Of a stretch of 36,872 nt of DNA, positions 1-36,872 are shown in pieces; position 1 is the first letter of the stretch; every line of letters begins with the position of its first letter. The notes beneath the pieces were generated by a model. The model saw only the letters and a list, made by a program, of their open reading frames with translations. It was not told the DNA's origin and made no database searches. The stretch lies in the IMG/VR virus record IMGVR_UViG_3300025000_000259, positions 1-36,872 of that record. One strand, given 5' to 3'. This DNA comes from a virus. Position numbers and translations under genes: made by a program.

Positions 1-689
1 CAAAATATTGCCAAAGATACATAAATGGATTATATGAAGTTACTCGTTTGAAAGATGGTAATGAAGGTTTTGGATTATGGAAAGAATACGAAACTGAATA
101 TTGGGAAGAAATTAATAAACTTACTGGCGCAGGATATACTATTATTTTTATTGCACATAAAACTGAAAATAAAGATGGAATGACATTGCCTAAAGGAGAT
201 AAAAGAGCATTAGAACCAATTATTGATAACTGTGATATCGTTGTTTATGTTAAATCAAATGGAATAAACGAAGAAGGAAAGGTTATTAATTCTTCTGGAT
301 ATTTAGCGCAAACAGATGAATATTTTGCAAGAAGTAGATTTGATTATATTGATACATGTATTGAAAATTTTACTGCCGAAAATCTAGAAGATGCAGTTAT
401 TAAAGCAATTCAAAAACAAGAAGAAATAGAAGGAGTTAAAGCTGTATCATTTAATGAGCAAAAAGCTGCATTTGAGTCTGAAAAAATCAGTTTTGATGAT
501 TTAATGACTAAAATAGGTGAATCTGGAGAGAAATTTATTGAAGCTAATAAAGCAGATTTACTTGTAGAAATAGTTGAGAAACATCTTGGAAAAGGAAAAA
601 GAGTTAGTGAATGTGCCAAAGGTCAAATTGAAGTTGTGTCAGTTATTTACAACGATTTAATAGATACAATTGAAGAGTTAAATTTGTAA
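1..689 (+). CDS. RecA-like AAA_24 / Sak4-type ATPase, 3' part
   Basis: The reading frame is open to the left edge (frame from base 3), so the gene starts upstream and the TTG at 48 is internal. The visible part reads through a Walker B/sensor region (TIIFIAHKTE) followed by a nucleotide-binding-protein pattern (RALEPIIDNCDIVVYVK, then FARSRFDYIDTCIENF). This is typical of phage AAA_24 proteins, which include the Sak4 single-strand annealing/RecA-like group. The Walker A lies outside the window. The C-terminal roughly 100 residues are helical and charged. It heads the replication block and is followed by its own terminator. Role inferred: ATP-dependent recombination or annealing of phage ssDNA. 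The family call is fairly sure; the exact subfamily is not. Confidence 0.75.
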   Translation, partial: KYCQRYINGLYEVTRLKDGNEGFGLWKEYETEYWEEINKLTGAGYTIIFIAHKTENKDGMTLPKGDKRALEPIIDNCDIVVYVKSNGINEEGKVINSSGYLAQTDEYFARSRFDYIDTCIENFTAENLEDAVIKAIQKQEEIEGVKAVSFNEQKAAFESEKISFDDLMTKIGESGEKFIEANKADLLVEIVEKHLGKGKRVSECAKGQIEVVSVIYNDLIDTIEELNL

Positions 690-700
690 AATAATATTTA

Positions 701-736
701 TATAAAAGGCAGATATATTTATGTCTGCCTTTTATA
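701..736 (+). terminator. Rho-independent terminator after the AAA_24 gene
   Basis: Left arm TATAAAAGGCAGA (701-713) pairs perfectly with TCTGCCTTTTATA (724-736). Three more inner pairs (one G-T) leave a four-base ATTT loop. The U-run (TTTT) is part of the right arm. It sits 12 bases after the stop codon at 689 and before the next SD at about 744. Confidence 0.85.
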
Positions 737-755
737 TTTATAATGAGGTGAATAA

Positions 756-1343
756 ATGGGCAGAGCAAGAATATGTCCGTTGTGTAATAAAACAGTCACA
801 AAAGAAGAGAGTTTTGAGTATAAAGGTAGATATTATCATGAAAGTTGTTTTGTTAAATTTTCAAAGAAAACTACAAAAGAAAAAGTTAAATTAAAAAAAG
901 AAAAACAAAAAATAGATAATGTAAAAAAAGAAATTCAACAAGATACACTTATTACTCTAGAAGTAGATTTATCAGATGAAGAAGTATTAAACAAAGAAAA
1001 AGTTATCAATTATTTAAAACAATTACTAAACACAAATCAATTAAATGTAAAAATATATAAATTATTAAAAGATTATCATACTACTTATAAATTTACCTAT
1101 GATGGAATATTAATTGCTTTAAAATATTTCTATGATATTAAAGAAAACCCAGTTATATCTGATTGTATTGGTATAATTCCTTATATATATGAAGAGGCAC
1201 AAGGATATGAAAAAATAAAAAAATCCGTAGTCAAACAAATGGAAACATTAGACTTAGAAAATATAGTAACTTCAAAGGTTATTAAAATAAAAAAACCAAT
1301 AAATAATATCAATAAATTAATTGATATTGAAGGATTGAGGTGA
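756..1343 (+). CDS. Zinc-finger protein of unknown function
   Basis: This is a 195-residue protein starting at ATG after a GAGGTG SD. Residues 7-32 hold a treble-clef or LIM-like metal site (CPLC, then HESC about 20 residues later). A lysine-rich linker (residues 37-65) follows, then a mostly helical C-terminal half with no recognised motif. It lies between the AAA_24 gene and the DnaB-type helicase gene and ends 7 bases before the helicase start. A helicase-loading or replication-accessory role is conceivable from position alone; I do not recognise the family. Confidence 0.8.
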   Translation: MGRARICPLCNKTVTKEESFEYKGRYYHESCFVKFSKKTTKEKVKLKKEKQKIDNVKKEIQQDTLITLEVDLSDEEVLNKEKVINYLKQLLNTNQLNVKIYKLLKDYHTTYKFTYDGILIALKYFYDIKENPVISDCIGIIPYIYEEAQGYEKIKKSVVKQMETLDLENIVTSKVIKIKKPINNINKLIDIEGLR

Positions 1344-1350
1344 AATCTGT

Positions 1351-2949
1351 TTGAGCCTTTCATGTAAAAGAAGTTATTTACAGATATTAGGCTGTTTATT
1401 AAAAAAACCAGATATATTAAGTGATAGTAAATATAATCTTGATAGAGACGATTTTGAAGAAATATTTCATAAAATGATATTTGCTTCAATTTATAATTTA
1501 TATCTCCAAGGAACTAAAAATATAGATTATATTGCTATAGATAATTACTTATCTTCTTATGAATTACAATATAAAATATTTAATGAAAATAATGGCATGG
1601 ATTATATTATTGAATGTGAAAATAATAGTAGTATAGAAAATATTGATTACTATTATCAGCGAATTAAAAAATTTACTTTACTTAGAGATATTATTGAAGA
1701 AGGAACTGACATTAAATCAATATATGATGAAACAATTGTTGAACCAAAAGAACAAGAAAAAATGCAAGCACAATTTGATAAATATTCTGTACAAGATATT
1801 ATCAATATATTAGACAAAAAAATTATAAAATTAAAAAATAAGCATTTAAGCAACATAAATAATCAAGGACAAAAAGCAGGAGAAGGGTTACAAAAATTAA
1901 AAGAGAGATGCAAAGAAACTCCTGATGTGGGTATTCCAATGGCTAGTAATATATTAAATACTATTGCTAGAGGAGCAAGATTAAAAAAATTCTATTTAAA
2001 ATCTATGCCAACTGGAGGAGGAAAAAGTAGAATTGCTGCTGCAGATGCATGTAGTTATGCAGTACCTTACATATGGGACTTAAAAGGAAAAAAATGGATG
2101 TATAGAGGAATTTCTGAACCAACATTATATATTACAACAGAATTAGAAATTGAAGAAATTCAAACAATGTTTATTGCTTATGTAAGCGGAGTAGAAGAAG
2201 ACAAAATATTAGATGGAAAATACATAGGTGACGAAGAAGAAAGAGTAGATCAAGCAATACAATTTATTGAACAATCTCCTTTGTGGATAGAATACATGTC
2301 CGATTTTAATATTGAAGATATAGAAACTACAATAAGAAGATATCAAATTGATCATCAAGTGCAATACATACTATTTGATTATTTACATACTTCTTTAAAA
2401 CTTATCATGGAAATTGCAAGTGCATCTAAAGGAATGAAATTAAGAGAAGATCAAGTATTGCTAATGTTTTCTGATAGGCTGAAATCAACTTGTAATAAAT
2501 TAAATGTACATATTGACAGTTCAACACAAGTAAATGGTGAATATAAAAATGTAAAAGACGCTGATCAGAATGTACTTAGAGGAGGAAAAAGTATTGGTGA
2601 TAAAATTGATTTAGGAATTGTAGGATTAATACCAACTAAAGCTGATATTGATGCATTGCAACCTATTTTATCAAAAGGTATATATCCTATTCCTAATTTA
2701 GTCTATCACATTTATAAAGTAAGAAGAGGGAAAGTATCAAGAGTTAAATTATGGATACATATTAATCTTGGAAATATGAGAGGACAAGATTTATTTTTAA
2801 CTAATAGTGATTATCAAATAATACCTATAGAATCTACAAAAATAGAAATGATTGATGCAATGCTAGATGAACATTCTGTTAATGAAACAGAAATAGAAAT
2901 AAGCAAAGACGATAAAGAAAATACAACAAAAGCATTATTCAATTTTTAA
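1351..2949 (+). CDS. dnaB: DnaB-type replicative DNA helicase
   Basis: The 532-residue protein unwinds the fork for the polymerase encoded downstream. The N-terminal 110 residues resemble the DnaB N-terminal domain (YLQILGCLLKKPD, then a helical bundle). The RecA-like core has Walker A MPTGGGKS (Lys225) and Walker B YILFDYLH (Asp343), with later DnaB-like segments (DRLKSTCNKLNVHIDSSTQ; LRGGKSIGDKIDLGI). The start is TTG at 1351, about 7 bases after an AGGTG SD that overlaps the end of the preceding gene. The P-loop TGGGKS differs from the usual PGMGKT but keeps the essential Gly-Lys-Ser. The next gene, a primase, starts 12 bases later, consistent with a helicase-primase pair. Confidence 0.9.
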   Translation: MSLSCKRSYLQILGCLLKKPDILSDSKYNLDRDDFEEIFHKMIFASIYNLYLQGTKNIDYIAIDNYLSSYELQYKIFNENNGMDYIIECENNSSIENIDYYYQRIKKFTLLRDIIEEGTDIKSIYDETIVEPKEQEKMQAQFDKYSVQDIINILDKKIIKLKNKHLSNINNQGQKAGEGLQKLKERCKETPDVGIPMASNILNTIARGARLKKFYLKSMPTGGGKSRIAAADACSYAVPYIWDLKGKKWMYRGISEPTLYITTELEIEEIQTMFIAYVSGVEEDKILDGKYIGDEEERVDQAIQFIEQSPLWIEYMSDFNIEDIETTIRRYQIDHQVQYILFDYLHTSLKLIMEIASASKGMKLREDQVLLMFSDRLKSTCNKLNVHIDSSTQVNGEYKNVKDADQNVLRGGKSIGDKIDLGIVGLIPTKADIDALQPILSKGIYPIPNLVYHIYKVRRGKVSRVKLWIHINLGNMRGQDLFLTNSDYQIIPIESTKIEMIDAMLDEHSVNETEIEISKDDKENTTKALFNF

Positions 2950-2961
2950 GGAGGATGAATA

Positions 2962-4095
2962 ATGCTAGATAAAGAAAAAATTAAACAAGAATTAGATGAA
3001 CAAGATATTAAATTATTACTTAAAGATTTAGGAAGTGATGAATCACGAATAGATAAAGATAATAATTTATTGTTTCAAACTATTTGCCACAATAATAGTG
3101 GAGGTTCATATAAACTACATTATTTTAAAGATAGTAAAACATTCCATTGTTATACAGAATGTTCAGATACTTTTGATATTTATGAATTAGTAAGACGTTC
3201 AAAATTACAAAGAAATATTAAATTAGGTTTTTACGATTGTATTAAATATGTTGCTTCATTGACAAATAAACACATACATTGTTCCTCTGTTTTATCAAAC
3301 ATAAATAAAGATTATTTAATTGATGATTGGGATTGGATTAAACGATATAAAAGAGATGAAAAGCCAATAGTTAATATTCCTAATATTAATCCAATTATTT
3401 TAGATTTATTCAAAGAAGCATATCATCAATCTTGGATTAATGATGGTATATCTATTGAAACAATGAATAGATACAATATTAAATATTATATAAAAGATGA
3501 TAAAATTGTTATTCCTCATTATGATATAAATAATAATTTAATAGGAATTAGAGGCAGAGCATTAAGAGAAGAGGATATTTTAGCAGGAAAAAAGTATATG
3601 CCTTTAATGATAGAGAAAAAAATATATAATCATCCATTAGCAATTAATTTATTTGGTTTAAATCATACAAAAGAAGCAATAAAACGAATTAAAAAAGTTA
3701 TAATTTTTGAATCTGAGAAAGCAGTAATGCAATGTGATACTTTTTTTAATGAAGATTGTTTTGCTGTGGCTACATGTGGAATGAGCATATCTAAATTACA
3801 AAGAAACATGATATTAGCATTAGAACCTAAAGAGATATTTATAGCATTTGATAAACAATTTACAGATGTTAATTCTAAAGAAGCATACAAATTTGCGGAA
3901 AAGTTATTAAAATGTGCAAATCCTTTTACTCCTTATACAACTACTTATGTAATATGGGATGATATAGGTTTACTACCTTATAAAGCATCTCCTTCAGATA
4001 TGGGAAAAGAAGTTTTATTAGAATTAATGAAACATAAATATGAAATTAAAACAAAGAATGGAGAAGATATAGAAATATGCAGTATAGATTATTAG
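2962..4095 (+). CDS. dnaG: DnaG-type DNA primase
   Basis: The 377-residue protein makes RNA primers at the fork. An N-terminal zinc site is visible around residues 35-66 (ICHNN, then FHCYTEC and SDTFDIYEL, in place of CPFH...CFGC). The catalytic N-subdomain is recognisable in KIVIPHYDINNNLIGIRGRA, and the TOPRIM fold in VIIFESEKAV (Glu250) and FIAFDKQF (Asp297). A PSDMGKE segment near the C-terminus resembles other DnaG-like phage primases. The second Asp of the TOPRIM DxD is replaced (D297-K-Q299). The start ATG follows AAGGAGG. The 3' end overlaps the RecJ-like gene by 19 bases. It is shorter than DnaG (about 580 residues) because the helicase-binding C-terminal domain is absent. Confidence 0.88.
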   Translation: MLDKEKIKQELDEQDIKLLLKDLGSDESRIDKDNNLLFQTICHNNSGGSYKLHYFKDSKTFHCYTECSDTFDIYELVRRSKLQRNIKLGFYDCIKYVASLTNKHIHCSSVLSNINKDYLIDDWDWIKRYKRDEKPIVNIPNINPIILDLFKEAYHQSWINDGISIETMNRYNIKYYIKDDKIVIPHYDINNNLIGIRGRALREEDILAGKKYMPLMIEKKIYNHPLAINLFGLNHTKEAIKRIKKVIIFESEKAVMQCDTFFNEDCFAVATCGMSISKLQRNMILALEPKEIFIAFDKQFTDVNSKEAYKFAEKLLKCANPFTPYTTTYVIWDDIGLLPYKASPSDMGKEVLLELMKHKYEIKTKNGEDIEICSIDY

Positions 4096-5786
4096 GAAAA
4101 AATGATTATTTAATTAATCTAATGGAAGTTATTTTGCATAATAGAGGAATTGAAAATATAGAAGAGTTTTTAAATGTAAATAAAAGTCATACATATCATC
4201 ATTCCAAATTAAAAAATATTTATGAAGCAGTAGAATGTTTATTATTTCACTTAAAAAATAATAATATAATATATATACAAATTGATGCTGATTTTGATGG
4301 TTTTTCATCAAGTGCTTTATTGTATAATTACATAAAATTAATTTATCCAGATAGTAATATTATATGGGAAATACCTGAAGGAAAAGAACATGGAGTGATT
4401 GTTGAAAAAATACCTGAAAATGTTTCACTTGTTATTATACCTGATGCTGGCAGTAATCAATTTAAAGAACATAAAATACTTAAAGAAAAAGGTATTGATT
4501 GTATTGTGCTTGACCACCATCAAGTAGAAAAAGAAAGTGAAAACGCAATTATAGTTAATAATCAGATTTGTGATTATCCTAATAAAAATTTTTCTGGAGT
4601 GGGTATTGTATTTAAATTTTGTGAAGTATTAGATGAAAAATTAAATGTAAAATTTGCAGATAAATTTTTAGATTTAGTTGCTTGTGGTAACATTGCAGAT
4701 GTTATGGACTTAAGAAGTCTAGAAACAAGATATTATGTATTAGAAGGCTTAAAGAAAATTAATAATCCATTTATATTATCCCTTTTAGAAAAACAGTCAT
4801 ATTCTACAAAAGGTATAATTAATATTATTAGTATTGCTTTTTATATTGCTCCTTTAATTAATGCGTGTGTTAGATTTGGTACACAAGAAGAAAAAGAAAA
4901 TATGTTTAAAGCGTTTATTGGAAGTGAAGAAACTTTACCTTATAAAAAACGTGGAGAAACAGAAGAAATTCAACAACATATTACTGAAGCCATGGCAAGA
5001 ATATGTGTAAATGTAAGAGCAAAACAGAATAGAGAAAGAGACAAAAATTTACAAATAATTGAAGAAAGAATTAGAGAAAAGAATCTTCTCAATAATAAAA
5101 TATTAATAATTGATGTGTCTGAAATACTTGAATCAACTCTTACAGGTTTAGTAGCAACTCAATTAGCAGAAAAATATAAAAGACCAGTTATATTATTAAG
5201 ATATAATGAGAAGAAAAATCATTTTGGAGGTAGTGCAAGAGGATATGATAAAGGAGTAATTAAAGATATAAAACAATTTTTATTAGATTCAAAGAAATTT
5301 CTATATGCTCTAGGCCATCCTAATGCTTGTGGAATCGGTATTACCTTTGATAATATTATTGAAGTAAATGATATATTTAATAAACAATTAAAAGATATAG
5401 TATTTGAAGATATATATAATGTTGATTTTATTTTACCTGTGAGTGGAATTAGTAAAGATTTTGTTCTTGGTATAAATAAATATGGTGACATATGGGGGGG
5501 AGGTATTGATGAACCTTTAATTGCTTTCACTGGAATGATAGTTATAACTGATGATGTTGCAATTTTAGGAAAAAAGAAAAATACTATAAAATTTACATAC
5601 AGAGATATTGAGTTTATAAAATTTAATTGCAAAGAAGAACAAATAGATAATATAAAAAATAATGGGAAAACTATAGAAATTGATGTAGTTGGTAGATGTA
5701 AAGTAAATGAGTATAAAGGAAATATATCTGCACAAGTTATGATTAGTGATTTTAATGTAAAACAAACAAAGAAATTCGTTTTTTAG
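4077..5786 (+). CDS. recJ: RecJ-like single-strand-specific DHH exonuclease
   Basis: The 569-residue protein has the DHH/DHHA1 architecture of RecJ 5'-3' ssDNA exonucleases. Motif I is IDADFDGFSS, motif II is VIIPDAGS, motif III is VLDHHQVE, and a DLVACGNIADVMDL segment matches motif IV. The DHHA1 domain shows HFGGSARG and GHPNACGIGI. The C-terminal about 120 residues resemble an OB-fold tail. The start ATG lies inside the primase gene (19-base overlap), suggesting coupled translation. Alongside the AAA_24 annealing-type protein it probably generates or trims ssDNA for recombination or processes lagging-strand ends. Confidence 0.88.
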   Translation: MQYRLLGKNDYLINLMEVILHNRGIENIEEFLNVNKSHTYHHSKLKNIYEAVECLLFHLKNNNIIYIQIDADFDGFSSSALLYNYIKLIYPDSNIIWEIPEGKEHGVIVEKIPENVSLVIIPDAGSNQFKEHKILKEKGIDCIVLDHHQVEKESENAIIVNNQICDYPNKNFSGVGIVFKFCEVLDEKLNVKFADKFLDLVACGNIADVMDLRSLETRYYVLEGLKKINNPFILSLLEKQSYSTKGIINIISIAFYIAPLINACVRFGTQEEKENMFKAFIGSEETLPYKKRGETEEIQQHITEAMARICVNVRAKQNRERDKNLQIIEERIREKNLLNNKILIIDVSEILESTLTGLVATQLAEKYKRPVILLRYNEKKNHFGGSARGYDKGVIKDIKQFLLDSKKFLYALGHPNACGIGITFDNIIEVNDIFNKQLKDIVFEDIYNVDFILPVSGISKDFVLGINKYGDIWGGGIDEPLIAFTGMIVITDDVAILGKKKNTIKFTYRDIEFIKFNCKEEQIDNIKNNGKTIEIDVVGRCKVNEYKGNISAQVMISDFNVKQTKKFVF

Positions 5787-5800
5787 GTGGTGTAAATTTA

Positions 5801-8800
5801 TTGAGTATAGTTTATTGTCATAATCATACGGATGGTGGTTCTAATACAAGATTAACTGATTGTACTGTTAAAGTAGATAAATTAATTGATAGAGCAGTTG
5901 AACTAAATTCTTTAGGAGTAGCAATTACCGATCATGAAAGTGTAAGTATGCATATTCAAGCGATCCAAAAAGTAAAAAAGTTACGTGAAGAAAAGAAAAT
6001 TAATGACAAATGGAAGTTAATACTTGGTAATGAAATATATTTAGTAGATGATAAATATTGTATGAAAGAAAATTATATATCAGGTGAAACCAAATATCAT
6101 CATTTCATTTTATTAGCAAGAGATAAAGAAGGACATAAACAGATTAGAGAATTATCTTCTAAAGCATGGGATAATTTATATCATACTGGTAAAATGGAAA
6201 GAGTTCCAACTAGTAAAACAGATTTAAAAAGCATTATCAAAGATAATCATGTTATTGGTGCAAGTGGTTGTTTAGGTGGGGAATTACCTCAATTAATATT
6301 AAAATTAATAGATGCTGAACAGAATGAAAATATAAAAGAAATAGAAAATATAAAATGGGAAATACATAATTTCATTCAATGGTGTATATCAGTCTTTGGA
6401 GATAAATATTTTTTTATTGAAATTCAACCTTCAGATATGATTGAACAAATTGAATTTAATATAAAAGCAATTGAATTGGCTAAGAAATATAATTTAAAGT
6501 GGATTGTAAGTACGGACACACATTATATAAAAAAAGAAGATAGAAAGGTTCATGCAGCTTATTTAAACTCTAAAGACGAAGATAGAGAAGTAGAATCCTT
6601 TTATTCATCCACATATATGCAATCTATAGATGAGATTAAAGAGTATTTATCATATTTAGATAATTCTGATATTGATAAAGCAATAAATAATACTTTGCTA
6701 ATTGGAGATATGGTAGAAAATTATGATTTTAAAAGTGATGTTATTGTACCTAGAATTATATTGCCAGAGTTTACAATAGAACATATATTTAAACAAGTGT
6801 ATGAAAAATATCCTTACATTAGAAAATTCGCATATAGTGAAGAAGAGCAAGATAGATATTTATTTAAACTTATTGAAGATGGATTTAAAACAAAGATATG
6901 GACAGAAACATTAAGTAAAGAATATTTTTATCAAGTGTTAGATAGAATTAATATAGAATTAAAAGAATTATGGGAAATTACAAATGTTATTCACACTAAA
7001 TTGTCTTCTTATTATGTTACTACAAGACAAATTATTAATATAATGTGGGAAGAAGGAGATAGTTTAGTTGGAGTTGCAAGAGGAAGTGTAACAGGTTTTT
7101 TAATATGTTATCTTATGGATATTACTCAAATTAATCCTTTACATTGGGATTTACCACATTGGAGGCATTTATCAGACAGTAGGCCAGAATGTCCAGATAT
7201 CGATCTAGATACCGCAGCCAACAGAAGAAAACAAATTTTAAAAGCACTTCAAAACTATTTTGGAGAAGATAGAGTTCTTAATATATGTACATTTGGGACA
7301 GAAGGAAGTAGAAGTGCAATACTTACAAGTTGTCGTGGTTTAAATATAGATAATGATACTGCTCAATACATTGCTGATATGATACCTTTTGAAAGAGGTG
7401 CTAATTGGTCAATTAAAGATTGTATTGAAGGTAATGAAGAAAAAGAAAGAAAACCTATTAAAGAATTCATTACTGAAATAAATCTATATGAAAATTTACT
7501 TGAAGTTGCATTAGGAATTGAAGGTTTAATTAATAAACGATCTATCCATGCTTCTGGAGTATTTATTTATAATGATAGTTTTGTTAATTATAATGCACGT
7601 ATGAAAGCACCAAGTGGTCAATATATTAGTCAATGGAATATGAATGACAGTGAGTATTGTGGGAATTTAAAAGTTGATTTACTTACTATTGAAGCATTAG
7701 ATAAAATAAGAGCAACATTAGATATGTTAATAAAAGATGGGTATATGAAATGGCAAGGAAGTTTAAGAGAAACATATAATAAATATATTCATCCAGACGT
7801 ACTTGATTATAAAACTCCTGAAATGTGGCAAATGATTGGAGATAATACTATTGTAGATTTATTTCAATTTGATACTGAAGTAGGCTTACAAGCAGCACAA
7901 AAAGTTAAACCAACAAATATGTTTGAAATGGCAGTAGTAAACTCTTTAATGAGATTAATGGGTGATGGAGATAATCAACCAGTAGACCAATATGTTAAAT
8001 ATAAAACAAATATACAAAAATGGTACAATGAAATGAAAAGTTATAGATTGATTAATGAAGAAGTTAAAGTTTTAGAAAAACATTTGAAAAAAATATATGG
8101 AGTAGCAGACACTCAAGAAGTAGTAATGCAATTATCTATGGATGAAAAAATAGCAGGATTTGATTTAAAACAGAGTAATACTTTGAGAAAAGGTATAGCG
8201 AAAAAGAAAGGTAAAATTATTGATGAAGCAAAAGAATTGTTTTTTACTCAAGGTTTAAATATAGGAACAAGTGAAAATTTATTGAATTATGTTTGGAATG
8301 TACAAATTAAACGCCAATTAGGATACAGTTTCTCCATTTGTCATACCACTCCATATTCATGTATAGGACTTCAAGAAATGAATTTGGCTTATCATTATCC
8401 TAAGTTATATTGGGAAACTGCTTGTCTTACTGTTAATGCTGGAGCAGATTCAGAATCAGAAGATAATAAATCTAGTAATTATGGGAAGATTGCTAGTTCA
8501 ATTGGGCATATGCAACAAAGAAATGTTAAAATAACTCTTCCAGAAGTAAATAAAGCCGATTTTGGATTTAAAGCAGATATTGAAAATAATCAAATTATTT
8601 TTGGAATGAAAGGTATTAATGGTATTGGAGATGAAACAGTTAATCATATCATAAGTAATAGACCATACGTTTCATTTCAGGATTTTATAGAAAGAATGAC
8701 ATTAAATGAAAACGCAACAGTTAAAAATGCACAATTAATTCAATTAATTAAAGCAGGTTGTTTTGATGAATTAGAAAAAATTCCAAGAAATAAAATTATG

Positions 8801-9742
8801 AAACATTATCTTAATCAAATTAATGAAGTTAAAAAAGAATTAGGATTAAGAAATATAAATAATGTTATGGATGCTAATGTTGTACCTGAAGATATGAAAG
8901 TATACTTTAGACTTTATAATTTTAAAAATTATGTTACACAAAATGAATTTATATATGGTATTGTAAAACCTAAAAAACCAACAAAAAAAGGTTATAGTGA
9001 TAGATTATTTAAACTTGATGAAATAGCATATCAATTCTATCAAGATAATTTTTCAGAAGATAATATTATTGAATATGTTGATAGTACAATTGTTATTTCT
9101 GAAAATAAATTCAAAAAAGAGTATGATAAAAAAATGGAAGAATTTAAAACATGGATAAGTAAAGAAGAAGTATTACAACAATATAATGAATATCTATACA
9201 ATGAATTGTGGGAAAAACATGCAAAAGGTAGTATTTCAAAATGGGAAATGGATGCATTATGTTTTTATTATTCAGGACATGAATTAAAAAATATCAATAA
9301 TGATAAATACAATATAGTTAATTTTTTTGAATTGCCTATTGAACCAAAAATTGTAGACACATATATGAGAAAAGGTATTAAAAGACCTAAATATGAAATA
9401 ATTAGAATTGCTGGGACTGTACTTGATAAAAATAAACATAAACATACAATAACTTTACTAACTGTAGATGGAGTAGTTAATGTTAAATATTATGATGGTG
9501 CATTTTATCACTATGACCGTCAAATATCAGAGAAGAATGAAGAAGGAAAGAAAACAGTATTGGAAAAATCATGGTTTGCTAGGGGAAATATCTTACTCTT
9601 ATGTGGTTACAGAAGGGGAAATCTATTCCGTCCCTATAGATATAAAGACACAATTTATAATCATACAACCACTTTAATAGAAGGTATAACTCTTGATGGT
9701 GAATTAATTTTAAGAACAGAAAGGATACAAACAAATGAGTGA
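5801..9742 (+). CDS. dnaE: DNA polymerase III alpha subunit (DnaE type) with PHP domain
   Basis: This is a 1313-residue C-family polymerase. The N-terminal PHP domain keeps a nearly full metal-ligand set: H7, H9, H45, E78, H101, C157, D239 and H241. The catalytic core has VARGSVTGFL, PDIDLD (Asp468 and Asp470) and the third acidic motif in VDLLTIEALDKI, plus finger-domain segments (DLFQFDTEVG; NSLMRLMG). A helix-hairpin-helix region (GINGIGDETV) and an OB-fold-like tail (IIRIAGTVLD) follow. There is no DnaQ-type exonuclease insertion, so it is DnaE rather than PolC. The start is TTG at 5801 after AGGTGGTG. The end overlaps the next gene by 8 bases. The intact PHP suggests built-in proofreading (inference). 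Confidence 0.93.
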   Translation: MSIVYCHNHTDGGSNTRLTDCTVKVDKLIDRAVELNSLGVAITDHESVSMHIQAIQKVKKLREEKKINDKWKLILGNEIYLVDDKYCMKENYISGETKYHHFILLARDKEGHKQIRELSSKAWDNLYHTGKMERVPTSKTDLKSIIKDNHVIGASGCLGGELPQLILKLIDAEQNENIKEIENIKWEIHNFIQWCISVFGDKYFFIEIQPSDMIEQIEFNIKAIELAKKYNLKWIVSTDTHYIKKEDRKVHAAYLNSKDEDREVESFYSSTYMQSIDEIKEYLSYLDNSDIDKAINNTLLIGDMVENYDFKSDVIVPRIILPEFTIEHIFKQVYEKYPYIRKFAYSEEEQDRYLFKLIEDGFKTKIWTETLSKEYFYQVLDRINIELKELWEITNVIHTKLSSYYVTTRQIINIMWEEGDSLVGVARGSVTGFLICYLMDITQINPLHWDLPHWRHLSDSRPECPDIDLDTAANRRKQILKALQNYFGEDRVLNICTFGTEGSRSAILTSCRGLNIDNDTAQYIADMIPFERGANWSIKDCIEGNEEKERKPIKEFITEINLYENLLEVALGIEGLINKRSIHASGVFIYNDSFVNYNARMKAPSGQYISQWNMNDSEYCGNLKVDLLTIEALDKIRATLDMLIKDGYMKWQGSLRETYNKYIHPDVLDYKTPEMWQMIGDNTIVDLFQFDTEVGLQAAQKVKPTNMFEMAVVNSLMRLMGDGDNQPVDQYVKYKTNIQKWYNEMKSYRLINEEVKVLEKHLKKIYGVADTQEVVMQLSMDEKIAGFDLKQSNTLRKGIAKKKGKIIDEAKELFFTQGLNIGTSENLLNYVWNVQIKRQLGYSFSICHTTPYSCIGLQEMNLAYHYPKLYWETACLTVNAGADSESEDNKSSNYGKIASSIGHMQQRNVKITLPEVNKADFGFKADIENNQIIFGMKGINGIGDETVNHIISNRPYVSFQDFIERMTLNENATVKNAQLIQLIKAGCFDELEKIPRNKIMKHYLNQINEVKKELGLRNINNVMDANVVPEDMKVYFRLYNFKNYVTQNEFIYGIVKPKKPTKKGYSDRLFKLDEIAYQFYQDNFSEDNIIEYVDSTIVISENKFKKEYDKKMEEFKTWISKEEVLQQYNEYLYNELWEKHAKGSISKWEMDALCFYYSGHELKNINNDKYNIVNFFELPIEPKIVDTYMRKGIKRPKYEIIRIAGTVLDKNKHKHTITLLTVDGVVNVKYYDGAFYHYDRQISEKNEEGKKTVLEKSWFARGNILLLCGYRRGNLFRPYRYKDTIYNHTTTLIEGITLDGELILRTERIQTNE

Positions 9743-12700
9743 AAATCAAATAAAATGTACTGTAAAAATTAATAAAATAAGATATTATAAAGATAATTGG
9801 GGTATCCTTTTAGTGTCTTTACTGGAGACAGAGTATGGAATTATAAAAACAGATAATAAAAATTGTTTTATTATAAAAGGAAACATGACACAACCTAATT
9901 ATCAAGACACTTTTAAAGTTATTGGGAATGAAATAATAGATCCAAAATGGGGAGTACAATATGATTTAATATATATGAGTATAAGCGCAGATTTAACTAA
10001 TGAAGACAGTCAAAAAATATTTTTATCTAAAATATTAACTCCTATTCAAATTCAAAATATGTATAGAACATTAGATAATCCAATGGATATATTAGAGAAT
10101 GAAGATATAAAAGAATTAACTAAAGTTAAAGGAATTGGAATTAAAACTGCAATTGCATTAATTGAAAGATATAAAGAACATAAAGATTATTCATTTGCTT
10201 ATGTAGAGTTAGATAAATACGGTTTAACTCCAAATCAGATTAAAAAAATAGTAGATAATTATCGTTCGCCTGAATTAGCAGTGCAAAAAATTAAAGATAA
10301 TCCATATGTTCTTGCAGATGAAGTAGAAGGAATAGGATGGGATAAAGCAGATGGTATAGCTTTAGGCTCAGGTATGCATCCACATGCACCAGAAAGAATA
10401 AAAGCATATGTTCTATATTTTTTAGAGAAGAATGCACAAGATGGAGATTCATTTATATCTCCATCACTACTAATGGATGGTATAATTGCCAATATAGGAG
10501 AAGAAATAGATAGTGATCATTTAAGAAGTGTATTACATGGTATGCAAAAAGTATTATGGTGGGATGAAGATAAAACAAAAATTGGACTTAGAAAATATTA
10601 TGAATTAGAATTAAAAATTGCAGAAGATTTAGTAAGAATATCAAATAATAAAAATATATTTAAATATGATGGATGGAAAGAAAAAATTAAAAATGTTGAA
10701 GAAAGACAAGGATGGGATTATACTGAACAACAAATTGAAGGTATTAAAACAGTTTTAGAAAATCAAGTTGTAATGATTACAGGATTAGCGGGGTGTGTAG
10801 ATTGTGATACAGAATATTTTAATGGAACTGAATGGGTAAAAATATCAAATTACAAAGATAATGATAAGGTATTACAATATAATAAAGATGGAAGTTCTGA
10901 ATTGGTTAATCCATTAAAATATCATAAATATCCATCAGAATACTTATGGCATTTTGAGACGAAATATGGATTGGATCAATGTTTATCAGATGAACATAAT
11001 GTATATTACATAACTTCAAAAAATAATCTATATCATAAAACATTTAAAGAAGTTAGAGAAAATCATAATAATACAAGTTTTAAAGGTAGATTTATTACTA
11101 CATTTAATTATCAAGGTGAAGGATTGCCGTATAATGAATGGGAAATAAGATTAAAAGTAGCAATAAAAGCAGACGGAAGTTTTTGTGGAACAAATCCTTC
11201 AACTTGTTATATAAATGTGAAAAAGCAAAGGAAAAAAGACAGGATTGAATTTCTACTTAAAAAAAATAATATAAAGTATGATTTAGTTAAAGGAACGGAA
11301 GGGTATAAAAGATATAAATTCACATACTTAGATAATGAAAAAACTTTTACAGATAAATGGTATAATTGTAATAAAGAACAATTTGAAATTATCTATGATG
11401 AAATATTTTATTGGGATGGTGCATTTAAAGATAAAGATCGATATTTTACTTCAATAAAATCTGATGCTGATTTTATTCAATTTGTGGGTACTGTTTGTGG
11501 TTATAAATCAACTATTAATATTCAAGATAGATTAAATCAAGAATATAAAACTGCTGGTAAAATGTATATTAGAAAATCAATTGAATATGCAGTTAATTTC
11601 ACTAAAAGGAATTTAGTTGGCTTATATACTGATAAAAGAAAAGATCATACGAAAACACCAATAACTAAATATAAAACATTAGATGGTTATAAATATTGTT
11701 TCACAGTACCTAGTAATATGTTAGTATTAAGAAGGAATAATAAAATATTTATTACAGGTAATAGTGGTAAATCAAGCATTGTGGCAGGAATGTTAGAAAT
11801 ATTAGGTGGATATTCATTTTCACAATGTGCTTTAAGTGGTAGAGCAGCAGCAAGAATGACTGAAATTACAAATGTAACTGGATATACAATACATAGGCTA
11901 CTTGGTTTTGTTCCAGGAGAAGGATTTACATTTAATAAAGATAATCCTTTATATGAAGATATTATTATAGTAGATGAAGTGTCAATGATTGGTGGATATT
12001 TATTTTATAGTTTAATTCAAGCAATTAAAGATGGAGCAAAATTAATTATGCTCGCAGATATTGGACAATTGGAAAGTATTGGTGTTCTAAATGTAGCGTG
12101 TGATATCATCAATTCGGAAAAAATTCCTGTAGTTAAATTAGATAAAATACATAGGCAAGCACAAAAATCAGCAATTATTACAGAAAGTATTAAAGTACGT
12201 AATGGAATTCAATTATTCCCTCAAGATTATAATGGTGTAGAAATAAGAGGAGAGTTGCAAGATTTAGAATTAGAAGTATATTTAAATAAAGAAAAAACTG
12301 CCCAAAAGATTATTCAAAAATTTAAAGAACATCTTTCAAAAGTAGATGATATATTAGATATTCAAGTTATTCTTCCAATGAAAACAACAGGAAATGCTTC
12401 TACGTTTCATATTAATAAAGAATTGCAATCTATATGTAATCCTTATAATCCATCTATGAAAGAAATAGAAATAAAATATAAAAAAGATTTAACTTATAAA
12501 ATAAGAACTGGTGATAAGGTAATGAATGTAAGAAATAATTATAAGACTTTACCTAATGTTAATTTAGATGATGATATGTTTTTTGATGAATTAGAATCTT
12601 ATGAATCACCAGAATGTGTTCCGATATTTAATGGAAACATAGGAATTGTTAAAGATATTCAACCTTCATATATGATAATTGATTTTAATACCATTGGAGA

Positions 12701-12998
12701 AATTATAGTACCAAATAAACATTGGAGATACATAGAATTAGGTTATGCTGTTACATGTCATAAATACCAAGGGTCACAGAGTAAAGTAATTATAATCGGT
12801 ATTGATTTTAGAGCATATTCATTGCTAACTAAGGAATGGATTTATACTGCATTAACTAGAGCACAAGAATATTGTGTGTTATGTGCAGAAAATAAAGCAT
12901 TAAGGTATGCAATAACTCAGAATGGAGTTTCTAATAAAAAATCTCATTTAAAAGATATTTTAAAAAATTACAATAAAATTAAAATGAAAAATTACTAA
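9735..12998 (+). CDS. recD2: RecD2-like helicase precursor with intein
   Basis: A 1087-residue precursor; removing the intein (Cys354-Asn676) leaves a 764-residue SF1B helicase, the usual RecD2/RecD-TraA size. The N-terminal part has helix-hairpin-helix segments (LTKVKGIGIKTAIALIERY; LADEVEGIGWDKADGIAL). The spliced Walker A reads GLAG-SGKSS, Walker B is IIIVDEVSM (Asp747), and motifs around SGRAAARMTE and LDKIHRQ are visible. The C-terminus has the UvrD_C_2 signature YAVTCHKYQGSQ and WIYTALTRAQEY. It unwinds DNA 5'-3' in the family; here it closes the replication operon. The start ATG overlaps the polymerase gene with AAGG upstream. Confidence 0.92.
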   Translation: MSENQIKCTVKINKIRYYKDNWGILLVSLLETEYGIIKTDNKNCFIIKGNMTQPNYQDTFKVIGNEIIDPKWGVQYDLIYMSISADLTNEDSQKIFLSKILTPIQIQNMYRTLDNPMDILENEDIKELTKVKGIGIKTAIALIERYKEHKDYSFAYVELDKYGLTPNQIKKIVDNYRSPELAVQKIKDNPYVLADEVEGIGWDKADGIALGSGMHPHAPERIKAYVLYFLEKNAQDGDSFISPSLLMDGIIANIGEEIDSDHLRSVLHGMQKVLWWDEDKTKIGLRKYYELELKIAEDLVRISNNKNIFKYDGWKEKIKNVEERQGWDYTEQQIEGIKTVLENQVVMITGLAGCVDCDTEYFNGTEWVKISNYKDNDKVLQYNKDGSSELVNPLKYHKYPSEYLWHFETKYGLDQCLSDEHNVYYITSKNNLYHKTFKEVRENHNNTSFKGRFITTFNYQGEGLPYNEWEIRLKVAIKADGSFCGTNPSTCYINVKKQRKKDRIEFLLKKNNIKYDLVKGTEGYKRYKFTYLDNEKTFTDKWYNCNKEQFEIIYDEIFYWDGAFKDKDRYFTSIKSDADFIQFVGTVCGYKSTINIQDRLNQEYKTAGKMYIRKSIEYAVNFTKRNLVGLYTDKRKDHTKTPITKYKTLDGYKYCFTVPSNMLVLRRNNKIFITGNSGKSSIVAGMLEILGGYSFSQCALSGRAAARMTEITNVTGYTIHRLLGFVPGEGFTFNKDNPLYEDIIIVDEVSMIGGYLFYSLIQAIKDGAKLIMLADIGQLESIGVLNVACDIINSEKIPVVKLDKIHRQAQKSAIITESIKVRNGIQLFPQDYNGVEIRGELQDLELEVYLNKEKTAQKIIQKFKEHLSKVDDILDIQVILPMKTTGNASTFHINKELQSICNPYNPSMKEIEIKYKKDLTYKIRTGDKVMNVRNNYKTLPNVNLDDDMFFDELESYESPECVPIFNGNIGIVKDIQPSYMIIDFNTIGEIIVPNKHWRYIELGYAVTCHKYQGSQSKVIIIGIDFRAYSLLTKEWIYTALTRAQEYCVLCAENKALRYAITQNGVSNKKSHLKDILKNYNKIKMKNY
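10794..11762 (+). mobile_element. Intein in the Walker A loop of the RecD2-like helicase
   Basis: A 323-residue in-frame insert interrupts GLAG/SGKSS exactly between the Gly and Ser of the P-loop. It begins with Cys354 (CVDCDTEYF, block A), has a block-B-like DEHNVYYIT, and ends FITGN followed by extein Ser677, a permitted +1 nucleophile. The penultimate residue is Gly rather than the common His. A LAGLIDADG-type homing endonuclease is suggested by LKVAIKADGSFCG and the weaker IFYWDGAF; it looks degenerate. Joining Gly353 to Ser677 restores a perfect Walker A, which fixes both borders. The helicase should be inactive until splicing occurs. Confidence 0.93.
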
Positions 12999-13017
12999 TA
13001 AAACACAAAAATAATAG

Positions 13018-13046
13018 TTGACATATCAGTATCTATCATCTATACT
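13018..13046 (+). promoter_or_regulatory. Sigma-A type promoter for the first small-gene operon
   Basis: TTGACA (13018-13023) and TATACT (13041-13046) are separated by 17 bases, in the gap after the RecD2-like gene. The nearest downstream start is ATG 13160, giving a leader of about 105 bases. Confidence 0.85.
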
Positions 13047-13108
13047 ATAAACATAATAAAAAATAAAAAAGTAATAAATAAAAACAATCAAAACACACAA
13101 TTAAAAAC

Positions 13109-13130
13109 ATGATAAAAAATTGATTTTATT
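13109..13130 (+). repeat. Noncoding 22-base dyad repeat, copy A
   Basis: Copy A has the form ATGATAAAA, five variable bases, then ATTTTATT, with ATAAAA and TTTTAT as inverted arms. Similar 22-base copies lie at 14302 and 14451, all in untranslated DNA. It lies in the leader between the 13018 promoter and the 13160 gene. Function unknown. Confidence 0.35.
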
Positions 13131-13159
13131 GTGATTTATAAAATAATAAGGAGGATATT

Positions 13160-13453
13160 ATGAGAAAAGTAATAAAATATGAATGTGAGAAATGTAAAGA
13201 ATTATTTGATTCGGAACAAGAAGCAATTAAATGTGAAAAAAGAATTAAAGAAGAAATATTAACAACTGTAGGAACTAAAATATTATATAGAGATGATTGG
13301 AATGGTGAATTTGGGACTGTTCATACAGAAATGGAAATTATAGATGTAGAAATATGTGGTCATTATGTTAAATATGAATTAGGTTTAGACGGTTGTTTTT
13401 ATTGCTCAATGTTTGGCAATGAAGAATTTAATGATAAATGTAAAATAATTTAA
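13160..13453 (+). CDS. Small protein with N-terminal CxxC motif
   Basis: A 97-residue protein. Residues 8-25 show YECEKCKELFDSEQEAIKCE, a single zinc-finger-like start common in phage small proteins. The rest (beta-rich, with ICGHYVKYELGLDGCFYC) adds further Cys and His. The start ATG follows GGAGG with good spacing. It is the first gene behind the 13018 promoter. I do not recognise its function. Confidence 0.75.
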   Translation: MRKVIKYECEKCKELFDSEQEAIKCEKRIKEEILTTVGTKILYRDDWNGEFGTVHTEMEIIDVEICGHYVKYELGLDGCFYCSMFGNEEFNDKCKII

Positions 13454-13473
13454 GAGATGAAGAATTACATATA

Positions 13474-13500
13474 ATATTAACCTACTAGTTAGGATAATAT
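13474..13500 (+). promoter_or_regulatory. 27-base dyad, possible operator or weak hairpin
   Basis: ATATTA-A-CCTA around CTAGT mirrors TAGG-A-TAATAT: ten paired positions, one A/A mismatch and a five-base centre. It lies between the stop at 13453 and the SD at about 13516. No U-run follows, so a binding site or RNA stem is more likely than a terminator. Confidence 0.35.
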
Positions 13501-13532
13501 AAACATAATCAAAAAGGAGGTGATAATTTTAT

Positions 13533-13694
13533 ATGGATTTAAAACAAATTAAAAGTATATTAAAAAGTATAAGTAAAAAATGGGTAGGTATTGATAAAGA
13601 AAGTAAAGAATTATTTGCAGAATCTTTAGTTGGAATGAAAGACAAACAAAAATTTATTGCATTAATGAATAATTATACTCTTTGTAATAAATAA
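13533..13694 (+). CDS. Hypothetical 53-residue protein
   Basis: ATG at 13533 follows a perfect AAAGGAGGTG about 10-12 bases upstream. The product begins MDLKQIKSILKSISKKWVGI and continues DKESKELFAESLVGMKDKQ. It is small, basic and probably helical. No family recognised. The strong SD and the clean stop before the next SD support a real gene. Confidence 0.65.
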   Translation: MDLKQIKSILKSISKKWVGIDKESKELFAESLVGMKDKQKFIALMNNYTLCNK

Positions 13695-13724
13695 ATCACA
13701 CTAGAAGGAGGTGAGTTTTTTATT

Positions 13725-13868
13725 ATGTTGCAATGTTACTGTAAAGAATGCAATAGAATTGAGCAAATTTCTATTTTAATTGACAGTACTAATAATCATA
13801 TTATTGCTAAATTTGAATGTGATAAGTCAATTGATTTAGGAGAAATTAAGTTAGTACCACTAAGTTAA
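13725..13868 (+). CDS. Hypothetical 47-residue Cys-containing protein
   Basis: ATG at 13725 follows AAGGAGGTG at 13706-13713. The product begins MLQCYCKECNRIEQISILID, and a further Cys sits near residue 34 (FECDK). The CYCKEC start suggests metal binding. The in-frame ATT just before the ATG has slightly better SD spacing, so the true start is uncertain by one codon. No function assigned. Confidence 0.6.
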   Translation: MLQCYCKECNRIEQISILIDSTNNHIIAKFECDKSIDLGEIKLVPLS

Positions 13869-13917
13869 TAAAAATATGGGTTGCGACCGAACGCAAAAGG
13901 AGAAGTGGAAAGATAAT

Positions 13918-14196
13918 ATGAAAGAATATGTAATCAAATATAAAATAGATGGTATTTATGGAAAAGTAGAATATATAAAATGTGTTAATAATTTTGAAAA
14001 TATTAATACTATTTTAAATGAAACAGAAATAAATGAATCTGAAAATGAACTTTATAATTTTTATGTAATTGGTTATGATCGCAATCGTGACGATTATGAA
14101 GTTACACTTGAAGAAACTAAGATAATAAAAGGTTTACCATTAGGTATTACTGAAGATATTTATTTTAAAATGGCATTGTTGAAAAATAAAAAATAG
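13918..14196 (+). CDS. Hypothetical 92-residue protein
   Basis: The frame is open from ATG 13876, but that ATG has no SD. AAAAGGAGAAG at 13895-13905 and GGAAAG just after it point to ATG 13918. The product begins MKEYVIKYKIDGIYGKVEYI and looks alpha/beta. Charged stretches (NETEINESENELYNF; NRDDYEVTLEETK) follow. The upstream GGGTTGCGACC motif recurs at 35304. No family recognised. Confidence 0.65.
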   Translation: MKEYVIKYKIDGIYGKVEYIKCVNNFENINTILNETEINESENELYNFYVIGYDRNRDDYEVTLEETKIIKGLPLGITEDIYFKMALLKNKK

Positions 14197-14216
14197 AATT
14201 ACATAAGTTATGTCAC

Positions 14217-14256
14217 TACATATAGTAGTATAAATAAGTATTAACTACTATATGTA
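14217..14256 (+). repeat. 13-bp inverted repeat downstream of the 13918 gene
   Basis: TACATATAGTAGT (14217-14229) and ACTACTATATGTA (14244-14256) are exact reverse complements with a 14-base spacer. No U-run follows, so it could be an operator-like dyad or an mRNA 3' stabilising stem. It is the first of three hairpins in the 315-base gap 14197-14510. Confidence 0.6.
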
Positions 14257-14260
14257 AACT

Positions 14261-14294
14261 AAAACAACAGCAAAGATTCCTTTCATGTTGTTTT
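14261..14294 (+). terminator. Probable terminator hairpin
   Basis: AAAACAACA (14261-14269) pairs with TGTTGTTTT (14286-14294). Two mismatches and an inner AAAG/CTTT pair close an ATTC loop. The right arm ends in TTTT. This is the likely end of the transcript from the 13018 promoter. Confidence 0.6.
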
Positions 14295-14301
14295 AAAAAA
14301 C

Positions 14302-14323
14302 ATGACAAAAGTTTTATTTTATT
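14302..14323 (+). repeat. Noncoding 22-base dyad repeat, copy B
   Basis: Copy B has the form ATGACAAAA, five variable bases, then ATTTTATT. It matches copies at 13109 and 14451 at most positions. The inverted arms are weaker here because of the C. Confidence 0.3.
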
Positions 14324-14369
14324 CAAATATGCCAAATTTAGCTAAAATATCAATAATCTAAAATTCTCA

Positions 14370-14423
14370 AATAAAAGTGCTTATAAACCCCCTATAATAC
14401 AATACTTTATAAGCACTTTTATT
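14370..14423 (+). terminator. Perfect 18-bp inverted repeat with TATAAT in its loop
   Basis: AATAAAAGTGCTTATAAA (14370-14387) is the exact reverse complement of 14406-14423. The 18-base loop starts CCCCC and contains TATAAT (14393-14398). The right arm ends CTTTTATT, so it can act as a bidirectional terminator. The TATAAT lacks a good -35 but may be used. It lies in the gene-free stretch 14197-14510. Confidence 0.65.
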
Positions 14424-14450
14424 ATCAATTTTCATAACTGTAAAATAAAA

Positions 14451-14472
14451 ATGTGATAAAATATTCGTTTTA
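14451..14472 (+). repeat. Noncoding 22-base dyad repeat, copy C
   Basis: Copy C starts at about 14451 with GTGATAAAA and ends GTTTTATT. ATAAAA and TTTTAT can form a 6-bp stem with a TATTCG loop. It lies 38 bases before the next gene's start, in its untranslated leader. Confidence 0.35.
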
Positions 14473-14510
14473 TTCAATTATATGTAAAATTTAATGAAAG
14501 GAGATTAAAT

Positions 14511-14693
14511 ATGGTAAAAGTATCAGGAACAGAAGAAGAGATTAAGGATTTTATTAGAAGTATTTTAAATTGTTCTTCAAATGTAGATATAAAAATATGT
14601 AGTAAATATTTAGGTACAATTGATGGATGTGTTAATTGTGTATGTACTAGATATAAAAAGATATTTATAATTGAAAATGAAAAAGGAGAATAA
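14511..14693 (+). CDS. Hypothetical 60-residue Cys-rich protein
   Basis: ATG follows AAAGGAGATTAAAT. The product begins MVKVSGTEEEIKDFIRSILN (helix), followed by five Cys in CSSNVDIKIC and CVNCVC, a plausible zinc site. It is the first gene after the hairpin-rich gap. Its last codons contain the AAAAGGAG SD of the next gene, four bases further on. Function unknown. Confidence 0.7.
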   Translation: MVKVSGTEEEIKDFIRSILNCSSNVDIKICSKYLGTIDGCVNCVCTRYKKIFIIENEKGE

Positions 14694-14697
14694 TCAC

Positions 14698-14874
14698 ATG
14701 TTAATTTTAAAACTAAAAAATACAAACAAATACTATAAAAATACTATAGATGGTAATTGTTATAATACATGGGACAAAGAATTTGCTAGAGTATTTAAAC
14801 ATAAAGAAGATATTAAAGGTCAAATTAAAGTTGAATTAGATATTGGAAGATATGAAATAATAAATTTAGATTAA
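14698..14874 (+). CDS. Hypothetical 58-residue protein
   Basis: ATG 14698 is chosen because AAAAGGAG at 14682-14689 is well spaced for it; upstream in-frame codons lie in the previous gene. The product begins MLILKLKNTNKYYKNTIDGN and contains VFKHKEDIKGQIKVELDIGR, a short beta-rich protein. No family recognised. Confidence 0.65.
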   Translation: MLILKLKNTNKYYKNTIDGNCYNTWDKEFARVFKHKEDIKGQIKVELDIGRYEIINLD

Positions 14875-14886
14875 AGGAGATACCAT

Positions 14887-15096
14887 ATGAACAAAACAAT
14901 AATTAAATCATCTGCACAAGCAAGTTTAGAAAAAGATAAATATAATAATGATTCGATATGCCCTGAGTGTAATTATTATCCAAATCTTTATATTTATCAT
15001 TATGAAGGTGGATTATTTAAAAAGAATGTTAAAGTAGAAGCATATACTTGTGTAAAATGTGGTTGTGAGTGGGAAGTTAGAGTGTATGATAAATAA
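14887..15096 (+). CDS. Zinc-ribbon protein, 69 residues
   Basis: ATG after AAAGGAG. Two CxxC knuckles (CPEC near residue 25; CVKCGCEW near residue 57) flank about 30 residues containing beta strands, a classical zinc-ribbon layout. The N-terminus is Ser/Lys-rich. Such ribbons bind nucleic acid or protein; the partner is unknown. Confidence 0.75.
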   Translation: MNKTIIKSSAQASLEKDKYNNDSICPECNYYPNLYIYHYEGGLFKKNVKVEAYTCVKCGCEWEVRVYDK

Positions 15097-15132
15097 AATT
15101 ATTTACAATAAAAAGGAGTATCAATAAACAAA

Positions 15133-15651
15133 ATGAACTACAACGACAAATTAATAAAACTAAGACTACAAGAGCAACATCTCCACAAACAAGCAGAATT
15201 AGATGGATTCACATATGATAATCTAAGCAAAAAATTCATAAAGCAAGATGAATTAATATATATTATACACATAGCAATCAATACAATTGGTGGAGGAGAA
15301 GGTTTAGGTAAATTTGAAATATACGATAAAATATTTCAAATTGATGAAGAATTTGCACTATCTTCCTCTAAAATAAATAATCTATCTGATTTTTATGATA
15401 ATATACTTTGTGTGAAAGATTGGGATAAAGATTTTACAAAATGTAGTGTATTTGAAGAAGTTGAATTATCTAATTGGTTTTATATTGATAAAGAAAAAAG
15501 TGTATATAAAGACTATGAGAATATCGTTACTTTTAGATTTGCATATAATGACCACATGATGGGTAATGTAACTATTATGAAATGCAAATCTGATATATTG
15601 AAATCTCATAATAATATTTATCATTTTACTCATAATTATGTTATGGATTAG
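15133..15651 (+). CDS. Hypothetical 172-residue protein
   Basis: ATG 15133 follows AAAAAGGAG with a rather long spacer of 14 bases. Residues 1-40 are helical and charged (LIKLRLQEQHLHKQAELDGF). The rest is acidic and alpha/beta, with ELIYIIHIAINTIGGGEGLG and a His-containing C-terminus (KSHNNIYHFTHNYVMD). No motif recognised. It ends 9 bases before the next gene. Confidence 0.75.
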   Translation: MNYNDKLIKLRLQEQHLHKQAELDGFTYDNLSKKFIKQDELIYIIHIAINTIGGGEGLGKFEIYDKIFQIDEEFALSSSKINNLSDFYDNILCVKDWDKDFTKCSVFEEVELSNWFYIDKEKSVYKDYENIVTFRFAYNDHMMGNVTIMKCKSDILKSHNNIYHFTHNYVMD

Positions 15652-15660
15652 GAGGATAAA

Positions 15661-15831
15661 ATGAAATTATACGTATATGAATTTTATGTTCCAAATGAAA
15701 TATATTCTGTTTCTAATAGTACAAATTTTATTGAATTATCAAAACAAGAAATAAAAGAAAAACAATTATATTTATCAGAAATATGGGATTGCAAACAAGA
15801 AGAAGTAAGATATGAGTTAAAAGTTAATTAA
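15661..15831 (+). CDS. Hypothetical 56-residue protein
   Basis: ATG 15661 directly follows TTAGGAGGATAAA. The product begins MKLYVYEFYVPNEIYSVSNS and ends WDCKQEEVRYELKVN, with charged helix between. It is the last gene before the promoter at 15840. No family recognised. Confidence 0.65.
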   Translation: MKLYVYEFYVPNEIYSVSNSTNFIELSKQEIKEKQLYLSEIWDCKQEEVRYELKVN

Positions 15832-15839
15832 AAAATTTC

Positions 15840-15868
15840 TTGACAAATAATAAGAAAACAAATATAAT
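15840..15868 (+). promoter_or_regulatory. Sigma-A type promoter
   Basis: TTGACA (15840-15845), a 17-base spacer, and TATAAT (15863-15868) followed by AGTAA. Transcription would start at about 15875, roughly 20 bases before the apparent ATT start at 15895. Confidence 0.88.
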
Positions 15869-15894
15869 AGTAACATAGAAAGAAGGAATTAATC

Positions 15895-16284
15895 ATTAAA
15901 AAAATTAAGAATATTCATTTAGAAGATAAACATAAGGATGATGAAGAAATAGAATTAGAAAAACAATACATAGAAAATGAAGATGATTCTATTGAGACAC
16001 AATCTGCATATAAAACTAGATGTCCTAATTTAGTTACAGAAGAAGTAATAATAATAAAAGAAACAGATGAAGGTGGTAAGATGGAAGTGCATTTCCCAAG
16101 AAGTACGTGTAAGGATACAAATGGGCATGTTACATGTTGTGGTAATTTAATATACTGCGAAAAGAATGTTAAAAATAAAGACGACAAGAAAGAAAAGTTT
16201 GGTAAGGACGATAAACTTGCAGTAGAGATACAAAAAGTTAAGAAAGAACAAAAGAAACAAAATAAAAAGAAAGATAAGGAGTAG
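15895..16284 (+). CDS. Hypothetical charged protein with apparent ATT start
   Basis: The frame is open from a TAA at 15871. The only SD (AGAAGGA, 15881-15887) sits 7 bases before ATT 15895. No ATG, GTG or TTG occurs in frame before ATG 16081, which lacks a good SD. From ATT the product is 129 residues: acidic N-terminal half, Cys-containing centre (TRCPNL; STCKDTNGHVTCCGNLIYC) and a very basic Lys-rich tail. The Cys cluster suggests metal binding. Starting at 16081 would give only 67 residues and strand the strong SD. Function unknown. Confidence 0.65.
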   Translation: MKKIKNIHLEDKHKDDEEIELEKQYIENEDDSIETQSAYKTRCPNLVTEEVIIIKETDEGGKMEVHFPRSTCKDTNGHVTCCGNLIYCEKNVKNKDDKKEKFGKDDKLAVEIQKVKKEQKKQNKKKDKE

Positions 16285-16293
16285 TTAAATAAT

Positions 16294-16671
16294 ATGCTAT
16301 ACACAACATATTTAAGTAAAATGAATAAATTACCAGATAATATAAAGAAACTTGTAATTACAAGATTCCCACCTAAATCATTTAATCCAAATAAATATCC
16401 TAATACATTTATAACTAAAGAATTAGCACCATATCCAGAAATATTATTAGATTATAAAAAAGATAATGATTGGGATAGATATGTTGAAAGATTTAATTCA
16501 CAAATGCAAAGAGATCATATTATGGCAATATATTTAGATAAGTTATATTTGAAATTATCTCAAGGTGAAGATTATGCTTTAATTTGCTATGAAAAGGATT
16601 TTATACATTGTCATAGATATTTAATTGCAAAGTATTTAGAAAATAAAGGAATTGAATGGAAAGAGTTTTAG
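16294..16671 (+). CDS. DUF488 family protein
   Basis: The 125-residue protein shows family hallmarks: an N-terminal MLYTTYLSKMNKLPDNIKK in place of the usual TIGHS-like strand, PPKSFNPNKY, and the C-terminal signature YALICYEKDFIHCHRYLIAKYL with its conserved Cys and His-Cys-His-Arg. DUF488 members are small proteins of unsettled function. The start ATG is close behind AAGGAG. It probably lies in the operon driven by the 15840 promoter. Confidence 0.75.
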   Translation: MLYTTYLSKMNKLPDNIKKLVITRFPPKSFNPNKYPNTFITKELAPYPEILLDYKKDNDWDRYVERFNSQMQRDHIMAIYLDKLYLKLSQGEDYALICYEKDFIHCHRYLIAKYLENKGIEWKEF

Positions 16672-16683
16672 AAAGGAGATAAT

Positions 16684-17040
16684 ATGTACAACAATATAAT
16701 AGAAAATTTATTTAATTCATTTTCATTATTAAATACTACATCAACTACAACTTCATCAAATAATCAAGATAGTAATTTTACTATTGAAAAATTATATGAT
16801 GCAATAGAATTAGTTAATAAAACTATTCCTAGAACTAAACTTGATGATGAAATAGAAAAGTTTATTATTTCTAATAATTGCACAATCAATGATGTATTAT
16901 TAATTGTAAATTCAGATGAAATATCTCATAATGGAATATTACCATTATCTATAGGCAAAGTAAAAGTAAAAACAAGTAATTTTGCTCCTAGAGGCGAAAT
17001 ATTTATATTGCTAAATAAGGAGATAAACTATGGATTATAA
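16684..17040 (+). CDS. Hypothetical protein with Ser/Thr/Asn-rich N-terminus
   Basis: 118 residues, ATG after GAAAGGAG. Residues 18-32 are almost all Ser, Thr and Asn, a flexible linker. Then TIEKLYDAIELVNKTIPRTK forms a helix, and a compact C-terminal domain ends NFAPRGEIFILLNKEINYGL. The last 11 bases overlap the next gene and contain its SD, implying coupled translation. No family recognised. Confidence 0.7.
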   Translation: MYNNIIENLFNSFSLLNTTSTTTSSNNQDSNFTIEKLYDAIELVNKTIPRTKLDDEIEKFIISNNCTINDVLLIVNSDEISHNGILPLSIGKVKVKTSNFAPRGEIFILLNKEINYGL

Positions 17041-17227
17041 AAATGAATGTCTATGTGGAGGAAAAGAATTTTTTAATCAAAGATTTAAAGTATATTTAAA
17101 CTACGAAACGCAACAATTTAGAATATGTAAGAAATGTGGAACAATGAAAATGTTAATTAATTATTACAATGATGAAGAAAATATTTATATGAGTACTGTA
17201 CAGTATAAATCTATTAAAGGAGAATAA
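17030..17227 (+). CDS. Zinc-ribbon protein, 65 residues
   Basis: ATG 17030 lies inside the preceding gene, behind AAGGAG. CLCGG near residue 7 and ICKKCG near residue 34 form a two-knuckle ribbon. The C-terminus is acidic then polar. Likely a metal-binding adaptor; function unknown. Confidence 0.7.
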   Translation: MDYKNECLCGGKEFFNQRFKVYLNYETQQFRICKKCGTMKMLINYYNDEENIYMSTVQYKSIKGE

Positions 17228-17260
17228 TTCTGCAATAAAGAAAAAGTTTAAATAAATAGA

Positions 17261-17335
17261 AAAAGTTGGCATAAATGAAACATAAATAAATTCCTTCCGA
17301 CAGGTCATATATGCTATAATTACATGCCAACTTTT
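17261..17335 (+). promoter_or_regulatory. Inverted repeat enclosing an extended -10 promoter
   Basis: AAAAGTTGGCAT (17261-17272) pairs exactly with ATGCCAACTTTT (17324-17335) across a 51-base loop. Just before the right arm sits TGCTATAAT (17312-17320), an extended -10 element, so transcription would start inside the right arm. AGAAAAAGTT is also directly repeated at 17239 and 17258. The gap 17228-17426 holds no gene. Confidence 0.5.
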
Positions 17336-17426
17336 CTAATAGTATTATTAACTAAGATAGTGTAAAATATACACATACTCAAATCAACAATTAAATTAAA
17401 AGAAATAAAGGAGATTCTAATCAAAT

Positions 17427-17759
17427 ATGAATAATCCAAGAAAACAATCGTTAACTAAATCACAACAATTAGATATAAAAACTAGAAACAAGAATCACAT
17501 TGAAAAAACAACAGTAAAATTAATTCAATATTATTCTGATCCTGATAAAAAACAAAGAATTAATGATAATCATCTATGTAAATATTGCTATTATTTTCAC
17601 ACTGATAGAATCGGTGGTGCAATGATAACCACTGTCATATGTGCAAATGAAAATTGTGACAAAGAGTTAAATTTTAGCAATACTTGTACAGACTTATTAT
17701 GTGATTATTGTGCCGAAAAATTAAAATTATGTAAACATTGTGGACAAAAGATGGATTGA
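17427..17759 (+). CDS. Multi-zinc-knuckle protein, 110 residues
   Basis: The start ATG follows AAAGGAG with a 13-base spacer. The N-terminal 50 residues are basic and helical. The rest contains successive Cys pairs: CKYC, ICANENC, CTDLLCDYC and CKHCG, enough for two zinc sites. It heads a run of tightly packed small genes after the 17312 promoter. Function unknown; nucleic-acid binding is a guess. Confidence 0.75.
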   Translation: MNNPRKQSLTKSQQLDIKTRNKNHIEKTTVKLIQYYSDPDKKQRINDNHLCKYCYYFHTDRIGGAMITTVICANENCDKELNFSNTCTDLLCDYCAEKLKLCKHCGQKMD

Positions 17760-17778
17760 GAAAGGAGATATATTATAA

Positions 17779-18282
17779 ATGAATATATGCAAAGACTGTG
17801 AAACATTACAACAAAACTATAATGATTTATATTGGAAATATGATAATCTTTTAGATAAATATCATAAATTAAAAGAAGAATATAATAAAACATGTAATAA
17901 ATTAGATTCGGCAAATTTTAAAATCAACACGGAGTTAGAACCAAGAATTAAAAATGAGCAAAGAAATTATGATAGTTACATTCTTAATGGTGGAGGAGAT
18001 GAATGTTTTCAAAATGGCATGAGTGGTAAATGCGGATACGAATGTTCTATATTTGGAAATAAATCAGAATGTTTTGAGAATATCACAACAGAAGAGCAAA
18101 TATTAGATACATATGAGAATTACATTAATACAGGATATATTCTTGACTTGATTAAAGAATATGGACTAGAAGATAAAGCAAAATGGATAGATAAAGAAAT
18201 ACTGAGAAAACAAATGGGTATACATCAAAGAGAAATAGATAAATTATATAAAGAATTATTAAATATTAGCAAAGGAGTATAA
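17779..18282 (+). CDS. Coiled-coil protein with central Cys-rich segment
   Basis: 167 residues, ATG after AAAGGAG. It starts MNICKDC, then a heptad-like coiled coil runs over residues 8-60 (YNDLYWKYDNLLDKYHKLKE). A Cys-rich centre follows (ECFQNGMSGKCGYECSIFG, then ECF), and a helical C-terminus (IHQREIDKLYKELLNISKGV). Probably an oligomeric adaptor. No family recognised. Confidence 0.75.
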   Translation: MNICKDCETLQQNYNDLYWKYDNLLDKYHKLKEEYNKTCNKLDSANFKINTELEPRIKNEQRNYDSYILNGGGDECFQNGMSGKCGYECSIFGNKSECFENITTEEQILDTYENYINTGYILDLIKEYGLEDKAKWIDKEILRKQMGIHQREIDKLYKELLNISKGV

Positions 18283-18289
18283 ATAAAAT

Positions 18290-18514
18290 ATGTCAACAAT
18301 AAGATTAAATAACGGGAATCAAATATTTTACACATCAAATTCTAATGTTGTTAGAGGTAAAAGAAGTAAATTAATAAGTTTCTATTGTGTTAATTGTAAA
18401 CAAATGCATATTGACGTTCCTACTGAAGAATTTATGTATGTTAATGAAAATGTAACTATGTGTAAAACTAGTTATGAAAGTGTTATTAAACCATTTATAA
18501 AGGATGATAATTAG
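18290..18514 (+). CDS. Hypothetical 74-residue protein with CxxC
   Basis: ATG after AAAGGAG that overlaps the previous stop. The product is beta-rich at the N-terminus (STIRLNNGNQIFYTSNSN), then FYCVNCKQMH and a later Cys (TMCKTSY). One zinc site is possible. It ends one base before the next ATG. Confidence 0.7.
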   Translation: MSTIRLNNGNQIFYTSNSNVVRGKRSKLISFYCVNCKQMHIDVPTEEFMYVNENVTMCKTSYESVIKPFIKDDN

Positions 18515-18515
18515 T

Positions 18516-18797
18516 ATGAATATGTTAAGAGGTAATAGAAAAGGATTCTATGAAGATGCATGTAATTTATCAGATGAAGACATAAATAAATCATTAGAAT
18601 TAAATAATGAAATAATAGCAATTGATAATGTAAATAAACATGTATATTGTACTCAATGTGTAAATGGCAAAAGTTTAATTAAAGCAATAAATAAAGATAA
18701 AAATATTCCTGAAATTTGTAACTATTGCCATCCTTATAATCCTGAAGGTAGTATGTCATTTTCAATTAGAAGGTGTTATATAGAGGAAGGAGTATAA
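18516..18797 (+). CDS. Hypothetical 93-residue zinc-knuckle protein
   Basis: ATG 18516 is chosen because the frame's first ATG (18504) abuts its SD (AAAGGATG). The product shows NLSDEDINKSLELNNEIIAI, then CTQC and CNYCHPYNPEG plus a final Cys, a four-ligand zinc site. The SD of the next gene lies in its last codons. No function assigned. Confidence 0.65.
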   Translation: MNMLRGNRKGFYEDACNLSDEDINKSLELNNEIIAIDNVNKHVYCTQCVNGKSLIKAINKDKNIPEICNYCHPYNPEGSMSFSIRRCYIEEGV

Positions 18798-18799
18798 AC

Positions 18800-18979
18800 A
18801 TGAATAATTTTAATATAAGATGTAAAACATGTGGTAGTGATAAATGGAAATTAGAGTATAGTGAAAAATTTAATAATTATCATAATGATAGTTATACAGA
18901 TCATTTTGTATATTTAGTATGTTGCCATTGTGGATATAAAGCAACTTTGTATCGTTATTATACAACTTCATATAGTTAA
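18800..18979 (+). CDS. Zinc-ribbon protein, 59 residues
   Basis: ATG 18800 follows GGAAGGAG. CKTCG near residue 8 and VCCHCG near residue 43 frame a single zinc ribbon with an aromatic, basic tail (YKATLYRYYTTSYS). Function unknown. Confidence 0.7.
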   Translation: MNNFNIRCKTCGSDKWKLEYSEKFNNYHNDSYTDHFVYLVCCHCGYKATLYRYYTTSYS

Positions 18980-18991
18980 AGGAGATATATT

Positions 18992-19114
18992 ATGAAATAT
19001 GATAACTTATCTAGTAGTTGTAGTAATTGTAAGTATAAATTTAATAATACGAATGAAGAACCTTGTAAAAGTTGTGAATTAGGATTAAAATGGGAATATA
19101 ATGGAGAAAATTAA
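18992..19114 (+). CDS. Tiny 40-residue zinc-knuckle protein
   Basis: ATG 18992 follows AAAGGAG. The product has CSNC and CKSC 16 residues apart, the minimal ligand set for one zinc. It begins MKYDNLSSSCSNCKYKF and ends KWEYNGEN. The position in an unbroken SD-led series supports expression. Confidence 0.65.
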   Translation: MKYDNLSSSCSNCKYKFNNTNEEPCKSCELGLKWEYNGEN

Positions 19115-19130
19115 ATAGGAGATAAATAAT

Positions 19131-19445
19131 ATGACTAAAGATTACATGTGTAAAGGATTAAATAGACAAAATGATTTGTGCTGTTATATAATTAGTCCAA
19201 TTTTATGTAAAGGATGCCCTTATTTTAAAAAAGAATGGCAAGAAAAAATAGAAGAAAGTCAGTATACTTATTGTATAATTTATGAAGAAAAACCCATGAA
19301 AGATTGCTCAGGAGCATATTTTAATAAAAATAAAGGAATATATGAATGTGAATATCAAAAAAATGATTATAGTAATTTAAAGAAATATAAAAAATGTCCA
19401 CATAAAACAGTAAGAAAGGAATTTAAAGGAAAATTCAATGACTAG
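19131..19445 (+). CDS. Cys-rich protein, 104 residues
   Basis: ATG after TAGGAG. Ten Cys are spread through the protein (MCKGL; LCCYI; LCKGCPYF; YCIIYE; DCSGAYF; YECEY; KCPHKT). This looks like a compact metal-binding or disulfide fold. Its stop overlaps the next ATG by 8 bases. Function unknown. Confidence 0.7.
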   Translation: MTKDYMCKGLNRQNDLCCYIISPILCKGCPYFKKEWQEKIEESQYTYCIIYEEKPMKDCSGAYFNKNKGIYECEYQKNDYSNLKKYKKCPHKTVRKEFKGKFND

Positions 19446-19626
19446 AGTATCAAAATTAAAGAAACAATTGCTTTTATCTAAATATAAAGAGTATGAATTT
19501 TGTGCCAAAGAATATAAGGAAGATGGCAATATTCATATGTATGAAATTTATATCAACAAGTTAAAAGCAATTCGCGTAACATTATCTATATTAGAGATAC
19601 ATATTGATGGTATTAATATGTCTTAA
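19438..19626 (+). CDS. Hypothetical 62-residue helical protein
   Basis: ATG 19438 overlaps the previous stop; AAAGGAAA is 6-10 bases upstream. The product is a basic helix-turn-helix-like bundle (VSKLKKQLLLSKYKEYEFCA; LKAIRVTLSILEIHIDGI). No recognised family. Confidence 0.6.
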   Translation: MTRVSKLKKQLLLSKYKEYEFCAKEYKEDGNIHMYEIYINKLKAIRVTLSILEIHIDGINMS

Positions 19627-19649
19627 AAATTAAAAAGTAGGTGAAAATT

Positions 19650-19835
19650 ATAAAACTACTATCACAGAAAGAAGCAAAAGTAATATCTGAAAAATATTTA
19701 TATTCTGAATTAGATAATGAATATTTACATTGGGAAGAAATGAAACGCAAAGGATACAAAGTAACTAATAAGAAAAATGTTCAACAAGGTAAGATTGTAA
19801 CTTATGTAAAATATACTGAATTGAAAGATTGGTGA
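19650..19835 (+). CDS. Hypothetical 61-residue protein with apparent ATA start
   Basis: The frame contains GTG 19641, but that GTG is part of the SD AGTAGGTG itself. The codon with correct spacing (6 bases) is ATA 19650, giving IKLLSQKEAKVISEKYLYSE and ending YVKYTELKDW. The product is charged and helical. It belongs to a set of non-ATG genes with GGTG-type SDs. Function unknown. Confidence 0.6.
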   Translation: MKLLSQKEAKVISEKYLYSELDNEYLHWEEMKRKGYKVTNKKNVQQGKIVTYVKYTELKDW

Positions 19836-19841
19836 TTGAAT

Positions 19842-20096
19842 ATGCTAAAAGTAAAACAAAATACATATCTAGATATTGAACTCAAACAAGGTGATGAAGT
19901 ACAATGGATACATGGTAAGAAATGTTACTATCTATATAAAACACCAATAAATAATATTACTTTTGATAAGAAACATTTTGCATCTCCTGATTGCAATAGA
20001 GATGGAATTAAACCAAATGGTCAACAAGTAAGTTTAGTAGGTATTGTTGCACAAATTAAATCAAAAGGATATATTTTAGAGTTAGAGTATATTTAA
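19842..20096 (+). CDS. Hypothetical 84-residue protein
   Basis: ATG 19842 is chosen with GGTGA at about 19830 as SD; TTG 19836 is the alternative. The product begins MLKVKQNTYLDIELKQGDEV and is beta-rich with a short Cys-containing middle. It ends SKGYILELEYI. It starts directly after the previous stop, consistent with coupling. No family recognised. Confidence 0.6.
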   Translation: MLKVKQNTYLDIELKQGDEVQWIHGKKCYYLYKTPINNITFDKKHFASPDCNRDGIKPNGQQVSLVGIVAQIKSKGYILELEYI

Positions 20097-20120
20097 GAAT
20101 AATGAAAGGAACAGTAAAAT

Positions 20121-20492
20121 ATGAAATCATGGTTAGAAGCAAAGTATGGTATGACTGTTTATATCACAAATGAAATTGAATTATTTGATAATGAAGATAA
20201 TTTAGTAGGCAAAACTAAACCATTACAAAAAGCATTTATAGATGAAATATTTAATGATGAAATTAAAATTGTTATTGATGGTGGAAAATATAACTACTGT
20301 GATTTTTATTTTCATCCTTCAGAAGATAATCCATCTGAATTATTAACTATTCAAGAATATAAAGAATTAAAATTAACGGAAATAAAAGTGTGGAAAGAAT
20401 TAAAGAAATATGTTGATATGATTGATAAATTAAATAATAAGTCATATGATATTATAACTGTTAGGGATTTAATTGAGAAGAATAATAAGTAA
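20121..20492 (+). CDS. Hypothetical 123-residue protein
   Basis: ATG after AAAGGAAC. The N-terminal two thirds alternate strands (MTVYITNEIELFDNEDNLVG; EIKIVIDGGKYNYCDFYFHP), followed by a helical, lysine-rich end. It is acidic overall. No recognised motif. Confidence 0.7.
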   Translation: MKSWLEAKYGMTVYITNEIELFDNEDNLVGKTKPLQKAFIDEIFNDEIKIVIDGGKYNYCDFYFHPSEDNPSELLTIQEYKELKLTEIKVWKELKKYVDMIDKLNNKSYDIITVRDLIEKNNK

Positions 20493-20509
20493 AAAGGAGA
20501 TTAAATAAT

Positions 20510-20710
20510 ATGTCAACTGAAAATGTTCCTATCCTACAATTTGAATACAAAAACTACAAAGGTGTCACATCGATAAGAAATGTTATCCCATATAAAGTAT
20601 GGTTTGGAAGTACAGATTTTTATAAGGAACAATGGTTATTGCACTGCTTTGATGTAGATCACAAACAAGAAAGAAATTTTGCTATGAGAGAAATTATTAG
20701 ATTTTTATAG
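20510..20710 (+). CDS. Possible WYL-like domain protein, 66 residues
   Basis: The short beta-rich sequence LQFEYKNYKGVTSIRNVIPY followed by WFGSTDFYKEQWLLHCFDVD and RNFAMREII resembles small stand-alone domains akin to WYL, usually linked to ligand or nucleic-acid sensing in regulators. The start ATG follows AAAAGGAG. There is no DNA-binding domain, so it may be an anti-regulator or adaptor (inference). Confidence 0.6.
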   Translation: MSTENVPILQFEYKNYKGVTSIRNVIPYKVWFGSTDFYKEQWLLHCFDVDHKQERNFAMREIIRFL

Positions 20711-20792
20711 AAGATATGGATGAATGTAATTTTTAAGTTATTTTTAACAATATTATATGGACATTTTAAAATAAATTAAAGGAGGATTTAAT

Positions 20793-20999
20793 GTGCAAGA
20801 AATAAAAGATATTTATGGAAATATAATTAAACATGGAGATATAATTGCAATGCCTCATATTAAAGAAAAAGGATATGAAAATAAAATTGTCAATAGATAT
20901 TACATTACTAAAGTTTTTTATGATAAAGAAAGAGATATATTAATAGATGATAATGGTTATGGTTTTAGATTTGCATATGGTGTAGTGAAGTTAAAGTAA
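20793..20999 (+). CDS. Hypothetical 68-residue protein, GTG start
   Basis: GTG 20793 follows AAAGGAGG at 20779-20786. An out-of-frame ATG two bases earlier ends after four codons, so GTG decides. The product shows DIYGNIIKHGDIIAMPHIKE, a beta-barrel-like opening, then YYITKVFYDKERDI. Small and basic. No family recognised. Confidence 0.65.
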   Translation: MQEIKDIYGNIIKHGDIIAMPHIKEKGYENKIVNRYYITKVFYDKERDILIDDNGYGFRFAYGVVKLK

Positions 21000-21101
21000 T
21001 ACCATATGTAGTATAGATATATAGAATTAATACAATATATAGTATTAAAATCGTGTTAAAAGCAAGATTTTATGCAGAGTTAAAATATAAAGGAGATAAA
21101 A

Positions 21102-21461
21102 ATGAAATGCCCCAATTGTAACAATGAAATGAAATATACTAGCAAGAAACAAAATTATTTTTCAACATTTCTTGAAATAGATGGTGATGAATATTATTAT
21201 ATACATACTTATCGTTGCAAAGATTGCAAAATTAAACTTATTATTAATGATGGAGATGATATAGAAGAATGGGCAATTCCTGAAAAATATCATTTAACAG
21301 ACAAACAAATTAATACAATTAAAATGATAGATAATTGGTTAGGAATTGATGGTAAAGAGACTGTTAAAACAAAGAATCAAGGTATAAAATTTATAAGTGA
21401 GAATCTAATGGAATGTATTAAGGTAAAAGAAATGAATAGATATTGCCAATGGGATTATTAA
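21102..21461 (+). CDS. Zinc-ribbon protein with helical C-terminal domain
   Basis: 119 residues. CPNC at residues 3-6 and CKDC near residue 42 form an N-terminal ribbon. The C-terminal part HLTDKQINTIKMIDNWLGID then IKFISENL resembles the small helical module that follows zinc ribbons in several phage proteins. The start ATG follows AAAGGAG. The gap before it (21000-21101) holds an imperfect dyad resembling the 22-base repeats. Function unknown. Confidence 0.75.
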   Translation: MKCPNCNNEMKYTSKKQNYFSTFLEIDGDEYYYIHTYRCKDCKIKLIINDGDDIEEWAIPEKYHLTDKQINTIKMIDNWLGIDGKETVKTKNQGIKFISENLMECIKVKEMNRYCQWDY

Positions 21462-21476
21462 TTAAAAGGAGGTAAA

Positions 21477-21683
21477 ATGAAAACACATTATGAAAAAGGT
21501 TACGAATGTTTAGATGAATTATGTGAATGTGGTGGAACTATTGTAAGTACAAAATGGAATGAAATTAGAATGTTAGGATTAGTAACATTAAGTAGACAAT
21601 GGTTTTGTAATAAATGCAATAAAGAAAAGAAAAATTTAAGAGAAATAAATAAATATGATACTGGTAGTGAATATGGAATATAA
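21477..21683 (+). CDS. Zinc-ribbon protein, 68 residues
   Basis: ATG follows AAAAGGAGG. CLDELCECGG and WFCNKCNKEKK supply two Cys clusters about 30 residues apart around a beta hairpin (GTIVSTKWNEIRMLGL). A typical stand-alone ribbon. Function unknown. Confidence 0.7.
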   Translation: MKTHYEKGYECLDELCECGGTIVSTKWNEIRMLGLVTLSRQWFCNKCNKEKKNLREINKYDTGSEYGI

Positions 21684-21712
21684 GATTAATTATTAGAAAG
21701 GAGAAGTAAACC

Positions 21713-21853
21713 ATGAAATCAATCCTTTTAAAAGTATGGGTAGAAGTTGAATCTAAAGAAGATGCAGAAGAAATTGCACATGATATTCATAAAATATTAG
21801 GCAAATGTGGTATAACTAATAGTGTTAATGTGACAGATCAAGAATGTGATTAA
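21713..21853 (+). CDS. Hypothetical 46-residue ferredoxin-like fragment protein
   Basis: ATG 21713 follows AAAGGAG. The beta-alpha opening MKSILLKVWVEVESKEDAEE and AHDIHKILGK is like the first half of a ferredoxin-like fold. It resembles the interrupted gene at 30721 in layout. It ends at 21853 with two Cys. Function unknown. Confidence 0.65.
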   Translation: MKSILLKVWVEVESKEDAEEIAHDIHKILGKCGITNSVNVTDQECD

Positions 21854-21874
21854 AGAAAGGAGAAAATTAATATT

Positions 21875-22066
21875 ATGCATTGTCTAAACTGTATTCCTAA
21901 AATAGAATTAATAGAGCAAGAATCAGATTATGATGAATCAGAAAATTTATTCTATCAATATTATATATGTTCTAATTGTAATACAAGACACTATTGTACT
22001 TCACAATCTGAAGATATGGTAGAAGAATATTTAGATACTTGTGAAGATGAAGAAGAAAATGAATAG
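21875..22066 (+). CDS. Acidic zinc-ribbon protein, 63 residues
   Basis: ATG follows AAAGGAG. CLNC at residue 3 and CSNC in the middle form a ribbon; further Cys and an acidic tail (EEYLDTCEDEEENE) follow. Net strongly acidic, which argues against direct DNA binding and for a protein partner or mimicry (inference). Confidence 0.7.
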   Translation: MHCLNCIPKIELIEQESDYDESENLFYQYYICSNCNTRHYCTSQSEDMVEEYLDTCEDEEENE

Positions 22067-22081
22067 TTAAAGGAGAATGTA

Positions 22082-22207
22082 ATGGCAAACTGCAATATTT
22101 GTTTAAATAAAAATAAGGCATGTCATATTTGTGGAATAGGATATTATTGGATGATGTATTTAAAACCAAAATATAAAAGTGAGGTGAAAATTAATATTAC
22201 TCAATGA
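22082..22207 (+). CDS. Tiny 41-residue double-knuckle protein
   Basis: ATG 22082 after AAAGGAG. CNIC and CHIC are 9 residues apart, then a hydrophobic patch (GYYWMMYL) and a basic end. Its 3' end carries the GAGGTG SD of, and overlaps, the next gene. Confidence 0.6.
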   Translation: MANCNICLNKNKACHICGIGYYWMMYLKPKYKSEVKINITQ

Positions 22208-22805
22208 AAACTATAATAAAAACGAATCAAAAGAACATTATGAATTAAAACAAATTGCAAAGTATATCTTATACTCAAAAGGTTATAATTGCATCGCCAC
22301 AGAAGTACAATTTCCTAAATATTCTCAATATCTTGGTAATTATGAATGGTTTAACTCTAAAGCAACACGAAAAAATACCATTGATGTTGTAGGAATTAAA
22401 GGTAATTTATTAAATACTAGAGAAAATACAGTAGACAAATACAAAGTAATGGGATTCGAAGCAAAAGCATCATATTCAGATTTTCTAAATGGATTTTGTA
22501 CTCAATGTGAATACACTTACATAATATGCCCAGAAGGTATTATACCTATTGACAAATTACCACCTAAAATTGGTTTAATATTTGTTGACATTAAAAATTA
22601 CACTATTAAACAAAATAAATTAGGTAAATTTGAATTTAAGGGAATTACTACAGTTAAACAATGTGCAAGCAGAAGAAAAGATATTTATAAAAGGAATGAT
22701 ATTTATTTAGTGGATACTTTTAATGTGCTGAGAAAGATTGCCTATAGAAATACAGTCAATGATTTATTTAAAAAGAGTGAAATAAAAATTGAAGGATTAA
22801 AATAA
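22194..22805 (+). CDS. PD-(D/E)XK-like nuclease (MmcB-like) with apparent ATA start
   Basis: The frame opens at 22188, and GAGGTG (22181-22186) lies 7 bases before ATA 22194. No ATG, GTG or TTG occurs in frame until ATG 22449. From ATA the product is 203 residues. An N-terminal helix with Glu (HYELKQIAKYILYSKGY) is followed by NTIDVVGI (metal Asp), GFEAKASYSDF (E-x-K) and YTYIICPEGIIP, then KIGLIFVD. That is the PD-(D/E)XK fold order seen in MmcB-like proteins. The metal Asp lies upstream of ATG 22449, so a 22449 start would destroy the active site. It probably cuts or repairs DNA; the target is unknown. Confidence 0.72.
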   Translation: MLLNENYNKNESKEHYELKQIAKYILYSKGYNCIATEVQFPKYSQYLGNYEWFNSKATRKNTIDVVGIKGNLLNTRENTVDKYKVMGFEAKASYSDFLNGFCTQCEYTYIICPEGIIPIDKLPPKIGLIFVDIKNYTIKQNKLGKFEFKGITTVKQCASRRKDIYKRNDIYLVDTFNVLRKIAYRNTVNDLFKKSEIKIEGLK

Positions 22806-22818
22806 AGGAGAATCATAT

Positions 22819-22986
22819 ATGAATAATATTTCAATAGAATTAGCAATTGAATCACATGATTTTGGTTGTTCTATTACATATGATGGAGATAATCATAAAG
22901 TATTATGTAGTAATAAATGTAGTAATTGTGGTGAGTATTTTGAAGGTAATAAAATAGATTGTTGTTGTGAGAATTGTAGAAAATAA
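22819..22986 (+). CDS. Cys-rich zinc protein, 55 residues
   Basis: ATG 22819 follows AAAGGAG. The N-terminal half is beta-like (ISIELAIESHDFGCSITYDG). The C-terminal half packs seven Cys: LCSNKCSNCGEYF and CCCENC. A complete treble-clef-like zinc site is plausible. Function unknown. Confidence 0.7.
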   Translation: MNNISIELAIESHDFGCSITYDGDNHKVLCSNKCSNCGEYFEGNKIDCCCENCRK

Positions 22987-23007
22987 ACAATAGAAAGGAG
23001 TAATTAC

Positions 23008-23493
23008 ATGGAAGAAATTAAATTTCCCATTTACAAATTTAATGCAAAATGGAATCAAGATAATTTTCAAGATAATTCATCTAGTTATTATATGATGTAT
23101 AAAGAAGAACCTACAAAAGGACAATTAAATAAAGAATTACAAGATTATAAATTAAAATGGGAACAAAGACAAATTATAGATGGTCATCCTATTACAGAAT
23201 GGTTAGATATAAGTTATGAATATTTAGAACATGAATCATGGTGTTCAGGAATGTTTCATCATATGACATATAATCAATTTGAAACAGATGAAGAAATTGA
23301 ACATAGTTTTTATAAATTTGTTGATAGAAAGATGAAACAAAATAAAAAGAATGGTCATGGTATTACAGAGCAATATCATTATGATAAAAATAGACCATTT
23401 TATTGTCTTATGGGTGCAGAAGATGAATGGGTATGGAAGATATGTAGATGTGAAGAATGTAAAAAGTTAGGTAAGATTACGATTAATCATTAA
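23008..23493 (+). CDS. Hypothetical 161-residue protein
   Basis: ATG after AAAGGAG. The product is polar and aromatic, with a helical segment QLNKELQDYKLKWEQRQII, a His-rich stretch (WCSGMFHHMTYNQF) and C-terminal CRCEECKK. No family recognised. The 145-base gap after it (23494-23638) holds no gene and no clear promoter. Confidence 0.7.
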   Translation: MEEIKFPIYKFNAKWNQDNFQDNSSSYYMMYKEEPTKGQLNKELQDYKLKWEQRQIIDGHPITEWLDISYEYLEHESWCSGMFHHMTYNQFETDEEIEHSFYKFVDRKMKQNKKNGHGITEQYHYDKNRPFYCLMGAEDEWVWKICRCEECKKLGKITINH

Positions 23494-23638
23494 AGTAAAG
23501 TAATCTTCAATTTATTTTACAAAAAGAAGATAGAGGGTATGGTTTTTATCCAGTTAAAGTTAATATAATTTAACGAAGTATATAGAAATGTATACATAAA
23601 TTTGGGATTTTATCATGATATGAAAAGGAGATAATATT

Positions 23639-23878
23639 ATGGGGAAATGTTATTTTTGTGGGAAACCAGCAACTAAAAACGCATGGACAGAAGAAATATT
23701 TATTTGTGATGTATGTGATGAAGAATCAAGTAAAGAATTAAATTGTCCTGAATATAAATATGGTGGAGAATGTTTAATGAATCTTCCTGGTAGATGTATA
23801 AAATATGGCAATATATGTTGTGTATTTTGTGAAGAATTTAAAACATGTGAACATCCATGCGATATGTATTTAAAGTAA
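23639..23878 (+). CDS. Cys-rich zinc-finger protein, 79 residues
   Basis: ATG after AAAAGGAG. Cys pairs CYFC, CDVC, CCVFC plus single Cys residues (thirteen in all) suggest two or more metal sites; the start MGKCYFCGKPATKN resembles AN1/ZZ-type knuckles. It is the last gene before the 23894 promoter. Function unknown. Confidence 0.72.
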   Translation: MGKCYFCGKPATKNAWTEEIFICDVCDEESSKELNCPEYKYGGECLMNLPGRCIKYGNICCVFCEEFKTCEHPCDMYLK

Positions 23879-23893
23879 TATGAAAAATAAATC

Positions 23894-23925
23894 TTGACAA
23901 AATAATAATAGAATGATAATATAAT
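23894..23925 (+). promoter_or_regulatory. Sigma-A type promoter upstream of the nucleotide operon
   Basis: TTGACA (23894-23899) has two overlapping -10 choices: TAATAT at 23917 (17-base spacer) and TATAAT at 23920 (20-base spacer). It most likely drives the 23967 gene and then the glutaredoxin/nrdG/nrdD/dut genes. Confidence 0.75.
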
Positions 23926-23966
23926 AGTAAATTAAGTAGTATTAATTTAAGGAGGTGAAATTTTGT

Positions 23967-24134
23967 TTGTTTGATATTAGCAAATGCATTAATGATAAGT
24001 GCAAAAAAGCATGTAAATGTTTAAGGTTCTTATGTGAAGATAGTGAATATCAAAGTTATTTAAATGGGAAAGATTGTTGTGAGAATAATGAATATGAACA
24101 ATTTATTGAAATTAAGAGATTAGGGAATAATTAA
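23967..24134 (+). CDS. Cys-rich 55-residue protein, TTG start
   Basis: TTG 23967 lies 9 bases after GGAGGTG; other frames hit a stop at once. The product has a dense Cys cluster in its first 25 residues (CINDKCKKACKCLRFLC) and a CC pair later (KDCCENN). First gene of the nucleotide operon transcript. Metal or Fe-S binding is possible but unproven. Confidence 0.65.
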   Translation: MFDISKCINDKCKKACKCLRFLCEDSEYQSYLNGKDCCENNEYEQFIEIKRLGNN

Positions 24135-24163
24135 AAATTAAAAATAATAAAGGAGGAAATTTA

Positions 24164-24361
24164 TTGATTATTTTGTATTCAAACGATTGCCCAAAATGTA
24201 AAATACTAAAACAAAAATTAGACCAAAAACAAATTACATATGAAGAATGTAATGATGTAGAATTAATGATTAAAAAAGGATTTTTAAGTATGCCTATGTT
24301 AGAGAGAGATGGAAAAGTTATGAATTTTAATGAAGCAATTAAATGGGTAATATCTAAATGA
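24164..24361 (+). CDS. Glutaredoxin / NrdH-like thiol reductase
   Basis: 65 residues with the thioredoxin-fold opening MIILYSNDCPKCKILKQKL. The redox motif is Cys9-Pro-Lys-Cys12, and the cis-Pro segment reads GFLSMPMLERDG. It is short even for glutaredoxins (about 75-85). The TTG start is 8-9 bases after AAAGGAGG. Its stop overlaps nrdG (ATGA). The context indicates it supplies electrons to ribonucleotide reductase or keeps its thiols reduced; many class III enzymes use formate instead, so this is inference. Confidence 0.8.
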   Translation: MIILYSNDCPKCKILKQKLDQKQITYEECNDVELMIKKGFLSMPMLERDGKVMNFNEAIKWVISK

Positions 24362-24879
24362 CAAATGAAATATATGTCACATTACAAAATAGTATAAATA
24401 ATGATGGTTTATGGTATCCTTCAATATCTATTTATTATAGCGGATGTGATAAGATTATAAAATGTCTTAATTGCCATAATCCAGAATTACAACAAAAAAA
24501 AATAGGGTATAAAACAACAAATAAAAATTTAATTGATGACATTGAATTAGTTTTAAATAGATGGTTAGATATTTATCCAAAAATGTCTTTATGTTATTTA
24601 GGTGGAGAACCATTATCTGATTGGAATAGAGAATCTATATACTTAATTACTAAGTATTTTAAATTAAAATATAATGATAAAATATGTAATATTATTTATA
24701 CTTGGCGCAATTTAGATAATATTGAACATATAAAAAAGTATGTAACTTATATGGATTATGGTGTTTTAGGAGAATTTCAAGAAGAAAATAAAAATATAAA
24801 TTATATTCCATCATCTACTAATCAATATATATATGATTTTGTAAATAGTAAAAAAATAAAACCAATAAGGAAAGGATAA
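24358..24879 (+). CDS. nrdG: Anaerobic ribonucleotide reductase activating protein (radical SAM)
   Basis: 173 residues next to nrdD, the usual NrdG size. NrdG uses a [4Fe-4S] cluster and S-adenosylmethionine to create the glycyl radical on NrdD. The cluster motif here is SGC30-x5-C36-x2-C39-HNPE rather than the standard C-x3-C-x2-C. The SAM-binding GGE-like motif (YLGGEPL) and HNPEL context are clear. The ATG overlaps the upstream stop and its SD lies within the glutaredoxin gene. The spacing anomaly is the main oddity. Confidence 0.88.
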   Translation: MTNEIYVTLQNSINNDGLWYPSISIYYSGCDKIIKCLNCHNPELQQKKIGYKTTNKNLIDDIELVLNRWLDIYPKMSLCYLGGEPLSDWNRESIYLITKYFKLKYNDKICNIIYTWRNLDNIEHIKKYVTYMDYGVLGEFQEENKNINYIPSSTNQYIYDFVNSKKIKPIRKG

Positions 24880-24882
24880 TAT

Positions 24883-27800
24883 ATGAAATTAAATGATAGC
24901 AGCCAACAAGATAGTAAATTTAGAATTGAAATTACTTTAGATGAAGATTATAAAATTCAATTTCAAAGACTTAAAAAGAAATATGGAGAAGAAATGTTTG
25001 AAATAGAAGGACTAGATAAAGAATCGCTTAATATTACTAATTTCTTTAAGAGATTTATGAATAGTGATAATGTAGCTAACGCTTCTATTGATGATAATAG
25101 TAATGTTACAGACAAAAATATATCTATAATGTTAAGTGAAAGCAGAAAACCATATAATAAATTACTTTCACATAATAAAATTTACATAGAATTAAAAGAA
25201 AATTTTGGGAAAGAAACAGCAGATAAATGGTTAGAATTACAAATTAATGGTGCGTTATATTCGCATGATAGTCATGAATCAACATTGAAACCATACTGTT
25301 TTGCATTTTCATTAAAACCTATTGTTGAAAAAGGATTATTTTTTATTGATACAATGAAAGCGAAACCTGCACAACATTTAGATACATTTAATCATCATGT
25401 ATTAGAATTTGTATCTTACGCCACTAATATGCAATCTGGAGCAGTAGGGATACCTGATTATTTAATTTATGCTTATTATTATTGGCAAAATGATGTTAAA
25501 ACAAATTATGTTGCAGATGCAGAAGTATATAAAAAGCAAAAATGGCAAGAAATACTATTTAATTTAAATCAACCTTATTTAAAAGGTGGAGAACAATCTG
25601 CTTATACAAATTTCAGTATCCTTGATAGAGAACATATTTTAGGACTTTTAAGCACAGAAGTTTTTCCTGACAATAGTTTAATTATTGATCATTTAGAAGA
25701 AATTATTCAATATCAAAAAGACTTTCTTGATTATGAGAGAGAAATAAGATATGAAAAATTCTTTACATTCCCAGTAATATCTGCAAGTTTGTTGTTTCAA
25801 AATGATAAATATGTAGATGAAGATATGGCTAGATTTATCAATAAACATAATATGACTTGGCAAGATGTAAATATTTATAATGCTACAGAAGTCGATGCGT
25901 TGTCAAGTTGTTGTTTTGACGGTAAACAAATGACATTAACAAAATCATCAGATGGTATTAATTATATGACATTTAAAGAAATTCATGAATCTTCTTATAA
26001 AAATGCAAAAAGAAATTTCACAATATTCCATAACGGAAGTTGGGTCAAAGGGAAAGTGATTCGTTTACCAAAAAGAAATATTTATAAAATTATTACTGCT
26101 AACAAAAAAGAAATATATATTACTGATAATCATATTAATCCTACTTTAAATGGAGAAAAAACAACTATTGATTTAACCGAAAATGATTATTTATTATTTA
26201 ATAATCTTGCACTTGATACATTTCCAGAAAAAGATAAAAACTTAACTTATGAGCAAGGTGTTTTAATAGGAATGTATTTAGGTGATGGAAGTATATATGA
26301 CAATAAAGAAAATAATAATACACCTATTATTAATTTATCATTAAATGAAACAAAATATGATAATTCATTAGAAATTATTAAAAAAGCAGTTAATTTAATT
26401 ACAAATGACTTAACAGTTAATATTGTATTAAATAAACAATATAATAATGTCTATCCAGTAGTTATTAGAGATACAAAAATTGCTGAATTTATCAGAGAAT
26501 ATGTATTTGGCAATTATAGTTTTGAAAAAGAATTAAATCTTAATTGTTTATTACAATCTAGAGAATTTAGACAAGGTATTTTAAAAGGATATTATTTAAC
26601 AGATGGTGGAAATAGTAATAGAATATATACAACATCTAGTAAATTAGTCAGCCAAATAGAATGCATTATGACATCTCTTGGTCTTAATTCTATTATAGAT
26701 TTATCAGATAGAACGGATGAAAAAGTTATAATTAGAGAACAAGAATTCAATAGAAATTATCCACTTTATTGCATTAGATGGTATGATCCAAAAAATAAAA
26801 GAAGTATGGAAAATGTATTTAAAATAAAAAATAATAATACATATTTTAAAATAATTTCTATTGAAAAAATAGAGTCATCAAGTGAATATGTTTATTGTTT
26901 TGAAATGAAAGACAAAGAAGAAAGTTATTTTACATTACCTAATGGTATTATTACTCATAATTGTCGGTTAACCAGTTCATTAAAAGATATAGAAGAAGAT
27001 ATTGAAAACAAAGATGAAGGAGAAGAATTAAAAGGACATTTTAATTCTATAGGCGGCTCATCAATATCTATCGGCAGTGCAAAAGTTAATACTCTTAATT
27101 TAGTTAGGATTGCTCTTGAATCAAAAGGTGATTTTAAAAGGTATAAGAAAATTTTAAAAGATAGAGTTGATATATCACATAAATATTTATATGTACAAAG
27201 AGAAGTATTAAAGAAAAATATTATCAAAGGATTATTACCTTTATACACTTTTGAATTATTAAATTTAAATCGTCAATTTAGCACTATAGGCATTACAGGT
27301 GTTTTTGAAACAATTGCATTACTTGGCGGTATTAGTAAAAATGCTAGTGGTGTTTATTATAATGAGAAAGGATTACAATTTGCAAAAGAAATATTAAATA
27401 TTGTAAATGAAGCAAATAAAACTACAAAAATATTATATGGATATAATGCCAACATGGAACAAATTCCATCAGAATCATGTGCTATTAAGATATGTAAAAA
27501 AGATAAACTAATTTATGGTCAAGATAGTGTTGACACTTATATCTATGGAAATCAATGGATACCACTTAATCAACAATGTGATACAATGGAAAGAGTAAGA
27601 GTATCTTCTTTATTAGATAGTGCTTGTGGTGGTGGAGTTATGTTACATATAAATCTCACAGAACCATTTAAAGATGAAGAACAAGCATGGAGATTAATGA
27701 ATAAGCTTGCAAATGAAGGTATAGTGTATTTTAGTTTTATTTCAAAAATCAATGTATGTAAAAATGATCATTCATTTTATGGTGATATATGTCCTATCTG

Positions 27801-27918
27801 TCAAGGTGAGGTAACAGATAGTTATATAAAAATAGTAGGGTATCTAGTGAAAGCATCATCTTATAAAAAAGAAAGAGCAAAAGAAATGAAAGAAAGAGTA
27901 TTTTATAATTTAAATTAA
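24883..27918 (+). CDS. nrdD: Class III (anaerobic) ribonucleoside-triphosphate reductase with intein
   Basis: A 1011-residue precursor; without the intein (Cys344-Asn693) 661 residues remain. The enzyme reduces NTPs to dNTPs without oxygen. Visible: LYSHDSHESTLKPYCFAF (the usual HD region), HVLEFVSYATNMQSGAVGIP, the spliced DALSSC-CRLTSS active-site motif, NRQFSTIGITGVFETIALLG, the zinc site (VCKNDHSFYGDICPIC) and the C-terminal glycyl-radical segment IVGYLVK with Gly986. The N-terminal part before the core is too short for an ATP-cone, so dATP feedback may be missing. ATG after GGAAAGGA, 3 bases after nrdG. Activated by the upstream NrdG. Confidence 0.94.
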   Translation: MKLNDSSQQDSKFRIEITLDEDYKIQFQRLKKKYGEEMFEIEGLDKESLNITNFFKRFMNSDNVANASIDDNSNVTDKNISIMLSESRKPYNKLLSHNKIYIELKENFGKETADKWLELQINGALYSHDSHESTLKPYCFAFSLKPIVEKGLFFIDTMKAKPAQHLDTFNHHVLEFVSYATNMQSGAVGIPDYLIYAYYYWQNDVKTNYVADAEVYKKQKWQEILFNLNQPYLKGGEQSAYTNFSILDREHILGLLSTEVFPDNSLIIDHLEEIIQYQKDFLDYEREIRYEKFFTFPVISASLLFQNDKYVDEDMARFINKHNMTWQDVNIYNATEVDALSSCCFDGKQMTLTKSSDGINYMTFKEIHESSYKNAKRNFTIFHNGSWVKGKVIRLPKRNIYKIITANKKEIYITDNHINPTLNGEKTTIDLTENDYLLFNNLALDTFPEKDKNLTYEQGVLIGMYLGDGSIYDNKENNNTPIINLSLNETKYDNSLEIIKKAVNLITNDLTVNIVLNKQYNNVYPVVIRDTKIAEFIREYVFGNYSFEKELNLNCLLQSREFRQGILKGYYLTDGGNSNRIYTTSSKLVSQIECIMTSLGLNSIIDLSDRTDEKVIIREQEFNRNYPLYCIRWYDPKNKRSMENVFKIKNNNTYFKIISIEKIESSSEYVYCFEMKDKEESYFTLPNGIITHNCRLTSSLKDIEEDIENKDEGEELKGHFNSIGGSSISIGSAKVNTLNLVRIALESKGDFKRYKKILKDRVDISHKYLYVQREVLKKNIIKGLLPLYTFELLNLNRQFSTIGITGVFETIALLGGISKNASGVYYNEKGLQFAKEILNIVNEANKTTKILYGYNANMEQIPSESCAIKICKKDKLIYGQDSVDTYIYGNQWIPLNQQCDTMERVRVSSLLDSACGGGVMLHINLTEPFKDEEQAWRLMNKLANEGIVYFSFISKINVCKNDHSFYGDICPICQGEVTDSYIKIVGYLVKASSYKKERAKEMKERVFYNLN
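25912..26961 (+). mobile_element. Intein in the Cys-Cys active-site motif of NrdD
   Basis: A 350-residue in-frame insert between Cys343 and Cys694. It begins CFDGKQMTL (Cys344), has a block-B-like YITDNHINPT, and ends YFTLPNGIITHN before extein Cys694. Two LAGLIDADG blocks are visible: VLIGMYLGDGSIYD and LKGYYLTDGG, with the usual spacing, so the homing endonuclease may be intact. Splicing restores SSCCRLTSS, the conserved NrdD motif near the thiyl-radical cysteine. The extein residue just before the intein is also Cys. Confidence 0.95.
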
Positions 27919-27944
27919 ATTAAAATAATAAAGGAGAAATAATT

Positions 27945-28385
27945 ATGTCAAAAAAACTACAAATTAAAGTAAAATATTTAGACAATACCATCACAAAATT
28001 AGAAAAAATTACTCAAGGAGATTGGATTGATTTACGATCTGCTGAAGATATTACAATGAAACAATTTGATTTTAAACTTATTCATTTAGGCGTAGCAATT
28101 CAAATCCCAAAAGGATATGAAGTAAATATCGTTCCTCGTTCAAGTACATATAAAAATTTTGGAATACTTCAAACAAATAGTTTTGCAGTAATTGATGAAT
28201 CATATTGTGGTGACAATGATTGGTTGAAATATCCAGCAATTGCATTAAAAGATGCTATAATTAAAAAAGGCGATAGAATATGTCAATTTAGAATTAATAA
28301 GAAAATGCCAGAAATTGAATTATTAGAAGTAGAATTATTAGGAAACCAAGATAGAAATGGATTGGGGAGTACTGGGGTAAAATAA
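27945..28385 (+). CDS. dut: dUTPase (dUTP diphosphatase)
   Basis: 146 residues with all five trimeric dUTPase motifs: DLRSAEDI (1), [12 protein letters not shown] (2), [14 protein letters not shown] with its catalytic Asp and Tyr (3), [12 protein letters not shown] (4) and RNGLGSTG (5). It converts dUTP to dUMP and pyrophosphate, keeping uracil out of phage DNA and feeding thymidylate synthase. Motif 2 has RSS as in several phage enzymes. ATG after AAAGGAG, 26 bases after nrdD; same operon, ended by the hairpin at 28401. Confidence 0.93.
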
Positions 28386-28400
28386 ATTTAATAGCACATC

Positions 28401-28435
28401 GTAAGAGTAGAGATAAAAATATTCTCTACTCTTAC
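28401..28435 (+). terminator. 13-bp perfect hairpin ending the nucleotide operon
   Basis: GTAAGAGTAGAGA (28401-28413) and TCTCTACTCTTAC (28423-28435) are exact reverse complements around a 9-base A/T loop. Only TTAAAAA follows, so the U-tract is poor; it may terminate or protect the mRNA 3' end. It lies 16 bases after the dut stop. Confidence 0.75.
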
Positions 28436-28523
28436 TTAAAAACATTAATTAAAAAAGCAAACTTAATTTAATATAATTTGTTAAAATAAATCTAAATAAA
28501 TTGAAATTAATTCAAATTTATTC

Positions 28524-28552
28524 TTGACATAAGTAAAATATAATTGTATAAT
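28524..28552 (+). promoter_or_regulatory. Sigma-A type promoter
   Basis: TTGACA (28524-28529), a 17-base spacer, TATAAT (28547-28552), then AATAAACAATAG. The sequence is very close to the 34819 promoter. It starts the second small-gene region, 32 bases before ATG 28584. Confidence 0.92.
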
Positions 28553-28583
28553 AATAAACAATAGAGGAAGGGACAAACTTTAA

Positions 28584-28847
28584 ATGAAAGAAAAAGATTT
28601 AAATGAAAATAACCAATCAAATTTAAAATGTATAAAAGAAAATTGCAAATACTATCATAATTCTTCAGATTATTTCGAGTCATGTGAATTACTCAGTAAA
28701 TATGTATTATTAGATAAATGTTATGGTCTATCAGAAACACAAAATAAACAAGAAAATTTAGCATGTAAAATTTCTAATTTAATCAATGAATTACAATATT
28801 TAAACAATCTGAAAAGTTTAATTGAGTGTCACCAAAATGAATGTTAA
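28584..28847 (+). CDS. Cys/His-containing 87-residue protein
   Basis: ATG 28584 follows GAGGAAGGGA with a 10-base spacer, in the first transcript after the 28524 promoter. CIKENCKYYHNSSDYFESCE near residue 16 is a C-x4-C-x3-H-type metal site; more Cys follow (DKCYG, ECHQNEC). The second half is helical (ISNLINELQYLNNLKSLIEC). Function unknown. Confidence 0.7.
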   Translation: MKEKDLNENNQSNLKCIKENCKYYHNSSDYFESCELLSKYVLLDKCYGLSETQNKQENLACKISNLINELQYLNNLKSLIECHQNEC

Positions 28848-28905
28848 ACAATAGAATATAAAAAACAAAAATAAAATATAATTTAAAATAAAAGGAGAAT
28901 ATAAT

Positions 28906-29700
28906 ATGACTACTAATATTGTTACTAATTCATCTAGCAATGAAATCACTTACACAAATGAAAACAAGCCATTAGCAATATTAAATCCAGAAAATATTTG
29001 CTTTAAATGTTTACAAGAAAAACAAGTGTTTGAAATATGTATCCCATCAATAGGGAATGGGAGTTATTTTGATAACTTTTCATCTCGAATTTATCTATGT
29101 GAAAACTGCTTAAAACAATATACAAATTTAGAATGGTGGAAATTAGAAATTATTGAAAATAAAGATGATTGGTATGATATTCATTATAAATATGAAAAAG
29201 AAATATTAGAATTTATTAATAGTTTATTAATCCAAGGGCAAGAATTATTTTATACTAGACTTGCTCATGGTGATAAAAGTTATATGATAGGTCAAGATTG
29301 GATTGATTTTAAATTAGGTATTTTATCACATGAAAAATGTAAAGAATATGGTTATTATTCTCCTGATGAAAAAGTTGCATATTATGAAATGTTCCCTAAA
29401 TGTCAACATCCAGTAAATAAAATTTATAATGATGATTCTAAATCATGTTGGTGTCCTTTTGGCTCACATGGAAGATACAATCAAGAATGCAGCGGTATGT
29501 GCAATGATTGTTATGAATGTCAATATTATCAAGAGAGAATCACACCTATTATAGATATTAACGAAGATAAATGGAAAGATTATAAGATATATTATATAGC
29601 AAAAATCAATGCAGAAAAATATAAATTATATTTTGAGAAAGAAAATAAAAATAATGTTGAATTAGAATCAAAAAATATCACAGAAAAGGAAAATAATTAA
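28906..29700 (+). CDS. Hypothetical 264-residue protein with Cys-rich segments
   Basis: ATG after AAAAGGAG. A ribbon at residues 33-66 (CFKCL, then YLCENCLKQY) is followed by an alpha/beta middle (YKYEKEILEFINSLLIQGQE). A second Cys cluster occupies about 190-220 (SCWCPFGSHGRYNQECSG, then MCNDCYECQYYQ), and the tail is charged. Zinc binding is likely; no family recognised. The next gene starts immediately after its stop. Confidence 0.75.
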   Translation: MTTNIVTNSSSNEITYTNENKPLAILNPENICFKCLQEKQVFEICIPSIGNGSYFDNFSSRIYLCENCLKQYTNLEWWKLEIIENKDDWYDIHYKYEKEILEFINSLLIQGQELFYTRLAHGDKSYMIGQDWIDFKLGILSHEKCKEYGYYSPDEKVAYYEMFPKCQHPVNKIYNDDSKSCWCPFGSHGRYNQECSGMCNDCYECQYYQERITPIIDINEDKWKDYKIYYIAKINAEKYKLYFEKENKNNVELESKNITEKENN

Positions 29701-29913
29701 ATGGATACAACTAAATTAATTAATCAATTAGAATTTCAAATTTCTATCTTAGAAGAAGAGATAGAAAATAAATCTGATGAATTAATAGTAAATAACTATC
29801 AAAGGAAACTAAGAAATTTAAAAACTGCATTATCAATTAATATTCAGCAATTAGAGTATTTAGAATGTATAGAATATAAAAATAATATGAAAGGAGAAAA
29901 ATTAAAATCATGA
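29701..29913 (+). CDS. Coiled-coil protein, 70 residues
   Basis: ATG directly abuts the preceding TAA, with AAAAGGAAAA just upstream inside that gene. The sequence INQLEFQISILEEEIENKSD and YQRKLRNLKTALSINIQQLE form two helices, a probable antiparallel coiled-coil. Its last codons contain the SD of, and overlap, the next gene (ATGA). Function unknown. Confidence 0.7.
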   Translation: MDTTKLINQLEFQISILEEEIENKSDELIVNNYQRKLRNLKTALSINIQQLEYLECIEYKNNMKGEKLKS

Positions 29914-30695
29914 CTACTTTAAACTATGTAGAATTTTACGATACATTAGAAAAATCAAACAACACACTAATAAGAAAAATAAATAGATTTTTATATGATA
30001 CTCTTAATTTAGAAATATCTGTTAACAACAAAATATTCATAATTGATGTAGAAAATATTTTTAATAGAAAATTTCTTTGTGATAAAAATAATTGCGATAT
30101 GATTATCAAATATAAAAATGATAATTCTTTAAATGACATAGAATTTATAGATGGGTCATGTTGCGAAACAGGTTCTTATAGAATGTCTAAAGAAACTGAA
30201 GAATATATAGATAAACATTTAGATAAAATATTACCCTACTTATCAGGTAAAAATCAAGATTATATAAGGGAATGTGGTTGGAAATATAATAAGCAAGATT
30301 ATGATGACAATAGTACAGATTTTACTGATTATGATTTATGTATTTTTAGTTTTATAGAAAACGAAATGTCTTATTGTGCATTGCATAGATATGCTTTAGA
30401 TAATGATATTGATATTTTAGAAGTAAAACCTTTTGATTGCTATATGTTTCCATTAGATATTATAGAGTATAATAATAAATATATTTTAACTACAGTATCT
30501 AATGATTCAAGAAATGCTGATTTTAGTAGGTGGAGAGACTATCATTGTTTTAATAAATGTATTATAAATAAAGACAAAGGTATTCCTATGTATGAACATA
30601 GCAAAGATGTGTTAATTAAATTGTATGGAAAAGAATTATATAATAAATTAGACGAAATTTATAAAAGTGATGAATGGAAGAAATTGTTGAAATAA
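29910..30695 (+). CDS. DUF3109-like cysteine-motif protein
   Basis: 261 residues. A Cys pattern is visible: FLCDKNNCDM, GSCCETGSYRMSKETEE, DLCIFSFIENEMSYCALHRY, then KPFDCYMFPLDII, a late CFNKC, and the C-terminal PMYEHSKDVLIKLYGKELY. This order matches DUF3109/YkgJ-like proteins, whose conserved Cys residues are thought to bind zinc or Fe-S. The family function is not settled. ATG overlaps the previous stop; SD AAAGGAG. Unusual cargo for a phage. Confidence 0.65.
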   Translation: MTTLNYVEFYDTLEKSNNTLIRKINRFLYDTLNLEISVNNKIFIIDVENIFNRKFLCDKNNCDMIIKYKNDNSLNDIEFIDGSCCETGSYRMSKETEEYIDKHLDKILPYLSGKNQDYIRECGWKYNKQDYDDNSTDFTDYDLCIFSFIENEMSYCALHRYALDNDIDILEVKPFDCYMFPLDIIEYNNKYILTTVSNDSRNADFSRWRDYHCFNKCIINKDKGIPMYEHSKDVLIKLYGKELYNKLDEIYKSDEWKKLLK

Positions 30696-30720
30696 TTTAT
30701 AAATTATAAAGGAGAAAAAT

Positions 30721-30897
30721 ATGAAAAAATTTGTTGTATAAATGGCAGTAGGATTTTGTGCTAGTTTAACTGTAGATGCCAAAAATAAAGAAGAAGCAAT
30801 TAAATTAGCAAAAGAATTAGTTTTGGAAGATGCAATTGAATATTATAATGGTAATTTAGAAATAGAAGACGTTAATTTTGTTCAAGAAGTAGAATAA
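30721..30897 (+). pseudogene. Small ferredoxin-like gene with in-frame TAA at codon 7
   Basis: ATG 30721 follows AAAGGAG at ideal spacing and reads MKKFVV, then TAA (30739-30741), then ATG at 30742 in the same frame. The following 51 residues (MAVGFCASLTVDAKNKEEAI...) continue the expected beta-alpha pattern, like the 21713 gene. Either a nonsense mutation, a readthrough site, or re-initiation at the adjacent ATG (30742-30897). The intact downstream frame argues that some product is made. Typing it as a pseudogene is provisional. Confidence 0.55.
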
Positions 30898-30933
30898 TAT
30901 AAAATATATAAATTTAAAGTGAGGTGATTTATT

Positions 30934-31092
30934 ATCAAAAAATTAAATATATTCCTAAAAATAAAAAATAAATATAGACAATTTAAATGTAAATATGATT
31001 TGCATGATTATAAAGATGATAAAGATTTTTCTTTACCTGCTCATTTTTATGAATATACATGTCAATATTGTGGTAAAAAATTTTATATATAA
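30934..31092 (+). CDS. 52-residue zinc protein with apparent ATC start
   Basis: The frame opens after TGA at 30925-30927, inside the SD GAGGTG (30921-30926). ATC 30934 lies 7 bases after the SD; there is no ATG or GTG in frame, only an internal TTG. The product IKKLNIFLKIKNKYRQFKCK... has a basic N-terminus, CKYDLHDY, and ends TCQYCGKKFYI: three or four metal ligands. Function unknown. Confidence 0.62.
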   Translation: MKKLNIFLKIKNKYRQFKCKYDLHDYKDDKDFSLPAHFYEYTCQYCGKKFYI

Positions 31093-31107
31093 AGGAGAGT
31101 GTTTACT

Positions 31108-32055
31108 ATCAACATAAATAATCAAACAAGATGCATTAACTCTAACCAATATACATTAGAAAATTTACTCAATCTATGTAATACAACAGATAAAATAAAA
31201 TCAATTGCACAAACTTCAGATGGATTAAAATACCTAAAAACAATCCTATCAGATAAACGTGCCATGTTATACTTTAAACAATCGTCTACTAGGACGTTTC
31301 TATCTTTCCAAAACTCATGTCATATTTTAGGAATACCTACATCTGAAATAAGAGATACATCAACATCCTCAGAAACTAAAGGTGAATCAGAGTTGGATGC
31401 AATTAAAACTTTCTCACAATACTCAGATTTAATTATTATGAGACATCCATCAAACGATTTTATTTATGAAATATCTAATAATCTATCTGATAAAACAAGA
31501 ATAATAAATGCAGGAAGTGGATCTGACCAACATCCCACACAAGCATTATTAGACTTCTATACTATATATAAATATGGTTTAGAAAATAAGAAAATTGCTT
31601 TTGTTGGTGATTTATTAAGAGGACGTACTGTTAGATCATTATCATTGTTATTAAATAAAGTTAATGGTACTAAATTATATTTTGTTTCACCTAAACAATT
31701 TCAAATTAAATCCGATATCTTAGAGCAATTGAATGTAGATTATGAAATTACTGATGATTTTAACAAGATATTACCTGATATGGATGTAGTGTATATGGTG
31801 AGATTGCAAGATGAATATAAAAATGAAGGTATTAATGAAAATGAAATTATTGATACTAGTAAATATTCAATTAATAGTAGCAATATAAATAAAATGAAAG
31901 ATGATGCAATTATACTTCATCCATTACCTAGAAGAGATGAGATTAGTGTTGAGGTTGATAAAGATAAACGTGCAAAGTATTGGCAACAGTGTGAAAATGG
32001 AATGTGGGTGCGTGTTGCGTTAATTATGAGTATGTTCGGAATGAGTAAATTGTAA
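31108..32055 (+). CDS. pyrB: Aspartate carbamoyltransferase, catalytic chain
   Basis: About 315 residues, the normal PyrB length. The enzyme joins carbamoyl phosphate and aspartate, the committed step of pyrimidine synthesis. Carbamoyl-phosphate motif: FKQSSTRTFLSF. Active-site lysine loop: STSSETKGESELDAI. Further motifs: SDQHPTQALLDFYTI, VGDLLRGRTVRSL, and the aspartate-site HPLPRRDEISVEVD. The ending GMWVRVALIMSMFG is also PyrB-like. The start is uncertain: AAAGGAG lies one base before GTG 31099 and 10 before ATC 31108. No regulatory chain (pyrI) or other pyr gene is near. Rare cargo for a phage; likely boosts pyrimidine supply. Confidence 0.9.
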   Translation: MNINNQTRCINSNQYTLENLLNLCNTTDKIKSIAQTSDGLKYLKTILSDKRAMLYFKQSSTRTFLSFQNSCHILGIPTSEIRDTSTSSETKGESELDAIKTFSQYSDLIIMRHPSNDFIYEISNNLSDKTRIINAGSGSDQHPTQALLDFYTIYKYGLENKKIAFVGDLLRGRTVRSLSLLLNKVNGTKLYFVSPKQFQIKSDILEQLNVDYEITDDFNKILPDMDVVYMVRLQDEYKNEGINENEIIDTSKYSINSSNINKMKDDAIILHPLPRRDEISVEVDKDKRAKYWQQCENGMWVRVALIMSMFGMSKL

Positions 32056-32088
32056 AATTATTATATATCAAAAAGGAGAATAAATAAT

Positions 32089-32265
32089 ATGTCCACAAAA
32101 ATATCACATGAAAAATACTTAGAAAATATTCTATATTCCGCAAAATTAACATTAAAAGAATTAGAAACATTGCATAGGATTAATATTGCAGTATATGAAG
32201 GGAAGAAAGAAATATTAACTAAACAAATTGAATCAATAGAAAAACAATTAGAAGCAAATAAATAG
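32089..32265 (+). CDS. Helical 58-residue protein
   Basis: ATG 32089 follows AAAAAGGAG. The product is almost wholly helical with heptads (YLENILYSAKLTLKELETLH; KEILTKQIESIEKQLEANK), suggesting a coiled-coil dimer. It comes just before the 32284 promoter. Function unknown. Confidence 0.65.
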   Translation: MSTKISHEKYLENILYSAKLTLKELETLHRINIAVYEGKKEILTKQIESIEKQLEANK

Positions 32266-32283
32266 AAAAATACAAAATAACTC

Positions 32284-32312
32284 TTGCAATTTTGACAGAT
32301 TAGTAATATAAT
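32284..32312 (+). promoter_or_regulatory. Probable sigma-A type promoter
   Basis: TTGCAA (32284-32289), 17 bases, TATAAT (32307-32312). A second -35 (TTGACA, 32293-32298) shares the GATTAG spacer start of the 34819 promoter but would need a poorer -10. Drives the 32367 gene. Confidence 0.7.
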
Positions 32313-32366
32313 AAATATTAATATCAAATCGAACTTTTGTGATGATTTAAGAAAGGAGTAAATATC

Positions 32367-32564
32367 ATAATAAATTTAGATACAGAAAGAAAACTTCAAG
32401 AAATTTTAGAATACTTTTGTAAATATAAATGTGATAAAACTGAAATAGAAGAAAATATTATTGATATGGTAGAAGGTGATTTTACTGATATACAAATAGA
32501 CGGAAATATATGTGGTATTTGCAAAGTAAGAGATTTTATTAGAGAGATTAGGGATGAATTTTAA
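32367..32564 (+). CDS. Hypothetical 65-residue protein with apparent ATA start
   Basis: The frame is open from 32346. GAAAGGAG (32351-32358) is 8 bases before ATA 32367; ATC 32364 and ATA 32370 are alternatives. The first ATG in frame falls in the middle of the protein. Product: INLDTERKLQEILEYFCKYK, then DMVEGDFTDIQIDGNICGIC and a helical end. Two Cys pairs. Function unknown. Confidence 0.62.
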   Translation: MINLDTERKLQEILEYFCKYKCDKTEIEENIIDMVEGDFTDIQIDGNICGICKVRDFIREIRDEF

Positions 32565-32581
32565 AATAAAGGAGTAAACAT

Positions 32582-32854
32582 ATGTTAACCAAATTAGTTA
32601 ATGATAAACTAATCAACAATAAACTACAGGAAATAATAGATTATTTTCAATTAGGTGAAGGTTATGATGAACATGAAATTATAACTGATGTATTAGGAGA
32701 AATTAAAGAATTAAAAAATTATAGTGCAGATGAAATAGAACTTGAATGGGATAAAGAACATTTAATGGCATTAGATGATTTTGTAAATGAATTTTATCAT
32801 AAATTAATTGAAAATGTATGTAATGTTTTAAAAAGTTTTAAGGATGGTAAATAA
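32582..32854 (+). CDS. Hypothetical acidic helical protein, 90 residues
   Basis: ATG after AAAGGAG. Mainly helical and acidic (DEHEIITDVLGEIKELKNYS; LMALDDFVNEFYHKLIENV). No motif recognised. Confidence 0.65.
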   Translation: MLTKLVNDKLINNKLQEIIDYFQLGEGYDEHEIITDVLGEIKELKNYSADEIELEWDKEHLMALDDFVNEFYHKLIENVCNVLKSFKDGK

Positions 32855-32875
32855 TCAAATAAGGAGCACCCAAAC

Positions 32876-33154
32876 ATGGAATTAATATATATAGATATAA
32901 TTGATGCAATTCAATATGCAGTTGATAAAATTGCTAAACAACAATACAAAAATGATCCATGTAAACCTAAATTTATTGTTAGTCAATTAGATAAATACAA
33001 TAATGAAAGTGAAATAATTCAACATGAAATTATATTAACTATTAAACATTCTAATCAACAACGTACAAGACCATTATTCCCTAGATTAGATTATAAATAT
33101 GGTTATGAATCATTAAAAAATGAAATGGAATGGTTGTATAATTCAACAATGTAG
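32876..33154 (+). CDS. Hypothetical 92-residue protein
   Basis: ATG after AAGGAG with a long spacer of 13 bases. An N-terminal helix (DIIDAIQYAVDKIAKQQYK) precedes a beta-rich segment ending in a helix (YESLKNEMEWLYNSTM). No family recognised. Confidence 0.65.
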   Translation: MELIYIDIIDAIQYAVDKIAKQQYKNDPCKPKFIVSQLDKYNNESEIIQHEIILTIKHSNQQRTRPLFPRLDYKYGYESLKNEMEWLYNSTM

Positions 33155-33172
33155 AAAGGAGAAAACTAATTT

Positions 33173-33427
33173 ATGATAATTGATTTAAATGAATTTGATA
33201 AACTAAAGAAATTTATATTTGAAGAAGAAGAAGATATAAACGATAAACATCCATTTTTAACAGAATATTGTTCTCAATGTATTCCAGAAGAAAACACTAA
33301 TAATAAATGTGAATACCAAAAAATGTGTTTAAGATATCCCACTATATCTAATAGAGAAGATTATTATAATTTAGTTAAAGATTTATTTGATACTATTGAA
33401 TTTATGATGAAAAATAAATCAAAATAA
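33173..33427 (+). CDS. Hypothetical 84-residue protein with Cys cluster
   Basis: ATG after GAAAGGAG. A central CSQCIPEENTNNKCEYQKMC places four Cys in a zinc-like arrangement between two helices (DLNEFDKLKKFIFEEEEDI; YYNLVKDLFDTIEFMMKN). Function unknown. Confidence 0.68.
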   Translation: MIIDLNEFDKLKKFIFEEEEDINDKHPFLTEYCSQCIPEENTNNKCEYQKMCLRYPTISNREDYYNLVKDLFDTIEFMMKNKSK

Positions 33428-33448
33428 TAATTAAAAGGAGAAATAATT

Positions 33449-33619
33449 ATGATTTATAAAATGGAATTAACTACAGAAGAAATGAATGTAGTTATAAATG
33501 CACTTAGTTTTGTACTAGAAAATAATAATTTAAGTGAACATGCTATTAATTGGTATAATAAAGTTAAAGAACATTTTGAGTCTGAATATAAAAAACAATG
33601 TAGAAAGGAGAATATCTAA
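33449..33619 (+). CDS. Hypothetical 56-residue helical protein
   Basis: ATG 33449 follows AAAAGGAG. Helical throughout (LTTEEMNVVINALSFVLENN; AINWYNKVKEHFESEYKKQC). The next gene's SD is inside its last codons. Function unknown. Confidence 0.65.
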   Translation: MIYKMELTTEEMNVVINALSFVLENNNLSEHAINWYNKVKEHFESEYKKQCRKENI

Positions 33620-33620
33620 T

Positions 33621-33884
33621 ATGCAATATATAGTAAAATCAGACGAACAATTTTTTAATCAATTTAAATCACTAGAAGATAGAATCAAAGAATTATCTGT
33701 ACTATTTAAAATATCTTCTACAGATGAAATTGTAGTATCAGATATAGAAATGTTAGAGTGGCACAATATAGCAACAAAACTTCAAAAAGATTTATCTAAG
33801 TTAATTGCAGATGGAATGTTTAGATTTAAAAATAAAGATAATGATATAATAAATATAAAAATACCAAGAAAGGAGAATTCCTAA
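33621..33884 (+). CDS. Hypothetical 87-residue protein
   Basis: The frame is open further upstream, but AAAGGAG at 33604-33610 selects ATG 33621. Product: MQYIVKSDEQFFNQFKSLED followed by helices (LEWHNIATKLQKDLSKLIAD). Basic C-terminus. No family recognised. It ends one base before the next ATG. Confidence 0.65.
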   Translation: MQYIVKSDEQFFNQFKSLEDRIKELSVLFKISSTDEIVVSDIEMLEWHNIATKLQKDLSKLIADGMFRFKNKDNDIINIKIPRKENS

Positions 33885-33885
33885 T

Positions 33886-34083
33886 ATGGATAGAATAATG
33901 AAAGCACAAAAAGCAGATGTATTAATACAATTTGAAGAAAAGAAAAAAGAAGAAGGTAGATTAAAAGAAAGAAAAAGAATTGCTGAAAAATTAGTAAGTG
34001 ATTATTGTTGTGTACCTAAATATTATGAATATTGTAACAATGATTGCGTACCATGTTGGATGGAATACTTAAAACCTAAATGA
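33886..34083 (+). CDS. Lysine-rich helical protein with Cys tail
   Basis: 65 residues; ATG follows AAAGGAG in the preceding gene. The N-terminal 38 residues form a highly charged helix (FEEKKKEEGRLKERKRIAEK). Then five Cys occur in DYCCVPKYYEYCNNDCVPCW, a possible zinc site. Function unknown. Confidence 0.65.
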   Translation: MDRIMKAQKADVLIQFEEKKKEEGRLKERKRIAEKLVSDYCCVPKYYEYCNNDCVPCWMEYLKPK

Positions 34084-34120
34084 AAATAATTAAAAACAAT
34101 ACATAAAGGAGATAGATATT

Positions 34121-34288
34121 ATGAACAATGATTTAAAAACTTCTTATGGTATTTGTACGAATGGTAAATTATATTGCTCAAAATGTAGAAGATTAATTGT
34201 TGATCCTGAAATTATTAGAATTGATAATGGGAAACCTGTTACGTTCTGTTATTGTGGAAATTATATTATAATTGAAAATGATAAGTGA
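34121..34288 (+). CDS. Zinc-ribbon protein, 55 residues
   Basis: ATG 34121 after AAAGGAG. YCSKCRRLIVD and FCYCGNYIIIE give two Cys pairs about 25 residues apart, a zinc ribbon. Function unknown. Confidence 0.68.
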   Translation: MNNDLKTSYGICTNGKLYCSKCRRLIVDPEIIRIDNGKPVTFCYCGNYIIIENDK

Positions 34289-34328
34289 GGAAAAGAAAGG
34301 AAATAATAGAAAGGAAATATAAAAAATA

Positions 34329-34541
34329 ATGAATGATAATCTAATGTGTCCATTTTGTCATCAAGATATTAGTGTTAATAATCACGCATGGAATTGTGAA
34401 ATGAATCCTGTTAATATGAATAATAATGAATTTCAAAATAAAAATCATAAACAATATGAAGAAATGTTTACGAATTTTATAAATTTAGAAAAATCAATAA
34501 AAAATCATAAAAATATCAAATTTACCAAAATTGACGATTGA
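34329..34541 (+). CDS. Small zinc-finger protein, 70 residues
   Basis: ATG 34329 with GAAAGGAAA about 12 bases upstream. The N-terminus LMCPFCHQDISVNNHAWNCE is a complete C-x2-C...H...C finger; the rest is Asn/Lys-rich. Function unknown. Confidence 0.65.
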   Translation: MNDNLMCPFCHQDISVNNHAWNCEMNPVNMNNNEFQNKNHKQYEEMFTNFINLEKSIKNHKNIKFTKIDD

Positions 34542-34543
34542 CG

Positions 34544-34566
34544 AAACCCTTATAAATCAAGGGTTT
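34544..34566 (+). terminator. Hairpin after the 34329 gene
   Basis: AAACCCTT (34544-34551) pairs with AAGGGTTT (34559-34566) around ATAAATC. The U-run is only TTT, so the terminator strength is doubtful. It begins the structured 93-base gap 34542-34633. Confidence 0.5.
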
Positions 34567-34633
34567 ACAGGATCGGAAATCGTGATGAAATTCATCTTTG
34601 GTGTTGTTTTTAAGTTAAGAAAGGAGTGTAATT

Positions 34634-34822
34634 TTGAGTAATAAAGAATTACTAGATAAAATATTATTAAATAAAGAAGATTATTTTATTTGGGTGCATG
34701 AAGATATTATATTTGCTGAGGATAGAATTGATAAAACTACTTATAATTTTTCTATTTATGGTAAAGAAATGATAGTATTTTTGTTTAGATATTTTGGATT
34801 TGATGCAATAAATGTATCTTGA
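34634..34822 (+). CDS. Hypothetical 62-residue protein, TTG start
   Basis: TTG 34634 lies 6-9 bases after AAAGGAGTG. Product: MSNKELLDKILLNKEDYFIW..., amphipathic helices and aromatic strands ending FRYFGFDAINVS. Its TGA stop is part of the TTGACA of the next promoter. No family recognised. Confidence 0.65.
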   Translation: MSNKELLDKILLNKEDYFIWVHEDIIFAEDRIDKTTYNFSIYGKEMIVFLFRYFGFDAINVS

Positions 34823-34847
34823 CAGATTAGAAATATAATTGTATAAT
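34819..34847 (+). promoter_or_regulatory. Sigma-A type promoter overlapping a stop codon
   Basis: TTGACA (34819-34824), a 17-base spacer, TATAAT (34842-34847), then AATAAAGAATAG. The last 12 bases of the spacer differ from those of the 28524 promoter at only two positions or so. Drives the membrane-protein gene at 34888. Confidence 0.92.
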
Positions 34848-34887
34848 AATAAAGAATAGAAAATAAACAAGAAAGGAGGTGTTTTCT

Positions 34888-35076
34888 ATAAATCTATATA
34901 TTCCTTGGTATGAATTTTTGATTATATTCGTTTGTATAGGATTTGGTTATGCGTATTATATTGGAACTAAACATAATGGTGCATATGATTTTGTAACACC
35001 TATGTTGATGTTATGTGTAATTGTAGGAACAATAGTAGGTGCTATAGCATTTTTAATTGGAAAGTTTTTGTGTTAA
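34888..35076 (+). CDS. Two-helix membrane protein with apparent ATA start
   Basis: AAAGGAGGTG (34872-34881) is followed 6-8 bases later by ATA 34888. The in-frame GTG 34879 is part of the SD and cannot serve as a start. Product: INLYIPWYEFLIIFVCIGFG..., two hydrophobic segments (about residues 7-23 and 37-60), joined by a polar loop (GTKHNGAYDFVT). No signal peptidase site. Possibly a small membrane-acting early protein; no holin family recognised. Confidence 0.68.
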   Translation: MNLYIPWYEFLIIFVCIGFGYAYYIGTKHNGAYDFVTPMLMLCVIVGTIVGAIAFLIGKFLC

Positions 35077-35119
35077 AGTAAATAATAAAATAAATAAGAG
35101 AGGATTTGAAGTTTTATCT

Positions 35120-35239
35120 ATGGAGATACAAAAAATTATTGACAAATTATTTAATAATAAAATTAAAGAGCAAATAGGTAAAATGTCTACAGGTGAAATT
35201 ATACTATGTACTAAAAGTATACATAAACTTGTAAAATAA
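35120..35239 (+). CDS. Hypothetical 39-residue protein
   Basis: ATG 35120 is the best start, although GAGAGGA lies about 14 bases upstream. Product: MEIQKIIDKLFNNKIKEQIG then a short second helix. Weak support apart from position and codon pattern. Confidence 0.45.
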   Translation: MEIQKIIDKLFNNKIKEQIGKMSTGEIILCTKSIHKLVK

Positions 35240-35276
35240 ATATATCACCTAATACCTAATAATTAATCATCAACAA

Positions 35277-35299
35277 TTAATATAGTAAAACTATATTAA
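35277..35299 (+). terminator. 10-bp AT hairpin
   Basis: TTAATATAGT (35277-35286) and ACTATATTAA (35290-35299) flank AAA. All but two pairs are A-T, so it may be a regulatory stem rather than a strong terminator. It lies just before the GGGTTGTGACC motif at 35304-35314. Confidence 0.45.
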
Positions 35300-35341
35300 A
35301 ATAAGGGTTGTGACCTACACTATTTAGAAAGGATGGTACTT

Positions 35342-35437
35342 ATGACAAACGTATCAAGTAAATTAAATGCAACATTGAATTGCAGACTTGACCCATCAGG
35401 AAGTAGAAAATTTACAAAAGAAATTAAAATCTTATAA
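35342..35437 (+). CDS. 31-residue frame with good SD, overlapping the next gene
   Basis: ATG 35342 follows GAAAGGATGG. The frame stops at 35437 after 31 codons (MTNVSSKLNATLNCRLDPSG...). It overlaps the 35388 frame, which is shifted by +1 and has no SD. It may be a leader, the first part of a frameshifted gene, or a sequencing indel. Confidence 0.4.
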   Translation: MTNVSSKLNATLNCRLDPSGSRKFTKEIKIL

Positions 35438-35705
35438 TCTAGGAAAAGAGTTTAATTATGCAGTTGCAGTATTAAAGTTATCTATTGCCAATGGTGAAAA
35501 TACTATGCGAAGTGTTGTAGATATTAATCTTATCCCAAAAATTCAATACATAACTCCATTTGTCAGTGAAGAATTAGCAAGAAAATATGAAGATGAATTA
35601 TTATGTCTTGATAAGTTAATAATGTTTTTACCAGTAGGTGAAGATGGTAGAGTAATTTTGAAAAATATTAATATTAATAATGTGATGAATGAGATTTATA
35701 GTTAA
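35388..35705 (+). CDS. Hypothetical 105-residue protein (possible frameshift product)
   Basis: The frame opens at 35379 (ATT) with TTG 35388 as the first usual start; no SD precedes either. Product: helical N-terminus (VENLQKKLKSYNLGKEFNYA), alpha/beta middle (VVDINLIPKIQYITPFVSEE) and NINNVMNEIYS end. The absence of an SD and the overlap with the 35342 frame suggest translation by coupling or +1 frameshifting near 35387. Function unknown. Confidence 0.6.
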   Translation: MTHQEVENLQKKLKSYNLGKEFNYAVAVLKLSIANGENTMRSVVDINLIPKIQYITPFVSEELARKYEDELLCLDKLIMFLPVGEDGRVILKNININNVMNEIYS

Positions 35706-35726
35706 GTAAATAGTTGGAATATAATA

Positions 35727-35757
35727 GTGGGGTGAAAAATCCCCACAAAATTTTATT
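35727..35757 (+). terminator. Rho-independent terminator
   Basis: GTGGGG (35727-35732) and CCCCAC (35741-35746) around an 8-base A-rich loop form a G-C rich stem, very unlike its surroundings. It is followed by AAAATTTTATT. It ends the transcript of the 35388 gene. Confidence 0.8.
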
Positions 35758-35776
35758 AAAAAGGAGAATAAATATT

Positions 35777-36040
35777 ATGAATAGTTTAGAAAAGAAATAT
35801 TTAATGGAGTATATAAATTCATTAATTAATGAGAAAGTAAATAATTTAGAAGAAAGAATTGAGAAATTAGAAAAAGAAAATGAATTATTAAAAAATAAAA
35901 CTAAAAAATGTAAACATGATTGGAAGGTAATATCCAAAGGTAATCCATTCAAAGTTCAAGATGGAGATATATTATGTTGGGAAACAGTTAAATGTAAAAA
36001 ATGTGGTGATGAAGGTAAGCAAATTGCAGAATATAAATAA
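35777..36040 (+). CDS. Coiled-coil plus zinc-knuckle protein, 87 residues
   Basis: AAAAAGGAG selects ATG 35777 rather than upstream in-frame codons that lie in the terminator. Residues 8-50 form a coiled-coil (EKVNNLEERIEKLEKENELL). The C-terminus has CKHDW and CWETVKCKKCG, a zinc site of four Cys/His. Probably a dimeric adaptor. No family recognised. Confidence 0.7.
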   Translation: MNSLEKKYLMEYINSLINEKVNNLEERIEKLEKENELLKNKTKKCKHDWKVISKGNPFKVQDGDILCWETVKCKKCGDEGKQIAEYK

Positions 36041-36061
36041 GAAAGGAGCAATAATAAACCT

Positions 36062-36217
36062 ATGTCGAAATCAAACTCAAACATATGCAAACACTTATCA
36101 AGTAACGAATCCGAAAGAGGGATGGATCTTGGAATTGTAGATTGGTATTGCTTTTATCAAGAAAATTACATAAATCCATCTGATTGTATTAGTTGTAAGG
36201 ATAAAAATAAAAAATAA
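36062..36217 (+). CDS. Hypothetical 51-residue Cys-containing protein
   Basis: ATG 36062 lies 13-14 bases after GAAAGGAG, a loose spacing. Product: MSKSNSNICKHLSSNESERG..., with later Cys in DWYCFYQ and DCISC. Possible single metal site. Function unknown. Confidence 0.6.
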   Translation: MSKSNSNICKHLSSNESERGMDLGIVDWYCFYQENYINPSDCISCKDKNKK

Positions 36218-36245
36218 TTAATAAAAAAGGAGAAACATACTACAT

Positions 36246-36872
36246 ATGAGCAAAGCAGACAATATATTCATCTCAATGTGTAAAGATATTATTGAAAATG
36301 GAACATCTTCAGAAGGACAAATTATTAGAGCAAAATGGGACGATGGCAAACCAGCACATACAATTAAGAAATTTGCAGTAGTTAATAGATATAATTTACA
36401 AGAAGAATTTCCTATATTAACTTTAAGACCAACAAATTTAAAGGCATGTATTGATGAAATATTATGGATATTTCAAAAGAAAAGTAATAATATTAAAGAT
36501 TTGAATAGTAGAATATGGGACAGTTGGGCAGATGAAGATGGTTCGATTGGACAATGTTACGGTTATCAATTTCAAAAGAAACATAAATATAAAGAAGGTT
36601 ATTTTGACCAAGTAGATAGAGTTTTATATGATTTAAAACATAATCCATATAGTAGAAGAATTATTACTAATATTTATAACCATAAAGATTTACATTTGAT
36701 GAATTTATATCCTTGTTGTTGGAGTATGACATTTAATGTTATAGACAATAAATTAAATGGGATATTAAATCAAAGATCGAATGATATTTTAGCAGCAAAT
36801 AACTGGAATATCGTACAGTACAGTATTTTACTTCATATGTTCGCACAAGTTAGCAATTTAGAAGTTGGTGAA
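36246..36872 (+). CDS. thyA: Thymidylate synthase (ThyA type), 5' part
   Basis: 209 codons are visible before the window ends; the gene continues beyond. ThyA methylates dUMP to dTMP using methylenetetrahydrofolate. Visible: EFPILTLRPTNLKACIDEIL, IWDSWADEDGSIGQCYGYQF, the double-Arg SRRIITN, the catalytic LYPCCW with Cys157, and QRSNDILAANNWNIVQYSIL, in place of QRSCDVFLGLPFN. Phage-like divergence around the folate site. ATG follows AAAAAGGAGAAAC with a 13-base spacer. It works with dUTPase and NrdD encoded upstream. Confidence 0.92.
   Translation, partial: MSKADNIFISMCKDIIENGTSSEGQIIRAKWDDGKPAHTIKKFAVVNRYNLQEEFPILTLRPTNLKACIDEILWIFQKKSNNIKDLNSRIWDSWADEDGSIGQCYGYQFQKKHKYKEGYFDQVDRVLYDLKHNPYSRRIITNIYNHKDLHLMNLYPCCWSMTFNVIDNKLNGILNQRSNDILAANNWNIVQYSILLHMFAQVSNLEVGE

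Follow-up and report, generated by a model that had tools for sequence, protein, structure and literature searches.

Initiation at AUA, AUC or AUU (together AUH) is sensitive to IF3, as infC exemplifies. The infC gene starts at AUU or AUA behind a strong SD, encodes the discriminating factor and autoregulates. The genes described here share AUH behind a strong SD with infC, but none of them encodes IF3. S. aureus uses conserved AUU and AUA starts with an extended SD in vivo, and these give about 10% of the AUG yield, in one case up to 30%, which the authors credit to IF3-modulated decoding (PMC13009471). That work dealt with four cellular genes, cvfC1, ccpN, infC and citZ, and used Ribo-Ret and reporters (PMC13009471). 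The present set has the same AUH codons, strong extended SD and retention of the non-canonical codon in relatives, whereas it comprises tens of phage genes and is known from sequence only. In Streptomyces, the non-canonical start of sigR limits a potent protein and is repressed by IF3 (PMC5472188). It is, however, a GTC codon in a single gene, and the role of IF3 there has been shown by experiment. The general trend in prokaryotes is that weak starts shift to AUG (PMC5622118). A weak codon is offset by a stronger SD both in the survey of Belinky et al. 2017 (PMC5622118) and in the phages; in that survey GUG and UUG tend back to AUG and switches of AUU are almost unseen, whereas the AUH codons of the phages interchange. 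No report of an AUH-start habit in phages was found in the literature searched, itself only part of all literature.

The window, i.e. the whole stretch of DNA analysed (36,872 nucleotides), is a 36.9-kb virus record with a GC content of 24.6%. Its DNA polymerase aligns over the full length with YorL of Bacillus phage SPBc2 at 53% identity, as expected of a YorL-type replication polymerase, and by sequence similarity the window carries predicted SPbeta-like replication genes. It was compared with 12 fetched relatives, giving a set of 13 related IMG/VR records, environmental SPbeta-like phages with a GC content of about 24–29%. The 13 records are fragments or partial, so absences of genes apply to partial records. 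Blastn of part of the window against a phage collection and megablast against a plasmid collection gave no match. As a separate observation, positions 24883 to 27918 of the window hold an anaerobic ribonucleotide reductase, NrdD, split by an intein that carries a LAGLIDADG-like domain. The weak-start genes of the window are the following:

15895 to 16284, plus strand: gene starting at ATT (or at ATC 15892), 129 aa with conserved Cys; no standard start 5', first ATG at codon 62.
19650 to 19835, plus strand: putative gene starting at ATA, 61 aa; SD agtaggtgaaaattATA, with GTG 19641 within the SD.
22181 to 22193, plus strand: GGTG-extended SD and spacer of the gene at 22194, with an in-frame TGA two codons 5' of the ATA.
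22194 to 22805, plus strand: gene starting at ATA, 203 aa; no standard start 5', next standard codon 85 codons in.
23967 to 24134, plus strand: related weak-start gene starting at TTG; its homologues start at ATA, ATT, TTG and TTG behind aaggaggtga.
30934 to 31092, plus strand: gene starting at ATC for a zinc-ribbon-like protein, 52 aa; SD gtgaggtgatttattATC, no standard start 5'; match to phrog_9369.
31108 to 32055, plus strand: gene starting at ATC for an aspartate carbamoyltransferase (ATCase)-like protein, 315 aa; Pfam OTCace and OTCace_N.
32367 to 32564, plus strand: gene starting at ATA (or at ATC 32364 or ATA 32370), 65 aa; SD gaaaggagtaaatatcATA, no standard start 5'.
34888 to 35076, plus strand: gene starting at ATA for a small membrane-like protein, 62 aa; 12-base SD match.

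An earlier note on this DNA had proposed the seven ATA, ATC and ATT codons behind strong SDs, and all seven were found at these positions, at a good distance from the SD. As it had also said, the genes at 22194, 30934 and 32367 have no in-frame ATG or GTG after the 5' stop; they are free of TTG as well, and the same applies to 15895. At 19650 and 34888, the sole in-frame GTG is indeed part of the SD. A point absent from that note is that this holds for 31108 too, where the sole 5' standard codon is GTG 31099 inside the SD.

A codon-blind scan of the 13 records was used to ask what stands behind strong SDs. It took ORFs in which no ATG, GTG or TTG has an SD and counted the codons at SD distance irrespective of their identity. 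Behind SD runs of at least 7, ATA was 3.6-fold, ATC 4.4-fold and ATT 2.1-fold over background, while AAA, AAT, TTA, TTT and TAT stayed near 1-fold behind strong SDs; AUH alone was clearly enriched. In these ORFs without a standard start, 114 ATA, ATC or ATT codons were observed behind strong SDs vs 39 expected. With a reversed-sequence null, AUH calls with an SD run of at least 7 numbered 67 in 1337 real ORFs and 15 in 1998 reversed ORFs, which suggests that the strong-SD AUH calls are mostly real. By the same null, individual AUH calls with an SD run of 6 are near noise unless conserved. One AUH call on the minus strand, at 35241, is probably spurious. As a positive control, the scanner set the infC start of a Clostridiales MAG at ATT behind GGAGGTGA. 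The curated starts of the 13 records are ATG (660), TTG (93), GTG (21), ATA (61), ATT (26) and ATC (12), the last three giving 99 AUH starts. We infer that about 8% of the genes in this phage group, roughly one in twelve, begin at AUH.

Elsewhere, strong-SD AUH calls were 0/15 in a Twort segment, 0/17 in a phage G segment and 4/58 in SPBc2; a 400-kb chromosome at 46% GC is a loose control only. In SPBc2, the annotation of youA (L073 44684–45295) begins at an ATT codon, and just before yosV a 69-aa ORF absent from the annotation (128118–128327; L075 18118–18327) has ATT behind aaggaggaagag.

The SD itself differs between the two classes of start. The GGTG-extended SD that the earlier note had seen at several sites is borne out group-wide: it precedes 34/99 AUH starts (34%) vs 54/660 AUG starts (8%; Fisher p = 5e-11), and p = 6e-11 when SD runs of at least 7 are matched. 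In the window, the extension is clear at 19650, 22194, 30934 and 34888, partial at 31108 and absent at 15895 and 32367. An aligned SD spacing of 7–9 bases was found for 56/67 AUH starts vs 220/411 AUG starts (p = 2e-6). Extended SD and tight spacing together look like a way to make up for a weak codon.

The extended SD contains a GTG, and a GTG or ATG in the reading frame lies 9 bases 5' of the AUH codon in the ATCase-like gene and at 34888 and 19650. The true start could thus be this codon, or one further 5', so that ATA, ATC and ATT would be internal isoleucine codons and their exchange synonymous substitution. We hold this very improbable. The GTG of the extended SD shares the reading frame of 14/34 AUH genes, no higher a proportion than the 25/54 of AUG genes, and as a start it would have almost zero SD spacing; hence the SD-internal GTG was rejected as the true start. 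Moreover, 56 AUH calls group-wide have no NTG between the 5' stop and AUH, with an SD run of at least 7 in 40 of them, and other hydrophobic codons are not enriched. The 22194 family, described below, also speaks against it, as its members have a stop just 5' and relatives carry ATG or TTG at the start position or close to it.

The families of the seven genes carry different amounts of information. For 22194, ten near members have their start in one column, with ATA in six, ATT in two, ATC in one and ATG in one. Most of these members carry an in-frame stop inside the SD, two codons 5' of the start, and coding constraint sets in from the next codon. Most of the about 22 distant members begin with TTG directly after a stop. 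The protein has the motif IDVVG...FEAKASYSDF and weak matches to phrog_631, phrog_5429 and MmcB, and is possibly a PD-(D/E)XK/MmcB-like nuclease; its predicted structure is poor (pLDDT 48). For 15895, four homologues, 45–55% identical, have ATA at this column and are conserved from the start residue on; the ATC directly before the start column is invariant, which makes it an alternative AUH start candidate. The ATCase-like gene has five homologues, 73–96% identical, with ATC, ATT, ATC, ATC and ATA at the start column behind differing 5' sequence. An in-frame ATG or GTG at −9 within the SD in 6/6 records casts some doubt on its AUH start, and we consider the in-frame GTG or ATG within the SD an unlikely alternative start both here and at 34888. 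In the 34888 family, ATA in the window is matched by ATA and ATT in two homologues. At 30934, the next standard codon is 22 codons in, and no homologue was found among the related records; at 32367, it is 33 codons in, and the sole homologue is an identical copy in another record of the set. The single homologue of 19650 has its N-terminus in a different frame, with ATGs there, and 19650 appears to be the weakest of the seven sites. As an observation apart from its start, a phage-borne ATCase-like gene with both OTCace domains (31108–32055) is kept in six records.

The conservation of the start class was tested over all families with aligned orthologue pairs of less than 95% identity, expected counts being taken from permutation. 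First-pass AUG–AUH artefacts, in which the AUH codon lies one or two codons 5' of the true ATG, were excluded from the counts. There were 47 AUH–AUH pairs (permutation mean 6.7, maximum 18) and 16 AUG–AUH pairs (permutation mean 58, minimum 37), and the third base differs in 19 of the 47 AUH–AUH pairs. The comparison with related phages which the earlier note had proposed as a check thus shows that relatives retain AUH instead of AUG. The constraint is not absolute, as AUG members are present in some AUH families (fam145, fam121, TnpB and a glutaredoxin-like gene). Since the relatives swap AUH codons mutually and seldom go to AUG, the weak start is probably selected in these phages. Group-wide, the traits of the S. 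aureus type are thus seen: AUH starts with no alternative standard start, an extended SD more often than at AUG, and retention of the codon in relatives.

If the host initiated well at AUH, the codon could be nearly neutral and drift with low GC. Low GC does favour A/T third bases, and AUH genes are numerous. Scanning genome contigs for the helicase yielded no host, and the Clostridiales MAG, the sole match of a second scan, was rejected as probably not the host (locus 42% GC, protein 36% identical). A neutral third base, however, would not produce the AUH–AUH excess, because AUG families remain AUG. AUG starts also outnumber AUH starts by 660 to 99, the type of start is strongly tied to the family, a 151-kb relative gave 86 AUG calls and zero AUH calls in its first 40 kb, and extended SD and tight spacing point to compensation. 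Drift in an efficient host is therefore quite unlikely in our view. Sequencing or assembly error, or gene decay, has to be considered as the sequences are metagenome contigs, but separate contigs with less than 95% identity concur on AUH and conservation of the coding sequence sets in at codon 2, which makes such an origin hardly credible.

DNA methyltransferases are the clearest users of AUH: 14 were called (Pfam D12 and N6_N4), with 10 starting at AUH, three at UUG and one at AUG. Further AUH starters are a Mom-family protein, a TnpB-like nuclease, NUMOD/HNH genes, small proteins and a PF05183-matching gene, which we take to be a YonO-like RNA polymerase. HNH/NUMOD nucleases were rejected as a significant AUH class, as they are not clearly enriched (p = 0.06). 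Judging from these enzyme classes, the AUH-start proteins may be harmful in excess. Mom-family DNA modification proteins have ATA starts at L059 11445–12239 and L034 6617–7384, the latter with a weak SD. The TnpB-like gene L038 17716–18861 has ATC behind an 11-base SD match, and its 74% identical relative in G018 starts with ATG. In cellular genomes belonging to the same class as the Clostridiales MAG, some D12 methyltransferases (L216, L205, L197) appear to be ATA-started, L216 with an 8-base SD match.

We think it probable that the seven sites, 19650 being the least sure, are genuine, selected weak starts which act as translational attenuators of particular genes. The extended, well-spaced SD would recruit the 30S subunit strongly, and the initiator tRNA would pair with bases one and two of AUH and not with the third. 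IF3 would then reject most AUH complexes, so that translation would be a fraction of the AUG level. Such an attenuator would keep DNA methyltransferases at low levels, and probably also nucleases and small proteins, as an excess of them would be harmful or wasteful. AUH enrichment, conservation of the start class, extended SD and tight spacing are observed; we infer that initiation takes place at AUH in vivo, that its yield is reduced, that IF3 discriminates against it and that the harm done by surplus product is why. One point against attenuation is that a strong SD, with a consensus promoter in addition at 15895 and 34888, is an odd route to low expression.

Three perfect TTGACA-17-TATAAT promoters are present in the window (15840–15868, 28524–28552 and 34819–34847). 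Two of them lie directly before AUH genes: the sigma-70-type promoter at 15840–15868 is just 5' of the 15895 gene, and the one at 34819–34847 belongs to the 34888 gene, which is suggestive of poised genes. Separately, positions 15809–15873 and 23861–23930 are 76% identical and promoter-like, each before a weak-start gene (ATT 15895 and TTG 23967).

Poised genes of this kind would be expected of an IF3-dependent regulon, in which normal IF3 holds the AUH genes down and they rise jointly once IF3 activity drops or the initiation process is altered in the course of infection or prophage induction. The known IF3 sensitivity of AUH initiation (infC) and the combination of strong promoter, strong SD and weak codon at 15895 and 34888 fit this picture. 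So do the comparison with the GTC start of sigR (PMC5472188) and the expression of the AUA-started ccpN in S. aureus, which varies with the medium (PMC13009471). However, the excess of own promoters before AUH genes is not significant group-wide, and families mix AUH with UUG. Neither an IF3-like gene (PF00707) nor an initiator tRNA was found in the 13 partial records, the sole tRNA gene being a tRNA-Thr, and the phage-modified initiation apparatus suggested by the earlier note finds no counterpart there. We consider an IF3-controlled regulon possible yet unsupported, and rather unlikely. We see only a slim chance that methylases, Mom, nucleases and small proteins form a genome-wide translational layer evolved by a phage lineage, poised by strong SDs and sometimes strong promoters, held at the start codon and jointly released when IF3 discrimination drops in infection or induction. 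The coordinated set that the earlier note suggested is not supported either: the AUH genes belong to unrelated families which hold weak starts one by one, with UUG in some members, and this fits attenuation of individual genes.

The conservation and enrichment of the AUH codons make them very probably real starts, in agreement with the earlier claim that gene finders miss or truncate these genes. As annotation pipelines seldom call AUH, several percent of the genes of such phages, known enzymes included, are probably missed or truncated at the N-terminus. That families conserve a weak codon although the general tendency is towards AUG provides a clean example from nature of weak initiation being selected for, and the AUH genes offer many independent sites for probing discrimination by IF3.
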